Origin: Neobacillus sp. OS1-2
GTDB lineage: Bacteria > Bacillota > Bacilli > Bacillales > Cytobacillaceae
NCBI RefSeq assembly: GCF_030915505.1
Contig: NZ_CP133265.1
Span: 3,066,001-3,130,000, forward strand
Direction of reading: 5' to 3'
DNA: 64,000 nucleotides
Under the pieces are notes generated by a model that did no database searches, was not told where the DNA came from, and saw nothing but the letters and a program-made list of their open reading frames with translations. This document shows, one piece after another, positions 1-64,000 of the stretch (position 1 is the stretch's first letter; each line of letters opens with the position of its first letter). The translations under genes and the position numbers were made by a program.

Positions 1-2
1 TT

Positions 3-599
3 ATTTATGGCTTCTTCCTTGTCCCATATGCTGTCTTTTCTGCCTTTTTTAATATATGGGATTTTAACGAGCGGTATATTGTAAAGGGGGAACTGGATCG
101 GATTTTAACGAGGCCCATCCACAGTCTGTTTCAAATCATACTGGAGCGGCTAGAGCTAGAGTCTTTATTAGGTTCGATAACAGGTCTTGCAATTATGTTT
201 TACGCAGGTTTCAGGCTTGGTATTACTATTGATTGGTACGACCCGATTTTGTTTATTATTTTCGTTATGGGCGGGGCACTTGTTTACGGGGGAATTTTCA
301 TTATGCTGGCCTGCATTAGTTTTTGGGCTGATGCCAGAACATCGCTTATGCCAATGATGTACAATATCAGCAATTATGGCCGTTATCCGGTCAATATCTA
401 TAATAAATTAATCCGCTTTGTCTTAACCTGGATCTTGCCCTTTGCTTTTGTTGGGGTCTATCCAGCAGCCTTTTTTCTTGAAAAACAAGAATGGTATTGG
501 TACGCCTATTTAACACCTCTTATCGGTGTTGTCTTTTTTACCCTCTCTGTTTTGCTTTGGAATCAGGGGGTGAAGAAATATCGCGGGGCGGGAAATTAA
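3..599 (+). CDS. ABC-2 family transporter permease, 5' partial
   Basis: The reading frame is open from base 3, so the start lies outside the window and only the last ~198 residues are present. Near the visible N-terminus is a KGELDRILTRPIHSLFQ stretch, typical of the DUF990/ABC2_membrane_6 permeases (this family reads RGxLDRxLxRPxxxLFQ). Hydrophobic membrane segments follow at about visible residues 60-80, 88-108, 140-160 and 168-188. Such permeases pair with an ABC ATPase for export; the ATPase and a second permease are expected just upstream. The family call is fairly safe, the substrate unknown. An internal ATG at 195 is not the real start because the homology begins upstream of it. Confidence 0.75.
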   Translation: MYGFFLVPYAVFSAFFNIWDFNERYIVKGELDRILTRPIHSLFQIILERLELESLLGSITGLAIMFYAGFRLGITIDWYDPILFIIFVMGGALVYGGIFIMLACISFWADARTSLMPMMYNISNYGRYPVNIYNKLIRFVLTWILPFAFVGVYPAAFFLEKQEWYWYAYLTPLIGVVFFTLSVLLWNQGVKKYRGAGN

Positions 600-668
600 T
601 GCTATTTTATTGACCAAGCCTGCATAGAAATAGAATAGAAGTAACCCGAGAGTTTGAGGTGGTCTTTC

Positions 669-1061
669 TTGATCTATTTCTTGCTGCCAATCGTCATTTT
701 CTGCATATTCATGAGCATCCGTACATTATTTGTGCCCAACACGATCAAGGGCAAATTAGTGTCTGTAGATAACTTTTTTTATCTTGGAACCTGTTATTTA
801 ACTGTGATTATCGGATTCGGACTTCTTTATCTCCTATTTCATTTAGTTGGCACGCCTGTTCTAAAGGAAGCGAGTCATAATCACGGGAAAAACATATTTG
901 AAACAAGCTTTTATTTTAGTGCGATGATGCTGTTTTCTGTTGGGAATGGGGATGTCATTCCACTGGGGATTGGTCGATTTATTGCGGTCACAGAAGCGCT
1001 AATTGGCTATACCTTACCTGCTGCTTTTGTTGCCCAAGTAATGTTTAATCGGGAAAAATAG
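669..1061 (+). CDS. Two-TM ion-channel-like membrane protein
   Basis: A ~130-residue membrane protein with an N-terminal helix, a second helix around residues 30-55, a re-entrant pore-like segment and a C-terminal helix. The segment FSVGNGDVIP resembles the selectivity filter of two-TM potassium channels (TVGYGD), with Asn in place of Tyr, so ion selectivity is uncertain. I place the start at TTG 669 because GAGGTGG at 656-662 lies six bases upstream; an earlier TTG at 654 overlaps that ribosome binding site. It sits between the ABC permease and bcp with no terminator seen before it. No regulatory domain (RCK) follows the pore. Confidence 0.6.
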   Translation: MIYFLLPIVIFCIFMSIRTLFVPNTIKGKLVSVDNFFYLGTCYLTVIIGFGLLYLLFHLVGTPVLKEASHNHGKNIFETSFYFSAMMLFSVGNGDVIPLGIGRFIAVTEALIGYTLPAAFVAQVMFNREK

Positions 1062-1143
1062 CTTTATTTGTGCAGAAAAGTTGTTTTGGAAAGAGAGTTT
1101 GGTTACGCTTATTTAGAAGAAATTTACATAATGGAGTGAGAAC

Positions 1144-1611
1144 ATGTCAATTGAAATTGGAAAAAAGGCCCCTGATTTTACATTAGCGGCCCATACAGGT
1201 GAATCCATTACATTATCAAACCTTAAGGGCAAACATGTCGTACTTTATTTTTATCCGAAAGACATGACACCTGGATGTACGACAGAAGCGTGTGATTTTC
1301 GTGATCAGATTCAACAATTTAATGAATTGAATGCGGTCATCTTAGGGGTTAGCCCAGACCCTGTAGAGCGCCATCAAAAGTTTGTGGAGAAATACGGTCT
1401 TCCGTTTTTATTACTCGCTGACACTGAGCACCAAGTAGCTGAGGCCTATGATGTGTGGAAGTTAAAGAAAAACTTTGGTAAAGAATATATGGGAATTGAA
1501 AGGACTACCTTTTTAATTGATCAGGAAGGGAACATCGCCAAAGAATGGCGTAAAGTTCAAGTAAAAGGACATGTGGAAGATGCGTTAACATATATACGTG
1601 AGAATTTGTAA
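1144..1611 (+). CDS. bcp: Thioredoxin-dependent thiol peroxidase (Bcp/PrxQ)
   Basis: Cytoplasmic peroxiredoxin of the PrxQ/BCP type that reduces hydrogen and organic peroxides, re-reduced by thioredoxin. The full 155 residues match the family. The PGCTTEAC motif carries the peroxidatic Cys45 and the nearby resolving Cys50, the five-residue spacing of two-Cys PrxQ. A ribosome binding site GGAGTG precedes ATG 1144. It is the ygaF equivalent of B. subtilis, again close to perR, which fits a peroxide-defence locus; no PerR box was seen in front of this gene. A terminator lies at 1715-1740. Confidence 0.93.
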   Translation: MSIEIGKKAPDFTLAAHTGESITLSNLKGKHVVLYFYPKDMTPGCTTEACDFRDQIQQFNELNAVILGVSPDPVERHQKFVEKYGLPFLLLADTEHQVAEAYDVWKLKKNFGKEYMGIERTTFLIDQEGNIAKEWRKVQVKGHVEDALTYIRENL

Positions 1612-1714
1612 TCAAAAGATTACGCCTATTTTCGCGATAAAAGGCATTTGTCCAATGCAATAAGAGGGAAAGTGAATATCATTTTATTAGGGCATACCTC
1701 CTCAGATAAATTTT

Positions 1715-1740
1715 TGGGTCCACAGTGACCCATTTTTTTT
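1715..1740 (+). terminator. Rho-independent terminator after bcp
   Basis: TGGGTC (1715-1720), a six-base loop and GACCCA (1727-1732) are followed by eight Ts. Confidence 0.75.
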
Positions 1741-1854
1741 ATGGAAAAGGGGCGGAGCGCCATATTGTTTTTTGTTGAAAAAAAGGGTTTTAGACTTTTA
1801 TACATAAAATATAAAAGAAATGGAAAACAACACTTTTATAGGGGGAATTTAAAA

Positions 1855-2412
1855 ATGAAGATTTATACTAAAACAGGTGATAAAGGAACAACATCGCTCA
1901 TTTATGGAACTAGGGTGGCAAAGAATGATATACGGGTCGAAGCATACGGAACCTGTGATGAAACCAATTCCATGATTGGACTGGCACTAAGTTATTTACT
2001 TAAGGAAAATTTTCTAGGGAAAGAAATAATTGAAAATGTATATCATAAAATACAAACAAACCTATTTCACGTGGGTGCCGAATTGGCGACACCGAAAGGG
2101 AAAGAAGTGAAGTGGTCACTATCACTTGAGGATATTGAAGAATTAGAACAACAAATAGATGCTTGTGAGACAGAGCTAACGGCACTAACGAATTTTATTC
2201 TACCAGGAGGGCATCCAGCGGGTGCAGCTTTTCATGTCGCTAGAACCGTTGCAAGGAGAGCGGAGAGGTGTGCGGTTTCACTGGGGGAAGAAGAAGTAAG
2301 CCCGCTTGTATTGGCCTATTTAAATCGGCTTTCAGACTTATTATTCGTGACGGCACGTTATGTGAATTATAAACTAGGAGCTACCGAGCAAACTTTGCAT
2401 GGAAAAAAGTAA
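1855..2412 (+). CDS. Cob(I)yrinic acid a,c-diamide adenosyltransferase, PduO type
   Basis: Transfers the adenosyl group of ATP to cob(I)alamin to make adenosylcobalamin. The N-terminal TKTGDKGTTSLIYG segment is the family's ATP-binding signature, and the C-terminal half has the conserved RRAERCAV helix. Length is 185 residues from ATG 1855, chosen because AGGGGG at ~1840-1845 precedes it; the frame is open upstream to 1741 but that part has no homology and sits behind the bcp terminator. It is an insertion relative to the B. subtilis bcp-ygzB-perR order. No cobalamin riboswitch is recognisable in the 115-base leader. Confidence 0.9.
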   Translation: MKIYTKTGDKGTTSLIYGTRVAKNDIRVEAYGTCDETNSMIGLALSYLLKENFLGKEIIENVYHKIQTNLFHVGAELATPKGKEVKWSLSLEDIEELEQQIDACETELTALTNFILPGGHPAGAAFHVARTVARRAERCAVSLGEEEVSPLVLAYLNRLSDLLFVTARYVNYKLGATEQTLHGKK

Positions 2413-2460
2413 CCGATGGATAGGCTGGGTCACCAAAAATGGTGCCTTGAGAGTACAATA

Positions 2461-2490
2461 TTGACAAAAGTAGTAATACCCTTGTAAAAT
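2461..2490 (+). promoter_or_regulatory. perR promoter (sigma-A type)
   Basis: TTGACA at 2461-2466 and TAAAAT at 2485-2490 with an 18-base spacer, directly upstream of the PerR box and perR. Confidence 0.75.
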
Positions 2491-2493
2491 AAA

Positions 2494-2508
2494 TTATAAC
2501 AATTATAA
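2494..2508 (+). promoter_or_regulatory. PerR box (autoregulation of perR)
   Basis: TTATAACAATTATAA matches the Bacillus Per box TTATAATNATTATAA at 14 of 15 positions. It lies just downstream of the -10 element, so PerR binding would block its own transcription, as known in B. subtilis. Confidence 0.85.
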
Positions 2509-2537
2509 TTTAAGAATACTTTTTAGAAAGAAGGTGC

Positions 2538-2975
2538 ATGACGATGAATCAGTTAAAAGAAGCGTTGGATACCTTGAAGGATACTGGGGTACGAATTACT
2601 CCGCAACGTCATGCGATACTTGAATATTTAATAAACTCGATGTCACATCCCACAGCAGATGAGATTTATAAAGCCCTTGAAGGAAAATTCCCTAATATGA
2701 GTGTGGCGACAGTTTACAATAATTTACGAGTATTTCGTGAGGTAGGTCTTGTAAAAGAGTTAACCTATGGGGATGCATCAGCCCGTTTTGATTTTGTTAC
2801 AACCAATCACTATCATGTTATTTGTGAACAGTGTGGTAAAATTGTTGATTTTCACTATCCAGGCTTAGACGAAGTGGAGCATCTTGCTTCCCATGTGACA
2901 GGTTTTAAAGTGGAAAATCACCGTATGGAAATTTACGGCTCATGTCCAGAATGTGCGAGTAAAGAGGTTCATTAG
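2538..2975 (+). CDS. perR: Peroxide stress regulator PerR (Fur family)
   Basis: Metal-dependent repressor of peroxide-defence genes. At 145 residues it equals B. subtilis PerR and the key residues fall at the same numbers: regulatory-metal ligands His37, Asp85, His91, His93, Asp104 and structural zinc cysteines Cys96, Cys99, Cys136, Cys139. The winged-helix DNA-binding half covers ~1-85. His37 and His91 are the residues oxidised by peroxide in B. subtilis. ATG 2538 gives the family length, but ATG 2544 is better spaced from the ribosome binding site (AGAAGG, 2529-2534), so the true start may be two codons later. It has its own promoter and PerR box. Confidence 0.96.
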
Positions 2976-2976
2976 A

Positions 2977-3038
2977 AAAAAGAGGGTGACATAAACCTAG
3001 CGGCTAAAAGCCACTGAGGTTTCGGTCAGCCTCTTTTT
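2977..3038. terminator. Bidirectional terminator between perR and ygzB
   Basis: AAAAAGAGG-G-TGAC (2977-2990) pairs with GTCA-G-CCTCTTTTT (3025-3038), with an internal CCT/AGG and GGCT/AGCC hairpin. A/T runs on both sides serve the two convergent genes; the ygzB stop codon lies inside the 3' arm. Confidence 0.75.
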
Positions 3039-3387
3039 ATTTTGACTTTTTACTGTTAAAGGATTCGTCAAATTTTATACCCTCGAGTTTAGGGTCTAGG
3101 GTCAATGGTTCGCGGCAATGCATACACATGTCCACCCTTCCAAGCATTTTTGTGGGTTTACCACAGCTTGGACATTTCACTTGAATGGTTTTGGTTGATA
3201 ACATACCGATCCAAAAATAGACAGCTGTACTAGCAATAATAAAAATAAGACCCAAAAGCATAAAGATGGTCATAATAACTGGTGAAGTACGAAAATAGAT
3301 TCCGGCATACATAACAATAAAACCAACAAAAATTAATGATAATGCAAAGGTACGGATTTTATTTATTTTACTCGAATATTTTGCCAT
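3037..3387 (-). CDS. ygzB: UPF0295 family membrane protein YgzB
   Basis: Small 116-residue protein of unknown function, the UPF0295 (YgzB) family. Two membrane helices (~14-34 and 38-60) are followed by a zinc-ribbon-like pair CPSC (~73-76) and CMHC (~88-91) and a charged tail. In B. subtilis ygzB also neighbours perR. The start is ATG 3387, preceded by a GGAGGG ribosome binding site. It converges with perR and shares its terminator. Confidence 0.88.
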
Positions 3388-3537
3388 GCCTCTCCCTCCT
3401 AGAGAAACTATACCATATTTAGATGCTAAGAAAAAACGCTTAGCAAAGAATGTCGAAATTTGTCTTGGATGAAAGAAGGAAATAGAGAATCACTGTCGAA
3501 CATATTAAACTTACCTGAAAAAATGGAGGAATGATGA

Positions 3538-4413
3538 ATGGAAGACATCCTTCGGCCTATTTACCAAGAAAGGGCGAGCCAATCAAATACTCTTGGAGTT
3601 TTGCTGATTGAAAAGAAACAAAAATCAAGTCATGTGACAGAATCTTTTGATGAAATATTATTAATCATTGTTAAAGAGGCGGATCAGCCGCTATTCATAA
3701 AACATTATTCGTATAATAATCAAAAGGCTGCCATGCATGTCATTACAGAGTCACAATTACAGGAATGGTTATTATTAGGAACGAACCGAAGAATTTTTGA
3801 ATGGATTCATGAGGCGAAAATCCTGTTTGATCGGAACGAAAATGTTGCCAATTTAAAAATGGAATTAAGTGAATTTCCTTTTAATGGGCGAAAAATTAAA
3901 ATGGGCTTAGAATTTGCCAAGTTAATACGCCGTTATGTAGATGGAAAGGCTTTATTCGAAAGTAAGCAGTTTTTGGATGCCTATAATTATGTTGTTCATT
4001 CCCTACACCATCTTGCACGATTAGCGGTGATTGAAAATGGTTTACATCCAGAGCTCACTGTTTGGCAACAAGTCAAACAAATCGAACCGGAAATCTTTAA
4101 ATTATATGAAGAACTTGTAAATAGTGAAGAAACACTTGAGAAACGGCTCGAACTGCTCTTCCTTGCAAGTGAATTCATGATCCATTTCAGGACAAATATC
4201 GGTACGGCACATTTATTAGAAGTTTTAAGCAAAAAGGAATATTGGCAGTTTAATGAAATTATGAGCGAAAAGGAATTAATTCCTTATTCTGTTGATTTGG
4301 CGGTACTAATAGAGTATTTAATTGAAAAACATTTACTTGATGTAGTAAATATTGAAACGAAGGGCCAAGGGATTTATCATCGATGTTATTGTGTGCATAA
4401 AAAATTATCGTAA
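3538..4413 (+). CDS. ygxA: Nucleotidyltransferase-like protein YgxA
   Basis: A 291-residue protein equivalent to B. subtilis YgxA, annotated only as nucleotidyltransferase-like. The N-terminal ~110 residues look like a degenerate nucleotidyltransferase fold (LLIIVKEAD strand region) and the C-terminal ~180 are helical. The role is unknown. Its position immediately upstream of the rrn operon is conserved with B. subtilis. ATG 3538 is preceded by GGAGG at 3525-3529. Confidence 0.8.
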   Translation: MEDILRPIYQERASQSNTLGVLLIEKKQKSSHVTESFDEILLIIVKEADQPLFIKHYSYNNQKAAMHVITESQLQEWLLLGTNRRIFEWIHEAKILFDRNENVANLKMELSEFPFNGRKIKMGLEFAKLIRRYVDGKALFESKQFLDAYNYVVHSLHHLARLAVIENGLHPELTVWQQVKQIEPEIFKLYEELVNSEETLEKRLELLFLASEFMIHFRTNIGTAHLLEVLSKKEYWQFNEIMSEKELIPYSVDLAVLIEYLIEKHLLDVVNIETKGQGIYHRCYCVHKKLS

Positions 4414-4430
4414 AAAAACAACAAAAGGTG

Positions 4431-4459
4431 TTGACCTTTTTCTTTTTCCTTGGTATATT
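4431..4459 (+). promoter_or_regulatory. rrn promoter P1
   Basis: TTGACC (4431-4436), 17-base spacer, TATATT (4454-4459). Distal of two tandem rRNA promoters. Confidence 0.85.
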
Positions 4460-4461
4460 AA

Positions 4462-4508
4462 TAACCGTCGCTGCGAAACATTCACATATAACCTTCGCAA
4501 GTGGCGGT
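4462..4508 (+). other. Imperfect hairpin between rrn P1 and P2
   Basis: AACCG..GCGAA (from 4463) pairs imperfectly with TTCGC..GCGGTT (to 4508). It would be transcribed only from P1. There is no T run, so it is not an ordinary terminator. Confidence 0.4.
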
Positions 4509-4522
4509 TGTTAAAAAATATA

Positions 4523-4552
4523 TTGACATCGTAAAAAGCTTTGTGGTATATT
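4523..4552 (+). promoter_or_regulatory. rrn promoter P2
   Basis: TTGACA (4523-4528), 18-base spacer, TATATT (4547-4552). Proximal rRNA promoter, ~130 bases before 16S. Confidence 0.88.
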
Positions 4553-4583
4553 AAGAAAGTCGCTTACGACAGTTAAAGAAAAT

Positions 4584-4598
4584 TGTTCTTTGAAAACT
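4584..4598 (+). promoter_or_regulatory. rrn leader boxA antitermination element
   Basis: TGTTCTTTGAAAACT matches the boxA core used for NusB/S10-dependent antitermination of rRNA operons. The same core recurs in the 16S-23S spacer at ~6321-6335. Confidence 0.75.
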
Positions 4599-4681
4599 AA
4601 ACAAACAAAAACGTCAACAAACAATATTTTTTAGTTTCAATATAGATGAAACTAAGCCAACGTAACAAATGAGCTAATCAA

Positions 4682-9355
<4,674 letters not shown>

Positions 9356-9434
9356 TAATTTTAGGTAAACTCAAGTTTACAAACTTCTTCTGCATTATCT
9401 AGTTTTGAGAGAATGAAAAAATTTAAAATTTCTC

Positions 9435-9462
9435 TTGAAAAAAACAAAAAAGACATTATAAT
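9435..9462 (+). promoter_or_regulatory. Putative internal promoter before 5S rRNA and the tRNA array
   Basis: TTGAAA (9435-9440), 16-base spacer, perfect TATAAT (9457-9462), ~20 bases before the 5S gene in an AT-rich spacer. It could give extra transcription of 5S and the 16 tRNAs independently of rrn P1/P2. Confidence 0.5.
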
Positions 9463-9483
9463 AAAATAGTGTCGAAAAAATAG

Positions 9484-9600
<117 letters not shown>

Positions 9601-9614
9601 TGTTATCTTATTAT

Positions 9615-9689
9615 TCCGCAGTAGCTCAGTGGTAGAGCTATCGGCTGTTAACCGATCGGTCGTAGGTTCGAGTCCTACCTGCGGAGCCA
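9615..9689 (+). tRNA. tRNA-Asn (GTT)
   Basis: Cloverleaf with acceptor TCCGCAG/CTGCGGA, anticodon loop CTGTTAA and encoded CCA. First of 16 tRNAs in the B. subtilis trnD order (Asn-Ser-Glu-Val-fMet-Asp-Phe-Thr-Tyr-Trp-His-Gln-Gly-Cys-Leu-Leu). Confidence 0.97.
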
Positions 9690-9696
9690 TTTATAT

Positions 9697-9788
9697 GGAG
9701 AGCTGTCCGAGTGGCCGAAGGAGCACGATTGGAAATCGTGTAGGCGGGTAACCCTGTCTCAAGGGTTCAAATCCCTTGCTCTCCGCCA
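9697..9788 (+). tRNA. tRNA-Ser (GGA)
   Basis: Class II tRNA of 92 nt with a long variable arm, anticodon loop TTGGAAA and encoded CCA. Confidence 0.96.
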
Positions 9789-9802
9789 TAAATATTCATT
9801 AT

Positions 9803-9877
9803 GGCCCCTTGGTCAAGCGGTTAAGACACCTCCCTTTCACGGAGGTAACACGGGTTCGAGTCCCGTAGGGGTCACCA
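9803..9877 (+). tRNA. tRNA-Glu (TTC)
   Basis: Acceptor begins GGCCCCT, anticodon loop CTTTCAC, T-loop TTCGAGT, encoded CCA. Confidence 0.96.
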
Positions 9878-9883
9878 TTATTC

Positions 9884-9959
9884 GGAGGATTAGCTCAGCT
9901 GGGAGAGCATCTGCCTTACAAGCAGAGGGTCGGCGGTTCGATCCCGTCATCCTCCACCA
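9884..9959 (+). tRNA. tRNA-Val (TAC)
   Basis: Acceptor GGAGGAT/ATCCTCC, anticodon loop CTTACAA, encoded CCA. Confidence 0.97.
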
Positions 9960-9970
9960 TATTTTATTAT

Positions 9971-10044
<74 letters not shown>

Positions 10045-10047
10045 TTT

Positions 10048-10124
10048 GGTCTGGTAGTTCAGTTGGTTAGAATGCCTGCCTGTCACGCAGGAGGTCGCGG
10101 GTTCGAGTCCCGTCCAGACCGCCA
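10048..10124 (+). tRNA. tRNA-Asp (GTC)
   Basis: Acceptor GGTCTGG/CCAGACC, anticodon loop CTGTCAC, encoded CCA. Only three bases separate it from tRNA-fMet. Confidence 0.97.
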
Positions 10125-10132
10125 TCTAGAGT

Positions 10133-10208
10133 GGCTCAGTAGCTCAGTCGGTAGAGCAAAGGACTGAAAATCCTTGTGTCGGCGGTTCGATTCCGTCCTG
10201 AGCCACCA
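10133..10208 (+). tRNA. tRNA-Phe (GAA)
   Basis: Acceptor GGCTCAG/CTGAGCC, anticodon loop CTGAAAA, encoded CCA. Confidence 0.97.
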
Positions 10209-10222
10209 TTTTTCTTTTGATT

Positions 10223-10295
10223 GCCGATGTAGCTCAATTGGTAGAGCAACTGAATCGTAATCAGTAGGTTGGGGGTTCAATTCCTCTCGTCGGCA
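10223..10295 (+). tRNA. tRNA-Thr (CGT), no encoded CCA
   Basis: Acceptor GCCGATG/CGTCGGC, anticodon stem ACTGA/TCAGT and loop ATCGTAA, giving anticodon CGT (reads ACG). The discriminator A is followed by CCTT, not CCA. The anticodon differs from the TGT I would expect at this place in the trnD order. Confidence 0.9.
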
Positions 10296-10326
10296 CCTTA
10301 AGCTGGCAATTACTTTACTTATATGT

Positions 10327-10411
10327 GGAGGGGTAGCGAAGTGGCTAAACGCGGCGGACTGTAAATCCGCTCCCTCCGGGTTCGGCGGTTCGAATCCGTC
10401 CCCCTCCACCA
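10327..10411 (+). tRNA. tRNA-Tyr (GTA)
   Basis: Class II tRNA, acceptor GGAGGGG/CCCCTCC, anticodon loop CTGTAAA, encoded CCA. Confidence 0.97.
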
Positions 10412-10416
10412 TTTAT

Positions 10417-10490
10417 AGGGGTATAGTTTAAAGGTAGAACGAAGGTCTCCAAAACCTTTGGTGTGGGTTCAATTCCTACTACCCCTGCCA
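10417..10490 (+). tRNA. tRNA-Trp (CCA)
   Basis: Acceptor AGGGGTA/TACCCCT, anticodon loop CTCCAAA, encoded CCA. Confidence 0.97.
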
Positions 10491-10500
10491 ATATTGTTAT

Positions 10501-10577
10501 GGCGATTGTGGCGAAGTGGTTAACGCACCTGATTGTGGTTCAGGCATTCGTGGGTTCGATTCCCATCAGTCGCCCCA
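10501..10577 (+). tRNA. tRNA-His (GTG)
   Basis: Begins GGCGATT with the extra G-1 position pairing to C73 typical of tRNA-His; anticodon loop TTGTGGT; encoded CCA. Confidence 0.96.
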
Positions 10578-10617
10578 TAATATTTTTATTGAATATCTTT
10601 AAGAGTTATATTATCAT

Positions 10618-10692
10618 TGGGCTATAGCCAAGCGGTAAGGCATCGCACTTTGACTGCGACATGCGTTGGTTCAAATCCAGCTAGCCCAGCCA
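10618..10692 (+). tRNA. tRNA-Gln (TTG)
   Basis: Acceptor TGGGCTA/TAGCCCA, anticodon loop CTTTGAC, encoded CCA. Confidence 0.97.
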
Positions 10693-10696
10693 TTTT

Positions 10697-10771
10697 GCGG
10701 AAGTAGTTCAGTGGTAGAACATCACCTTGCCAAGGTGGGGGTCGCGGGTTCGAATCCCGTCTTCCGCTCCA
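10697..10771 (+). tRNA. tRNA-Gly (GCC)
   Basis: Acceptor GCGGAAG/CTTCCGC, anticodon loop TTGCCAA, encoded CCA. Confidence 0.97.
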
Positions 10772-10779
10772 AATAATCC

Positions 10780-10853
<74 letters not shown>

Positions 10854-10897
10854 AAATTCACTTACAAACTTTAAATATGCTAAGGCGAATTTATTTC

Positions 10898-10983
10898 GCC
10901 GGGGTGGCGGAACTGGCAGACGCACAGGACTTAAAATCCTGCGGTAGGTGACTACCGTACCGGTTCGATTCCGGTCCTCGGCA
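10898..10983 (+). tRNA. tRNA-Leu (TAA), no encoded CCA
   Basis: Class II tRNA with acceptor GCCGGGG/CCTCGGC, anticodon stem-loop CAGGA-CTTAAAA-TCCTG and a long variable arm. The sequence after the discriminator A is TTG, not CCA. Confidence 0.95.
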
Positions 10984-11006
10984 TTGCTTTACAAACATTT
11001 TAATAT

Positions 11007-11088
11007 GCCGGTGTGGCGGAATTGGCAGACGCGCACGACTCAAAATCGTGTTCCTTCTGGAGTGTCGGTTCGACCCCGACCACCGGTA
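11007..11088 (+). tRNA. tRNA-Leu (CAA), no encoded CCA
   Basis: Class II tRNA with acceptor GCCGGTG/CACCGGT and anticodon stem-loop CACGA-CTCAAAA-TCGTG. The discriminator A is followed by TCA instead of CCA. Last tRNA of the array. Confidence 0.95.
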
Positions 11089-11140
11089 TCACAAAGACTA
11101 CGTTATCATTCGCTCAATAAGCGAGAATATGCGTAATATC

Positions 11141-11176
11141 AAGCGTTTTCTACTACGGTAGAAGACGCTTTTTATT
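11141..11176 (+). terminator. Terminator of the rrn-tRNA operon
   Basis: AGCGT..TTCTAC pairs with GTAGAA..ACGCT around a TACG loop, followed by TTTTTATTGTTTT. A second small hairpin (TTCGCT/AGCGAG, 11110-11125) precedes it. Confidence 0.8.
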
Positions 11177-11261
11177 GTTTTAAGCATCAAAATTTCCGTT
11201 AACTACTGCGCTCTAATCGTGTGCGACGAATATTACGGCAATATACAGGAGGTAGTATTTA

Positions 11262-11579
11262 ATGGCAAGACGTAGCAGAGCTTAAGCCGTACCATATGAC
11301 GGAAGAGCACATTAAAGAGAACGTTATTTTATATTTGCGCAAATACAAGGGCACTAAAGTAGTTACGGTGAATACTTTAGTGCGTGCGCTGCGGGTGTTC
11401 TTTAATTTTCTACATAGAGAGAAGCAAATCCCGAACATTCCTTTCGAAAATATTAAGCTATTAAAAGACAGAAAGCATAGTATAGCGACCTTTACGAAAG
11501 AACAACTGAAAACCTTATTCAGTCAGCCCAACTTAAAGACGTTTACAAGCGTTAGAGATTATACGATGGTGTTGCTTTT
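11262..11579 (+). pseudogene. Remnant of a tyrosine recombinase (XerC/D-type integrase)
   Basis: A good ribosome binding site (GGAGG, 11248-11252) precedes ATG 11262, but that frame stops after seven codons. The +1 frame then reads ELKPYHMTEEHIKENVILYL and on through a SAM-like core-binding domain (RALRVFFNFLHREKQIPNIPF) and the very start of a catalytic domain (FTKEQLKTLF..RDYTMVLLF). The reading runs out at ~11579, directly against the 3' end of lgt, so the catalytic R-H-R-Y part is missing. It is thus both frameshifted at the 5' end and truncated. Its position just after a tRNA-Leu array suggests an old integration event. The longest intact ORF is 11296-11649, whose last ~23 codons are antisense to the lgt end. 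Confidence 0.7.
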
Positions 11580-11587
11580 TACTTCTC

Positions 11588-12418
11588 TTATTGTATTTTT
11601 TCACCATTATATTTATTATTTGCTTGACCTGACTTACGTCGATGAATAATGATTACGACACCAATAATAAAGATCAAAATCGAAATTATTTGTGCAATTC
11701 TTAGTGAACCAAAAATATAAAGACTATCCGTACGCATACCTTCTATAAAAAAGCGACCAATAGAATACCAGATAGCATAACTTAAAAATACCTCACCTCT
11801 TCGCGGATTATATCTACGTAAAATAAGTAAGAATGCCAGTCCTAAAATATTCCATAGGGACTCATATAGGAAGGTAGGGTGATACAAAACCCCTTCAATA
11901 ACCATTTGATTCGAAATAAAATTAGGCAGGTAGTGAAGAAAATGATTATAGGCTGCTTCTGAAACAGGGCCACCATGGGCTTCCTGGTTCATGAAATTTC
12001 CCCACCGCCCAATTGCTTGTCCTAAGATAATGCCTGGTGCTGCAATGTCAGCTAATTTCCAGAACGATATCTTTTTTACACGTGCAAATATGACGGCAGT
12101 AATGACTGAGCCAATTAGAGCACCGTGGATAGCAATACCGCCTTCCCAAATGGCAAACACACCCCACCAAGGTCCATCAACATATTGATCCCATTCAAAA
12201 ATAACGTAGTAAATTCTAGCAGAGATGACTGCAACCGGAATGGCAAAAATAACAAGATCTACAAAAAGGTCTTTCTTCAATCCAAGGCGATCAGCTTCCT
12301 TCATCGAAAGCCACAGTCCTGAAATTATACTTATTGCAATAATAACCCCATACCAATAAATAGTAAGCGGCCCAATATTTAGAAACACCCTATCTAGGGC
12401 AGAACCACTAAACGTCAA
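11588..12418 (-). CDS. lgt: Prolipoprotein diacylglyceryl transferase
   Basis: Integral membrane enzyme that moves diacylglycerol from phosphatidylglycerol to the lipobox cysteine of prolipoproteins. About 276 residues with seven hydrophobic segments; the Lgt signature [18 protein letters not shown] is intact, as are the HGALIG and HPTFLYES motifs. I choose TTG 12418: GGAG (12427-12430) sits eight bases upstream and the N-terminus then has the same length as B. subtilis Lgt (24 residues to WYG). ATG 12439 has no ribosome binding site. In B. subtilis lgt lies in the hprK-lgt-ppaX operon, so this lone copy may be a second, accessory one. Confidence 0.93.
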
Positions 12419-12756
12419 ACGTATCACTCCTTCATCCATCTAAATCTACAAATTAGAGATTTGTTTCTTTTGCCTAAGAATTAGCAGTTAAAATTTACAT
12501 TTCCAACTTATAAACAAACACTTGATAATTTTAATTGAGAATATTAATCAAAATGAATCTCATTATAATTAATATTGATAAAAAATAGAATGCCCTTTAA
12601 CAGAAGTGAGCGTGAAAAAGAAGATGTGTGAAGGCAACTACCCCCACTATATAGTGAACTGTTTCAGAAAGTAGAACATCGTTAAAAGGTTTATCTTTAC
12701 GAACCTAGTAGTAAGAGGAAATTATTACATTAAGGTACTTCATTCCTCAAATTCAC
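12419..12756. promoter_or_regulatory. AT-rich intergenic region with possible Fur-like operator upstream of lgt
   Basis: This 338-base stretch holds no convincing gene. At ~12514-12575 there is a run of overlapping imperfect repeats (TGATAAT, TTGAGAATATTAATCA, ATGAATCTCATTATAA, TTGATAA) resembling partial 7-1-7 Fur/PerR half-sites and lying ~100-160 bases before the lgt start. A 12-base palindrome CACTATATAGTG is at 12645-12656. Neither is strong enough to name a regulator. Confidence 0.3.
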
Positions 12757-13272
12757 CTACCTAAGTGTAGATGCTCTATTAAAAGGGAATACAATGAAAA
12801 CTGCTTTTCCTTTAATATTTTTTTCTGAAATAAACGGATCTTTCCATAAGCGACTGTCTAAAGAGTGTTGGCGATAATCTCCTAAAAACAAATATTTCCC
12901 ATTAGGTACTTTAAACTTTCCAGTTCGATTATCTGGATACTTTACATAGGTTTCATCTAGCATATGTCCATTGATAAAAACTGAACCATTTTCTTTAATT
13001 TCAACTGAATCATTTGGTAACCCAATCACCCTTTTAACCATTGTTTCTTGAAATTCATTAGAGTAAAAAACTAAAATTTCGCCTCTTTTTATCTTTTTAA
13101 CATTATGAATTCTTGTAGTAATAATTCTGTCATTTGGTTTTATGGTAGGGTACATAGAGCCACTGGGAACTAAAATTTCAAAAAAAAGAAACTTATTAAT
13201 GACGAATGCCATAATCACTACAGTAACGATGAAGGGAATCCAATTTTTCAGTGATTTTTTAACTAAATTCAT
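12757..13272 (-). CDS. Signal peptidase I
   Basis: Membrane-anchored serine protease that removes signal peptides from exported proteins. 171 residues: one N-terminal membrane helix (~12-32), then the catalytic serine Ser39 in PSGSMYPT and the general-base lysine Lys80 in VKRVIGLPND, followed by the GDYRQHSLDSR box (usually GDNRxxSxDSR; here Tyr replaces Asn). Type I (SipS-like) size. It is 64 bases downstream of the DUF6448-like secreted protein on the same strand, so it may help process that protein. No terminator separates them. The start ATG 13272 has AAGGGGGC before it. Confidence 0.9.
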   Translation of the reverse strand: MNLVKKSLKNWIPFIVTVVIMAFVINKFLFFEILVPSGSMYPTIKPNDRIITTRIHNVKKIKRGEILVFYSNEFQETMVKRVIGLPNDSVEIKENGSVFINGHMLDETYVKYPDNRTGKFKVPNGKYLFLGDYRQHSLDSRLWKDPFISEKNIKGKAVFIVFPFNRASTLR

Positions 13273-13336
13273 AGCATTGCCCCCTTATTTATAAAACGAT
13301 TCCCCTCCACTTAAGGCGGGAGGGGAATGGTGGATT

Positions 13337-14119
13337 TTATTTTTTTGAATGCTCTTTATGATATTTAACCGCGAAAGTTAAAGTTGTAGCAAACAGAATA
13401 CCTGCTAAACTCCATGGAATTACTGGTAAAGATTCTGCCCCTTTTTGACTTTCTTTATCATTAGATTTTTCACTTGCTTCTGTAGTTGCATGCTCGTCTC
13501 CTTGAGCAGCATGTTCGTCTGTCACTTGATGTTCGCCACCAGCTTCATGGCCTTCTTCTTCTTCACCTTCTGCAAATTTGAAGAATTTAACGTAAGCTTC
13601 AATATATTCTCTACCAGCCTCAACATTATTTACATCATAATCCTTTAAGGACATTACTTTATCAAATCGCTCTTGTAGTTCAGCCATTTTTTCTTTTGGT
13701 ACATATTTTTCTACAGGTGATAAATTCCCTACTTCAATACTCTTATCTGCTGCTGCAATTTTTTCATCGATGGGTGTTCCATGAGGTTTAACACCGGTAA
13801 ATGGCGCACCCTCAAATGCTCTGTGAATTCTGACCAGATTTTCAAACAAGTAATTATCTGCAAGCTCCTTTGCTTCAGGACTTAACTCTCTGACCTTCAT
13901 GGTTAAATCAAATATCCGAGTGACCTCTTTCTCATCATCTGGCTGGACCCACTTTAGAATATAGCTAGGATTATTGGATTCAATAGCCTTTTTTGCGTCT
14001 CCAACAGTAGGCCCATCCATCGTATCACAATGAGCACTTGCCATTGTAGGTACGATAGCAATGACGGCTAATGCCATTAATAGTGCACCAAAAAATTTTG
14101 GCTTTTTGATTTTCTTCAT
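13337..14119 (-). CDS. Secreted, C-terminally membrane-anchored DUF6448-like protein
   Basis: A 260-residue exported protein. A classical signal peptide (KKIKKPK, hydrophobic core, ASA) ends near residue 29, so the mature protein begins with HCDTMDGPTVGDAKKAIESN. I recognise this HCD-TxDGP start as the DUF6448 family (by memory), function unknown. The first His-Cys-Asp could bind a metal. Residues ~186-225 form an acidic, histidine-rich linker (GHEAGGEHQVTDEHAAQGDEH), then SLPVIPW and a C-terminal membrane helix with a KYHKEHSKK tail. That resembles a cell-surface anchor but there is no canonical LPXTG. AGGAGG precedes ATG 14119. Confidence 0.75.
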   Translation of the reverse strand: MKKIKKPKFFGALLMALAVIAIVPTMASAHCDTMDGPTVGDAKKAIESNNPSYILKWVQPDDEKEVTRIFDLTMKVRELSPEAKELADNYLFENLVRIHRAFEGAPFTGVKPHGTPIDEKIAAADKSIEVGNLSPVEKYVPKEKMAELQERFDKVMSLKDYDVNNVEAGREYIEAYVKFFKFAEGEEEEGHEAGGEHQVTDEHAAQGDEHATTEASEKSNDKESQKGAESLPVIPWSLAGILFATTLTFAVKYHKEHSKK

Positions 14120-14144
14120 ACAAACTACCTCCTAATAAAATGTT

Positions 14145-14169
14145 ACTCAAACATTTTGTTTGATTGAGT
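14145..14169. promoter_or_regulatory. Palindromic operator-like site upstream of the DUF6448-like gene
   Basis: TCAAACA-TTT-TGTTTGA (14147-14163) is a perfect 17-base palindrome, flanked by ACTCAA/TTGAGT extensions, only ~28 bases before the start codon. It looks like a dimeric repressor site; the protein is unknown. Confidence 0.4.
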
Positions 14170-14518
14170 ATGTTTTTATTTTAAAAAGCAAATTTGTACT
14201 ACATAGGGACTAATTGTGAACTTTTTTGTTCACTAGCAAAACATTTATTTCATGTGGCTTTCAGGTAGCCAAAGACCGATTTTCATATGATCAATCGCTT
14301 CCGTTCGAATCGGAATTTGATGATTACTGGATTAAATTTTAGCAACAATTTTTATTTGTTTGGTGGTTGTTGAAATCGATGCAGGTCACATAAAAGGTTC
14401 ATAGTGTAAAGTGGATGCGGAAAAAAACAAAGAGTGTACTCTGAAAGGATCACATTGCCATTGGAACTAATAATAATTTTTGATTAGGTAGAAAAATCGA
14501 CAAAATTCGCAAAAATGA
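14170..14518. other. Intergenic region with no recognised gene
   Basis: About 350 bases between the operator-like site and the tRNA-Gly promoter. I see only a small perfect hairpin GTGAAC-T6-GTTCAC (14216-14233) and no ORF with a credible ribosome binding site. Confidence 0.5.
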
Positions 14519-14519
14519 C

Positions 14520-14548
14520 TTGACGCAGAAAGAGATTGTGTGTAATAT
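14520..14548 (+). promoter_or_regulatory. Promoter of tRNA-Gly
   Basis: TTGACG (14520-14525), 17-base spacer, TAATAT (14543-14548), ~48 bases before the tRNA. Confidence 0.75.
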
Positions 14549-14595
14549 TGTAAAGGTCAGGTTCGTTCATAAAACGTTCATATTTTCTAAAATGT

Positions 14596-14669
14596 GCGGG
14601 TGTAGTTTAGTGGTAAAACCTCAGCCTTCCAAGCTGATGTTGTGAGTTCGATTCTCATCACCCGCTCCA
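14596..14669 (+). tRNA. tRNA-Gly (TCC)
   Basis: Acceptor GCGGGTG/CACCCGC, anticodon stem-loop TCAGC-CTTCCAA-GCTGA, encoded CCA. Single-gene transcription unit with its own promoter and terminator. Confidence 0.97.
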
Positions 14670-14681
14670 TACATATTAACT

Positions 14682-14726
14682 AACGCAGTGTATCGTTACA
14701 TAGGAGAACGATGCATTGCGTTTTTT
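14682..14726 (+). terminator. Terminator after tRNA-Gly
   Basis: A 16-base stem, AACGCAGTGTATCGTT with AACGATGCATTGCGTT, followed by TTTTTT. Confidence 0.85.
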
Positions 14727-14745
14727 CTATTGAAAAAAAGATGCC

Positions 14746-15417
14746 TCACGGGCATCCGAGAATTCGACAGGAAGCTTCTCCTCCATGTAATTGTGTAAAC
14801 ATGTTCATTAAGGATTCAGTCAACCTCATAGCATTTTCCATATCGGTTGAAGGCCGTAAATAAATAATTTGCAAAGCTTGTTTCGTATCAAATGTCACCG
14901 GAGTTCTCTCCGAATCGACAAAAGGACTCCCAAAAGGCCCTTCTTGATCAGCTGCAACAATCAACCTTTCTAAAGAATTCTTCCTCCCATTTAATCCGAT
15001 GTACGCTTCATCAACGTCACCAATTCGAATTTCAATAGGCCCCTGTACTAGATCAAGGTCATAAATTCCAATCGGTACCTGATATTGCAGCGAGAAAAAA
15101 TTATTCATATCAATGGCGCTTTGAACGGATGACAGATAATTTTGCTTTTGGACTCTCCTAAATATGCTTTCTGCAGCATGGCGATAACGGTTTGGATCCT
15201 TTCCTGTCTTTTTAAAAATATTCCGCCATTCTCGTATTCCTGGAAGGTCTGTTACCTGTTTATTTTCCAAATCAAAATAAATGGACTCTTGGAAAAGCCG
15301 CAGCCTGCCTTTCAGCATTTGTGGTGATTCCCCAACCGTGATATTCCTGTATTCAATAACCCCAAGCTTAAAGTCGGGAATTTGCGCGATTATTTCCGTT
15401 GAAAGTTGAATTTCCAA
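14746..15417 (-). CDS. B3/B4 tRNA-binding domain protein
   Basis: A stand-alone protein related to the B3/B4 domain of phenylalanyl-tRNA synthetase beta, where this fold edits or binds tRNA. 223 residues; the central segment GIREWRNIFKKTGKDPNRYRHAAESIFRR and the later PIGIYDLDLVQGPIEIR are typical. Homologues are annotated only by domain, and free-standing editing of mischarged tRNA is a reasonable but unproven role. TTG 15417 is chosen because GGAGGTGG (15423-15430) precedes it by eight bases; a longer frame from TTG 15432 runs through that ribosome binding site. It is divergent from queG. Confidence 0.8.
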   Translation of the reverse strand: MEIQLSTEIIAQIPDFKLGVIEYRNITVGESPQMLKGRLRLFQESIYFDLENKQVTDLPGIREWRNIFKKTGKDPNRYRHAAESIFRRVQKQNYLSSVQSAIDMNNFFSLQYQVPIGIYDLDLVQGPIEIRIGDVDEAYIGLNGRKNSLERLIVAADQEGPFGSPFVDSERTPVTFDTKQALQIIYLRPSTDMENAMRLTESLMNMFTQLHGGEASCRILGCP

Positions 15418-15526
15418 CGATTCCACCTCCAAATTTCATTGAAAATAGTTTATCATAAATAAATGTGCTGCTAATAATTTTACCCCATTAAATAGATCAA
15501 ATTTATTGGAAAGGAGGGAACTTTAC

Positions 15527-16657
15527 ATGGACGTGCAGAAATTCAAAGAAGAACTTATCACCTTTAGTAAAGAAATAGGAATTGATAAGATTGGTTTTAC
15601 CACCGCCGACCCTTTCTCTGAATTGAAAAACAGATTAATAAGACAGCAGGAGCTGGGCTATCAATCGGGATTTGAGGAACCGGATATTGAGAAGCGGGTA
15701 ACACCTGCATTATTGCTCGAAGATCCGCAATCGATCATTTCGATTGCCTTAGCCTATCCATCAAAAATGAAGGATCGTGTGGTAAGTAAGAAGGGCGAGC
15801 GCAGGGGAATTTTCAGCAGGGCTTCATGGGGGCTTGACTATCATCATATTATTCGAGACAAGCTGAAAAAACTAGAGGATTTCATCAAAGTGAAGGTACC
15901 GGATGCCAGATTGAAATCAATGGTTGATACTGGAGAGCTTTCAGATCGTGCCGTAGCAGAACGAGCGGGGATAGGCTGGAGTGGAAAGAACTGTGCCATA
16001 ATAACCCCGGAATTTGGCTCATACATTTATATAGGTGAAATGATTACCAGTATCCCGTTTGAATCTGACATACCAATTGAAGACCAATGCGGGTCATGCA
16101 CAAAGTGTTTGGAGGCATGTCCAACAGGAGCATTAATCCAGGGCGGCCAGATAAATGCCCAGCGTTGTATTTCATTTTTAACACAAACAAAGGGGTTTAT
16201 TCCCGATGAATTCCGTGAAAAGATAGGCAATCGCGTCTATGGTTGTGATTCCTGCCAAACGGCTTGTCCACATAACAAGGGGAAAAACTTTCATTTTCAT
16301 ACAGAGATGGAACCGGATCCTGAGGTAGCCAAACCATTATTAAAACCTATATTAAAATTAAGCAATCGTGAATTTAAAAATAAGTTTGGCGATGCAGCCG
16401 GTTCATGGAGAGGGAAGAAACCTATTCAACGAAATGCTATGATTGCTCTTGCACATTTTAAGGATGAAACGGCAGTTCCAGACTTAATTGAGGTATTAGA
16501 AAATGAAGCAAGTCCTATAGCGCGCGGAACAGCTGCTTACGCTCTAGGAAAAATTGGCGGAGAATTGGCATTTGCTGCGTTAGTAAAGGCCAAAGAAGTG
16601 GAAGCAGATTCCGAAGTTCAAGAGGAAATTGATAAAGCTTTGCGTTTAACTAAATGA
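15527..16657 (+). CDS. queG: Epoxyqueuosine reductase QueG
   Basis: Cobalamin- and iron-sulfur-dependent enzyme for the last step of queuosine tRNA modification. 376 residues from ATG 15527 (ribosome binding site AAGGAGGG). The N-terminal cobalamin-binding region contains DTGELSDRAVAERAGIGW, followed by two 4Fe-4S motifs, CGSCTKCLEACP (~190) and CDSCQTACP (~246), and C-terminal HEAT-like repeats (~300-370). Equivalent to B. subtilis yhbA, with the same downstream neighbours (yhbB, trmL, prkA, yhbH). The cobalamin requirement fits the PduO adenosyltransferase elsewhere in the window only loosely. Confidence 0.95.
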   Translation: MDVQKFKEELITFSKEIGIDKIGFTTADPFSELKNRLIRQQELGYQSGFEEPDIEKRVTPALLLEDPQSIISIALAYPSKMKDRVVSKKGERRGIFSRASWGLDYHHIIRDKLKKLEDFIKVKVPDARLKSMVDTGELSDRAVAERAGIGWSGKNCAIITPEFGSYIYIGEMITSIPFESDIPIEDQCGSCTKCLEACPTGALIQGGQINAQRCISFLTQTKGFIPDEFREKIGNRVYGCDSCQTACPHNKGKNFHFHTEMEPDPEVAKPLLKPILKLSNREFKNKFGDAAGSWRGKKPIQRNAMIALAHFKDETAVPDLIEVLENEASPIARGTAAYALGKIGGELAFAALVKAKEVEADSEVQEEIDKALRLTK

Positions 16658-16744
16658 GTGAAGAGCAAACCACCTGGGTTTTGCTCTTTTTTTTATATTA
16701 ATTTGCAGCTGACCTCATATGTATAAAAAGAGAGGGGGAAGAAT

Positions 16745-17623
16745 ATGCGTAAATTACTTCAAGACTTATTTGAAAAAAGACTAGATTTATTTGTTTCTGA
16801 AAAAAGAGGCAATAAATTATTTTTTCCAAAGGCCGAACGCAAACATGCGGCTGCGGCAAAAAGGTCAGCAGAAATCGTTAAAGTGAAGGTATCGGGCAAC
16901 ATCATAGAGGAAGGTGTGGAAGATGAATTTCAAACTGTAAAATACCACGCACATTACCAATATTTAATAAAACAAAAGGATCTGCTTTATTTAGAAGAAG
17001 AAATGGAGGTAAGGATTGCTAAGTTTTACAAAGGGGCATTAGTCATGGATGAGGAAATTACCATGCCTATTAGTAATCCGCAACAAGATCAAGATGTGAC
17101 AGATTCCCATTTGGACGAACCGGATCATCGGATAAGCTACTCCTATAATCGCCTTAAGGCAGTCCAATACGCGGAGCGCTGGTGGAACACACATAATCCT
17201 GCTTTTAAATCATTTGAAAATAATTGTACGAATTATATTTCTCAATGTCTTAGAGCTGGAGAGGCGCCTATGAGGGGGCATCCGAACCGCGGTAATGGCT
17301 GGTGGTATCAGTATACGAATTGGAGCTACAGTTGGGCAGTGGCGCATTCCCTAAAAAACTATCTGGGAAATTCGAAGAACGGCCTCAGAGCGAGGGAAGT
17401 CAGCAGCCCTGATCAGTTGATTTTAGGGGACATTATTTGCTATGACTTTGAAGGAGACGGCAGGTTTAACCATAATACGATTGTGACCGGAAAAGATGCT
17501 AATGGGATGCCTTTAGTAAATGCCAATACTTATAATAGTCGGATGCGGTACTGGGCATATGAGGATTCTACTGCCTATACTCCGAACATTAAATATAAGT
17601 TTTATGCCATTATCGATGAATAA
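16745..17623 (+). CDS. yhbB: Putative amidase-domain protein YhbB
   Basis: 292 residues. The N-terminal ~130 are charged and unlike a known domain; the C-terminal half (~135-290) is the putative amidase domain (Amidase_6), with the Cys-containing NCTNYISQCLRAGEAPMRG motif and a later histidine-containing NHNTIVTG segment that likely supply the Cys-His pair of a papain-like fold. No signal peptide is visible, so it is probably cytoplasmic or spore-associated. It follows queG by 87 bases and matches the B. subtilis order; yhbB there is of unknown function. ATG 16745 is preceded by GAGGGGG. Confidence 0.82.
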   Translation: MRKLLQDLFEKRLDLFVSEKRGNKLFFPKAERKHAAAAKRSAEIVKVKVSGNIIEEGVEDEFQTVKYHAHYQYLIKQKDLLYLEEEMEVRIAKFYKGALVMDEEITMPISNPQQDQDVTDSHLDEPDHRISYSYNRLKAVQYAERWWNTHNPAFKSFENNCTNYISQCLRAGEAPMRGHPNRGNGWWYQYTNWSYSWAVAHSLKNYLGNSKNGLRAREVSSPDQLILGDIICYDFEGDGRFNHNTIVTGKDANGMPLVNANTYNSRMRYWAYEDSTAYTPNIKYKFYAIIDE

Positions 17624-17635
17624 CGATCTCCCTCC

Positions 17636-17663
17636 TTGAACAGATCGATGAAAGTGGTATAAT
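17636..17663 (+). promoter_or_regulatory. trmL promoter
   Basis: TTGAAC (17636-17641), 16-base spacer, TATAAT (17658-17663), ~30 bases before the trmL start. Confidence 0.6.
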
Positions 17664-17695
17664 TGCCAGTAGAGTTTTTATCTGAGGTGAAATCC

Positions 17696-18169
17696 GTGTC
17701 AAACCATGTAGTCTTATACCAGCCACAAATACCATCTAATACAGGGAACATTGCCCGAACTTGTGCAGGAACCGATACTGCTTTGCATTTAATTCGTCCG
17801 CTGGGTTTTTCAACTGACGATAAGATGTTAAAGAGAGCAGGTTTGGATTATTGGGAATATGTAAATATAACATACTACGATTCTTTAGAAGAATTTTATG
17901 AAAAGAATGCCGGTGGTGAATTTTTCTATATTACCAAATTTGGGGAGAAACAATATAGCAGTTTTGATTATAGTAATTTGGGTAAGGATTATTATTTTAT
18001 TTTTGGGAGAGAAACAACGGGTCTTCCAAAAGAGGTTATTGAAAAAAATAAAGCAACTGCCCTTAGAATTCCCATGACAGAGCATATTCGTTCCTTAAAT
18101 TTATCTAATACGGCTGCCATTCTCATTTATGAAGCATTGCGTCAGCAAAATTTTGCACACTTAACCTAA
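17696..18169 (+). CDS. trmL: tRNA (cytidine(34)-2'-O)-methyltransferase
   Basis: SPOUT-class methyltransferase that modifies the wobble base of leucine tRNAs (CspR in B. subtilis). 157 residues from GTG 17696, five bases after GAGGTGA (17684-17690); the frame is open upstream but that part overlaps the promoter. The motifs QIPSNTGNIARTC (N-terminal), FGRETTGLP (~100) and MTEHIRSLNLSNTAAI (C-terminal knot) are intact. Same gene order as B. subtilis. Confidence 0.95.
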   Translation: MSNHVVLYQPQIPSNTGNIARTCAGTDTALHLIRPLGFSTDDKMLKRAGLDYWEYVNITYYDSLEEFYEKNAGGEFFYITKFGEKQYSSFDYSNLGKDYYFIFGRETTGLPKEVIEKNKATALRIPMTEHIRSLNLSNTAAILIYEALRQQNFAHLT

Positions 18170-18174
18170 ACAAT

Positions 18175-18206
18175 AAAAAAGGCAGCCAACCGGCAGCCTT
18201 TTTTAT
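18175..18206 (+). terminator. Terminator after trmL
   Basis: AAAAAAGGC-A-GCC, loop AACC, GGC-A-GCCTTTTTT. The A/T arms allow it to act in both directions, so it may also end the small minus-strand gene that follows. Confidence 0.75.
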
Positions 18207-18218
18207 ATTTCGCTTTTC

Positions 18219-18311
18219 TTATTTATTTTCGCCTGGTTTATCATTATAACCTGAAGTAAGAATTGCTGATAAGAATGCAATCATTACTAAAATAACGATG
18301 AAAGTGTTCAT
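18219..18311 (-). CDS. Small 30-residue membrane protein
   Basis: A short ORF on the minus strand: MNTFIVILVMIAFLSAILTS forms one membrane helix, then a polar tail GYNDKPGENK. AAGGGGGC lies ten bases before the ATG and a terminator lies just beyond the stop, so it looks like a real gene. Hydrophobic single-helix peptides of this size are common in Bacillus and often tied to sporulation or membrane complexes. I do not recognise the family. Confidence 0.6.
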   Translation of the reverse strand: MNTFIVILVMIAFLSAILTSGYNDKPGENK

Positions 18312-18448
18312 GTTATGTATTGCCCCCTTCGTCATACAACTTTTCATTTTTTTTACCATATAATTTTATTATAGCCTAACTTTAAAAAATGAAAAGGGCA
18401 AGTTTCCTTTTATTGAAATAAAAATAGGGAGTAACTCACGATGGTTAC

Positions 18449-18477
18449 GCATGTTCAAGTTCCTTGGTGCATAGAGT
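18449..18477 (+). promoter_or_regulatory. Possible sigma-E promoter of prkA
   Basis: GCATGTT (18449-18455) and CATAGAGT (18470-18477), 14 bases apart, resemble the sigma-E elements (TCATATT and CATACAAT). B. subtilis prkA is expressed in the mother cell under sigma-E. The match is partial. Confidence 0.4.
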
Positions 18478-18520
18478 ATATTAATCGTCTCTGATTAAGC
18501 TACTACAGGGGGAGGGCCTT

Positions 18521-20416
18521 ATGGATATTTTAAAAAAAATCGAGATGTTTCGCGAAGAAGAAGAAAAGCTCCGTTGGGAAGGGACATTCGCTGATTATTT
18601 ACAGTTGTTAAAAGAGAAGCCATGGGTAGCACAATCTGCACATTCACGAGTTTATAATATGCTTAAGGATGCTGGAATAACCGAAGAAAAAGGGACGAGG
18701 AAGTACGAATTCTTCAGTAATCAATTATTTGGGTTAGAGGAGTCACTAGAGCGGTTGGTTGAGGAATACTTCCATCCGGCAGCAAAACGATTGGATGTTA
18801 GAAAACGGATATTACTGTTAATGGGCCCTGTAAGTGGTGGGAAATCCACCCTTGTTACGATGCTAAAAAGAGGGCTAGAGGCCTACTCACTAACGGATCG
18901 CGGTTCTGTTTTTGCGATTAAAGGCTGTCCAATGCATGAGGATCCACTTCACTTAATTCCTCATCATTTACGAAAGGATTTCCATGACGAGTATGGGATT
19001 CGGATTGAAGGTAATCTCTCACCATTGAATATGATGCGTCTTGAGCAGGAGTATGGCGGCAGAATTGAAGATGTTTTAGTAGAAAGAATCTTTTTCTCAG
19101 AAGATAAACGAACAGGGATTGGAACTTTTAGTCCATCCGATCCTAAATCACAGGACATTGCCGATTTAACGGGAAGCATTGATTTTTCAACAATTGCCGA
19201 ATTTGGTTCCGAATCAGATCCACGTGCCTACCGCTTTGATGGGGAACTCAATAAGGCAAACCGCGGGATGATGGAGTTCCAGGAAATGCTAAAATGTGAT
19301 GAGAAATTCCTCTGGCATTTATTATCTTTAACGCAAGAAGGAAACTTTAAAGCAGGCAGGTTCGCGCTTATTTCTGCTGATGAACTGATTGTGGCACATA
19401 CAAACGAAACGGAATATCGATCCTTTATTTCAAATAAGAAAAATGAAGCACTCCATTCGAGAATTATCGTTATGCCGATTCCTTATAACTTGAAGGCTTC
19501 GCAGGAAGAAAGAATTTATGAAAAGATGATTAACGAAAGTGATGTGTCCGATGTTCATATTGCACCGCATACGCTAAAGGTAGCAGCGATGTTTACCATA
19601 TTAACGCGTTTAAAGGAACCGAAAAAAGGTGATATCGACTTACTAAAGAAAATGCGCCTTTATGATGGTGAGAGTGTGGAGGGCTTTAATACGGCCGATG
19701 TTGAGGAACTGAAGCGCGAATATCCTGATGAAGGAATGAGCGGAATTGACCCTCGTTATGTAATAAACCGGATTTCGTCCACCATTATCCGAAAGGAAGT
19801 ACCATCCATTAATGCACTGGATGTATTACGGTCATTAAAAGATGGGCTTGATCAACACCCATCAATTACTGCGGAGCTACGTGACCGCTATATGAATTAT
19901 ATCTCTTTAGCACGAAAAGAATATGATAATATTGCCAAGAAGGAAGTCCAAAAGGCATTTGTATACTCGTATGAAGAATCGGCTAAAACGTTAATGGATA
20001 ATTATCTTGATAACGTGGAGGCTTACTGTAATAAGAACAAGCTCCGTGACCAATTAACCGGAGAAGAAATCAATCCTGATGAAAAGCTGATGCGTTCCAT
20101 TGAAGAGCAGATTGGTATTTCTGAAAATGCCAAAAAGGCCTTCCGGGAAGAGGTATTAATTCGAATTTCAGCTTTTGCTAGGAAAGGCAAACGTTTTGAT
20201 TACAATTCTCATGATCGCTTAAGGGAAGCCATTCAAAAGAAGCTGTTTGCGGATCTTAAGGATGTTGTCAAGATTACCACTTCTTCGAAAACTCCAGATG
20301 AGCAGCAGTTGAAGAAGATTAATGATGTTGTTGCTCGGTTAGTGGATGAACATGGCTATAACTCAACATCGGCAAATGAATTATTGCGTTATGTTGGAAG
20401 TTTATTAAACAGATAA
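18521..20416 (+). CDS. prkA: PrkA serine protein kinase / AAA ATPase
   Basis: 631-residue PrkA, full length. The N-terminal AAA domain carries the Walker A loop GPVSGGKST at residues 102-110; the C-terminal part (~400-630) is the region related to protein kinases. In Bacillus it is a sporulation protein whose kinase and protease-like activities have both been proposed. ATG 18521 is preceded by GGGGGAGGG. The next gene is yhbH, its usual functional partner (prkA-yhbH-spoVR set in many bacteria). A strong terminator separates them, so they are separate transcripts here. Confidence 0.95.
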   Translation: MDILKKIEMFREEEEKLRWEGTFADYLQLLKEKPWVAQSAHSRVYNMLKDAGITEEKGTRKYEFFSNQLFGLEESLERLVEEYFHPAAKRLDVRKRILLLMGPVSGGKSTLVTMLKRGLEAYSLTDRGSVFAIKGCPMHEDPLHLIPHHLRKDFHDEYGIRIEGNLSPLNMMRLEQEYGGRIEDVLVERIFFSEDKRTGIGTFSPSDPKSQDIADLTGSIDFSTIAEFGSESDPRAYRFDGELNKANRGMMEFQEMLKCDEKFLWHLLSLTQEGNFKAGRFALISADELIVAHTNETEYRSFISNKKNEALHSRIIVMPIPYNLKASQEERIYEKMINESDVSDVHIAPHTLKVAAMFTILTRLKEPKKGDIDLLKKMRLYDGESVEGFNTADVEELKREYPDEGMSGIDPRYVINRISSTIIRKEVPSINALDVLRSLKDGLDQHPSITAELRDRYMNYISLARKEYDNIAKKEVQKAFVYSYEESAKTLMDNYLDNVEAYCNKNKLRDQLTGEEINPDEKLMRSIEEQIGISENAKKAFREEVLIRISAFARKGKRFDYNSHDRLREAIQKKLFADLKDVVKITTSSKTPDEQQLKKINDVVARLVDEHGYNSTSANELLRYVGSLLNR

Positions 20417-20434
20417 TGTGGATTAAAATATCAA

Positions 20435-20469
20435 GGACTGACAGAACGTATCTGTCAGTCCCTTTTTTT
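20435..20469 (+). terminator. Terminator after prkA
   Basis: Perfect 11-bp stem GGACTGACAGA/TCTGTCAGTCC with an ACGTA loop and a T run. Confidence 0.92.
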
Positions 20470-20677
20470 CCAATTCAATTTTTGAAGATAGGATAGAACT
20501 AGTCCATTTTCGTAGGCGATTACCCAATTGTCGAAATTATTTGTAAATTATTCTCTATCTTTGCATAGGATAAAGTAATCTATACTTTACCTAAATTTTT
20601 TCGCTCGCGTTATCTTATGAATTCCGTTAAAAAAGTGTGCAGGATTAAATGAAATAATTTAATAAGGAGGGTATATA

Positions 20678-21844
20678 ATGTCAACTGATAACCATCAATT
20701 TGTGATTTCAAGAGAAGATTGGTCCCTCCACCGTAAAGGCCACGATGACCAAGTACGGCATCAGGAAAAAGTCCAGGAGGCAATTCGCAACAATCTTCCA
20801 GACTTAATTACAGAAGAGAGTATCATCATGTCAAATGGTCGAGATGTGGTAAAAATCCCGATCCGTTCATTAGACGAATATAAAATCCGTTATAATTATG
20901 ACAAAAACAAACACGTGGGCCAAGGTGAGGGTGACAGTCAAGTCGGTGATGTAGTAGCACGTGACGGATCAAGCGGTCAAAAAGCTCCCGGTAAAGGCCA
21001 AGGGGCTGGGGACCAAGCCGGTGAAGATTACTTTGAAGCAGAAGTTTCATTAATGGAGCTTGAGGAAGCATTATTTAAGCAATTAGAGCTTCCTAATTTA
21101 AAGAAAAAAGAAGAACAAGAGCATCTCGTTGAAAATATTGAATTTAATGATATTAGAAAAACAGGATTAATGGGGAACATTGATAAAAAACGGACGATGA
21201 TGTCCGCCTTTAAACGAAATGCCATGACAGGAAAGCCGGCATTCCATCCCATTTACAAAGAGGATTTGAAGTTTAAGACATGGAATGAAGTGGTGAAACC
21301 AGATTCGAAAGCTGTTGTAATTGCGATGATGGATACGAGTGGTTCAATGGGAATATGGGAAAAGTATATGGCACGCAGCTTTTTCTTTTGGATGACCCGG
21401 TTTTTACGAACAAAATACGAAACAGTTGAAATTGAGTTTATCGCTCACCACACCGAGGCGAAAACAGTATCTGAGGAGGATTTCTTCTCAAAAGGAGAGA
21501 GCGGTGGAACTATTTGTTCATCCGCATACCGCAAAGCCCTGGAGATCATTGACACTAAATATAATCCGCGAAAGTTCAACATCTACCCATTCCACTTTTC
21601 AGACGGTGATAATCTCACATCGGATAACGCCCGTTGTGTGAAGCTAGTTGAAGAATTAATGAAGGTATCTAACATGTTTGGTTATGGCGAGGTCAATCAG
21701 TACAACAGACACTCAACCTTAATGTCAGCGTACAAGAATATCAAGGATGAACATTTCCGCTATTATATTCTTAAGCAAAAAGCAGATGTCTTCCATGCAA
21801 TGAAGAGCTTCTTTCAACAAGAAGAGTCAAAGTTATTTGCCTAA
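20678..21844 (+). CDS. yhbH: Sporulation protein YhbH (UPF0229 family)
   Basis: 388 residues. Residues ~75-115 are a polar, low-complexity linker rich in Gly and Gln ([12 protein letters not shown]...GKGQGAG). A von Willebrand A-like domain follows, with a MIDAS-type metal motif DTSGSMG at ~215-221. Family members accompany PrkA and are sporulation-associated in Bacillus; the molecular role is unclear. ATG 20678 follows AAGGAGGG. The 261-base gap before it holds the prkA terminator, and I see no convincing promoter. Confidence 0.92.
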
Positions 21845-21880
21845 AAAAACCGACAGGTCTAGGTACCTGTCGATTTTTTT
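21845..21880 (+). terminator. Terminator after yhbH
   Basis: CGACAGGT/ACCTGTCG stem flanked by seven As and seven Ts. Confidence 0.88.
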
Positions 21881-21891
21881 ATATTCTATAA

Positions 21892-21912
21892 ATTGGTATA
21901 GACAACTATACT
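21892..21912 (+). promoter_or_regulatory. NagR operator upstream of nagAB
   Basis: ATTGGTATAGACAACT (21892-21907) matches the NagR/YvoA binding site (dre type) as I remember it. The symmetric core is GTATAG-ACAA-CTATAC (21896-21911). It overlaps a probable -35 (TAGACA, 21899-21904), so NagR would repress nagAB until an amino-sugar phosphate binds. Confidence 0.8.
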
Positions 21913-21958
21913 TTTTGGGTATAAGATAAAGATATAACCTGAAAGGAAGTAATGGAAG

Positions 21959-23158
21959 ATGAATCAAAAAGATAATCATATTTTACTCAAGGGTATTCAA
22001 ATTTATACAGAGAATCATGTTATCGAAAAAGGGTATATAAAAATAATAGACGATAAAATAGCAGAACTTGGTACCTTGGAAGAACTTGTTCAGGACGAGG
22101 ACCATGATGTAATAGAGGTTCCGGCACATTTTAGGGCGGTACCTGGTTTTATTGATGTGCATATACACGGTGTAAATGGTGCGGACACAATGGACGGAAC
22201 AAAGGAAGCATTGGATACGATGGTTGCGGCATTGCCCAAAGAAGGAACCACAAGCTTTTTGGCTACTACTATGACTCAAGAAGGCAAACAAATTGAAAAG
22301 GCGTTAGAAAATGCCGGTGAATATATGGAAACCCAGCCAGCACATGGTAAGGCAGAAATACTGGGACTCCATCTTGAGGGACCGTTTGTAAATGCCAATA
22401 AAGCAGGGGCCCAGCCAATTCAGCATATTGTCGACCCAAATCTACCATTATTTAAAGAGTGGCAGCAGTTATCCCGTGGAACAATAAGGTTGGTCACACT
22501 GGCACCAGAGCAGCCAGGTGGATTAGAAATGATTCGTTACTTAAAGGATCAAGGTATCATTGCATCGATTGGCCATACAGATGCAACCTTTGAACAGGTA
22601 AACGAGGCCATCGAAGCAGGGGCAAACCACGTGACACACCTGTTTAATCAAATGAGAGGACTTCATCACCGTGAACCAGGTGTTGTTGGGGCAGCATTTT
22701 TACGTAAAGAATTAAAAGCGGAAATCATTGTTGATGGGGTCCATGTTCATCCTGAGATGGTGAATCTTGCTTTTAAAAATAAACAAAGCGACGGTTTAAT
22801 ATTAATCACCGATTCGATGCGGGCAAAATGCTTAAAGAATGGAATGTATGACTTGGGTGGCCAAGAAGTGACAGTAAAGGATGGAAAAGCAGTTCTTGCT
22901 GACGGGACACTTGCGGGAAGTATTTTAAAATTAGGGCATGCCGTAAAGAATATTTTATCCTATACAGGTTGTTCCATAGAGGAAGCGATTGAAATGGCTT
23001 CTGTTAATCCGGCAAAGCAATTGAATGTATTTGACAGGAAGGGAAGCATTGCAGTCGGGAAGGATGCAGATCTTGTCATCCTTGATGAGAACTTGGATGT
23101 TTTTATGACATTTTGTCGTGGGAAACTTTCATATAAAAGGGAGGAAAACGAGCAATGA
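21959..23158 (+). CDS. nagA: N-acetylglucosamine-6-phosphate deacetylase
   Basis: Hydrolyses GlcNAc-6-phosphate to glucosamine-6-phosphate and acetate. 399 residues, slightly long because of a variable N-terminal ~55-residue strand domain. Amidohydrolase motifs are present: DVHIHGVNGADTMDG (~65), HLEGPFVN (~140, metal-binding Glu), IGHTDA (~203), HLFNQM (~225) and DGVHVHPE (~255). The nagB start codon overlaps its stop by four bases, implying translational coupling. Ribosome binding site AAAGGAAG. Confidence 0.95.
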   Translation: MNQKDNHILLKGIQIYTENHVIEKGYIKIIDDKIAELGTLEELVQDEDHDVIEVPAHFRAVPGFIDVHIHGVNGADTMDGTKEALDTMVAALPKEGTTSFLATTMTQEGKQIEKALENAGEYMETQPAHGKAEILGLHLEGPFVNANKAGAQPIQHIVDPNLPLFKEWQQLSRGTIRLVTLAPEQPGGLEMIRYLKDQGIIASIGHTDATFEQVNEAIEAGANHVTHLFNQMRGLHHREPGVVGAAFLRKELKAEIIVDGVHVHPEMVNLAFKNKQSDGLILITDSMRAKCLKNGMYDLGGQEVTVKDGKAVLADGTLAGSILKLGHAVKNILSYTGCSIEEAIEMASVNPAKQLNVFDRKGSIAVGKDADLVILDENLDVFMTFCRGKLSYKREENEQ

Positions 23159-23895
23159 AAATTATCGAAGTGAATGATTACACAGAAATGAGTCAGAAAG
23201 CAGCTGAATATATTATTGAAAAGGTTTGTCAAAATCCCAAGATCAACCTAGGGCTTGCCACAGGTGGAACGCCTGTTGGAACCTACAAGAAAATAATTGA
23301 AGACTATCGGAAAAATGGTACTTCTTATCGAAACGTCACCACATTCAATTTAGATGAATATATTGGACTTTCAGGTGAAGATAAAAATAGCTATCGTTAT
23401 TTTATGGATGAGCAGTTGTTTAATCACATTGATATCAATAAAAATAACACCTATGTTCCGCAGGGAAATAGTAACGATGCTGAAGAAGAATGTCTTCGGT
23501 ATGAATCATTACTTGTCAAAAATGGTGGGGTTGATTTGCAAGTTCTTGGAATTGGCAGCAATGGTCATATTGGTTTTAACGAGCCTGGGACCGCCTTTAG
23601 CTCTCAAACACATGTCATTGAATTGGCTCCTTCGACAATTAATGCCAATGCAAGGTACTTTAATCGAATTGAAGAAGTACCAACAAAGGCAATAACAATG
23701 GGGATTTCAACGATAATGAAAAGCAGGGAAATTCTCCTTTTAGTTTCTGGTGAAGCTAAAAAGGAAGCGATGGGCAGGCTTTTAAATGGAACAATAACAG
23801 AAAATTTTCCTGCTTCTGTGTTGAAGAATCATCCATATGTTACAATTATTGCTGATAAAGCAGCAGTTTCAGGTTTGAAAATTCCCAGTTTATAA
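23155..23895 (+). CDS. nagB: Glucosamine-6-phosphate deaminase
   Basis: Converts glucosamine-6-phosphate to fructose-6-phosphate and ammonia. 246 residues. The motifs LATGGTPVGTYKKI (phosphate binding, ~40), FNLDEYIGL (~66, catalytic Asp) and GIGSNGHIGFNEPG (~130, catalytic His) are complete. ATGA overlap with nagA. It is a single-domain NagB without the allosteric extension of the E. coli enzyme. Confidence 0.96.
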   Translation: MKIIEVNDYTEMSQKAAEYIIEKVCQNPKINLGLATGGTPVGTYKKIIEDYRKNGTSYRNVTTFNLDEYIGLSGEDKNSYRYFMDEQLFNHIDINKNNTYVPQGNSNDAEEECLRYESLLVKNGGVDLQVLGIGSNGHIGFNEPGTAFSSQTHVIELAPSTINANARYFNRIEEVPTKAITMGISTIMKSREILLLVSGEAKKEAMGRLLNGTITENFPASVLKNHPYVTIIADKAAVSGLKIPSL

Positions 23896-23979
23896 ATGTA
23901 AACAAGAGATCAAAAAAGAATAAAGGGATAATCAAAACCTGTTATTGTTAGTTAAATTAGAAGGGTGTATGTAAGGAGA

Positions 23980-24702
23980 ATGATAAACAAAAATTCCCCC
24001 ATTCCACTTTATTATCAGCTTGAGGAACACATTAAAGGATTAATTGAAAATGGTGAATTGTCTCCAGGTGATGCTCTTCCGCCGGAGAGAGAATATGCTG
24101 AAAAATATCAGATTAGCCGGATGACAGTCAGACAGGCCTTTACCCAGCTAGTGAATGAAGGGTATTTATATCGGTTGCAAGGAAAGGGAACTTTTATAGC
24201 GGAACGGAAAATTGAACAGCCCTTGCAGGGACTTACAAGCTTCACAGAAGACATGAAAGCAAGAGGACTTACCCCTGAGAGCATCCTTGTAAGGTTTGAA
24301 ATTATTCCAGCTTCAAATCAGATTGCAGGTCAATTAAAAATTCCTGAAAATAAACCTGTTTATGAAATAAAACGTATCCGTTTAGCGGATGGCGTCCCAA
24401 TGGCATTGGAAACAAATTATCTCTCATCGGATCTTATTAAGGGATTAACAGAAGAAATTGTTAATAAATCCCTTTATGGATATATTGAAGGTGAATTAAA
24501 CCTGCGAATCGAAAGTGCTTCACAGATTATTGAGTCATCCATTGCGAGTCAAGATGAGGCAGACCATTTAAATATTACAAAAGGGGCACCAGTAATGCAC
24601 ATCCAACAAAATACCTTTTTGAATAATGGCACCCCAGTAGAATTTGTGAAATCAGTTTACCGTGCAGATCGATATAAATTCATGATTCAAATGAAACGAT
24701 AA
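23980..24702 (+). CDS. nagR: GntR/HutC-family regulator NagR (YvoA)
   Basis: Repressor of amino-sugar genes. 240 residues: winged helix (~10-75; SRMTVRQAFTQLVNEGYLYR) and a UTRA effector domain (~95-235). ATG 23980 aligns with B. subtilis NagR, which starts MNINKQSPIP; a longer frame from GTG 23965 has no homology. AAGGAG is unusually close to this ATG, so the start is probable rather than certain. Downstream of nagAB in the same direction, whose promoter carries its operator. Confidence 0.92.
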   Translation: MINKNSPIPLYYQLEEHIKGLIENGELSPGDALPPEREYAEKYQISRMTVRQAFTQLVNEGYLYRLQGKGTFIAERKIEQPLQGLTSFTEDMKARGLTPESILVRFEIIPASNQIAGQLKIPENKPVYEIKRIRLADGVPMALETNYLSSDLIKGLTEEIVNKSLYGYIEGELNLRIESASQIIESSIASQDEADHLNITKGAPVMHIQQNTFLNNGTPVEFVKSVYRADRYKFMIQMKR

Positions 24703-24791
24703 CTAATTAAGTCGGATATTACCACTAATAACTTCCCCCGAAAAATCAAAAATAAGAAGGCAAGAGGATTTTTCAAAAGGGGGTAGTACAA

Positions 24792-25772
24792 TTGATAAAA
24801 AAACCGGCAGGGTTACTATTAACAGCGGTTCTAACAATGGGACTTGCTGCTTGTAATAACAATGACAATGATCAAATAAATGATAAAACCGGTAATCGGG
24901 TAGGCATGAATACAGCCAACAGGAATAACCACTTTATGGATGTAGGAAATGGCAGAGATGATGGTATCGACCATAATGGTCTGCTTACCGAGGATTATTC
25001 AAATCGTAACAACAGTGAAAGTGATTTAAATTTGTTTAAGGATCGGAAAAAGAATAGAAAAAATAATGAGGACATGATTTCTGCATACCAGACAACATTG
25101 AATAGTGATCAATATCCCCATACTCGGGCGGTTTTAATCCGAGATGCAAAATATCAGTTTATTCGTATTGACCCTAGACAAGGGAATTTGTTTCAGTCTG
25201 GAGTAATCCAACAGGTACAGCCAAATATTGGGCAGCAGCAAAACCCTGTTCCAAATGTACCGGCTCCAAAGCAAGCACAGCCGGCACCGGTTCCAAAGCA
25301 AGCACAGCCGGCACCAGCACCAAAGCAAACACAACCAGCACCTGCACCAAAACCGGCTGCTCCGTCTCAAAATACTACATCAACTACTGGAACAGTAAGT
25401 CAATATGTTCAGCAAGTAATCAATTTAACCAATGCTGAGCGAAGTAAGAAGGGACTTCCGGCATTAAAAGCCGATACACAGTTAAGTGGTGTTGCACAAA
25501 AGAAAGCTCAGGATATGCAGCAAAATCACTACTTTTCACATACAAGTCCTACTTACGGATCCCCGTTCGATATGATGAGAGATTTTGGGGTAACCTATAA
25601 GGCTGCAGGAGAAAATATTGCTCAGGGTCAAAGAACACCGCAAGAAGTTGTAAATGCCTGGATGAACAGCGAGGGACATCGAGCGAATATTCTTAGTTCA
25701 AAATATACAAATATTGGGGTTGGATTTGAGGGAGCAGGAAAGAATTGGTCACAAATGTTTATAGGTAAATAA
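24792..25772 (+). CDS. CAP-domain (SCP/PR1-like) lipoprotein, YkwD type
   Basis: 326 residues from TTG 24792 (ribosome binding site AAAGGGGG). The signal peptide ends in the lipobox LAAC at ~18-21, so it should be lipidated and surface-held. The middle is Asn/Asp-rich, then a proline-rich spacer (~155-195) of near-perfect PAPKQAQPAPVPKQ-type repeats. The C-terminal CAP domain (~205-326) shows HYFSHTSPTYGSPF, AAGENIAQG and VNAWMNSEGHRANIL. In Bacillus such proteins are often spore-coat or surface proteins of unknown activity. Confidence 0.85.
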   Translation: MIKKPAGLLLTAVLTMGLAACNNNDNDQINDKTGNRVGMNTANRNNHFMDVGNGRDDGIDHNGLLTEDYSNRNNSESDLNLFKDRKKNRKNNEDMISAYQTTLNSDQYPHTRAVLIRDAKYQFIRIDPRQGNLFQSGVIQQVQPNIGQQQNPVPNVPAPKQAQPAPVPKQAQPAPAPKQTQPAPAPKPAAPSQNTTSTTGTVSQYVQQVINLTNAERSKKGLPALKADTQLSGVAQKKAQDMQQNHYFSHTSPTYGSPFDMMRDFGVTYKAAGENIAQGQRTPQEVVNAWMNSEGHRANILSSKYTNIGVGFEGAGKNWSQMFIGK

Positions 25773-25800
25773 TATTCAAAAAGGAACAAACCAGCAGATT

Positions 25801-27086
25801 CTATTCTCTGAAGGTTTGTTCCTTTTTCTTGATGGCCGTAATCGTTGGAAATTCAAAAAGAAAGATTGTCCCTTTGCCTACTTCACTTTCTACCCAAATC
25901 GACCCATCCATTGCACGGACAATACTATAAACGACCATCATTCCGAGCCCAGTTCCCTTTTTCCCTTTTGTGGAATAGAAAGGTTCTCCTAATCGTTCCA
26001 ACTGCCCATTTGTCATTCCCACACCTGTATCTTCGACTTTAATGGTTACAGAGCTTTGGCTAAATTCGGTTGAAATGGTTAAATACCCACCTGACGGCAT
26101 TGATTCAATTGCATTTTTGAGTACATTGACAAAGCACTGTCGAAACTTCTGTCCATCCCCCTTTATAAAACCTATGACGGAAAAGTTAGTAATAATTTCA
26201 ACTGAATTTTGTTTTGCTAAGGGTTGAAGAATATTGATAATTTGCCGGAGTTCACTTTTTACATTCAATTCCTCAATCGTCTCCAAAGATGGCTTGGCGA
26301 AGGTTAAGTAATCCTGAATGACCCTTTCAGCAGAATTTAATTCCTCTTTCACAATGGATAAGTATTCTTTTCTTTTTTGTCTTGAAAGGTAATCATCTTG
26401 GAGAAGTTGAACAAATCCACTGGCAGCAGTTAAAGGATTTCGAATTTCATGGAAATAGCTGCCCCCATTTGCTCGACTGCCTTTAGTTTCTCTGCTTTAA
26501 TAAGTTGCTGCTGCATTTCATTATTTTTTCTAACAAATTCAATCCCATACGAAATGATGCCAATCCCGAGCGAAGGAACAACAAGGTAGGCAAACCAAGC
26601 ATCAAACAAGTCTGAGTGTTTTTGCGTGAGGCTCATCCCGAACACGGTCAGAATAGCAAGGACCATCCCCATACAAATCGTTATAAAAATTCTTCTTTCA
26701 GGGGATTGTTTCAAAAACCATGGATGTACCTTCCAAAAAAATATGGCAAATGGTATATAAAGGATAGTTGTTTCTATAAAACCTATATCCAATCCGTAGA
26801 GGATTCTTAAAAAAACTAGAGCTAAAATAAGTATTGGCCCGATTCCAACATAAAGTCCACCAAGGACGAGGGGAATAATCCTTAAATCGTACCTAGTAAA
26901 AGGATCGGGGGTATAGGAAAACTGAATACAAAACCATAATGTCGCAATAAAAATAATAATTAATGAAGATTTAGTAGGGGCAAATTTTTTACCCTTTTCG
27001 AGAAATATCAAACAAAAAAAGAGAATAACGATAAAAAGGGAGAGATTTAAGAAAAGGTGTTTCGTAATTTCCATTTCCTTCACCAT
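25801..27086 (-). pseudogene. KinB-like sensor histidine kinase with a frameshift at the H-box
   Basis: The upstream part (27086-26430 and on) encodes five or six membrane helices of the 5TM type seen in KinB, ending KAEKLKAVEQMGAAIS. The expected phosphorylation site HEIRNPLTAASGFVQLL then appears only in another frame. At 26451-26452 the plus strand reads CATGG where three Gs would restore the frame, so one G:C base is missing from a short homopolymer. The C-terminal ATPase (25801-26352 as its longest ATG-started ORF) has an N-box NAIESMPSGG, DTGVGM and KGTGLGM. A kinase of this kind would feed the sporulation phosphorelay. It is either a true mutation or a sequencing error. The start (ATG 27086 or 27074) is uncertain. 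Confidence 0.8.
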
Positions 27087-27277
27087 CCAAAACTTGTGCT
27101 CCGCCCCTTTTCCGCTACAGGGCTTATAGGAAAATTTTACATGTATTTTCCGCAAGTTACAACAAAATTTGCAAAATATTTGGAAAAGGGGGAGCTTTTG
27201 ACGAAAAAACAAACTAAAAAAAGGAAAGGATACCATTTTTGATTTCCTTCCGCCTTCTTGAATAGTATAGATGGTAT

Positions 27278-27943
27278 TTAATTGCCTATTGCTAATTCTT
27301 TAGCAGCAAGTCTGGCATTTTCCTTTGCCTTTCCAATAATTTCTGTTACCTTTTGTGGAAATAAATCGAATCCTTCCGCGAGTATAGTTTCCATCACCTC
27401 AATCCCCAAGAAGCGGAGTGCTATTTTTAAATAGCGATCACCTGATTCCATTTCCTGCATCGGTGTCCCTGTATATTGACCGCCTCTTGTTTGGATGTGA
27501 ATAGCTTTCTTATTCGTTAAAAGACCTTTTGGCCCGTTGGGAGTATGAACAAATGTCTTTCCAGCTACAAACAAATTATCAAGGAAGGCCTTTAAAACCG
27601 CAGGGGAACTCAAATTCCACATTGGGGAAACAAAAACATAATAGTCATAACTAATAAATTCATCGGCAAGGGCATGCATTTTGAGGATTTTTTCTCGTTC
27701 CGGATCTGTCAGCTGATCAAGAGTATAGCCATAACCAGCTAATTTGCCTCTAGCAGAAACGAGATCCGCATCCATTTGGGCAAAATCTAAAGTGAACAAA
27801 TCCATTTTCTTTATTTGTACGTCAGGAAGTTCCTGCTTAAAAGTCTCAAGAAAGGCTTCCCCAATTTGCAGCCCCTTTGATTTTTCTAACCCTTTTGGAT
27901 TTGCTGTCACATACAGTAGCTTTTCCATTCCTACACAACCCAT
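27278..27943 (-). CDS. azoR: FMN-dependent NADH-azoreductase
   Basis: Flavodoxin-fold quinone/azo reductase of ~216-221 residues. The N-terminal strand and phosphate loop KLLYVTANPKGLEKSKGLQ, the flavin-binding SPMWNLSSPAVLKAFLDNL (~100) and TRGGQY (~155) are characteristic. AzoR proteins reduce quinones and azo compounds with NADH and protect against thiol and electrophile stress. ATG 27943 has no ribosome binding site; ATG 27928 (MEKLLYV) gives the usual N-terminus but GGA abuts it, so the start is open. It is a single gene, divergent from the small ORF at 28104. Confidence 0.88.
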   Translation of the reverse strand: MGCVGMEKLLYVTANPKGLEKSKGLQIGEAFLETFKQELPDVQIKKMDLFTLDFAQMDADLVSARGKLAGYGYTLDQLTDPEREKILKMHALADEFISYDYYVFVSPMWNLSSPAVLKAFLDNLFVAGKTFVHTPNGPKGLLTNKKAIHIQTRGGQYTGTPMQEMESGDRYLKIALRFLGIEVMETILAEGFDLFPQKVTEIIGKAKENARLAAKELAIGN

Positions 27944-28103
27944 CTATTTAATTTCATTTATATATTTATTATAGAAAAGAAACCTATGCCCAATATTGAA
28001 CAAAGCGTGAAATTCTTGAACATTAAATGACTTTTAATCATGATGTGAGTTAACCATAAACAAAATGAACAAACTATGTTTAATTGATTTTTTGGAGGTA
28101 TAG

Positions 28104-28244
28104 ATGATGAAGGAGAAGAAGAATGAAAAAGTCATGATTGTTACAAATGAGGCAATAAGGGGCAAGCCCTATCTTGATATTGATCGTGTCATTCTAGAAG
28201 GAAAAACTGCCGACTCGGCTCAAAAAGAAAGGGATAACAATTGA
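28104..28244 (+). CDS. Small 46-residue hypothetical protein
   Basis: A short ORF with GGAGG (28094-28098) five bases before ATG 28104 and a strong terminator 38 bases after the stop. The peptide begins MMKEKKNEKVMIVTNEAIRG and ends in a charged tail (KERDNN). No membrane helix, cysteine or known motif. The well-placed ribosome binding site and terminator argue that it is expressed; the function is unknown. Confidence 0.55.
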   Translation: MMKEKKNEKVMIVTNEAIRGKPYLDIDRVILEGKTADSAQKERDNN

Positions 28245-28281
28245 GAGTAATGAGGTATCTTTTTGTCTAGTAAGTATAGAG

Positions 28282-28323
28282 GATGTAAGTTGTGGTAATT
28301 TCCACGACTTACATCCCTTTTTT
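28282..28323 (+). terminator. Strong terminator isolating the small ORF from the sugar region
   Basis: GGATGTAAGT-T-GTGG with CCAC-G-ACTTACATCC around TAATTT, then a T run. Confidence 0.92.
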
Positions 28324-28370
28324 ACACACGGCTTCAAACAATACTGAGTTTAAAAATTCAAAAAACATTT

Positions 28371-28384
28371 TATCAGCGCTTACA
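28371..28384 (+). promoter_or_regulatory. Probable CcpA (cre) site upstream of the GPH symporter
   Basis: TATCAGCGCTTACA, reverse complement TGTAAGCGCTGATA, fits the catabolite-responsive element with its central AGCGCT. It sits nine bases before the -35. Confidence 0.6.
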
Positions 28385-28392
28385 AAAAGTTG

Positions 28393-28421
28393 TTGACGTA
28401 TAAAAGGATGGGTGATATTCT
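28393..28421 (+). promoter_or_regulatory. Promoter of the GPH symporter gene
   Basis: TTGACG (28393-28398), 17-base spacer, TATTCT (28416-28421) with extended -10 TGA. The same architecture (TTGACG plus TGA-extended -10, operator just downstream) occurs at uxaC and the LarA homologue. Confidence 0.65.
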
Positions 28422-28431
28422 AAATGTACAA

Positions 28432-28462
28432 ATTAATTTGTAAGTTTAATAAACAAATTAAT
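28432..28462 (+). promoter_or_regulatory. ROK/XylR-type operator 1 (degenerate)
   Basis: ATTAATTTG and AAACAAATTAAT flank a core GTTT-AAT-AAAC. The right arm is identical to operators 2 and 3; the left arm carries about four extra bases (GTAA) that break the symmetry. It lies within the transcribed leader, ~10 bases after the -10. Confidence 0.6.
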
Positions 28463-28613
28463 GGAATTTAAAACCAATCTCGAGTTGGAATGGAAATTTT
28501 TTAAACGTAAATGAAAAGGGTTTCATGTTTAGGGAAAAGAAAATCCAGATAAAAAAAGGCATATTTGTAAGAGATATCTCCCAAATACAGCTAATCAAAT
28601 GGAGGGGTTAGAA

Positions 28614-30029
28614 ATGGGTCAACCTGCTAAAAAATTAGATACGCCAGCAACAAATATCATTGGAAATGCTGTCCGTCCTTTTGGGATGAGGGATAAAATT
28701 GGTTATATGTTTGGTGACTGGGGCAATGACTTTTTCTTTATCTTAGCAGCATCGTTCCTCATGGTTTTCTATACAGATGTATATCATATAAGTCCAGCAC
28801 TTGTAGGAACTCTCTTTTTAGTTGCCCGTTTGTGGGATGCTATTGCAGATGTAACGGTTGGGCGTTTCATTGACTCAAGAAAAGCCGGGAAAAACGGCAA
28901 ATTCAGACCATGGATTTTCAGAATGTCTTTTCCCCTTGTAATAGTGGGTGTAATAATGTTCGTTCATATCCCAGGGATGTCTACTGGATTTTATGAAGCC
29001 TATGCATTTGTAACCTATCTTTTATGGGGAACTTTATATAGCACTGTGAATATTCCATACGGTTCTATGGCGTCTGTGATGACCGCAGATCCAGTTGAAC
29101 GAACAACCTTATCAACCTTCCGTTCACTTGGTGGAGCGTTAGCGGGATTAATTATAAACGTTGTTGGTCCATTAATCTTATTTGTAGATAATAAGGCTGA
29201 TGCAAATCGTTTTATTCTCGGTGCCGTCATTTTCGGTGTTCTTTCTCTAGCATGTTATATGGCTTGTTATACATTAACAGTTGAACGAATTGTTGCTCCT
29301 AATTCTGAAACACCAAAAGGAAACTTTGCCCAAACAGTAAAAGGCCTTGGAAAAAACAAACCATTAATTTGGATTTTAGTTGCTTCATTACTTTTCTTGG
29401 TATGTTTCATGCTCGTGGGTACAGTAAATGTTTACTTATTTAAAGATTATTTCAGCAACGCCAAGGCATTAAGTATGGTAGGTCTTATCCAGACAGTTGC
29501 GTTAATTATTGCTATGCCGATGGTTAAACCGTTAGTAGCTAAGTTTGGTAAAAAGGAATTAGCATCTGCAGGACTACTTCTCTCTATTGTTGTATACGCG
29601 CTATTATATTTCTTGCCTAACTTAACTGTAGGTCAATTTACCGGTGTTTTAGCTGTTGGAATGTTTGGATTCTCCTTCTTTAATCTAGTGATTTGGGCAT
29701 TCGTAACAGATGTCATTGATTATCATGAATACGTAACTGGATTGCGAGAAGATGGAACTGTATACTCTATCTATTCATTTGCTCGTAAAGTAGGTCAAGC
29801 TGTTGCTGGTGGTCTCGGTGGTTATGCGATTGCAGCAGTTGGATATAATTCAGCAAGTCAGACACAAACACAAGAAGCACTGCATGGTATTCATTCACTG
29901 GCAACTTTAGTACCTGCCTTACTTCTTCTAGTTGTATTCTTAATCTTGGTATTCTTTTATCCATTAAATAAAAAACGTACTATTCAGCTTACAGCTGATT
30001 TAGCTGAAAGAAGAAAGGTACGAAACTAA
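28614..30029 (+). CDS. GPH-family sugar/uronide:cation symporter
   Basis: 471 residues with 12 predicted membrane helices, the glycoside-pentoside-hexuronide family (MelB, XynB, YjmB type). The N-terminal FGDWGNDFFFILAASFLMVF and FVARLWDAIADVTVGRFID-like segment holds the conserved Asp residues that bind the cation. ATG 28614 follows GGAGGGG (28601-28607) by six bases. Regulated by a ROK operator and probably CcpA, and close to uxaC, so a hexuronate or uronide is the likely substrate; that is inference. A terminator follows. Confidence 0.88.
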   Translation: MGQPAKKLDTPATNIIGNAVRPFGMRDKIGYMFGDWGNDFFFILAASFLMVFYTDVYHISPALVGTLFLVARLWDAIADVTVGRFIDSRKAGKNGKFRPWIFRMSFPLVIVGVIMFVHIPGMSTGFYEAYAFVTYLLWGTLYSTVNIPYGSMASVMTADPVERTTLSTFRSLGGALAGLIINVVGPLILFVDNKADANRFILGAVIFGVLSLACYMACYTLTVERIVAPNSETPKGNFAQTVKGLGKNKPLIWILVASLLFLVCFMLVGTVNVYLFKDYFSNAKALSMVGLIQTVALIIAMPMVKPLVAKFGKKELASAGLLLSIVVYALLYFLPNLTVGQFTGVLAVGMFGFSFFNLVIWAFVTDVIDYHEYVTGLREDGTVYSIYSFARKVGQAVAGGLGGYAIAAVGYNSASQTQTQEALHGIHSLATLVPALLLLVVFLILVFFYPLNKKRTIQLTADLAERRKVRN

Positions 30030-30053
30030 ATCACAGTATTTGTAAAGTCATCC

Positions 30054-30087
30054 CCGGTTACCCATATGAATGGTAATCGGTTTTTTT
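30054..30087 (+). terminator. Terminator after the GPH symporter
   Basis: CCGGTTACC/GGTAATCGG stem with a nine-base loop and seven Ts. Confidence 0.85.
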
Positions 30088-30123
30088 GTATGAAAAGTGA
30101 TATTTAAAACCGTTTAAGAAGTC

Positions 30124-30160
30124 CAGAAAAAAAGAACCTTCTGCTTCAACAGAGGTTCTT
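30124..30160 (-). terminator. Terminator of the ROK repressor gene (minus strand)
   Basis: Read on the minus strand, AAGAACC..CAGA/TCTG..GGTTCTT arms precede a run of seven Ts (plus-strand As 30127-30133). Confidence 0.8.
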
Positions 30161-30179
30161 CCATTTAAAGTAGTGTGCA

Positions 30180-31373
30180 TTATTTGTTTCCGCTTTCATT
30201 TTTCTCCCTTTGGTCATTGTAAGTAAAATTCAGCATTGGCACCTCAAGGAATTGTTTAATAGCAAGTGCGCATGCTCCAAGTCCACAGGATTTTTTTCCA
30301 ATCGTAGAAATCAATAATTCACGATAGTGGCTGATGGAAGAATGTAGGTTATTACGGATTTTCTCCAAAGAGTTCGGAACCATCTGCAGCAATTCACTAT
30401 CCAATACAAGTACGTCTGGATTGTACATGTTAATCATATTATTTAATCCAATTGAAAGGTAATAAATGAATTGCTCCAGCAACTCGTGTACCTCTTCGTC
30501 ACCTTCATCCAGCCATTGTTGAATTTGTTCATAGGTTAGATTTTTAATCCCTCTTTTTTCAGAAAGATAATCAAAAATACTCGATTCTGAGGCATACTTT
30601 TCCCAGCATCCTTTGTTTCCACAGTTGCAAGGTTTTCCACCTGGCATGATAATCATGTGACCTGCTTCACCCGCGTACCCGTCATGACCGCGAAAAAATT
30701 CGCTGTTCATCATCATCCCGAGACCGATTCCAGAGTAGAGGGTAGCACATAAAAGATTATTCGTTTCATGGTGCACAAACACTCTCTCTGCGAACGCAGA
30801 TAGATTTGCATTGTTTTCAAGATATATATTGATACCCAGTACATTTTCTAAATCATTTTTCAAGTGTACATCATGCCAGTTAAACTTGGGTACATAATGC
30901 ACAAGTTCGTCTGTCGAGACAAGGCCGTGAATAGCAATGACAATTCCAACAATCCCATAACGACTGTCAATACACTCAGATCTGTATTTTTGAATCTGCT
31001 CAAGTAAGAGATGCAGAATCTTATAGTAATCTGTAGTATCTATTCCAATAGTAGTAGAAGAAATAGGCTGACCTAAAAGATTGGAAAGGGTAAATGATAG
31101 TTGACCATAATCGAGGTCAATTCCAAGTGCATAGCCAGCTTGTCCATTTAAAGACAGCATGATTGGCTTCCGGCCGACATGATTATGCTCTAGTTGTGTT
31201 TCGACAATTAATCCTTCATCTAGTAAGTCTGCTACTTGTGCTGAAATCGTTGCTCGTGTTAGAGCAGTGACTTTTGATAAATCCGCCCTTGAAATCATTC
31301 CTTCTTTTACAATTTCTCTGATGATTAAGGAGCGATTAATTTTTTTGATATAAGCCGCATCACCGGTAACCAT
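30180..31373 (-). CDS. ROK-family transcriptional repressor 1 (XylR-like)
   Basis: 397 residues: an N-terminal winged helix (~1-75; ISRADLSKVTALTRATISAQ as recognition helix region), then a ROK sugar-kinase-like effector domain with the zinc motif CNCGNKGCWE (~255). XylR-type repressors bind sugars directly and release long AT-rich palindromes. It is divergent from uxaC, and operator 2 lies in the shared intergenic region, which fits autoregulation. A close paralogue is encoded at 48475-49632. The ligand is unknown; a hexuronate or its product is the natural guess. Confidence 0.9.
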   Translation of the reverse strand: MVTGDAAYIKKINRSLIIREIVKEGMISRADLSKVTALTRATISAQVADLLDEGLIVETQLEHNHVGRKPIMLSLNGQAGYALGIDLDYGQLSFTLSNLLGQPISSTTIGIDTTDYYKILHLLLEQIQKYRSECIDSRYGIVGIVIAIHGLVSTDELVHYVPKFNWHDVHLKNDLENVLGINIYLENNANLSAFAERVFVHHETNNLLCATLYSGIGLGMMMNSEFFRGHDGYAGEAGHMIIMPGGKPCNCGNKGCWEKYASESSIFDYLSEKRGIKNLTYEQIQQWLDEGDEEVHELLEQFIYYLSIGLNNMINMYNPDVLVLDSELLQMVPNSLEKIRNNLHSSISHYRELLISTIGKKSCGLGACALAIKQFLEVPMLNFTYNDQREKNESGNK

Positions 31374-31469
31374 ACTTATCCTCCATTTTCATTCTTACAA
31401 TCTACAACCATTATAACAGGTAATGACATGCATAGTTTAGCATATTTATTTTAAATCATAAATTGTCAA

Positions 31470-31498
31470 TTGACGAAACAAACTAAACATGATAATGT
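31470..31498 (+). promoter_or_regulatory. uxaC promoter
   Basis: TTGACG (31470-31475), 17-base spacer, TAATGT (31493-31498) with TGA extension. Confidence 0.6.
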
Positions 31499-31508
31499 AG
31501 AAATATAG

Positions 31509-31533
31509 TTAATTTGTTTAATAAACAAATTAA
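31509..31533. promoter_or_regulatory. ROK/XylR-type operator 2 (perfect palindrome)
   Basis: TTAATTTGTTT, centre AAT, AAACAAATTAA: 11-base perfect arms. It is ~10 bases downstream of the uxaC -10 and upstream of the divergent repressor gene. Confidence 0.8.
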
Positions 31534-31628
31534 AGAGGAAGACGCGATTTTTATTTTTTTATACCTTGGAAGGGTTTACAAAAGAGCATGATAGTAGTAT
31601 TTATTTCAGTAAATCGGGAGGAATTTTG

Positions 31629-33032
31629 ATGAAGTCCTTTTTAGACAAACACTTTTTGCTAAACACAGACACCGCAATCAAACTATATAAAAATGCTGCA
31701 GCCGAGGCACCCATTTTTGATTTTCATTGCCATTTGAACCCACAAGAAGTATGGGAAAACAAGTCATATGAAAATATAACTCAAATCTGGCTTGGGGGAG
31801 ATCATTATAAATGGCGGACTATGCGGATGCATGGTGTAGCGGAAAAATACATTACCGGTGATGCTACGGATTGGGAGAAATTCGAAGTTTGGGCAGAAAC
31901 GATGCCTCATTTAATCGGAAATCCTGTTTATCATTGGGCACAATTAGAATTGAAAATGTATTTCGGTATTGATACACTACTAAGTCCGGAAACAGCCCGT
32001 GAGGTATGGGAAGAGTGTAACGACAAATTACAAATGCCTGAATTTAGTGCGAGAGCATTCATTGAGAAATCTAATGTGAAGTTTATTGGTACGACAGATG
32101 ATCCAATTTCAACCCTTGAATACCATCAATTATTAAAAAATGATGATTCATTTAAAACAATGATTGCTCCAACATTCCGTCCGGATGGTGCACTTTTCAT
32201 TGATCGTCCTACCTTCACTAGCTGGATTGGAAAGTTAGCTCAGGTTTCAGGTATAAATGTAGATACATTTGATGGATTTATAGGCGCACTGAGACAGCGG
32301 GTTGAATTTTTTCATGAAAACGGTGGCCGTGCTTCCGATCATGACATTCAAAAAATGGACTATGTGGAAACAACGAAGGATCAGGTTGAAGCTATTTTCA
32401 ATAAACGTTTAAACGGGGAACCACTTACAAATGATGAAGTAGTAGCGTATCGTATTTTCGTTTTGAAAGAGCTAGGAAAAATGTACGCTGAAAAACAATG
32501 GGTTATGCAGCTTCATATGGGTGCAATGAGAAGCAATAACTCGAGAATGAAAGAGCTAATTGGACCTGACACAGGATTTGATTCTGTTGGCGAAGCGAAT
32601 ATGGCTGAAGGTCTGTCCCGCTTCCTAGATGCACTTGATCAGGAAAATGCCTTACCAAGAACAGTATTATTTAACTTAAATCAAAAAGATAATGTCGTTT
32701 TAGCAGGGATGATGGGGAACTTCTATGAAGAAGGAATTCCAGGAAAAGTCCAATTAGGCTCTGGCTGGTGGTTCCTTGACCATATTGATGGCATGGAAAG
32801 ACAAATGAAGGACTTTGCTAATGTTGGCTTACTCAGCCACTTTATTGGTATGCTGACAGACTCACGCAGCTTCCTTTCTTATGCACGTCATGACTATTTC
32901 CGTCGCATACTTTGTAACATTCTTGGTGGATGGGTAGAGCAAGGCTTGGCACCGAATAATATGAAGCATATGGAACAAATGGTACGGAATATATGCTATC
33001 ATAATGCTGAAAAATTCTTTTTAGAAAGATAA
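31629..33032 (+). CDS. uxaC: Uronate isomerase (glucuronate isomerase)
   Basis: Amidohydrolase-fold isomerase that turns D-glucuronate into D-fructuronate and D-galacturonate into D-tagaturonate. 467 residues from ATG 31629, six bases after GGGAGGA; the longer frame from 31566 has no homology. IFDFHCHLNPQEVWEN (~25) carries the HxH metal motif, TTDDP (~157) the following conserved loop, and MQLHMGAMRSNN (~298) is also typical. It is followed by 6-phosphogluconate dehydrogenase without a visible terminator. No uxuA, uxuB (long-chain type) or kdg genes follow, unlike the B. subtilis exu operon. Confidence 0.96.
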   Translation: MKSFLDKHFLLNTDTAIKLYKNAAAEAPIFDFHCHLNPQEVWENKSYENITQIWLGGDHYKWRTMRMHGVAEKYITGDATDWEKFEVWAETMPHLIGNPVYHWAQLELKMYFGIDTLLSPETAREVWEECNDKLQMPEFSARAFIEKSNVKFIGTTDDPISTLEYHQLLKNDDSFKTMIAPTFRPDGALFIDRPTFTSWIGKLAQVSGINVDTFDGFIGALRQRVEFFHENGGRASDHDIQKMDYVETTKDQVEAIFNKRLNGEPLTNDEVVAYRIFVLKELGKMYAEKQWVMQLHMGAMRSNNSRMKELIGPDTGFDSVGEANMAEGLSRFLDALDQENALPRTVLFNLNQKDNVVLAGMMGNFYEEGIPGKVQLGSGWWFLDHIDGMERQMKDFANVGLLSHFIGMLTDSRSFLSYARHDYFRRILCNILGGWVEQGLAPNNMKHMEQMVRNICYHNAEKFFLER

Positions 33033-33173
33033 TGGCTTCAGAAAGACAGGGAGAGCCACGTCGAGGGTTCTTCCTTGATTACATTTGTAAAATAAGTGTT
33101 TAATTAGATGAGTTAAAATAAAAAATAGGTTAGAATAGGATAATATTGATTTTAGAAAGGAAAGGGATTAAAT

Positions 33174-34589
33174 ATGTCAAAACAACAAATTGGTGTAGTT
33201 GGCCTAGCGGTAATGGGGAAAAACCTCGCTTTGAATATTGAAAGCCGCGGCTATTCGGTTGCCGTTTTTAACCGTTCATATGATAAAACTGAAGCGTTTC
33301 TGAAAAATGAAGCGGAGGGTAAAAACTTTGTCGGTGCTCGTACCGTTGAGGAATTTGTTCATTCGTTAGAAAAACCACGTAAAATCTTATTGATGGTTAA
33401 AGCTGGTAATGCAACAGATGGAACGATTGATTCATTAAAACCATTCCTTGAAGAAGGCGATATCCTCATTGATGGTGGTAATACCTTTTTCCAAGATACA
33501 ATTAGACGTAATAAAGAACTTGCAAATGCAGGGTTCCATTTTATCGGAACGGGTGTTTCCGGCGGTGAAGAAGGGGCATTAAAAGGTCCTTCCATTATGC
33601 CTGGCGGTAATAAAGAAGCCTATGATTTAGTAAAGCCAATCCTAGAGGCGATTTCAGCTAAGGTTGAAGGGGACCCATGCTGTACATATATTGGACCAAA
33701 CGGTGCAGGTCATTATGTGAAAATGGTTCATAATGGAATTGAATATGGTGATATGCAATTAATTTGTGAAGCATACTTTATTCTGAAGAATGTCCTTGGT
33801 TTAAGCACTGAAGAGCTTCATGGTGTGTTTGCAGAATGGAATAAAGGCGAGCTTGACAGCTACTTAATTGAAATTACCGCAGATATTTTTACAAAAGTGG
33901 ATGAAGAAACAGGAAAACCTTTAGTTGACGTGATTCTAGATACTGCTGGTCAAAAAGGAACTGGTAAATGGACAAGCCAAAACGCTTTAGATTTAGGTGT
34001 CCCGCTTCCCATCATCACAGAATCAGTTTTTGCCCGTTTTATCTCAGCAATGAAAGAAGAACGTGTGAAGGCTAGTCAAGTTTTAAATGGTCCAGCTGTA
34101 AAACCATTTGAAGGAAATAAAGAAGAATTAATTGAAGCAGTTCGTAAAGCACTATATATGAGTAAAATTGTGTCATATGCACAAGGCTTTGCCCAAATGC
34201 GTGTGGCATCTGAAGAATACGATTGGAATCTTCAATACGGAAATATCGCGATGATTTTCCGCGGCGGCTGCATTATCCGTGCTCAATTCTTACAAAAAAT
34301 TAAAGATGCGTACGACCGTGATTCTCAGTTAGCAAATCTATTATTAGATCCATACTTTAAAGAAATTGTTGAAGGGTATCAACCGGCACTTCGTCAAGTG
34401 CTTTCAGTAGCTATTGAACGTGGTATCCCAGTGCCATCATTCGCAAGTGCTATCGCATATTATGACAGTTATCGTACGGAAACACTTCCTGCAAACCTAT
34501 TGCAAGCACAACGTGATTACTTTGGTGCCCATACGTATCAACGTGTGGATAAAGAAGGAATATTCCATACAAATTGGATGGAAAAGTAA
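33174..34589 (+). CDS. gndA: 6-Phosphogluconate dehydrogenase (decarboxylating)
   Basis: Oxidises 6-phosphogluconate to ribulose-5-phosphate and CO2. 471 residues: Rossmann domain with [18 protein letters not shown] (~8) and the NADP-type VFNRS strand end (~33), substrate loop [19 protein letters not shown] (~128), catalytic Lys-Asn region [17 protein letters not shown] (~180). Length and motifs fit the NADP-dependent GndA type. AAAGGAAAGG precedes ATG 33174. Its place next to uxaC suggests a link between hexuronate catabolism and the pentose phosphate route. Confidence 0.96.
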
Positions 34590-34610
34590 GGCTTTTCCAC
34601 ATCTTCTATA

Positions 34611-34656
34611 AAAGAGACAAAACAAAGCATAAAAGGCTTGTTTTGTCTCTTTTTCT
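34611..34656 (+). terminator. Terminator after gndA
   Basis: AAAAGAGACAAAACAA pairs with TTGTTTTGTCTCTTTT; continuous T run. Confidence 0.92.
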
Positions 34657-34771
34657 TTATTATTGACTAAGGTTTCAGCGCAAAAAGCAATACCAGTCAA
34701 ATAAAGAAATAAATTAAGCATTTCGAGAGAATGATTTTTAAGTCATTTAGGTCTAAAATAAAAATGTAAAT

Positions 34772-34785
34772 TGATACCGCTTACT
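34772..34785 (+). promoter_or_regulatory. Possible cre site upstream of the AraC-type regulator
   Basis: TGATACCGCTTACT shares the CGCTT core and outer positions of a CcpA site, ~10 bases before the start codon. Weak. Confidence 0.3.
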
Positions 34786-34794
34786 TAGAAAGGT

Positions 34795-35736
34795 ATGAGT
34801 GCTATGGATTTGGAAGCAGCTATAAATAATCAAAGTATGATGAATAAATGGATCACTGCAGCTTACAGAGTTCAAGGTGTGCATTCCTATTCCTTTCAGT
34901 ATCATTCCCATCATGAATATGAAATTTATTTCTTTTGTGGTGGTGATTGTAAGTATTTAATTAGTAATCGGATTTATGAACTGGAGCCTGGTGATATCAT
35001 TCTATTGGATGGCATGACACTGCATAAACCGAATCCGAAAATAGAAAGTACCTATACAAGAAGTATGCTTCATTTTTCACCCACATGGATGGCAGAAATT
35101 GCAGCAGTTCTAGGGATTCCTAATTTGTTGGATCCATTTAAGAAGCTCAATAATTATCTACTACGAACGGGCTACAATGAATCTGGCCAATATATTGACC
35201 AACAGATAAAGAAAATCGTAGGACTTTTGGCCTGGATGAATGAAGAAATGCTCCAGACAGGCACAAATAATAGGCTGTTAGAGGCCGAAGTAAAGCTGGA
35301 ATTAGTTCAACTACTCGTAAAAATATATAAAATGAGTCAAGAAGAATTAGCACATGTTTCGAATAAAAAAACAGAAAAAGAAGTCCATGCCGAGGCCATT
35401 GCCTCATGGATAAAAGACCATTTTGCTGAAAAAATGAATTTGGATCGGATTTCGACTGAACTAAATTTAAGTAAATATTATACTTCACATGTTTTTAAAG
35501 AGATTACTGGTTTTACTGTGATGGAATATGTGATGGGCTGCAGGCTTAATCAGGTCAAGTTTTTATTAGAAATGGAGCCTGACCTCACTCTTGCTGAAGT
35601 TTCAAGTGCAGCTGGATTTGAAAGTCTTGCCCATTTCAGCCGTTATTTTAAGGAAAAGGTAGGGGTTACGCCCTCTCGTTACCGCAAAAATAAACGAATA
35701 GCCGATACATCGGGAACAAAGGAGGATTCGCTATAA
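34795..35736 (+). CDS. AraC-family transcriptional regulator
   Basis: ~313 residues: an N-terminal cupin sugar-sensing domain (HHEYEIYFFCGGDCKYLI, ~38; HKPNP, ~78) and a C-terminal double helix-turn-helix (~200-300; LNLSKYYTSHVFKEITGFTV and AGFESLAHFSRYFKEKVGVT). It heads a run of four sugar-catabolic genes and its stop codon abuts the next start, so it is co-transcribed and probably controls that set. The start may be ATG 34795 or 34804; AGAAAGG at 34786-34792 is too close to the first and slightly far from the second. Confidence 0.88.
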   Translation: MSAMDLEAAINNQSMMNKWITAAYRVQGVHSYSFQYHSHHEYEIYFFCGGDCKYLISNRIYELEPGDIILLDGMTLHKPNPKIESTYTRSMLHFSPTWMAEIAAVLGIPNLLDPFKKLNNYLLRTGYNESGQYIDQQIKKIVGLLAWMNEEMLQTGTNNRLLEAEVKLELVQLLVKIYKMSQEELAHVSNKKTEKEVHAEAIASWIKDHFAEKMNLDRISTELNLSKYYTSHVFKEITGFTVMEYVMGCRLNQVKFLLEMEPDLTLAEVSSAAGFESLAHFSRYFKEKVGVTPSRYRKNKRIADTSGTKEDSL

Positions 35737-36624
35737 ATGAATCAGGATTTATGGATTTCCGGCTTTTCAGATGAAATCTCGTCTGATTTTGAGACACAAC
35801 TTGAGGTTGTTTCAAACCTTGGCATGCGTTATCTCTCATTACGGGGCATTGATGGGAAAAACATCGGCGACTTTACAGTTGAAGAAATAAAAGAAAATGT
35901 ACAGCCAAGGTTGCAAAAATATGGTATTCAAGTTTCTTCAATCGGTTCACCGATTGGGAAAGTATTTATCAATGATGAAGAAGGATTTGCAAAGCAAAAG
36001 CTGATGTTGGACACGCTTTGCCAAATTAGCAATTTGCTTGATTGCCAATATATACGAATCTTCAGCTTCTATATTCCTAAAGGTGAGGATGCAGATCAAT
36101 ATCGTAGTGAAGTGGTAGGTAAGCTTAAGGAATACGCTGCCATTGCAGCAAAGTACAATGTGATATTGCTGCATGAAAATGAAAAAGATATTTTTGGTGA
36201 TATCGCGAGACGCTGTCATGAGATTTTAACGGAAGTAGGATCTCCTTATTTTAAAGGGATTTTTGACTTTGCTAATTTCGTACAGTGCGGAGAAGATACA
36301 CAGGAGTGTTACGATCTCTTAAGAGATGAGATTGTTTATATACACATTAAGGATGCTGTAACAGCGGATAGCCAAAATGTTGTCTGTGGAACTGGCGAAG
36401 GAAAAATACCAGAATTGTTAGCCCAGTTTATGAAGAGCGGCTATAAGGGATTTTTAACGCTTGAGCCACATCTTGTCATCTTTGATTCTTTAAAGGACTT
36501 AGAGCTAGAAGATGCATCCGAAATTATTAAGGACAACAAAGGGCTAGACGGTGCCGGCGGTTACAAGCTTCAATATGAAGCCTTATTAGACATTCTCAAC
36601 AAAATGGAAAGCGAGGGAAATTAA
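35737..36624 (+). CDS. Sugar phosphate isomerase/epimerase (xylose isomerase-like TIM barrel) 1
   Basis: 295 residues of the AP-endonuclease-2-like fold. Metal-ligand segments are seen in LLHENEKDIFGD (~148), GIFDFANFVQCG (~180), IHIKDAV (~206) and LTLEPHL (~245). Such proteins isomerise or epimerise sugars, inositols or 3-keto-sugars. AAAGGAGG lies at the end of the AraC gene and the ATG directly follows its stop. Two bases separate it from the oxidoreductase that follows. The substrate cannot be told. Confidence 0.85.
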   Translation: MNQDLWISGFSDEISSDFETQLEVVSNLGMRYLSLRGIDGKNIGDFTVEEIKENVQPRLQKYGIQVSSIGSPIGKVFINDEEGFAKQKLMLDTLCQISNLLDCQYIRIFSFYIPKGEDADQYRSEVVGKLKEYAAIAAKYNVILLHENEKDIFGDIARRCHEILTEVGSPYFKGIFDFANFVQCGEDTQECYDLLRDEIVYIHIKDAVTADSQNVVCGTGEGKIPELLAQFMKSGYKGFLTLEPHLVIFDSLKDLELEDASEIIKDNKGLDGAGGYKLQYEALLDILNKMESEGN

Positions 36625-36626
36625 TT

Positions 36627-37787
36627 ATGGCAGATGTAAGATTAGGGATTATTGGATTAGGTGCAGAAGGTGGTATGTACGCTAATTTTATCGCTGAAGG
36701 TAAAGTGCAAAACATGGTGATTGGTGCAATCTGTGATAATGATCCTGCTAAAAAACAGGTTGCAGAAGAAAAGTATCCTGGTGTTCCTTTCTACGATAAT
36801 TATATCGATATGCTTGAAAGTGGTGACGTAGATGCGGTCGTTACAACTGTTCCACATTACCTCCATCCAGAAATGGGAATTGAAGCATTAAAACGTAACC
36901 TTCATGCGTTAGTGGAAAAACCAGCTGGTGTTTATACAAAACAAGTGAAAGAGTTAAACGATTTTGCAGCAACAAAGCCTAAACTTAAGTTTGCCATCTT
37001 CTTTAACCAACGGACAAATCCGCTTTATAAAAAAGTAAAAGAACTTATTGATAATGGTGAAATTGGCAACATTCGCAGCACCAACTGGATTATTACTACT
37101 TGGTGGAGACCTCAAGGGTACTACAATCAAAGTGAATGGAGAGCAACTTGGGGCGGGGAAGGCGGCGGTGTCCTTGTAAACCAAGCACCACACCAAATTG
37201 ACTTGCTTCAATGGATTTGCGGTATGCCGAAAAAGGTTTATGCAAAATTAAACTTTGGCTATCAAAGAGATATTGTGGTTGAAGACGATGTAACTGCCGT
37301 TTTTGATTATGGAAATGGTGCTACTGGTGTATTTGTAACTAAGACACACGATGTAGTAGGGACAGACCGTTTAGAAATCCATGGCGATAAAGGAAAAATT
37401 GTGGTTGATGATAGTAAGAAAATTACGATCAAACGCCTAAATAAGCCTGAAAATGAAATGAGCGCAACCATGAGCATGCAAGATGTTATGAGTATTTTCA
37501 TGGGTGGCGGTCAAGGTGATATTTTCACTGAGGAAGTAATTGAATTTGAAAGTGTTTGGGGCGGTCAGCACATTGCTGTATTAGAAGACTTTGCTTCCGC
37601 GATTGTAAATGGTACACCATTACTAGCTCCAGGCAGCGACGGTATTAATGGTGTTAGACTTGCAAATGCCATGCACCTGTCAAGCTGGTTAGGAAAAGAA
37701 ATTGATGTACCATTTGATGAAGATTTGTTCCTAGAAGAATTAAATAAAAGAATTGCTGAAGAAGGTAAATATCCGGTTAGAAAGTAA
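36627..37787 (+). CDS. Gfo/Idh/MocA-family oxidoreductase 1
   Basis: 386 residues. The N-terminal Rossmann domain starts DVRLGIIGLGAEGGMYANFI; the EKPAGVYTKQ loop (~98) holds the catalytic Lys-Pro pair, and HQIDLLQWICGMP (~190) the substrate side. Enzymes of this family oxidise sugars or sugar acids with NAD(P). It is in an operon with two TIM-barrel isomerases and a second oxidoreductase, a pairing often seen in inositol or 3-keto-glycoside breakdown. The exact reaction is unknown. A strong hairpin follows before the next gene. Confidence 0.88.
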   Translation: MADVRLGIIGLGAEGGMYANFIAEGKVQNMVIGAICDNDPAKKQVAEEKYPGVPFYDNYIDMLESGDVDAVVTTVPHYLHPEMGIEALKRNLHALVEKPAGVYTKQVKELNDFAATKPKLKFAIFFNQRTNPLYKKVKELIDNGEIGNIRSTNWIITTWWRPQGYYNQSEWRATWGGEGGGVLVNQAPHQIDLLQWICGMPKKVYAKLNFGYQRDIVVEDDVTAVFDYGNGATGVFVTKTHDVVGTDRLEIHGDKGKIVVDDSKKITIKRLNKPENEMSATMSMQDVMSIFMGGGQGDIFTEEVIEFESVWGGQHIAVLEDFASAIVNGTPLLAPGSDGINGVRLANAMHLSSWLGKEIDVPFDEDLFLEELNKRIAEEGKYPVRK

Positions 37788-37796
37788 TCACCACAC

Positions 37797-37835
37797 GAAA
37801 CGAACTCATTGCTGCTAAAGCTTTGAGTTCGTTTC
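37797..37835 (+). other. Intercistronic hairpin between two oxidoreductase genes
   Basis: GAAACGAACTCA and TGAGTTCGTTTC form a perfect 12-bp stem with a 15-base loop. There is no T run after it; instead the ribosome binding site AAAAAGGGG of the next gene begins at once. It may tune expression or mRNA decay within the operon. Confidence 0.65.
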
Positions 37836-37852
37836 AAAAAGGGGAAATGCTT

Positions 37853-38857
37853 ATGCTAAAAGTAGCGTTAATTGGGCTAGGGGATATATCTAACATACAT
37901 CTGCCGGCGATAAAAGCAAATCCGAATGTTGAATTGACCGCGGTTTGTGATATAGATGAAGGTGCTAGAAAAATTGCCCCTGAAGCACGCTTTTATACCG
38001 ATTATCAAGAAATGTTGGAATCAGAAGCATTAGATGTTGTTCATATCTGCCTGCCACATTATCTGCACAATCCAGTGACAAAGGCATGTGTCGAAAAAGG
38101 TGTTCACGTATTTCTTGAAAAACCGCTTGGCCTGAATACGGAAGAAGCGCTTGAGCTAGTAGAGCTTGAGCAAAAACATCCGGATATAAAAATTTGTGTT
38201 TGTTTTCAAAACAGATACAATGAGTCGTTTGAAATGCTTCAAGAGATCGTTGTGAGCGGCGAGTATGGCAGGATCGTGGGGATTAAGGGGCTTGTTGCAT
38301 GGTATCGGCCTAAATCCTATTATGATCGTAAGCCATGGCGCGGACAAATGAAATATGCCGGCGGCGGCGTAATGATCAATCAGGCGCTTCATACGATGGA
38401 TTTGATGCAATTACTTGGAGGGAAAATGGAGTCAATCCGCGGAAATGTGGATCAGCTTCTAGATTACGGAATTGAGGTAGAGGATACAGCAACAGCACGT
38501 ATTCAATTTGCGAACGGTGCCACAGGTTTATTTTTTGCTACGAATGCAAATGCCGTGAATTCCAGTGTAGAACTTCAAGTCATTTTTGAAAAAGGGAAAT
38601 TTACGATTAAAGATAGTATTTTAACTAGGGTAAATGAAGATGGGAAAAAGGAAGAATTAGTAGAGGATGCCAAGCTCCCTGGAACTAAATTTTATTATGG
38701 GGCAAGCCATGCAAAATTAATTCACTTATTCCATCAATGTATTGTAGAAGATACTAACAACTATGTTCTTGCCAAAGATGCACTTGTGGCGATTCAAATG
38801 ATTGATGCTATTCGCAAGTCTTCAGAATTAAAACAAACCGTCAAAATGGAGGGATAA
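37853..38857 (+). CDS. Gfo/Idh/MocA-family oxidoreductase 2
   Basis: 334 residues from ATG 37853, eight bases after AAAGGGG; an upstream frame from 37823 runs through the hairpin. The Rossmann motif VALIGLGDISNIHLPAI, the EKPLGLNTEEA loop (~90) and GGGVMINQALHTMDLMQLLGG (split here as GGGVMINQALHT and MDLMQLLGG, ~170) are intact. It differs from the previous oxidoreductase in length and C-terminal domain, so the two probably act on different intermediates or in opposite directions. Confidence 0.87.
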   Translation: MLKVALIGLGDISNIHLPAIKANPNVELTAVCDIDEGARKIAPEARFYTDYQEMLESEALDVVHICLPHYLHNPVTKACVEKGVHVFLEKPLGLNTEEALELVELEQKHPDIKICVCFQNRYNESFEMLQEIVVSGEYGRIVGIKGLVAWYRPKSYYDRKPWRGQMKYAGGGVMINQALHTMDLMQLLGGKMESIRGNVDQLLDYGIEVEDTATARIQFANGATGLFFATNANAVNSSVELQVIFEKGKFTIKDSILTRVNEDGKKEELVEDAKLPGTKFYYGASHAKLIHLFHQCIVEDTNNYVLAKDALVAIQMIDAIRKSSELKQTVKMEG

Positions 38858-38860
38858 ACA

Positions 38861-39721
38861 ATGGAAAAAGGTAAAATTGGCGTGCAAATGATGATGCTAA
38901 AGGGCAAAGTGGAAGAACTAGGTGCCTATGAAACCATGAAAAAAGTTAGCGAGCTTGGCTATCATGCGGTAGAAGTTTCGCAAATTCCTATGACTCCAGA
39001 AAATGTTGCTGAATTAAGAAGAGCGAGTGTAGACTTCGATATTAAAATTGCTGCCATGTCAGCTGCTTTAGAACCAATGCTTCCAGGTGCTCCTGGTGAG
39101 ACCTTAACAAGTGATTTTGATAAAATTGTGAGTGATTGTAAAGCGCTGGATTGTAACTTTTTACGGATCGGGATGCTTCCATTAACATGTATGGGGCATA
39201 AAGATAAAATTATGGAATTTATTGAAAAAGCAGAAGCAATGGCACATAAATTAGCTGATCACGGAATCGAATTATACTACCATACCCATCACCTCGAATT
39301 CCAAAAATACGATGGTGTCTACCTCTTGGATCTCATTAAAAATAACACATCTAAGCTTGGCTTTGAACTGGATGTTCACTGGATTCAACGAGCAGGTGAA
39401 AATCCTGTCGAGTTTGTTAAGCAATATGCAGGCCGAATTTCATTATTGCACTTAAAAGATTATCGAATTGGTCAGATGGATTTAAGTAACGTTGACTTTA
39501 AAGATATGGCTAAATTCTTTGATATCTTTACGAATACAATTGAATTTGCAGAGCTTGGAGAGGGTAATCTAAATATCAAAGCAATTGTAGAGGCTGGACT
39601 TGAAAGCGGCGCACAGTATTTCTTAGTTGAACAAGATGATACCTATGGCCGTGATCCGTTTGAGTGTCTTGAAATCTCTGCAAAGCACTTAAGAGAATTA
39701 GGTTTTGGTGATTGGTTTTAA
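38861..39721 (+). CDS. Sugar phosphate isomerase/epimerase 2
   Basis: 286-residue TIM-barrel protein of the same superfamily as the gene at 35737 but not a close copy. HGIELYYHTHHLEFQ (~133), GFELDVHWIQRAG (~167), LLHLKDYRIGQ (~197) and EFAELGEGNLN (~226) hold the expected metal ligands. It is three bases downstream of the second oxidoreductase and is the last gene of the AraC-led set. Terminated at 39735. Confidence 0.86.
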   Translation: MEKGKIGVQMMMLKGKVEELGAYETMKKVSELGYHAVEVSQIPMTPENVAELRRASVDFDIKIAAMSAALEPMLPGAPGETLTSDFDKIVSDCKALDCNFLRIGMLPLTCMGHKDKIMEFIEKAEAMAHKLADHGIELYYHTHHLEFQKYDGVYLLDLIKNNTSKLGFELDVHWIQRAGENPVEFVKQYAGRISLLHLKDYRIGQMDLSNVDFKDMAKFFDIFTNTIEFAELGEGNLNIKAIVEAGLESGAQYFLVEQDDTYGRDPFECLEISAKHLRELGFGDWF

Positions 39722-39734
39722 TAGGTAATAGGGG

Positions 39735-39763
39735 AAAGCAGCTGTATGTGCAGCTGCTTTTTC
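39735..39763 (+). terminator. Terminator after the AraC-led sugar operon
   Basis: AAAGCAGCTG, loop TATGTG, CAGCTGCTTTTT. Confidence 0.88.
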
Positions 39764-39787
39764 TCATTTGAAGAAAACAAAAAATGC

Positions 39788-39992
39788 AAAACTTCAAGAA
39801 TCCCGGAAGAAATGCCCGATAGATGGATTCTAAAGGACAAAACTCAGAGAATCCAGAGAGAAATGCCCGATAGATGGGTTCTAAAGGACAAAACTCAGAG
39901 AATCCAGAGAGAAATGTCCGATAGAATGCCTCTAAAGGACAAAACTTCAAGAATTCCGGAAGAAATGTCCGATAGAAGCACCTTTCAAATAC
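39788..39992. repeat. Four 51-bp tandem repeats
   Basis: Four copies of a 51-bp unit, each with AATGYCCGATAGA (starting 39811, 39862, 39913, 39964) and TCTAAAGGACAAAACT. Spacing is exactly 51 bases each time. Copies 1 and 4 share TTCAAGAAT.CCGGAAGAAATG, copies 2 and 3 share CAGAGAATCCAGAGAGAAATG. Because 51 is divisible by three, both strands show repetitive ORFs, but neither has a ribosome binding site at a sensible start. The repeat fills the space between two converging transcription units. Confidence 0.9.
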
Positions 39993-40013
39993 TGATATAG
40001 GAAAGTACCACTT

Positions 40014-40925
40014 TCACTCGTAAAAGACCCATCGTCGGTTGCCAAAAATTTTAAAGTTTTCCCCAAGAATTCTTCTAATTCTCCTTTCAGAATCTACCAC
40101 CCCGCACCATTCATGAACAAGACTCGTTGTAATCTTCAAATCAGGAAAAAGCAGTTTTATTTCCCTCACACTCCGCAAAACTGCAGCTTCCACCAACTCT
40201 TCATGCCCACAATCACCGCACACACATTTCTTCCCCTGAACGGATATCGAAAACGAGTCGCACACTTCACAAGTCATCCCCTTTCGCAATTGCCCATATG
40301 TATATGAGGGTAGCGTTGTATAAGGATTTTTTTCTATATGAAGGGAAATCAACTTATCTGCTAGCATTTTATGTCTACCGTTTAATTGCGATGGTGTCGA
40401 ATCTAATTTCTTCAAATAATTTTCTACTTGTGTTGGAAAAATAAATGGTTTGTCCATGGGGGCTTGGTATAAGGTGAATTTAGGATTGATAAAAACGACC
40501 TGTGCCTCGATAGGAGAGTTATACCCAATATTCTGGAGTAATTGACGGAGCAGGGATGCGCTGCGATTCAATTGGGTTAGTGGATTACTATATTCTTTTT
40601 GCGGCTTCTTATATAATATATCTTTTTCGGAATCGTAAAAATAATCATCTTCATTATTTTTAACTTCATAAAAACAAACTTTGGAAGAAATAATAATTAA
40701 TGTATCAACTTGAAATGTAATGTTGTTTACCTTTAACAGCAAATCATTCAAAATATAGCACTCACATTGGAGTTTCTCCGTTAATGTATCAAACATTTCC
40801 TCTCCTTCATATCCCTTTTTTAGTCTGAAATAACGCTGCATATCCTTTTTCGGCATCGTCATTCGTATTTTTAAAACTCTCAAAATTAAATATTCTTTAG
40901 ATCTAATACGAGGCTTATAAGCCAT
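40014..40925 (-). CDS. NERD-domain (nuclease-related) protein
   Basis: 303 residues from ATG 40925, nine bases after AAAGG; ATG 40934 abuts that site. Residues ~38-150 match the NERD domain: KGYEGEEMFD, then DTLIIISSKVCFYEVKN, where the Asp and Glu-X-Lys are of the restriction-endonuclease type, with QLNRSASLLRQLL after it. The C-terminal part has a zinc-ribbon-like CEVC..CVCGDCGHEE (~228-250) and a helical tail. NERD proteins are found in Bacillus with unknown roles in DNA processing. A single gene with no linked partner. Confidence 0.8.
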   Translation of the reverse strand: MAYKPRIRSKEYLILRVLKIRMTMPKKDMQRYFRLKKGYEGEEMFDTLTEKLQCECYILNDLLLKVNNITFQVDTLIIISSKVCFYEVKNNEDDYFYDSEKDILYKKPQKEYSNPLTQLNRSASLLRQLLQNIGYNSPIEAQVVFINPKFTLYQAPMDKPFIFPTQVENYLKKLDSTPSQLNGRHKMLADKLISLHIEKNPYTTLPSYTYGQLRKGMTCEVCDSFSISVQGKKCVCGDCGHEELVEAAVLRSVREIKLLFPDLKITTSLVHEWCGVVDSERRIRRILGENFKIFGNRRWVFYE

Positions 40926-41106
40926 ATGCCACATCCTTTCTTCAAGTCTATTTTATTAAATAAGATAGGTGATTTTGGCCTCTCTAAGTGAAAGTTTTGT
41001 TAAATTTTATTAAAAAATAACAACATGATAGCAAAAAAATATATTTCAGGATTTTACAAAATGTCAAAATATTTTCGAATGGGTAAAAAAAATCTATATG
41101 AATATT

Positions 41107-41134
41107 TTGAAAATTTACTTACAATTATTAATAT
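41107..41134 (+). promoter_or_regulatory. Promoter of the yesL-ABC transporter unit
   Basis: TTGAAA (41107-41112), 16-base spacer, TAATAT (41129-41134), ~45 bases before the first gene. Confidence 0.55.
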
Positions 41135-41178
41135 AGTCATTGAACAAATGAAAAATACAAACCAATGGGGGAGGAACG

Positions 41179-41850
41179 ATGGAATCTACTAGACTTATAA
41201 ATAATGTAAATGCTGCATGTGATTGGGTAATTAAATTACTTTATCTTAATCTCCTATGGATCCTATTTACTCTTGAAGGATTGATAATAGCTGGGCTATT
41301 TCCGGCAACGGTTGCTATGTTTACAGTCATGAAAGGGTATCTTGCAGGTGAAAATGTAAGGGTTTTCAATGCGTTTAAGAAGGTATATAAAGAGGAATTT
41401 AGAAGGGCAAACCGACTGGGTCTCGTGCTCCTAATCCTACCAATTATTTTGTATACAGATTGGCAATTTACGAACTATTTATCCGGAACCGTGGAAATGA
41501 TGGCTAAGGGAATTCTCATTGGCAGTACTTGTTTATACGGGGTGATGCTGATTTATATCTTCCCAGTCTATCTACAGATAAACAGGAAGGTGTTTACAGC
41601 CTTGAAAATGGCGTTTCTAATCGGAATAACGTATCCCTTCCATACTATTATGATGCTTACTTCTATCGCATCCTTATTATTTTTATTTGTCTTCCTTCCG
41701 ATGGCGGGATATCTCTTTTTTTCAAGTGGTTTAGCATGTATGGTGTCGTTTTTCTCTTTCCGCTTATTTCAAAAAATAGGAGACCGGGCAGAGAAACTAC
41801 AAAAGAGGGAAAGACCACGATGGACATCAATAACTAACACAATAGATTAG
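41179..41850 (+). CDS. YesL-family (DUF624) membrane protein
   Basis: 223 residues with about five membrane helices; the DUF624 region LNLLWILFTLEGLIIAGLFPATVAMFTVMKGYL (here LNLLWILFTLEG and LFPATVAMFTVMKGYL) covers ~22-60. YesL proteins accompany carbohydrate ABC transporters and YesMN-type two-component systems in Bacillus; their role is unknown. It is the first gene of the unit, 14 bases before the first permease. Confidence 0.85.
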   Translation: MESTRLINNVNAACDWVIKLLYLNLLWILFTLEGLIIAGLFPATVAMFTVMKGYLAGENVRVFNAFKKVYKEEFRRANRLGLVLLILPIILYTDWQFTNYLSGTVEMMAKGILIGSTCLYGVMLIYIFPVYLQINRKVFTALKMAFLIGITYPFHTIMMLTSIASLLFLFVFLPMAGYLFFSSGLACMVSFFSFRLFQKIGDRAEKLQKRERPRWTSITNTID

Positions 41851-41864
41851 GAGAGGTGAGGGAT

Positions 41865-42812
41865 ATGAATATTGAAGCAAAAACTGTATTTGAAAAAGTA
41901 GACGTCGAAGTGAAAGTAAAGAAAAAGAAAAGTGCCATTCAAAAACGAGAGAGTTTGACAGGTATTTTGTTTGTTTCCCCGATGTTGATCGGCGTGAGTG
42001 TGTTAACGCTTTTACCAATCCTGGCAACTTTTCTATTAAGCTTTGCAGATTGGAATTTTATTGTTGGATTTAACTCAATCAAATTTGTGGGATTGGATAA
42101 TTTTAAAGCTCTATTTGAAAATGAAGTGTTTCTAAAATCGGTGTTGAACAATTTACTTTTTCTACTAACAGTTCCATTATCCATGTTATTCTCATTAATC
42201 ATTGCCATCGTCATTGATAAACATGTGTATGCAAAAAGTTATTTCAAAGTAGCCTTTTTCATGCCCTATATTTCAAGTATTGTTGCCATTGCCGTAGTTT
42301 GGCAGGTTCTATTTAATCCGACTGAGGGGCCGATCAATCAATTGTTATTTTCACTTGGCATTGATAATCCGCCAACCTGGATAGCAGATCCGGATTTTGC
42401 GTTAATCTCAGTTATGGTTATTCAGATTTGGGCATCAATCGGATTTAGTATGATTATCTATTTAGCCGGTTTGCAGTCGATTCCAAAAGAACTTTACGAA
42501 GCAGCAGATATGGACGGGGCACGGGCATGGGATAAATTTAAACATATCATGCTCCCGGTTTTATCGCCGACAACTTTCTTTCTATTAATCACAGGAATCA
42601 TTGGCACATTTAAAGTATTCGATTTAATTGCTGTATTAACCAAGGGCGGACCAATTAATTCAACCACCATGTTGGTTTGGCATTTGTATGAAAGTGCGTT
42701 TGTTAATTTAAAAATTGGCTATGCCTCAGCGATTGCGGTGGTCCTCTTCTTCTTCGTGCTGATCATAACCTTAGTGCAGTGGGTTGGACAGAAAAAATGG
42801 GTGAATTATTAG
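41865..42812 (+). CDS. Carbohydrate ABC transporter permease 1 (MalF/UgpA type)
   Basis: 315 residues from ATG 41865 (ribosome binding site AGGAGAGGTGAGGG). Six predicted membrane helices after a charged N-terminal tail. The EAA loop that docks the ATPase is EAADMDGARAWDKFKHIMLP (~208-227). The substrate is a sugar or oligosaccharide; the neighbouring sugar-acid genes make a uronide or pectin-like fragment plausible. No ATPase gene is present; such CUT1 importers in Bacillus share MsmX. Confidence 0.92.
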   Translation: MNIEAKTVFEKVDVEVKVKKKKSAIQKRESLTGILFVSPMLIGVSVLTLLPILATFLLSFADWNFIVGFNSIKFVGLDNFKALFENEVFLKSVLNNLLFLLTVPLSMLFSLIIAIVIDKHVYAKSYFKVAFFMPYISSIVAIAVVWQVLFNPTEGPINQLLFSLGIDNPPTWIADPDFALISVMVIQIWASIGFSMIIYLAGLQSIPKELYEAADMDGARAWDKFKHIMLPVLSPTTFFLLITGIIGTFKVFDLIAVLTKGGPINSTTMLVWHLYESAFVNLKIGYASAIAVVLFFFVLIITLVQWVGQKKWVNY

Positions 42813-42841
42813 GTTGACGAAATGAACAAGGAGGGACATCC

Positions 42842-43675
42842 ATGGAGAAAAAAATTAATCTTCGGAAGACCATCATTACGATTATTGCCTTTATTGTAAG
42901 CATCGCCTTTTTACTTCCCTTTATTTGGATGCTATCCACCTCTTTTAAAATAGAGGCAGATGTATTTAAATTTCCGATCGAGTGGATTCCAAAAAGATGG
43001 AACGGGATCGAAAACTATAAAGAAGTTTGGTTAGGTAAATATCCTTTTGCATTATATTATTGGAATTCGATTAAAATCACGGTGATTACGACACTTATTT
43101 CCGTAACAGTATCCGCGATGGCTGCATATGGATTCTCAAAAGTGAATTTTCCGGCAGGTAAATTCCTGTTCATCATTGTGTTGGCCACCTTCATGGTGCC
43201 GCAACAGTCAATTTTAGTGCCTCAGTTTATTTTATACCGTTATTTGGGACTTTTTGATAGCCATATTGGATTAATTCTATTGGGAAGCTTTAGTGTTTTA
43301 GGCACCTTTATGTTACGACAATTTTTTATGGGGATTCATTCAGATTATATCGATGCCGCAAAAATAGACGGTGCAGGCCATTTTAGAATATTCTGGTCCA
43401 TTGCCCTGCCAATCGTCCGACCGGCAATTGCCACCTATGGAATCTTACGGTTCATTTGGACTTGGAATGATTATCAGAATCCGTTGATCTTCTTGCGTAC
43501 TGATGGGTTATATACAATTCAGTTAGCCATGCAAAAATTCACCTCATTAAATGGCGAATTTTACTCATTGATTATGGCGGCGGCGGTTTCATCGATTCTT
43601 CCGCTCATTATTGTCTTTATTATCGGCCAGAAGCAGGTAATTGAGGGGATTGCACTTGGCGGCGTAAAGGGGTAA
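42842..43675 (+). CDS. Carbohydrate ABC transporter permease 2 (MalG/UgpE type)
   Basis: 277 residues, six helices, EAA-loop region DAAKIDGAGHFRIFWSIALP (~179-198). Forms the membrane channel with permease 1. ATG 42842 follows AAGGAGGG; the intergenic gap is 29 bases, so co-translated from one mRNA. Confidence 0.92.
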   Translation: MEKKINLRKTIITIIAFIVSIAFLLPFIWMLSTSFKIEADVFKFPIEWIPKRWNGIENYKEVWLGKYPFALYYWNSIKITVITTLISVTVSAMAAYGFSKVNFPAGKFLFIIVLATFMVPQQSILVPQFILYRYLGLFDSHIGLILLGSFSVLGTFMLRQFFMGIHSDYIDAAKIDGAGHFRIFWSIALPIVRPAIATYGILRFIWTWNDYQNPLIFLRTDGLYTIQLAMQKFTSLNGEFYSLIMAAAVSSILPLIIVFIIGQKQVIEGIALGGVKG

Positions 43676-43729
43676 TTTCAGATTCACAGCATCAAAAAAA
43701 TAAATAATAACTAGTAGGGGGTAGGGAAA

Positions 43730-45082
43730 GTGAAAAAAATTCTATTCTTGTTTTTAAGCCTTAGTTTAGTTCTAGGAGTCCTCGCTGCCTGCAGCAAGCC
43801 TGATAAGACATCAAGTTCAGGCGAAAAGGGTGATAAAACGGAAGAACCGGTCACAATTAAATTTTATACACATGGTACTGAAGATGGTTACGCATGGGAT
43901 AGAACAATCAAAGCTTTTGAAGAAAAGAATCCAACTATCAAAGTGGACGTTGTTCAATTAAGTGAAAAGCAGGATAGTCAAGAAGCATTGAAAAAGATTG
44001 ATTTAGCTGCCGCTTCAGGAGAAGAAATGGATGTCGTCATGTTCACAAATACCGCTAACTACGCACAGCGAGTAAATTTAGGTATGCTGGAACCACTAGA
44101 TGAAATGATTAAAAAAGATGGCTTTAAAATGGAAGATGAATATAAAGTTGATACAAAGATCAATGGTAAGTATTACGGTCTTCCAGGAAAATATGTATCG
44201 TGGTTTGTCTTGTTAAATAAAGACCGGTTAGATGCGGCAGGACTTGAAGTTCCGAAAAGCTGGACATGGGACGAGTACATGGAATATGCTAAAAAACTGA
44301 CGAAAGACGGAAAGTATGGAACCTACTTTCATGGTCCGTGGCAAGGTGCATGGGCAAACTATATGAGCTTAAGATTACAGTCACAGGAAAAAGATGCCGG
44401 TTTCTTGAAAACCGACGGAACCTCCAATATCGACAGCCCGCTTTATAAGGAATCTCTAGCAATGCGTGTGAAAATGGAGAAGGAAGACAAGTCAGCGGTC
44501 CCATATTCTTCGATGATTTCACAAAAAATGAATTATCGTGATCAATTCTTTACGCAGCAGGTTAGCATGATTATTACAGGAACCTTTATGATTGCGGAAC
44601 TTGGAGGATCAGAGCGCTTCCCGGCTGATTTCAATGTGGCAGTCGCACCATTCCCACAAAATAAAGTGGACGAAAAAGGTGCCTATTCCGCGGCTGATGC
44701 CGATATTTTGGGTGTTGCAGCTAACTCGAAACATAAAGAGGCCGCATACAAATTTATCAGATGGTACACAACGGAAGGGCAAATTGCTCAAGGAATTAAT
44801 ATTTCATCATGGAAAAAAACCACAGATGACCAAGTAATCAAATTAATCAATGATACGCTAGCAGAAGCCCAGAATCCTGAAAAGGTTGATAAGGAGTCTT
44901 TAATACACTCTGTTCAAACAACTATTTCAGCTAAAGTAGGAAAACCAGTACCATACCAGTCGGAAATTGACCTAGCACTTTCTACAGAATTTGAAAAATT
45001 AATTCTTGGGAAACAAAGTCTTGACGAAACAGTTGCAAGCTCTAAGAAAGTCGTACAAGAGATAATTGATAAAAACAAGTAA
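43730..45082 (+). CDS. Carbohydrate ABC transporter substrate-binding lipoprotein
   Basis: 450 residues, start GTG 43730. The signal peptide ends at LAAC (~19-22), so the protein is lipidated on the outer face of the membrane. The mature region is a family-1 solute-binding protein with the hinge-type segments VTIKFYTHGTEDGYAWDRTI and GKYYGLPGKYVSWFVLLNKD. The closest visible logic is YesO-like. It completes the importer begun by the two permeases. An AT-rich hairpin (CTCAACTTT/AAAGTTGAG, 45093-45119) follows but lacks a T run. Confidence 0.92.
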   Translation: MKKILFLFLSLSLVLGVLAACSKPDKTSSSGEKGDKTEEPVTIKFYTHGTEDGYAWDRTIKAFEEKNPTIKVDVVQLSEKQDSQEALKKIDLAAASGEEMDVVMFTNTANYAQRVNLGMLEPLDEMIKKDGFKMEDEYKVDTKINGKYYGLPGKYVSWFVLLNKDRLDAAGLEVPKSWTWDEYMEYAKKLTKDGKYGTYFHGPWQGAWANYMSLRLQSQEKDAGFLKTDGTSNIDSPLYKESLAMRVKMEKEDKSAVPYSSMISQKMNYRDQFFTQQVSMIITGTFMIAELGGSERFPADFNVAVAPFPQNKVDEKGAYSAADADILGVAANSKHKEAAYKFIRWYTTEGQIAQGINISSWKKTTDDQVIKLINDTLAEAQNPEKVDKESLIHSVQTTISAKVGKPVPYQSEIDLALSTEFEKLILGKQSLDETVASSKKVVQEIIDKNK

Positions 45083-45200
45083 ATAGATTAATCTCAACTT
45101 TCTTGCAATTAAAGTTGAGTATATAATAGGGACAGGGGCGATACCCGCTTTTTCGGCCCCAATCTTTTTCAAAAGATAAGAAAGAAATCTTGATTTTGAG

Positions 45201-45353
45201 AATTGTCCAGCTCCAGCGCCCTAGCGGCTAATGTCCTTCGCTCTCCGCCCTACGATAAGTCAACATCGAATCGCCTTCGGCTCTTCGTGTTTCCTTTATC
45301 TCAGTTGGAGTGCTCCAGGCCATACGCCGCTGACCAGGGCGCTTGCGCTTTTC
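45201..45353. repeat. Dispersed Bacillus-type intergenic repeat element
   Basis: Starts TTGTCCAGCTCCAGCGCCC and ends GGGCGCTTGCGCTTTTC, a pattern I recall as a common noncoding dispersed repeat in Bacillus genomes. The outer parts are inverted: AGCGCCCT (45214-45221) with AGGGCGCT (45336-45343), and AGCGGC (45222-45227) with GCCGCT (45326-45331), so the ~150 bases can fold into a large hairpin. GC content is visibly higher than its surroundings. Its right edge abuts the GAGGAGG ribosome binding site of the next gene. Confidence 0.75.
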
Positions 45354-45366
45354 GAGGAGGTTGGAA

Positions 45367-47186
45367 GTGAAAACGCGAGTGATACATTTTGTATCGTCCC
45401 TGTCTTTTCGTGATAAAGTCCTTTTAATTGCGATAACTTGTTTGATCCTTCCTGCCATAACGACATTCACCGTCTACAATTATTTAACAAAAGATGCTGT
45501 GAAAGAGCAGGCAATTAGTAGTGCGCAAAATGAATTAAAACTAACAAATGAATATTTGAAAAAGGAATTTGAAGATATGTTATACACGCTGAATTTTATT
45601 CAGCTCGACACAGAGCTTAACACAATCTTTAAATATCCAAGTAGTTATTCCTCGGCATTAGAGAGTGGAACCGAATATGATGAATTCATAAATGATCAAA
45701 AGGTTCAACAGAAATTAGATACAATTACTTTATTAGATCAGAAGGCATACGTGACAATCCTGCTGAATAACGGGAAGTTTTATACGAACTATTCATTCCA
45801 TGAATTTAATCCGCTCGAGTTAAAAAACGAACCATGGTTTAAAATCTTAAGCAGGCTAAAAGGATATCGGTCTATTTGGATTGCCCCCCAGCCAACCATG
45901 ATTATATCTGAAAGAAAAAATAATCCTTTTCAATTATCTGTTGCAAGACCTTTACGTGACAGTATTCAAGGTGTCTACGGATATGCTGTGGTGACAGTGA
46001 TGGAAAATAGAATCATAGATATATTAAATAGTGAAAATACCGGCCATAGCATGATACTACTAAATGAAAGAAATAATTTGATTGCAAAGAATCAATATTT
46101 TGATTGGAAACTTACTAAAGACGTGACCGAAGAATTAGGCCGCAATACATCAGATGTGATGACAATAAACGGTGAAAAATATTTGATTAATTCTCGCGAG
46201 CTTTCTATTACAGGATGGAAATTAATCTCGCTTAATCCTTATGAAAATGCGATCTCAAAAATTAATGCGATTTTCAAACGGGTATTTCTCGTTCAAGCAC
46301 TTGCATACGTTTTATTTTTAATTTTACTTGTCTATCTTTTACGGAAAATATTAAATCGACTGGTGGATTTAAAAAACTTAGCAAAAAAAGTTCAAAAAGG
46401 CGATTTATCAGTGCGATCTGAAGCGAAGGGGAACGATGAAATTGCCACCCTTTCAACTTCCTTTAATCTTATGTTAGATAAGGTTAATAAAGTAATCGAG
46501 GAGAATACACTCACCGAAACAAGAAAACGACAAGCAGAATTGGCGATGTTACAAGCGCAAATAAATCCTCACTTTTTGTTTAATGTATTAAATTCGATTC
46601 GCATGAAAGTGATGATGAAAGGTGATTATGACAGTGCTGGAATGCTTAGTTCATTATCAAAGCTTTTAAGAATGACAATCGATAAACATAAAGGGATGAT
46701 CCCTTTTCATGAAGAATTAGCGATCAATAAAGACTATATTCGTTTAATGAATATGCGCAAACGGCATAAGATTGAATTGAAAATGGAAGTTTCCATCGAA
46801 ACGTCAAACATTAAATTACCACGATTAGTATTACAACCAATTATAGAAAATGCCATCATTCACGGGTTAAACGAGCAAGAAGGGCACATTTTGATTAAAG
46901 CACATTACATCTCTCCTACTTTTACTATTGAGATTGAAGATAATGGAACAGGGATGCGGAAGGAGCACCTTACTAGAATTCAGGAAAGACTGAGTAATCC
47001 GGGGGAGAATCTTCAGCTAAAAGTGAACGAAACGAGGGATTTTCAAGTATTGGCCTATCAAATGTCTATGAAAGAATAGCATTAACTTTTGGTGAAGGCT
47101 TTTTAATGCAGGTACAAAGTGAACCGGACAAGGGTACCAAAGTATCCATGTTTATCCCTATTCAAGAGGAGGAAAATCATGTATAA
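45367..47186 (+). pseudogene. YesM-like sensor histidine kinase with a C-terminal frameshift
   Basis: GTG 45367 follows GAGGAGG by six bases. The order is: membrane helix, extracellular dCache-like sensor (~40-285), second helix, HAMP (~325-380), His_kinase H-box NPHFLFNVLNSIRMKV (~400) and HATPase with PIIENAIIHGL and IEDNGTGM. Just after LKVNETR the frame is lost: at 47036-47038 there are three Gs where four would continue into GFSSIGLSNVYERI and LTFGEGFLMQVQSEPDKGTK. As sequenced the protein stops at 47079, losing the G2/C-terminal ATPase strands. With the repaired frame it would end at 47186, overlapping the regulator's start by eight bases. It could be a real mutation or a homopolymer error. 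Confidence 0.82.
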
Positions 47187-48441
47187 CGTAATGTTAGTAG
47201 ATGATGATTATCCTGTGTTGGAATTCCTTTCAGAAATGATCGACTGGGATGGCCTTGGGTTGACATTGCAAAGTACCCATGTAAATGGAATGAGTGCATT
47301 AAACGAAGCAGAAGAAAGTATGCCTGATATCCTTATAACAGATATAGGCATGCCAAAATTAAATGGAATTGAACTAACGAAAAAATTAAAGGAAAAATAT
47401 CCTTCATTGTTAGTTACAATCCTATCGTGCCATAATGAGTTCGAATTCGCGCAACAGGCGCTTAAATTAAATGTTCAAGAATATATCCTCAAAGATGTGT
47501 TAGATGTAAATGAAATAATACATATACTGCGCCAGTTTGTAAATACACTTAACAATGAAAAGAAGAATAAAATGAATCAATTACAAATGGCTCAAACCAT
47601 CGAACAAAACAAGGGGTTAATGTTAGAAGGATTTATAAATAAAACAATACATCATCCCATCCATAATCCGAATGTTTGGCAGGATGAAGCTTATTTACTA
47701 GGCTTCCAGCCAAATCAACGATATATGGTTATCCTTTGTATGATTAATCAATATCAATCAGTTCTTCATTATTTTCAATCAACTGATTTGCTAAATTACT
47801 TTATTCAAAATGTCATAGCGGAGGTAGTGGAAAAGGATGGAGTAAATGCTGTTCATGGTCAATTTGAAAAAGAGAAATCCTTTTTATTTGTAAGCATGGT
47901 GGAAGACGAGGAATTTCTAAAAATAAAAAGCTTGATGAAAAAGATACAAATTATTTTTTAGGACACCTTTGGAATTTCTCTATCATTTAGAAAGGGCCAT
48001 GCTGCTGAAAAGCCCGTAGATATAAAAATGCAAATGATGAAACTGATCGAATTCAATGATTCAAAAATCTGTTCAAACACAGAAATTGAAAATGCCTGCA
48101 AGTATATTTTAGATAATCTGCATAGGAAAATAACGTTGGAAGAAGTAGCGAATTACCTGCACCTAAATTCCAGTTATTTTAGCCGATTATTTAAAAAGGA
48201 AATCGGTGTTAATTTTGTTAAATACGTTGTGAAACTGAAAATGAACCGTGCTAAGGATTTATTGGATCAAACCAACTATACCATTCTTGAGATTAGCGAA
48301 ATGTTAGGCTATGAGAATCAGAGTTATTTTAATAAAACCTTTAAATCATTTGAGGGTATAGCACCGATTGAATATAGAAATGGGGTAATGCGGATAAAAA
48401 GGAAGGAAAAAGCCAATTCACATTTCAATTTTGTGAATTGA
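47179..48441 (+). pseudogene. YesN-like response regulator interrupted by an in-frame stop
   Basis: ATG 47179 follows AGAGGAGG. The receiver domain (~1-120) has the acidic pair DDD at 8-10, the phospho-acceptor Asp in ILITDIGMP (~56) and the KD of YILKD (~106). A linker follows to residue 260, where TAG (47959-47961) stops the frame. The same frame continues through DTFGISLSF to an AraC-type double helix-turn-helix (~320-405; LEEVANYLHLNSSYFSRLFK, EISEMLGYENQSYFNKTFK). Only the stop codon separates the two halves. The downstream part alone (48028-48441) could be made as a free DNA-binding domain, but I see no ribosome binding site there. Confidence 0.8.
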
Positions 48442-48474
48442 CCTTTCCGGTTGTTTTATTCGTTTCTTTCTCCA

Positions 48475-49632
48475 TTAAAGCGATAAGCAGATAATTGAGA
48501 CATTCAAAAACTTTTTAATCGCAAAAGCACATGCGCCCATTACACACGCTTTGTTTCCCAGTTCTGATACCCGCAATTCACAATAATGGCTAATCGTTGA
48601 AGTAAGATGATTTTTTATTTCCGCTACAGCATCCTGATAGTTTCGAAGTAATTCACTGTTAATGACCAAAATCTCAGGATTATAGAGATTGATAATATTA
48701 TTAAGGCCAATTGATAGATACTTAATATATTGTTTCATTTGTTCACACGTAATTGGTTCTTGCCCCCTGATTAACTTTTGAATATCGTCATAGCTTAATT
48801 CAGGAGTATTCTGCTTTTCAGATAATTGTTTCATGAAGCTTGATTCTGATGCATATTGTTCCCAACACCCGAAATTCCCGCAGCTGCATGGTATTCCGTC
48901 AGGAACGATGATCATATGGCCAATTTCGCCTGCATAGCCATGATGGCCCTTAAGTGCATCACCATTCACCATTATGCCTAGTCCAATTCCGGAGTACAGA
49001 CTGATTGATAACAAATTCTCACTTTGATGATGTTGATAGACCTTTTCGGCAAAAGAACACAAATTTGCATTGTTTTCGATATAAATGCTCACACTGGTTT
49101 GGGTTTGTAGGTCATCTTTTAAATTTTTGTTGTGCCAGCCGTGCTGCGGAACAAAATAAATCATCTCGTCATTATTTACAATCCCGTGAATCCCAATCAC
49201 TACCCCTGACAGGCCATAACGAGCTTCTGAACATTGCTGTTTGTAAGCGTTTATTTGTTTGATCAACATTCCAAGAATAACATCATAATCAGAGGTATCT
49301 AGATGAATTGTATCTGTCTGAACCGGCAAACCGCTAATATTAGCTAAGGCAAAGGTAACCGAATGTTTATCAAGGTCAATTCCAAGTACAAATCCAGCCT
49401 GTTGGTTGATGGAGAGCATGATTGGTCTTCTGCCAAGATTCTTATGATCTTGCTGGGTCTCGATAATTAAATCCTCCGCTAGTAAATCAGCTGCTTGAAC
49501 AGAGATCGTTGCTTTATTTAGACCTGTAATTTTTGCCAGGTCGGCTCTGGATATCATCCCATGTTCAAAAATTTTACTTATGATTAACGATCGGTTGAGT
49601 TTTTTGATGTATGCAGCATCACCTGTAATCAT
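48475..49632 (-). CDS. ROK-family transcriptional repressor 2 (XylR-like)
   Basis: 385 residues, clearly paralogous to the ROK protein at 30180: both start M(V/I)TGDAAYIKK(I/L)NRSLII and keep the same helix-turn-helix and zinc motif (here CSCGNFGCWE, ~250). Divergent from the LarA-homologue operon, with operator 3 in the shared region. The two repressors' near-identical recognition helices suggest they read the same palindromes. The last ~10 residues (NVSIICLSL) differ from the paralogue. Confidence 0.9.
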   Translation of the reverse strand: MITGDAAYIKKLNRSLIISKIFEHGMISRADLAKITGLNKATISVQAADLLAEDLIIETQQDHKNLGRRPIMLSINQQAGFVLGIDLDKHSVTFALANISGLPVQTDTIHLDTSDYDVILGMLIKQINAYKQQCSEARYGLSGVVIGIHGIVNNDEMIYFVPQHGWHNKNLKDDLQTQTSVSIYIENNANLCSFAEKVYQHHQSENLLSISLYSGIGLGIMVNGDALKGHHGYAGEIGHMIIVPDGIPCSCGNFGCWEQYASESSFMKQLSEKQNTPELSYDDIQKLIRGQEPITCEQMKQYIKYLSIGLNNIINLYNPEILVINSELLRNYQDAVAEIKNHLTSTISHYCELRVSELGNKACVMGACAFAIKKFLNVSIICLSL

Positions 49633-49679
49633 GTAAGCCCTCCTTGAATGGTAATTCGGTAAATAATCCTACATATTTA

Positions 49680-49709
49680 TTGACGAAAAGGTTAGCATAA
49701 TGATATTAT
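49680..49709 (+). promoter_or_regulatory. Promoter of the LarA-homologue operon
   Basis: TTGACG (49680-49685), 18-base spacer, TATTAT (49704-49709) with TGA extension. Confidence 0.65.
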
Positions 49710-49713
49710 ACAG

Positions 49714-49746
49714 TTAATTAATTTGTTTGGTAAACAAATTAATTAA
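49714..49746. promoter_or_regulatory. ROK/XylR-type operator 3 (perfect 33-base palindrome)
   Basis: Perfect 15-base arms, TTAATTAATTTGTTT and AAACAAATTAATTAA, around GGT. It begins five bases after the -10. The inner arms are the same as in operators 1 and 2. Confidence 0.85.
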
Positions 49747-49882
49747 AGAAACACATAAATTATGTTAGTATGTTTTTTGAAAGGGATTACAGACGGGGGC
49801 TTATAAGAAAATGGACTTCCTGTTTACATGGAAATTTATCCAATGTGGAACACTTACATAAGGAAAAGGAGTGTGTTAGTCC

Positions 49883-51151
49883 GTGGGTATACTTCAAGAA
49901 TTATTAAAAGATATTCCTGTACCAAAAATGGCAAAAGTGAATGTGAAGTTTGATGACAAAATGATTGATGACCTTCGTAAAGCTTTAATGGAAAAATTAC
50001 AACAAGAACAGATTATAAAGACCGTTCGGCCTGGAATGGAAATTGCCGTAGCTGTCGGCAGCAGGGGGCTTGACCGTCTCGTGGAATTAACTGCGGTAAC
50101 GGTTCAGTTTTTAAAAGATTTAGGGGCAAAGCCATTTATCGTCCCTAGCATGGGTAGCCACGGTGGTGCAACCGCAGAAGGACAGCGGGAAGTATTAGCA
50201 CATCTCGGTGTTACAGAGGAAAGTGCGGGCTGTGAAATCCGTTCATCAATGGAAGTAGTAAAGATCAGCGAATTACCGAACGGTTTGCCTGTATATGTCG
50301 ATAAATATGCCTCAAAAGCTGATGGGATTGTCGTGATCAATCGTGTGAAGCCGCATACGGCATTCCGAGGACCTGTGGAAAGCGGGCTTATGAAGATGAT
50401 TAGTATCGGCTTAGGGAAACAAAGAGGGGCCGAAGCCTGCCATCAAATGGGTTTTAAATATATGGCAGAAAATGTGCCGGCGATGGCGAAAATCATCATG
50501 GAAAAAACACCATTCCTATTTGGAATAGCGACAGTTGAAAATGCCTTCGACAAAGTGGCAATTGTGGAAGCATTAACACAGGCTGAGATTATCGAAAAGG
50601 AAGCTGGATTACAGACACAAGCAAAAGCATTATTGCCAAAGTTATATTTTGATCAATTGGATGTCCTCGTGATTGATGAAATTGGAAAAAACATTAGCGG
50701 TGATGGAATGGATCCAAATATTACAGGTCGTTATCCCACTCCATATGCAACAGGCGGCCCAGATGTTAACAAAATGGTGGTGCTGGATGTAACGCATGAA
50801 TCAGAGGGGAATGCCAATGGAGTAGGAACCGCAGATTTTACAACCAAGCGTCTATTAGACAAAATGGATTTAGAAGGAACCTATGCAAATGGGTTAACAT
50901 CAACGGTTGTGGCTCCTACAAAAATAGCTACGACATTACCAAATGATAAACAAGCAATTCAGGCTGCTGTAAAAACCAGTAATATCTTAGATTTTAGAAA
51001 TGTCAAATTGGTTCGCATTAAAAATACCTTGAAACTTAGTGAAATTGAAGTATCCGAACCGTTGCTTGACTATATAGCAAAACATCCAAATATGGAGCAG
51101 GTTTCGGATCTATATGAATTTCCATTCGATGAAAACGGGAATTTATTTTAA
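49883..51151 (+). CDS. LarA-superfamily nickel-dependent hydroxyacid racemase/epimerase
   Basis: 422 residues from GTG 49883 (AAGGAGTG upstream). The N-terminal half is the lactate racemase (DUF2088) domain. SMGSHGGAT (His93), RVKPHTAFRGPVESGLMKM (His158, Lys171) and GKQRGAEACHQMG (His187) can be matched to the catalytic and pincer-binding residues of lactate racemase LarA. In particular Lys171 to His187 is 16 residues, the spacing of the LarA cofactor lysine (Lys184) and nickel ligand (His200). The protein is divergent from true LarA and sits with an SDR and gluconokinase, so a sugar-acid 2-epimerase (gluconate/mannonate) is more likely than lactate racemisation. larE, larB and larC for the cofactor are in the same cluster. 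Confidence 0.82.
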   Translation: MGILQELLKDIPVPKMAKVNVKFDDKMIDDLRKALMEKLQQEQIIKTVRPGMEIAVAVGSRGLDRLVELTAVTVQFLKDLGAKPFIVPSMGSHGGATAEGQREVLAHLGVTEESAGCEIRSSMEVVKISELPNGLPVYVDKYASKADGIVVINRVKPHTAFRGPVESGLMKMISIGLGKQRGAEACHQMGFKYMAENVPAMAKIIMEKTPFLFGIATVENAFDKVAIVEALTQAEIIEKEAGLQTQAKALLPKLYFDQLDVLVIDEIGKNISGDGMDPNITGRYPTPYATGGPDVNKMVVLDVTHESEGNANGVGTADFTTKRLLDKMDLEGTYANGLTSTVVAPTKIATTLPNDKQAIQAAVKTSNILDFRNVKLVRIKNTLKLSEIEVSEPLLDYIAKHPNMEQVSDLYEFPFDENGNLF

Positions 51152-51171
51152 CAAAGAGGAGAGAGAGAGAA

Positions 51172-51942
51172 ATGACAAATTTATTTGATCTAACAGGAAA
51201 GACGGCGGTAGCAATCGGGGGAAATGGTGTATTAGGCTCTGCCATGGCAAAAGGATTAGCAGACCACGGAGCTAAAGTAGCGATTGTTGGTCGAAATTTG
51301 GAAAAGGCGGAGGAAATTGTTAAACAAATAGTCAATAACGGTGGAGAAGCAAAGGCGTTTTCAGCAGATGTTAGTTCTAAAGATTCCTTGGTTCAGGTTG
51401 CGAATGAAATCGAACAATGGTCTGGTGGCTGGGATATTCTCCTGAATGCACCTGGAACAAATAGTGCGACACCTTTCTTTGAACTTGATATGGATGAATA
51501 TGATAAAATAATGGATATCAACTTAAAAGGGATTGTCCTAACCTGTCAAATTTTCGCGAAAAGAATGATTGAGCAGGATCGAAAAGGCAGTATTATTAAC
51601 ATTTCATCTGTTTCATCGACAACACCGCTTTCAAGAGTATTTACGTATTCTGTTTCGAAAGCAGGTCTTAACAGTGTAACACAGTTCTTAGCACGTGAAT
51701 TTGCACCTAATGGAATTCGTGTGAATGCGATTATTCCAGGATTTTTCCCGGCTGAACAAAATCGGAAAATATTAGACAAAGAACGAATCGAATCGATCAT
51801 GAGCCATACCCCGATGAATCGCTTTGGTGAAGCAGAAGAATTACAAGGTGCTACTGTTTGGCTCGCTTCAGAAAAGGCATCAAGCTTTGTCACTGGTGCA
51901 ATGATTCGTGTCGATGGCGGATTCGGCTGTATGACAATCTAA
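51172..51942 (+). CDS. SDR-family oxidoreductase, probably D-mannonate/fructuronate oxidoreductase type
   Basis: 256 residues. The NAD-binding loop AIGGNGVLGSAMAKGLADHG, the active-site YSVSK (Tyr159, Lys163) with Ser145-148, and the C-terminal VDGG are complete. The N-terminus reads much like B. subtilis YjmF (SDR-type D-mannonate oxidoreductase: GGAGDLGKAMVKGLSEHGA), which reduces D-fructuronate to D-mannonate. Starting 20 bases after the LarA homologue under the same operator, it would supply or use that enzyme's substrate. General SDR assignment is sure; the substrate is inferred. Confidence 0.85.
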   Translation: MTNLFDLTGKTAVAIGGNGVLGSAMAKGLADHGAKVAIVGRNLEKAEEIVKQIVNNGGEAKAFSADVSSKDSLVQVANEIEQWSGGWDILLNAPGTNSATPFFELDMDEYDKIMDINLKGIVLTCQIFAKRMIEQDRKGSIINISSVSSTTPLSRVFTYSVSKAGLNSVTQFLAREFAPNGIRVNAIIPGFFPAEQNRKILDKERIESIMSHTPMNRFGEAEELQGATVWLASEKASSFVTGAMIRVDGGFGCMTI

Positions 51943-52018
51943 TCATATTTTTGCTGCCTATTAAATAAGGTAACAATGGCATGATTGATTTAATGTAAGG
52001 GGAGGGGAGACAAGGACC

Positions 52019-52819
52019 ATGCTAACTGAGAAATATAAAAAATTACAGTCTATTCTCCGTGAAATGGAATCGGTAGTTGTTGCGTTTTCAGGAGGAGTGG
52101 ATAGTACGTTTTTACTAAAAGCGGCATTTGACACATTAGGTGCGGATCACGTTCTAGCCGTAACTGCGGACTCTGAAAGCTATCCCTCAAGTGAGCTTAA
52201 AGAAGCAATGGAGCTTGCCGAAAAAATGGGTGTCAGGCACCAAGTGATTGAAACTTCTGAACTGGCCATCCCAGGCTACGCTGAGAATAATAAAAATCGA
52301 TGCTACTTTTGTAAAAGCAGTTTATTCGATCATTTAATTCCAGTCATGGAAGAAATGGGTTTTCAAAATGTCATATATGGTGTCATTGCTGATGATATGA
52401 ATGAATTTCGTCCAGGCATGCAGGCTGCTAAAGAAAAGGGGATACGCGGTCCGCTGCAGGAGGCTGATTTATTTAAGGAAGAAATTAGAGAGCTGTCACG
52501 GAATTTAGATTTGCCAACATGGGATAAACCATCACTTGCCTGTCTTTCATCTAGAATTGCCTATGGGGAGTTTATTACCCAAGAAAAGCTGTCAAAGGTT
52601 GAAAGGGCAGAAGATTATTTAAAAAGACTCCATATTCGCCAAGTTCGTGTAAGGACACACGAGGACATTGCCCGGATTGAAGTTGAACCAAGTGATATGA
52701 GTACCATTTTAGAAAATCATAATTCGATTGTAAAAACGCTGCAAGAGTATGGATATAAATATATTACTTTAGATTTAATAGGATATCAGAGCGGCAGTAT
52801 GAACAAGGTTCTATCTTAA
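52019..52819 (+). CDS. larE: ATP-dependent sulfur transferase LarE
   Basis: Builds the two thiocarboxyl groups of the nickel-pincer nucleotide. 266 residues with the PP-loop FSGGVDST at 23-30. Three cysteines stand where cluster-type LarE has them: Cys95 and Cys98 (RCYFCKS) and Cys175 (PSLACLSSR). L. plantarum LarE keeps only the last and sacrifices its sulfur. The three-Cys form may bind a 4Fe-4S cluster and reload sulfur. GGGGAGGGG is upstream. The operon started at the LarA homologue ends with a strong terminator after this gene. Confidence 0.93.
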   Translation: MLTEKYKKLQSILREMESVVVAFSGGVDSTFLLKAAFDTLGADHVLAVTADSESYPSSELKEAMELAEKMGVRHQVIETSELAIPGYAENNKNRCYFCKSSLFDHLIPVMEEMGFQNVIYGVIADDMNEFRPGMQAAKEKGIRGPLQEADLFKEEIRELSRNLDLPTWDKPSLACLSSRIAYGEFITQEKLSKVERAEDYLKRLHIRQVRVRTHEDIARIEVEPSDMSTILENHNSIVKTLQEYGYKYITLDLIGYQSGSMNKVLS

Positions 52820-52826
52820 AGTGGAT

Positions 52827-52866
52827 AAAACAAAAGGCTTTGGATATATCCAAAGCCTTTTGTTTT
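52827..52866 (+). terminator. Terminator after larE
   Basis: A perfect palindrome with 20-base arms: AAAACAAAAGGCTTTGGATA and its complement, ending TTTTGTTTT. Confidence 0.92.
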
Positions 52867-52944
52867 AAGAGTAGTCCGTGTCAAAAAAGAGTATGATAAA
52901 ATGGATAATAAATACATAGTGGTAACTGAAAAGGAAGATGAAAT

Positions 52945-54420
52945 ATGCCAAGAGAGTTTGTAATTGGACTTGATGTCGGAACAACAAGCGTTAAAGCCTG
53001 TGTGTTTAACTTACACGGTAAATTAATGGCTGATGTTGAAAAAGTAATTACATCAAATTACCCCCAGCAAGGATGGGTAGAGCAAAATCCGGATGAAATT
53101 GAACAATCTGCAATCCTAGCAATTAGAGAAGTCATTGAAAAAGCGGCAATTGAGAAAAATGAATTGGTTTCTCTTGGTTTTTCTGCTGCGATGCATTCGC
53201 TTATTTGTATCAATGGGGAGGGCAAACCGATATCTCCAGCACTTATTTGGGCCGATGGAAGAAGTTATAAACAGGCTGATGAGGTAATTAATACAATTGG
53301 AAATAAGGTTTACGCTAAAACAGGAACACCGATTCACCCCATGACACCCTTTGTAAAATTATTGTGGATGAAAGAAAATGACTATAAACCATACAAAGAA
53401 GCAAAATTTTTCATGTCAATTAAAGAATACTTACTCCTTTGCTGGTTTGGCGAGAGAGTAATTGATTATTCAATGGCATCCGCAACAGGGTTATTCAACC
53501 CCACAACCCATAAATGGGAGCAAGAACTATTAGGCCTTACGGGTATTTCGGAAGATCAGCTATCTGAAATTGTTCCACCGACAAAAATAGTGATGGGAAT
53601 CAACCGAGATAAAGCAGAAGAGATGGGGATTCACCCCGACATGCCTGTAGTTGTTGGAGCGGCAGATGGACAATTAGCGAACCTGGGAAATGGTGCAATT
53701 CTTCCCGGTGAAGTAGCTGTTTCAGTTGGAACAAGCGGGGCTATTAGGCAAGTGACAAAGGGTGTTAAGATTAGTGAGAGTCGTGAAACGTTTTGTTATT
53801 CCTTTACAGAGGATTCTTCCATCATAGGCGGACCGACGAATAATGGAGGAATTGCTATTCAATGGTTAAAGGAACTATTGAACGACCAAAGAAGCTTTGC
53901 TGAATTTCTTTCTGATGCGGAACAGATTCCTCCAGGTGCAGATGGTATGCTTTTTCTTCCTTATTTAAATGGTGAAAGAGCACCAATTTGGAACCAACGG
54001 GCAAAAGGGAATTTTTACGGAGTAACAATCACACATAAAAAGGAACATTTTATTCGTGCCGTACTTGAAGGAATCACCTTTAATCTCTATCAAATTGGAA
54101 AAACCTTGGAACGCTTAGCCGGTGAGCCGCAAAAAGTTTATGTAAACGGTGGTTTAGCCAGATCTCCATTGTGGCTCCAAATGATGGCAGATATATTTGA
54201 GGCGGAAATTTATGTTTCGGAAAGCCATCATAGTGCAGCATGGGGGGCTGCATGGACCGCGTTAGTGGCAATCCGTAAAGTTGCTTCCTTTGAAGAAATT
54301 AAAAGAAATATTCCGATGGGAAAAGCCACACTTCCAATTAAAGAAAATAGTGAACAATATAAGAAGTTCTATGAGAATTATGAAATGTTAGCAAATGATA
54401 TGGTAAAGTATTTTAAGTGA
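52945..54420 (+). CDS. gntK: Gluconokinase (FGGY family)
   Basis: Phosphorylates D-gluconate to 6-phosphogluconate. 491 residues with the FGGY layout: GLDVGTTSVKACVFN (phosphate 1, ~9), GFSAAMHSLICIN (~75), WADGRS (~95), GAADGQLANLGNGA (~233), VSVGTSGAIRQV (phosphate 2, ~256) and GGLARSPLWLQMMADIF (adenosine, ~395). The AMHSL and ADGQLANLG segments are the gluconokinase-specific versions. It has its own start region after the larE terminator and is followed directly by larB, so the NPN genes and the kinase are co-transcribed. It fits a product of gluconate from the LarA homologue. Confidence 0.9.
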   Translation: MPREFVIGLDVGTTSVKACVFNLHGKLMADVEKVITSNYPQQGWVEQNPDEIEQSAILAIREVIEKAAIEKNELVSLGFSAAMHSLICINGEGKPISPALIWADGRSYKQADEVINTIGNKVYAKTGTPIHPMTPFVKLLWMKENDYKPYKEAKFFMSIKEYLLLCWFGERVIDYSMASATGLFNPTTHKWEQELLGLTGISEDQLSEIVPPTKIVMGINRDKAEEMGIHPDMPVVVGAADGQLANLGNGAILPGEVAVSVGTSGAIRQVTKGVKISESRETFCYSFTEDSSIIGGPTNNGGIAIQWLKELLNDQRSFAEFLSDAEQIPPGADGMLFLPYLNGERAPIWNQRAKGNFYGVTITHKKEHFIRAVLEGITFNLYQIGKTLERLAGEPQKVYVNGGLARSPLWLQMMADIFEAEIYVSESHHSAAWGAAWTALVAIRKVASFEEIKRNIPMGKATLPIKENSEQYKKFYENYEMLANDMVKYFK

Positions 54421-54437
54421 GAATAGGGGGGATAGGC

Positions 54438-55184
54438 ATGCTTGAGGATGTGTTGAAGCAAGTTCAAGATGGAACCCTTAGTATTACAGCTGCCAAGGAA
54501 CAATTAGCTACCTTTGAAAATTTGGGTTTTGCGAAAGTCGACCACCATCGAAAAAAACGACAGGGCTTTGCAGAGGTCGTTTATGGGGAAGGAAAGACAG
54601 CGGAACAAATTATTTCAATTATCCTGACTTTAAGGGCGCGGAATAATGAAATTCTTGTAACAAGGGTTGCAATGGAGAAGGCTGAATTAATCCGGAATGA
54701 GCTTCCTGAACTGATCTATAATGAGACAGCAAGGATTCTTTTTTGGAAAAATGAAACGAATACTGAGAGAAGCCCGGAAGGATACATTGCCATTGTAGCT
54801 GCAGGAACCTCTGATTTACGGGTTGCAGAAGAAGCGGCAATTACAGCAGAGGTGCTCGGGAGCAAGGTACGCCGCTTTTATGATGTCGGTGTTGCCGGCA
54901 TTCATCGCCTCTTGTTTCATGCCGAAGAAATTCAAAATGCGACAGTCTCCGTTGTTGTTGCTGGAATGGAAGGGGCTCTCCCAAGTGTAGTGGGCGGACT
55001 TGTTTCTCACCCTGTCATTGCTGTCCCGACAAGCATTGGGTATGGAGCGAGTTTTAACGGCCTATCGGCCTTGCTTACGATGTTAAATTCATGTGCTTCA
55101 GGAATTAGTGTAGTAAATATTGATAATGGGTTTGGCGGCGGATATAACGCTGTATTAATACATCAGCTGGCACAAAAGGGGTAG
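54438..55184 (+). CDS. larB: Nickel-pincer cofactor carboxylase/hydrolase LarB
   Basis: Carboxylates nicotinic acid adenine dinucleotide at C5 and cleaves the phosphoanhydride, the first step of nickel-pincer nucleotide synthesis. 248 residues from ATG 54438 after a GGGGGG-rich ribosome binding site. The C-terminal half is PurE-like: AAGTSDLRVAEEAAIT (~120), RRFYDVGVAGIHRLLFH (~148), VVVAGMEGALPSVVGGL and CASGISVVNIDNGFGGGYNA are characteristic. It begins 17 bases after the gluconokinase stop. Confidence 0.95.
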   Translation: MLEDVLKQVQDGTLSITAAKEQLATFENLGFAKVDHHRKKRQGFAEVVYGEGKTAEQIISIILTLRARNNEILVTRVAMEKAELIRNELPELIYNETARILFWKNETNTERSPEGYIAIVAAGTSDLRVAEEAAITAEVLGSKVRRFYDVGVAGIHRLLFHAEEIQNATVSVVVAGMEGALPSVVGGLVSHPVIAVPTSIGYGASFNGLSALLTMLNSCASGISVVNIDNGFGGGYNAVLIHQLAQKG

Positions 55185-55188
55185 GGAA

Positions 55189-56058
55189 ATGAAGACACTT
55201 TATTTTGATTGTTTTTCGGGAATCAGCGGCGATATGGTCATCGGGGCACTTATCGATGCTGGAGCTGATCCAAATCTATTAGCAGAGGAATTAAAAAAGC
55301 TTCAAATTGAAGATGAATATGAGCTGAAATGGAAAAAAATCATAAAAAATGGTATTAGCAGCACAAAATTTGATGTTGTACTGCTAAACAATTCGAATAA
55401 TCAAAACAACAATCATGAGCACACCGAAGACCATAGTCATGGTCACGAACACGAGCACCACCACGATCATAGTCATATCCACGAACACGAACACCACCAC
55501 CATCACCATCACCATAGCCATGATCATGACCATCACCACCAGCATGACCATCGTGCCTATAAAGAGATTGTGGAATTAATTGAGGGGGCTGGTTTTTCTG
55601 ACTCTGTAAAGGAAACCGCCTTAAAAATTTTTAATAAAATTGGTGAAGCAGAAGGGTTGATCCACGGAATACCATTGGAAAATGTCCATTTCCACGAAGT
55701 AGGAGCCGTTGATTCGATTATTGATATTATCGGTGCGGCGATCTTAATCGACCAATTGGAAATAGACATCATCAAGTCATCAGCTATTCCTGTTGGCACA
55801 GGAAGAATTCATATTGACCACGGAGTTTATCCGGTACCGGCTCCCGCGACACTCGAAATTTTAAAAGGAGTGCCGCTTGACCAATCGGATATCAGAGCGG
55901 AGCTTACAACACCAACGGGAGCGGCGATTGTCGCCGTACTTGCTGAGGAATATTGTTCGATTCCTTCATTGAAAGTTAGGTCAATCGGGTATGGTGCGGG
56001 AACAAAAACCTTTAAACACCACCCAAATGTACTCCGAGTTATTATTGGTGAGCAATAG
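55189..56058 (+). CDS. larC: Nickel insertion protein LarC, N-terminal part (LarC1), with a long His tract
   Basis: Nickel-inserting cyclometallase that places Ni into the pincer nucleotide using CTP. 289 residues. The N-terminal YFDCFSGISGDMVIGALIDAG is the LarC signature. Residues 76-121 are a remarkable metal-binding tract, with 28 of 46 residues His, including a run of eight. After that VHFHEVGAVDSIIDIIGAAI and TTPTGAAIVAVLAE are conserved. It stops at the expected LarC1/LarC2 border (VLRVIIGEQ). It begins four bases after larB, so it is translationally linked. Confidence 0.93.
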   Translation: MKTLYFDCFSGISGDMVIGALIDAGADPNLLAEELKKLQIEDEYELKWKKIIKNGISSTKFDVVLLNNSNNQNNNHEHTEDHSHGHEHEHHHDHSHIHEHEHHHHHHHHSHDHDHHHQHDHRAYKEIVELIEGAGFSDSVKETALKIFNKIGEAEGLIHGIPLENVHFHEVGAVDSIIDIIGAAILIDQLEIDIIKSSAIPVGTGRIHIDHGVYPVPAPATLEILKGVPLDQSDIRAELTTPTGAAIVAVLAEEYCSIPSLKVRSIGYGAGTKTFKHHPNVLRVIIGEQ

Positions 56059-56110
56059 TGAGAAAACAAGTTACGTAAAAAAGTCATCCAACTTGAAAGG
56101 GGGTAACCAA

Positions 56111-56590
56111 ATGGCCTCACTTCCTCCCAATCATGAACATTATGATCATCAAATGGTCAAAATGGAAGTGAATCTCGATGATATACCTGGAGAATGGCTT
56201 GGCTATGTGATGGACTTACTATTCGAGGCCGGAGCAAATGATGTGTTCTATACGCCCATTTATATGAAAAAAAATAGACCAGGCGTATTACTGCAGTTAC
56301 TTTGTTCACAAGAAAATAGTAATAGAATGAAGGAGATTCTTTTTAAGGAAACAACCACGCTAGGTCTACGCTATTATCCGTTAACCGTACATAGATTAGA
56401 AAGAATGTTTACAAAGGTTACTACGGAGTGGGGGAGCGTGACGGTAAAAGAGGGAATATTTGAAGGACAAGTCGTACAAAGAGCTCCCGAGTATGAGGAA
56501 TGTAAACATATTGCGCAGCTTCATAATATTCCTTTAAAACAAGTCTATGAGCAGGTTTGGAAAGTAATAGGGGAAAAAGATAGACTTTAA
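56111..56590 (+). CDS. larC2: Nickel insertion protein LarC, C-terminal part (LarC2)
   Basis: 159 residues from ATG 56111, with AAAGGGGG seven bases before. VNLDDIPGEWLGYVMDLLFE and YTPIYMKKNRPGVLLQLLC are the LarC C-terminal domain (CTP-binding and oligomerising in the characterised enzyme). The reading frame stays open upstream to 55991, overlapping the end of larC1 in the +1 frame, so a +1 (or -2) frameshift could in principle make a fused LarC. In L. plantarum LarC is made by a programmed -1 frameshift. Here the separate ribosome binding site makes independent translation the simpler reading. Confidence 0.88.
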   Translation: MASLPPNHEHYDHQMVKMEVNLDDIPGEWLGYVMDLLFEAGANDVFYTPIYMKKNRPGVLLQLLCSQENSNRMKEILFKETTTLGLRYYPLTVHRLERMFTKVTTEWGSVTVKEGIFEGQVVQRAPEYEECKHIAQLHNIPLKQVYEQVWKVIGEKDRL

Positions 56591-56640
56591 GATTTTCTTT
56601 TTCTTCATTATGATAATAGAGGAGAGGAAGAAGGTTAGTT

Positions 56641-57282
56641 ATGAGCTTTATCTCTGTATTATTTTTAGGTTTTGTTTTAGGAATAAAGCATTCCATCGAA
56701 CCGGATCATATTATTGCCGTTTCCACCATGGTTGGTAAGAGCAATAAGCTGTCTCGTTCTACTTTAACAGGTGTATTCTGGGGAATCGGACATACTAGTA
56801 CTCTTTTTATTGTCGGGATGATATTGGTTTTGATGAAAGGTGAGTTATCAGAGAAATGGGCCATGTCACTCGAATTTTTAGTGGGCATTATGTTAGTGTA
56901 TTTAGGTATAAAAAGTATGCTATTTTTTAATAACTTTCAAAGGAATTCCGATAACCATGCTCGTTCATCATTCATAAAGATTACCTTTATTGGGTTTATT
57001 CATGGATTGGCAGGGAGTGCAGCGATGGTTATTTTAACTATGTCAACTGCGTCGTCTGTCTGGGAGTGTGCCTTATATATTTTGATATTTGGTGCAGGAA
57101 CGATTATTGGGATGCTCATGTTTACAACGATCATTGGAATTCCGTTTGTTTATAGTAAAAAAAGCGTAGGTCTTAATCGTCGTTTGACCCAATTTGCCGG
57201 GACGGTAAGTTTTCTATTTGGGATCTACTATATGTATAATCTGGGTATTACAGAAGGACTATTTCAGATGTGGGTACAGTAG
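56641..57282 (+). CDS. Nickel/cobalt transporter-like membrane protein (NiCoT/UreH type)
   Basis: 213 residues with about six membrane helices. The first helix holds H-S-I-E-P-D-H (His17, Asp22, His23), the H-x4-D-H signature of nickel/cobalt permeases; a second conserved FIHGLAGSAAMVIL lies at ~120. Homologues are named UreH or HoxN/HupN/NixA-like. Placed 50 bases after larC2 and in the same direction, it most likely brings in nickel for the pincer cofactor. ATG 56641, ribosome binding site GAGAGGAAG. Confidence 0.85.
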   Translation: MSFISVLFLGFVLGIKHSIEPDHIIAVSTMVGKSNKLSRSTLTGVFWGIGHTSTLFIVGMILVLMKGELSEKWAMSLEFLVGIMLVYLGIKSMLFFNNFQRNSDNHARSSFIKITFIGFIHGLAGSAAMVILTMSTASSVWECALYILIFGAGTIIGMLMFTTIIGIPFVYSKKSVGLNRRLTQFAGTVSFLFGIYYMYNLGITEGLFQMWVQ

Positions 57283-57294
57283 AATTTTGAAGCT

Positions 57295-57322
57295 AAAAAA
57301 GGGCTGCCACTCATGTGGCAGC
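57295..57322 (-). terminator. Terminator for the minus-strand NhaD pair
   Basis: GCTGCCAC/GTGGCAGC with a four-base loop; on the minus strand it ends in six Ts (plus As 57295-57300). On the plus strand the T run is absent, so the nickel transporter transcript may read on. Confidence 0.75.
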
Positions 57323-57329
57323 AAATCCC

Positions 57330-57611
57330 TTAGCCCCATTTAATTTCCTGCAATAATTCCTGTCTAAATAATTGAATCAAAAATTCATTATAAAAGTCCT
57401 TTCTGACAATTACCTGATACTTATTATTAGGATGGATATAATAATGGATATCAGTTAACACTTTATTTTCCTCAAAAAACTCGCGGACTTTTTTCAAATT
57501 TTTCTTAAATTCACTATCATGAAGGTTTATCGAGAATTCAATGTCATCCCCGTTAGCGGTTTCCTTAAGGTCTAGTAGCTTTTCGTCATATTTATAGATT
57601 ACCTTCATCAT
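57330..57611 (-). CDS. Small protein of unknown function
   Basis: About 92-93 residues with an acidic N-terminal half and the sequence FYNEFLIQLFRQELLQEI near the end. No membrane helix or cysteine. ATG 57608 is better spaced from AGGGGG than ATG 57611. It begins about eight bases after the NhaD-type transporter stop on the same strand and is followed by a terminator, so it is co-expressed with that transporter. I do not recognise the family. Confidence 0.6.
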   Translation of the reverse strand: MMKVIYKYDEKLLDLKETANGDDIEFSINLHDSEFKKNLKKVREFFEENKVLTDIHYYIHPNNKYQVIVRKDFYNEFLIQLFRQELLQEIKWG

Positions 57612-57618
57612 TTGCCCC

Positions 57619-58899
57619 CTAAATTAAATAGCGTAAATAAATGTAGACTGTACAGATTATGATGGAAAGGATCATTAGTGGGAAGGCAATTAATAAAAAC
57701 TTCCCAAACGTAATCGAATGACCTTCTTTGGCGGCAAGGCCGGCAACGATGACGTTAGCACTTGCCCCAATTAATGTTCCGTTTCCTCCCAGACAGGCAC
57801 CGAGTGATAAGCTCCACCAAAGTGGTTCTAAATTATTGACGCCCAATTCCCCCATATCTTTTATCATCGGGATCATCGTGGCAACAAATGGAATATTATC
57901 AATAAAGGCAGAGGCAATCGCACTTACCCATAGAATTAAAATTGATGTTGAGGCCACATCTCCCCCGGTAAGGTGTACGGAGTAATCAGCTAATAATGAG
58001 ATTACACCTGTTTCAATTAATCCCGATACAAGAACAAACAGACCAATAAAGAAGAAGATGGTTGTCCATTCAACTTTTGAAAAAGCTTTATCCAAATAGC
58101 TTTCCCCAGTTAATAAAAGTAACAGAAATGCTCCGGTTAGAGCGACTGTCGCTGATTCAATATGTAACAGCTGATGCAGGAAGAAACCTAAAATAGTAAT
58201 TGTCAGGGCAATTAACGACTTGATCAATAAAGGTTTGTCCGTAATTTCTTCTTTTTCATCCAAGTCCATTAACGTGGCCTTTAATTCAGCAGATGTCCGA
58301 AGCTGTTTGCGATAAATAAAAGCTAAAATAGCAATATTCACAAATAAGATAAAAAATGAAATCGCGGTAAGGTTATTAATAAAGGCCATAAAGGTTAATT
58401 CTTTAACGGCACTTCCAAGCATGATATTGGGCGGGTCACCGATTAAGGTAGAGGTGCCACCAATATTGGATGCAATAATTTCGGTAATTAAGAATGGAAT
58501 GGGGTTTACACGTAATTGCCTGGTGATGCTGAAAGTTACGGGAACCATTAATAAAACGGTTGTAACATTATCCAAGAAGGCAGAGCCCAATGCAGTAATG
58601 ACTCCAAGGACTAGTAAAGTTTTTAATGGGTCACCCTTTACTTTTTTTGCCGCCCAAATGGCTATGTATTTGAACAAACCTGTTTCCGCAGTGATGGCAA
58701 CAATAATCATCATCCCTGTCAGCAATCCAAGCGTATTAAAATCGATATGGTGCAGTGCCTTTTCCTGACCGACAATTCCTAATAAAACCATCATGATTCC
58801 GCCGGCCATTGCGATGATAGTCCGGTGTATTTTTTCTGTGACGATGAAAGCATAAGTAATGAGAAATACACCAATGGCGATGATAGCTTGTGTTGACAT
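57619..58899 (-). CDS. ArsB/NhaD-family transporter
   Basis: 426-residue membrane protein of the ion transporter superfamily. About 11-12 helices; FLDNVTTVLLMVPVTFS (~110), GGTSTLIGDPPNIMLGSA (~148) and the repeat-like IDNIPFVATMIPMI (~335) with GACLGGNGTLIGASANVIVAG (here GGNGTLIGASANVI, ~375) are the two inverted-repeat hairpins. Members exchange Na+ or H+, or export arsenite/carboxylates; the substrate is not resolved. Ribosome binding site AGAGGTCG before ATG 58899. Confidence 0.88.
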   Translation of the reverse strand: MSTQAIIAIGVFLITYAFIVTEKIHRTIIAMAGGIMMVLLGIVGQEKALHHIDFNTLGLLTGMMIIVAITAETGLFKYIAIWAAKKVKGDPLKTLLVLGVITALGSAFLDNVTTVLLMVPVTFSITRQLRVNPIPFLITEIIASNIGGTSTLIGDPPNIMLGSAVKELTFMAFINNLTAISFFILFVNIAILAFIYRKQLRTSAELKATLMDLDEKEEITDKPLLIKSLIALTITILGFFLHQLLHIESATVALTGAFLLLLLTGESYLDKAFSKVEWTTIFFFIGLFVLVSGLIETGVISLLADYSVHLTGGDVASTSILILWVSAIASAFIDNIPFVATMIPMIKDMGELGVNNLEPLWWSLSLGACLGGNGTLIGASANVIVAGLAAKEGHSITFGKFLLIAFPLMILSIIICTVYIYLRYLI

Positions 58900-59085
58900 A
58901 TATCGACCTCTTCTCCCAAATTATTTCTACATATCATTGAAAAAAATGCAAAAAGGAGCCCGATTTGACAGACTCCACCTAAAATCAACATATGTAGTTT
59001 ACACTTTATTTTATAAAACTATTCAAAAGATGTAAAGAAAAACATATTCTGAAAATTGTGTCGACAGTATTCAAGACCTTTTGTG

Positions 59086-60204
59086 TCACAGACCTAACTT
59101 TTTGATAAAATCCACGGTTTCCTCGTGCTCGGTTTTAATTAAGTTATAAAGACGTTTGTCCGTTTTTACAAGTGAATGACCTTTCTCATCAGCAATTGGT
59201 CTTGTAAAGGAAGTACTATTGATTACCTTCCACTTGCCCTCGGTATATGAAAGTGTAAGATCAATTACTCCAAGCCGGCTGCCAAAAGCACCAGCCATTA
59301 CGACAGGCTTTCCATTGATTTGTCCTGTTTCCATATTGGTATTAGGCAGATCAATAAAAACAGGGCCTGGAAAAGTACTATGGGAATGCCCTGATAAAAT
59401 AGCATCAATTTCAGGAATTTGTGTCAAATAATAAACTGCATTCTCTGTTTCCGGATTGTATGGTTCGCTGCTGATACCTGTATGGGCGAGGGCGATAATA
59501 ATGTCTGCACCTTCAGCCTTCATAATGGGGACAAATTTCTTCGCAGTTTCTACCATGGGTTTAGCAATGACCTTGCCCTCGAGATTACCCTTATCCCATC
59601 TCATAATTTGGGTAGGCATTAGGGCTATAACCCCAATATGAAGTTCATGCTGTTTGCCATTTTGGTCAACTACCATTTTTTTAAAAATAACATAAGGAGT
59701 AAAATACGGCTTATTTTTTTTGACGGAAACTACATTTGCATTTAGAGCTGGCATCTTTAAGCCTTTCAAAGCTGCATTTAAAAACCCTAGGCCATAGTTA
59801 AATTCATGATTTCCAATCGCGATCGCATCATATTTTAAATAATTGAAGGCACGGTACACTGGATGGGTTTTTCCCTTATGCATACTTTTAATTCTTGCTA
59901 AATATTCGCCAAGAGGGTTTCCCTTTAGATGGTCACCATCATCAAACAATAATGAATTGTTGACTTCTTTTCTTGCCTCATGAATAAGGGTTGCCGTTTT
60001 AATCAGTCCAATTCGATTGTCTGTCTTTGTTTGATAATAATCATAATTAACCAAATCGGCATGTAAATCAGTTGTTTCAAGTATGCGTAAATCCACCATT
60101 CCTTTGGGGCTTGGTACGGTCTCGGCGGCATAAGAAAGAGTAGAACAAGAAAACCAACCAAGGGTCAGCAGGATCAGTAATAAAGGAACCCTGTTTTTGT
60201 CCAC
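59086..60204 (-). CDS. Secreted metallophosphatase/5'-nucleotidase-type protein, C-terminally truncated
   Basis: 372 residues from GTG 60204, eight bases after GGAGG. A signal peptide ends near AAETV. The metallophosphatase domain is complete: ETTDLHADL, DDGDHLKGN, AIGNHEFNYG, LAHTG and SGHSHSTFPG. In CpdB-like 2',3'-cyclic-nucleotide phosphodiesterases this is followed by a linker and a ~250-residue nucleotide-binding domain. Here the protein stops right after the linker (EETVDFIKKLGL), and nothing of the second domain is visible downstream in any frame. It may be a true single-domain form or a 3' deletion. Confidence 0.8.
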   Translation of the reverse strand: MDKNRVPLLLILLTLGWFSCSTLSYAAETVPSPKGMVDLRILETTDLHADLVNYDYYQTKTDNRIGLIKTATLIHEARKEVNNSLLFDDGDHLKGNPLGEYLARIKSMHKGKTHPVYRAFNYLKYDAIAIGNHEFNYGLGFLNAALKGLKMPALNANVVSVKKNKPYFTPYVIFKKMVVDQNGKQHELHIGVIALMPTQIMRWDKGNLEGKVIAKPMVETAKKFVPIMKAEGADIIIALAHTGISSEPYNPETENAVYYLTQIPEIDAILSGHSHSTFPGPVFIDLPNTNMETGQINGKPVVMAGAFGSRLGVIDLTLSYTEGKWKVINSTSFTRPIADEKGHSLVKTDKRLYNLIKTEHEETVDFIKKLGL

Positions 60205-60412
60205 TAAAATTACCTCCATTATATTGCTTTAAGCATGCTACTCATAGTATTGGTTTTTCCTTCATATTTATGACATTTAAGTGAATAGTACCTTTATTTA
60301 AGGCGGGGCAGATACAAATTATTTTATAATATAAGTGTTGTCATTCTTGGAAAAATTTAGATAGGTATTTTTGGAAACGCTTGCATGGTGATGAAGGGAA
60401 GTGACTTAATCG

Positions 60413-61117
60413 TTGAATGAAAATAAAATCACTATTTTATCCGGTCATTATGGCAGTGGAAAGACAGAAATTGCGATTAATCTGGCTATAGCAGAAAGAT
60501 GGAAACACGAAAAGGTAGCCATTAATGATTTAGACGTTATAAACCCGTATTTTCGCTCTCGGGAGGTAGCGAGTATCTTTCAACAATTTGATGTTGAATT
60601 ACTTGCCCCGAGGAATGGCTTAGCGGCGGCCGATCTCCCAATAGTGTCCGGTGAAATGTATCGAGTTTTGCATGATCATAGATATCGAGTCATTGTCGAT
60701 GCCGGTGGTGATAAAGACGGGGCAACGGCACTAGGACAATACTATCACGAATGGAAGGGATTAAACCCGGAATTACTCTTTGTTCTCAATGGGAAACGTC
60801 CGTATGTCAGTACAGTGGAGGGGGCGCTTTACACAGTCCGTCAGATCGAAAAGGCCTCTCGGCTTAAGGTCCGCGGCATAATTAATAACTCAAATATCGG
60901 TGCTGAAACGACGATAAACGAGATTATGCAAGGATATAAATTATCTTCAGGCCTAGCGGAAAGACTCGAGATTCCATTTTTATATACTACCATCTCCAAT
61001 CATTTAAAGGCGGAGGCTGAAGACTTTGCCAACACTCATAAAGTTGTTTTTATTAAACGGTATATGACTTTACCCTGGGAAAAGGAGCATTCATATGGAG
61101 AAAAAGGTCGTTTTTAA
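60413..61117 (+). CDS. P-loop ATPase of the CobQ/MinD class, linked to a 2-oxoacid oxidoreductase
   Basis: 234 residues, start TTG 60413. The N-terminus has a Walker A loop [12 protein letters not shown] (~8-19), switch-like [14 protein letters not shown] (~38) and DAGGDKDGA (~96), as in deviant-Walker ATPases of the MinD/ParA class. It overlaps the ferredoxin subunit gene by 23 bases, so it is translated with the oxidoreductase. A role in metal-cluster delivery or assembly of the complex is a guess. No specific family function is recognised. Confidence 0.75.
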
Positions 61118-61325
61118 TGAAGCCATTTGTAAGTCCTGCGGTCTATGTGTTGAAGTATGTCCAACAAAGGTTATTTTTCTGGCGGACTATTTAAATGGGA
61201 AAGGATACCGTCCAGCAACAGTGGTGAACCAAGAAAATTGTATCAGTTGTGCCAAATGTGCACAAATATGCCCTGATGCTGTAATAGCTGTATTTAAACC
61301 GGTAAAGATGTTGCAAACAGTGTGA
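61095..61325 (+). CDS. 2-Oxoacid:ferredoxin oxidoreductase, ferredoxin-like (delta) subunit
   Basis: 76 residues with two complete 4Fe-4S motifs, [12 protein letters not shown] and [12 protein letters not shown]. It passes electrons from the catalytic subunits to ferredoxin. The start ATG 61095 is inside the end of the P-loop gene, preceded by GAAAAGGAG. Confidence 0.92.
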
Positions 61326-61344
61326 TTTGAAGGGAGTTATTCTC

Positions 61345-62409
61345 ATGGGTAAAGTGTTAATGAAAGGAAATGAAGTGATTGCGGAAGCGGCCGTACATGC
61401 AGGATGTAAGTACTTTTTTGGCTATCCGATTACACCGCAGAGTGAACTTGTTGCTTATATGGCAAGAAGGCTGCCGGAAGTAGGCGGATTATTTTTACAG
61501 GCTGAAAGTGAAATAGCGGCGATTAATATGGTGTATGGGGCAGCGGGCACAGGTGTCAGGGTAATGACCTCCTCCTCAAGTCCAGGATTCAGTTTGAAGC
61601 AAGAGGGAATATCCTATTTAGTGGGATCAGAACTTCCTGCAGTCATCTGTAACATCGTTCGCGGCGGCCCAGGACTTGGCAATATTCAGCCTGCCCAATC
61701 GGATTATTATCAAGTAACAAAAGGGGGCGGACATGGGGACTACAACATCCCGGTTTTAGCACCAGCAAGCTTACAGGAAATCGTGGAATTGACACAAGCG
61801 GCATTCGACATTGCTGACCGTTACCGGACACCGGTGATCATAATGGGCGATGGGATGCTTGGGCAAATGATGGAACCTGTTGATTTTGGCGAACGTACCG
61901 AAATAGAACAGTTTAATAAAGAATGGGCAACAACAGGTACACGAGGTGACGGCGGTCCCAAAATTATCACGTCACTTGAACTTGATGCAGAAAGTTTGGA
62001 AAAACGTAACCAAAATCTGCAGAAAAAATTTGCTTTAATAAGAGAAAATGAAGTTCGTTATGAAACATACCAAACCGATGACGCAGATTATATTATGGTG
62101 GCATTCGGGACGGTGGCCAGGATTACCATGAATGCCATTAACAGAGCAAGACATGAAGGAATCAAGGTTGGATTAATAAGACCGATTTCCCTATGGCCAT
62201 TTCCGGATAAGCCGTTTATTGAAACAAGGGATCGGGTAAAAGCATATATCTCTGTTGAAATGAGCGCCGGTCAAATGATCGAAGATGTCAGGCTTGCTGT
62301 GAATGGTCGTGCCCCCGTAGACTTTTACGGTCGAACAGGCGGTGTGGTTCCAACGCAAGAAGAGATTTATGAGAAGATTAAGTCGGTAGCCGGAGGGGTA
62401 ACGATATGA
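61345..62409 (+). CDS. 2-Oxoacid:ferredoxin oxidoreductase, alpha subunit (VorB/KorA-like)
   Basis: 354 residues from ATG 61345 (AGGGAG before it). The pyrimidine-binding domain begins KGNEVIAEAAVHAGCKYFFG, with the conserved YPITPQSE, GVRVMTSSSSPGFSLKQEG and RGGPGLGN. The C-terminal domain II starts around 250. This is the alpha type used for 2-oxoisovalerate or 2-oxoglutarate; which acid is not decided by sequence. The stop overlaps the beta subunit start by four bases. Confidence 0.92.
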   Translation: MGKVLMKGNEVIAEAAVHAGCKYFFGYPITPQSELVAYMARRLPEVGGLFLQAESEIAAINMVYGAAGTGVRVMTSSSSPGFSLKQEGISYLVGSELPAVICNIVRGGPGLGNIQPAQSDYYQVTKGGGHGDYNIPVLAPASLQEIVELTQAAFDIADRYRTPVIIMGDGMLGQMMEPVDFGERTEIEQFNKEWATTGTRGDGGPKIITSLELDAESLEKRNQNLQKKFALIRENEVRYETYQTDDADYIMVAFGTVARITMNAINRARHEGIKVGLIRPISLWPFPDKPFIETRDRVKAYISVEMSAGQMIEDVRLAVNGRAPVDFYGRTGGVVPTQEEIYEKIKSVAGGVTI

Positions 62410-63161
62410 CCATGAAAACGGTTTTTAAAAGAACAGACGGTTTGACAGACAAGCCTACACACTATTGTCCCGGCTGCACGCACGGTGTGATACACAGACT
62501 TGTTGGCGAAGTGTTAGAGGAAATGGATATTTTAGAAGATACAATTGGGGTGGCATCGGTAGGATGTTCGGTGTTATCGTATGAATATTTTAATTGTGAT
62601 ATGACACAGGCGGCACATGGACGTGCCCCAGCAGTGGCCACGGGAGTGAAGCGGGTTCTGCCGAATCGGTTTGTCTTTACGTATCAAGGTGACGGGGATC
62701 TTGCTTCAATTGGAATTAGTGAAGTCATTCATGCTGCGGCGAGGGGAGAGAAGATCACCGTTATTTTTGTCAATAATGCTATTTACGGGATGACAGGCGG
62801 ACAAATGGCACCTACCACATTGATTGGTCAAAAAACGGCGACCACCCCCTTCGGACGTGATGTTGCGATTCAAGGGTCACCAATTAAGGTTTGTGAAATG
62901 ATTGCGACACTTGATGGCGCAGCATATATTGAGCGGGTTTCCACCCATGATGTTCCACATATACAAAAGGCAAAAAAGGCTATTAAGAAGGCATTTGAAA
63001 CCCAGAAAAAAGGCTTGGGATTTTCCATGATTGAAATACTTTCTACATGCCCGACAAACTGGGGACTTGACCCAGTGGAATCCCTTGACTGGGTAAAGGA
63101 CAATATGGTTCCTGTCTATCCCCTTGGTGTTTATAAAAACAGCGAGGAAGTGAAAAAGTGA
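62406..63161 (+). CDS. 2-Oxoacid:ferredoxin oxidoreductase, beta (TPP-binding) subunit
   Basis: 251 residues. HYCPGCTHGVIHRL near the N-terminus and GDGDLASIGISE...FVNNAIYGMTGGQMAPT hold the thiamine diphosphate site. ATG 62406 overlaps the alpha stop and follows GGAGGGG. Length is in the usual range for beta subunits without an N-terminal ferredoxin insert. Confidence 0.94.
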   Translation: MTMKTVFKRTDGLTDKPTHYCPGCTHGVIHRLVGEVLEEMDILEDTIGVASVGCSVLSYEYFNCDMTQAAHGRAPAVATGVKRVLPNRFVFTYQGDGDLASIGISEVIHAAARGEKITVIFVNNAIYGMTGGQMAPTTLIGQKTATTPFGRDVAIQGSPIKVCEMIATLDGAAYIERVSTHDVPHIQKAKKAIKKAFETQKKGLGFSMIEILSTCPTNWGLDPVESLDWVKDNMVPVYPLGVYKNSEEVKK

Positions 63162-63709
63162 TGCTAGAGGAAATCATTATTGCAGGATTCGGCGGTCAGG
63201 GAGTTATGTCTATGGGGCAATTGATTGCCTACGCCGGTATGCTTGAAGGAAAAGGTGTTTCATGGCTTCCTTCCTATGGACCGGAACAACGGGGAGGTAC
63301 GGCTAACTGTGCCGTTGTTGTCAGTGATGAGCCTGTTGGGTCACCGCTCGTTACAAGACCATCGACAGCGATTGTATTGAATAACCCATCATTCGATAAA
63401 TTCGAACCGCGAGTTCGCCCTGGCGGGATGTTAATGCTTAATTCTTCACTGGTGAATAGAGTCTCGGGACGCAAGGATATAAAAGTCATCGAAATCAGTG
63501 CAACAGACATGGCTAACGACCTTGGAAATACTCGAGTGGCAAATATGATTTTATTAGGGGCCTATTTGGAGCGCAGCAAGCTTGTTTCGAATGATTCCAT
63601 CATTGAATCATTAAAGAAAGTTCTTTCACCTGATAAATACCATTTAATAGAGATCAACAAACTTGCATTAGAAAAAGGAGCTTCGCTTGTTAAGGTACAC
63701 ATGGCTTAA
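63161..63709 (+). CDS. 2-Oxoacid:ferredoxin oxidoreductase, gamma subunit
   Basis: 182 residues. Starts MLEEIIIAGFGGQGVMSMGQ, then SWLPSYGPEQRGGTANC, both gamma-subunit hallmarks. Starts at ATG 63161 (overlapping the beta stop) or GTG 63158. Completes the delta-alpha-beta-gamma set used for anaerobic or micro-oxic 2-oxoacid metabolism. Confidence 0.93.
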   Translation: MLEEIIIAGFGGQGVMSMGQLIAYAGMLEGKGVSWLPSYGPEQRGGTANCAVVVSDEPVGSPLVTRPSTAIVLNNPSFDKFEPRVRPGGMLMLNSSLVNRVSGRKDIKVIEISATDMANDLGNTRVANMILLGAYLERSKLVSNDSIIESLKKVLSPDKYHLIEINKLALEKGASLVKVHMA

Positions 63710-63714
63710 TGAGA

Positions 63715-63745
63715 GGAAGTAGGCTGTTTTTTGGGCTTCCTTTTT
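63715..63745 (+). terminator. Weak terminator after the oxidoreductase operon
   Basis: GGAAG/CTTCC five-pair stem with a long T-rich loop, then TTTTT. Confidence 0.45.
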
Positions 63746-63850
63746 CGATAAATATGTAAAAATTGTGACATACTAAAAACTTGATATGAGTCAATTAATT
63801 AAAAGTGATTTTCGATTAAACTTACGATATCGATAATCAAGGAGGAATTA

Positions 63851-64000
63851 ATGATGGAAAAAAGTTCAGTTAAAGCATTCATGGAATATAGCGAAGAAAG
63901 ATTTACGAAACGAGTAATCTATAAAAAAGGTGAAACAACAGCATTTATTTTGAACTTTATGCCAGGTCAGCAGCTTCCGGCACACAGACATCCGGGAACA
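63851..64000 (+). CDS. Cupin-domain protein, 3' partial
   Basis: Starts at ATG 63851 (or 63854) after AAGGAGG. The 50 codons seen end in LNFMPGQQLPAHRHPGT, the first cupin metal-binding motif (G-x-x-x-x-x-H-x-H). Cut by the window edge; the role cannot be told. Confidence 0.65.
   Translation, partial: MMEKSSVKAFMEYSEERFTKRVIYKKGETTAFILNFMPGQQLPAHRHPGT

Follow-up and report, generated by a model that had tools for sequence, protein, structure and literature searches.

Closest described systems

A route from mannonate to gluconate was proposed earlier for Thermotoga maritima, as cited in the accessible part of PMC6978723, and epimerization of mannonate to gluconate in vitro has been shown for its GntE2 (PMC7583248). 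According to the accessible part of PMC3750489, the T. maritima gnd-uxaRED-gntEK operon (UxaR regulon) holds the epimerase, gluconokinase, and 6-phosphogluconate (6PG) dehydrogenase together with UxaE, and a kdgAK-uxuBA operon is under the same regulator. In the d-galacturonate pathway of Lactobacillus suebicus, the upper half of the isomerase route joins 6PG and the pentose phosphates; in the accessible part of that report (PMC6978723), proteomics detected no UxuA, KdgK, or KdgA, phosphorylation comes before epimerization, and the epimerase has no assigned gene.

Here, we describe a locus of Neobacillus sp. OS1-2 within a stretch of 64,000 nt (the window; NZ_CP133265.1, positions 3,066,001 to 3,130,000). 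It probably encodes a nickel-dependent glucuronate bypass via mannonate and gluconate that replaces the mannonate dehydratase/KDG route, a reading based on the gene content, a common operator, the co-occurrence of the genes, and the missing UxuA, all of which are observed. The conversion of mannonate to gluconate, suggested in an earlier note on this DNA, is supported by a host genome devoid of UxuA and ManD and by wide co-occurrence, and is predicted as a reaction. UxaC and the reduction of fructuronate to mannonate are common to this route and the canonical UxuA/KdgK/KdgA route, whereas the former would require no mannonate dehydratase or KDG, would lose CO2, and would form pentose phosphate. 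The junction with 6PG resembles that of L. suebicus. Unlike T. maritima, the genome of the window lacks UxuA, and the regulators beside the genes are of the ROK rather than the GntR type. The route itself has been proposed before; the new elements are the use of another LarA branch, the loss of UxuA, and the linkage to a probable glucuronide-3-dehydrogenase module. Among the main texts of the open-licence papers listed, none was found to connect uronates with group 22 or with a LarA homologue from Bacilli.

Gene organization of the locus

Genes were called by ORF prediction and HMM scans (NCBIfam and Pfam), and coordinates are positions within the window.

28437–28461, unstranded: putative degenerate ROK operator before the symporter; right half as in the uxaC operator, 4/25 mismatches
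28599–30029, +: GPH-family symporter, glucuronide-transporter-like; TIGR00792 (gph) 359.9 bits, cut-off 231.35
30180–31373, −: ROK-family repressor 1 (rok1), divergent from uxaC; PF00480 171.8 bits
31509–31533, unstranded: putative operator palindrome with perfect arms before uxaC, between rok1 and uxaC
31566–33032, +: uronate isomerase UxaC; PRK02925 631 bits (cut-off 387), Pfam UxaC 690.8
33174–34589, +: NADP-dependent 6PG dehydrogenase gndA; PRK09287 789.6 bits, cut-off 413
34795–35736, +: AraC-type regulator, named from reading the sequence; NCBIfam AryK only 81.6, cut-off 850
35737–36624, +: xylose-isomerase-like TIM-barrel protein tim1; PF01261 81.4 bits
36627–37787, +: Gfo/Idh/MocA oxidoreductase gfo1, probable glucuronide 3-dehydrogenase; PDB 8tdi 483.6 bits
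37823–38857, +: second Gfo/Idh/MocA oxidoreductase gfo2; top PDB match likewise 8tdi, 147.9 bits
38861–39721, +: xylose-isomerase-like TIM-barrel protein tim2; PF01261 54.1 bits, weak PDB matches 8bvk, 8tcd, and 8tcs
48475–49632, −: ROK-family repressor 2 (rok2), paralogue of repressor 1, divergent from larA
49718–49742, unstranded: putative operator palindrome with perfect arms before larA, between rok2 and larA
49883–51151, +: LarA homologue, nickel-pincer isomerase group 22; NF052515 558.6 bits, cut-off 400
51172–51942, +: SDR, probable fructuronate reductase (d-mannonate oxidoreductase); PRK08277 286.8 bits, cut-off 281
52019–52819, +: LarE, sulfur transferase of cofactor synthesis; TIGR00268 370.2 bits, cut-off 150
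52945–54420, +: FGGY kinase, probable gluconokinase; TIGR01314 461.9 bits, below cut-off 648.55
54417–55184, +: LarB; NF033503 306.8 bits, over cut-off
55189–56058, +: LarC1; TIGR00299 214.5 bits, over cut-off
55991–56590, +: LarC2, overlapping LarC1 in another frame; PF01969 (Ni_insertion) 167.3 bits, over cut-off
56641–57282, +: NiCoT/NicO-like membrane protein, probable nickel uptake; NicO 26.5 bits, just under cut-off 27.7

The gene set named in the earlier note was recovered by these calls, with the kinase and the NiCoT-type transporter below the model cut-offs; the latter name is less certain because the NicO score is weak. The runner-up model of the symporter is the PRK09848 glucuronide transporter (314.4 bits, cut-off 528). 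The SDR passes the d-mannonate oxidoreductase cut-off narrowly, and its best PDB chains are 4wuv (166.4 bits) and 1vl8 (155.1 bits); it is probably a fructuronate reductase, with NADPH as the presumed cofactor. The FGGY kinase misses the gluconokinase cut-off, yet its best model is the gluconokinase TIGR01314, and its closest PDB match is gluconate kinase 3gbt (313.7 bits; next match, 177), which points to a probable gluconokinase.

The AraC, xylose-isomerase-like, and Gfo/Idh genes (34795–39721) lie inside the span of the earlier note, where they went unmentioned, and prove relevant. Gfo1 matches PDB 8tdi, "P2B11 Glucuronide-3-dehydrogenase," over its full length (residues 2–385). The window gene, whose activity is predicted from sequence, differs from 8tdi in being linked to a uronate catabolic locus. 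Tim2 is a possible eliminase/hydratase of 3-keto glycosides, and the module may serve to free glucuronate. No papers on glucuronide 3-dehydrogenase were found in the literature searched.

The LarA homologue

The protein scores as a member of the LarA superfamily (PF09861, Lar_N, 34.9 bits, cut-off 23.3) and, by the curated model NF052515, of LarAH group 22. This model names no substrate, and group 22 is widespread (over cut-off in 85 of 398 phylum genomes, in varied settings); the substrate proposed here is for the uronate-linked subclade only. His93, His158, Lys171, and His187 align to the catalytic, tether, and nickel residues of LarA (profile match 98.4%), and the two catalytic histidines, the lysine tether, and the nickel-binding histidine are invariant across 29 group-22 rows. 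In the predicted model, the LarA fold is indicated by Foldseek matches at E ≤ 0.001, of which 19/19 are LarA-family chains, and by VIA comparison (Z 18.1–21.4, rmsd 2.7–5.5, 216–314 residues aligned); beyond the LarA rows, no match above Z 5.8 was found among the matches listed. The profile alignment stops at residue 268, short of the LarA substrate residues Tyr294/Gln295/Lys298; the C-terminal substrate domain has no alignment to a LarA of known substrate, and residues 269–348 are largely of low confidence in the model.

No PDB chain matched the homologue by sequence at E ≤ 1 (phmmer and profile), including 4nar, which we take to be T. maritima GntE and which it resembles in fold only; GntE belongs to another LarA branch. 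Identity with GntE was rejected on two grounds, the best NCBIfam model (group 22) and the absent 4nar match. The parallel drawn beforehand with gluconate 2-epimerases of the LarA type holds insofar as GntE activity has been demonstrated (PMC7583248), but the window enzyme belongs to group 22, not to the GntE branches 19/20. Assignment as a single-histidine LarA (Blautia/Streptococcus type, as described in the accessible part of PMC12611868) was also rejected, both catalytic histidines being present. No group-22 enzyme was found among the assayed LarAHs in Table 1 of PMC7583248 and in the accessible part of PMC11770544. The LarA homologue is the only Lar_N match in its genome, and therefore the lar genes of the window serve it; larB, larC, and larE are in the same gene run as larA. 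It is probably a d-mannonate/d-gluconate 2-epimerase.

Operators and ROK repressors

The operator TTAATTTGTTT-nnn-AAACAAATTAA, with perfect 11-base arms, is found in both the rok1/uxaC and rok2/larA intergenic regions. Repressor palindromes had been reported before three units: those before uxaC and larA are indeed perfect, but the symporter copy is degenerate relative to the uxaC operator, and a perfect palindrome, TACAAATTAATTTGTA, lies beside it at 28427–28442. A window scan with the 23-base core (≤3 mismatches) returned the uxaC and larA sites only (4 matches counting both strands), against a chance expectation of 0.03; 4 matches were reached in 0/100 shuffles. With ≤3 mismatches, the operator was found upstream of larA in 34/79 related loci and of uxaC in 27/38, as well as of gndA in 7/32 and of gph in 4/5; the controls, a single mononucleotide shuffle per region, gave 0/79, 1/38, 0, and 0, respectively. 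The orthologues of rok1 and rok2 form one protein cluster. The two ROK repressors, which presumably bind this common operator, would tie the uronate and larA units together.

Gene neighborhoods and genome-wide co-occurrence

Neighborhoods were scanned by tblastn with the window proteins, up to 10 kb on each side (some contigs were short), in 80 named loci, the best 80 of at least 536 relatives and thus biased to close ones. Because window proteins served as queries, nonorthologous replacements are missed, and tblastn counts differ from ORF-cluster counts by a few. Near larA, the SDR was found in 75 loci at ≥50% identity (77 with weaker SDRs), larE in 64, gntK in 61, larB in 60, uxaC in 42, gndA in 35, the AraC-type regulator in 16, and the NicO-like protein in 5. 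The SDR is the next gene after larA in 73/80 and uxaC the preceding gene in 22/80. UxaE-type genes in 6/80 loci (one by HMM, the others by cluster) fit fructuronate use. In two genomes of another class, both from a single family, the genes run uxaC-gnd-gfo2-tim2-larA-sdr-gntK, and in two relatives that lack UxaC, larA still lies close to a kinase of the gluconokinase type and a homologue of 6PG dehydrogenase. Against the main reading, gntK is absent from 19/80 loci, including 5/6 with UxaE; neither uxaC nor gndA is in the examined stretch at 26/80; and at the Paenibacillus loci L050, L054, and L057, larA is accompanied by lar genes but has neither an SDR orthologue nor gntK or uxaC in its vicinity.

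The earlier note saw no mannonate dehydratase in the stretch. UxuA is absent from the genome as a whole (0/1 genome), as is a ManD-type dehydratase: the three enolase-superfamily matches score as galactonate dehydratase (719.8 bits versus 278.4 for ManD, cut-off 550), o-succinylbenzoate synthase, and enolase. The KDG aldolase search covered the PF01081 family, whose sole homologue is in a run with the galactonate dehydratase, two genes away.

The expected association of larA, uxaC, SDR, gntK, and gnd proved to be wide across the 80 loci, 75 genomes, and 398 sampled Bacilli. Genome-wide searches covered 75/80 loci (all except L041, L078, L057, L070, and L095). UxaC is present in 72 of these 75 larA-cluster genomes (L108 with reported internal stops), and 32 have no UxuA match. 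Against this, 43/75 have a UxuA match at E ≤ 1e-3, 42 of them over cut-off, and three Limnochordia/Bacillota MAGs combine larA-sdr with a genome devoid of UxaC. In the class sample, UxaC was found in 10/12 genomes with LarA at ≥69% identity, a threshold set after the list was seen, versus 96/398 overall (Fisher p 1.9e-5); the 12 include the genome of the window, without which the count is 9/11 (p 6.7e-5). Among UxaC-bearing Bacilli, UxuA is missing from 6/10 with LarA versus 5/86 without (p 8.6e-5), or from 5/9 after removal of the window's genome (p 4.5e-4); two of the five LarA-negative genomes, G314 and G619, have only a broken UxaC. More distant LarA relatives count against the link, with UxaC in 1/8 genomes at 58–62% identity and in 5/40 at ≤57%. 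The p values are optimistic because species are not independent, and the 75-genome and class-sample tests are not independent because the samples overlap.

Proposed pathway and alternatives

Here, we propose the following pathway. The symporter would import uronides, from which the 3-dehydrogenase module may release glucuronate. UxaC would isomerize glucuronate to fructuronate, and the SDR would reduce the latter to d-mannonate. LarB, LarC, and LarE would supply the nickel-pincer nucleotide to the group-22 LarA homologue, which would then invert C2 to give d-gluconate. The FGGY kinase would phosphorylate gluconate to 6PG, and GndA would decarboxylate 6PG to ribulose-5-phosphate. The route would be redox-neutral because the SDR would use the NADPH made by GndA, a predicted cofactor balance. 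Where UxaE is added, the bypass probably serves galacturonate too.

An order in which the FGGY kinase acts on d-mannonate first and the LarA homologue epimerizes 6-phosphomannonate to 6PG is unlikely. This epimerization was measured in L. suebicus extracts, with the gene left open in the accessible part of the report (PMC6978723), and the kinases of both the window and locus L170 score well below the gluconokinase cut-off. However, the LarA-family hexonate epimerases assayed so far take unphosphorylated mannonate, the nearest match to the window kinase among solved structures is a gluconate kinase, and at locus L147 larA is near a 6PG dehydrogenase and a gluconokinase just under the cut-off (629.2 bits). 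Somewhat less probable still is a full KDG-free glucuronide pathway in which 3-keto bond opening is followed by conversion of mannonate 6-phosphate to 6PG by the group-22 enzyme.

It is improbable that the locus is a mixed sugar-acid island, with larA for an unrelated 2-hydroxy acid and uronates passing via an unrecognized dehydratase. According to PMC7583248, LarAH activity cannot always be predicted from gene context, which counts against the proposed bypass and in favor of such an island; the wide distribution of group 22 in varied settings also favors the island. The operator common to the units, the direct adjacency of larA to uxaC and the SDR, and the pattern of UxuA replacement argue against it. 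Open-chain uronates have an alpha-hydroxy acid at C5. Inversion by the LarA homologue of another alpha-hydroxy center of a uronate-derived acid, for example hexuronate C5 (iduronate/glucuronate), that only feeds the pathway is very improbable: a uronic or aldaric acid is suspected for group 19 (PMC7583248), but in UxuA-less genomes mannonate would then have no exit and gntK/gnd no source, and larA is near gntK and gnd even where UxaC is missing.

Implications

If the phosphorylated variant were true, a nickel-pincer enzyme would be using a phosphorylated substrate, for which no precedent was found in the literature searched, and group 22 would offer candidate genes for the orphan L. suebicus activity. 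The proposed conversion of mannonate to gluconate would provide a substrate for the uronate-linked members of a nickel-pincer family that is widespread and has none assigned, and the bypass would explain the survival of a set of UxaC-bearing Bacilli without UxuA. One locus joins a probable 3-keto glucuronide-cleaving module with uronate catabolism. If the proposal holds, Bacillaceae and Paenibacillaceae should need nickel for growth on uronates, and glucuronate should reach pentose phosphate by a redox-neutral route of potential use in engineering.

Predicted family and fold of the LarA homologue

The LarA homologue (window 49883-51151, plus strand) scored 558.6 bits against the NCBIfam model "nickel pincer cofactor-dependent isomerase, group 22" (cut-off 400); against malate-racemase models it reached at most 26.4 bits. 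Neither single-sequence nor profile queries gave a PDB sequence match. When its sequence profile was compared with a profile of seven classical LarA proteins, residues 31-268 were aligned at 98.4% probability. His93 and His158 align with the two catalytic histidines of LarA, Lys171 with the cofactor-tethering lysine, and His187 with the nickel-binding histidine; the roles of these LarA residues are described in excerpts of PMC12611868 and PMC7583248. All four residues are invariant in the 29 group-22 rows (29/29). The AlphaFold model has a mean pLDDT of 78.3, with mostly low values at residues 269-348. All 19 Foldseek matches at E ≤ 0.001 were LarA-family structures (19/19), and the VIA-align Z scores against such structures were 18.1 to 21.4, including 4nar, the Thermotoga maritima protein that we take to be GntE. 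Because of the group-22 score, the aligned residues, and the fold matches, the protein is predicted to be a nickel-pincer-type enzyme, and its placement in the LarA superfamily by the earlier note holds. The profile match ends at residue 268, and the substrate domain gave no alignment to LarA substrate domains of known substrate. In the phylum sample, group 22 was matched in 133 of 398 genomes (85 over the cut-off). A 58-row tree places the window protein among the LarA proteins of the relatives' loci described below (65-87% identity).

Genes of the window

The genes named in the earlier note (uronide-type GPH symporter, uxaC, gndA, SDR, larA, gluconokinase, larE, larB, larC1, larC2, and nickel transporter) were all found in their places, most of them above curated family cut-offs. 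For the FGGY kinase (gntK), gluconokinase is indeed the best-scoring model, but its 461.9 bits fall below the cut-off of 648.55; the NiCoT-type transporter scored slightly below its Pfam cut-off. Both names are less certain than in the earlier note. larC consists of two overlapping ORFs in different frames (larC1 and larC2, 55189-56590), which are also separate in many relatives; Lactiplantibacillus plantarum has a split of this kind too. Between larE and gntK (52833-52860), a perfect hairpin with a T-rich run after it resembles a terminator, and gntK-larB-larC may therefore be in part independent of larA-sdr-larE.

A further module was absent from the earlier note:

34795-39721, between gnd and larA: probable glucuronide module; AraC-type regulator, two xylose-isomerase-like proteins (tim1, tim2), two Gfo/Idh oxidoreductases (gfo1, gfo2)

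gfo1 matched PDB 8tdi, "P2B11 Glucuronide-3-dehydrogenase," over its full length (483.6 bits), and gfo2 matched the same entry at 147.9 bits. tim2 gave weak matches to the xylose-isomerase-like entries 8bvk, 8tcd, and 8tcs, and tim1 only two weak PDB matches to differently named entries. Glycosides can be cleaved oxidatively via 3-keto intermediates, and judging from these similarities the module probably opens glucuronides in this way and passes glucuronate to UxaC. Among the best 80 of 536 relatives' loci, 20 contain all three of gfo1, gfo2, and tim2, and nine of these 20 also contain uxaC. A third Gfo/Idh oxidoreductase is found in 11/80; in glucuronide-module loci it lies near or directly upstream of larA (L084, 8611-9711; L079, L088, L099, and L104). 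A minus-strand ORF (39576-39950) with three near-identical peptide repeats suggests that tim2 is followed by a short tandem repeat in the DNA. The region separating the uxaC unit from the larA unit (41179-48441) contains ABC sugar transporter genes, together with genes for a histidine-kinase-like membrane protein and for proteins resembling response regulators; the permease matched NCBIfam UgpA weakly, below the cut-off.

Genomic context of larA in relatives

The uronate-linked subclade was used to search named genomes for relatives' loci, and neighbors were counted up to 10 kb from larA in the best 80 of 536 relatives (65-87% identity), many of which belong to Neobacillus, Bacillus, Paenibacillus, Oceanobacillus, and Gracilibacillus. 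The co-occurrence that the earlier note had put forward as a check was found: sdr is near larA in 75/80 at ≥50% identity (77/80 counting weaker SDRs), gntK in 61, uxaC in 42, and gndA in 35, with uxaC or gndA in 54. The cofactor genes larE, larB, larC1, and larC2 are present in 64, 60, 47, and 46 loci, respectively. The gene after larA is sdr in 73/80, and the one directly upstream is uxaC in 22/80. Two loci of another class, both from one family (L170 and L173), have the order uxaC-gnd-gfo2-tim2-larA-sdr-gntK. A uxaE-type gene, encoding the tagaturonate/fructuronate epimerase and fitting the use of fructuronate, occurs in 6/80 (one copy tested by HMM, the others by cluster), and gntK is absent from five of these six. 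An auxin-efflux-carrier-type small membrane protein, a candidate sugar-acid transporter, is encoded in 10/80 (e.g., L103, 8971-9930), immediately before larA in seven.

In L146 and L147 (larA 69-71% identity), the genes close to larA include those for a gluconokinase-type kinase, a 6-phosphogluconate (6PG) dehydrogenase homologue, and an ABC transporter (identified by tblastn, in L147 also by HMM), and UxaC had no match in either genome. In these two relatives, then, larA is tied to the phosphorylation and oxidation of gluconate with no uronate part present, possibly as an aldonate import route with the same epimerase. L147 additionally has a galactonate dehydratase. Two observations speak against the proposed route: in three Paenibacillus loci larA is accompanied by nothing but the cofactor genes, and in three Limnochordia/Bacillota MAGs larA and the SDR gene are paired although UxaC is absent.

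The earlier note described matching palindromes before three units; perfect 11-base arms are present at uxaC and larA, but the symporter copy has 4/25 mismatches. With ≤3 mismatches, the 23-base core matched only the two perfect sites in the window, a count equaled in 0/100 shuffles. In relatives (≤350 bases upstream, ≤3 mismatches of 18), the operator precedes larA in 34/79, uxaC in 27/38, gndA in 7/32, gph in 4/5, sdr in 1/79, gfo1 in 0/22, and gntK in 0/61; one shuffle per region gave one match for uxaC and none for the others. In L051, L056, L059, and L064, it precedes a gndA located before larA, and uxaC is absent from the stretch. From their position, we infer that the ROK proteins bind this operator.

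Occurrence of UxaC and UxuA

UxaC was found in 72 of the 75 searchable genomes behind the best 80 loci (48/48 and 24/27). For 32 of them (17/48 and 15/27), UxuA was not matched at E ≤ 0.001, and 29 of these 32 have UxaC; UxuA was matched in the other 43, in 42 over the cut-off. In a class sample of 398 genomes drawn regardless of larA and including the window's own, 12 have larA at ≥69% identity. UxaC is present in 10/12 of these versus 96/398 overall (Fisher p 1.9e-5), and among UxaC genomes UxuA is absent in 6/10 with this LarA versus 5/86 without it (p 8.6e-5), these p values being optimistic because related species are non-independent and the sample overlaps the 75-genome set. Excluding the own genome gave 9/11 (p 6.7e-5) and 5/9 (p 4.5e-4), likewise optimistic. 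Two of the five genomes with UxaC and neither UxuA nor this LarA carry broken UxaC only. More distant group-22 proteins are untied to UxaC (1/8 genomes at 58-62% identity, 5/40 below that), and the proposal therefore covers the uronate-linked subclade only.

The earlier note saw no mannonate dehydratase in the window, and the full genome (GCF_030915505.1) gave no UxuA match. ManD was not found there either, since the enolase-superfamily matches are galactonate dehydratase, o-succinylbenzoate synthase, and enolase. The sole PF01081 aldolase is two genes away from the galactonate dehydratase, and the window LarA homologue is the only Lar_N match.

Proposed pathway

The only difference between D-mannonate and D-gluconate is the configuration at C2, which the LarA homologue would invert to convert the former to the latter. 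As predicted from the gene set, this would be the simplest closing step of the route, because the own genome has UxaC, a D-mannonate-oxidoreductase SDR, a kinase nearest gluconate kinase, and an NADP-dependent 6PG dehydrogenase, and no mannonate dehydratase was found. A Gly-Arg-Asn motif follows the second strand in 68/73 SDR copies; by the classical SDR rule it favors NADPH, so GndA could supply this reductant to the SDR. In LarA-type enzymes, inversion at the alpha-hydroxy carbon of the acid proceeds through transfer of a hydride to the cofactor (PMC12611868). The main alternative is phosphorylation before epimerization, the order in Lactobacillus suebicus extracts according to excerpts of PMC6978723.

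The route itself was proposed for T. maritima by Rodionova et al. 2012, as cited in PMC6978723. The operon of that organism is described in PMC3750489, and PMC7583248 demonstrated the activity of GntE2. Table 1 of PMC7583248 and the examined parts of PMC11770544 contain no group-22 enzyme. Compared with the T. maritima system, the window case involves another LarA branch, another host group, and another regulator, and it adds the loss of UxuA and a linked glucuronide module.
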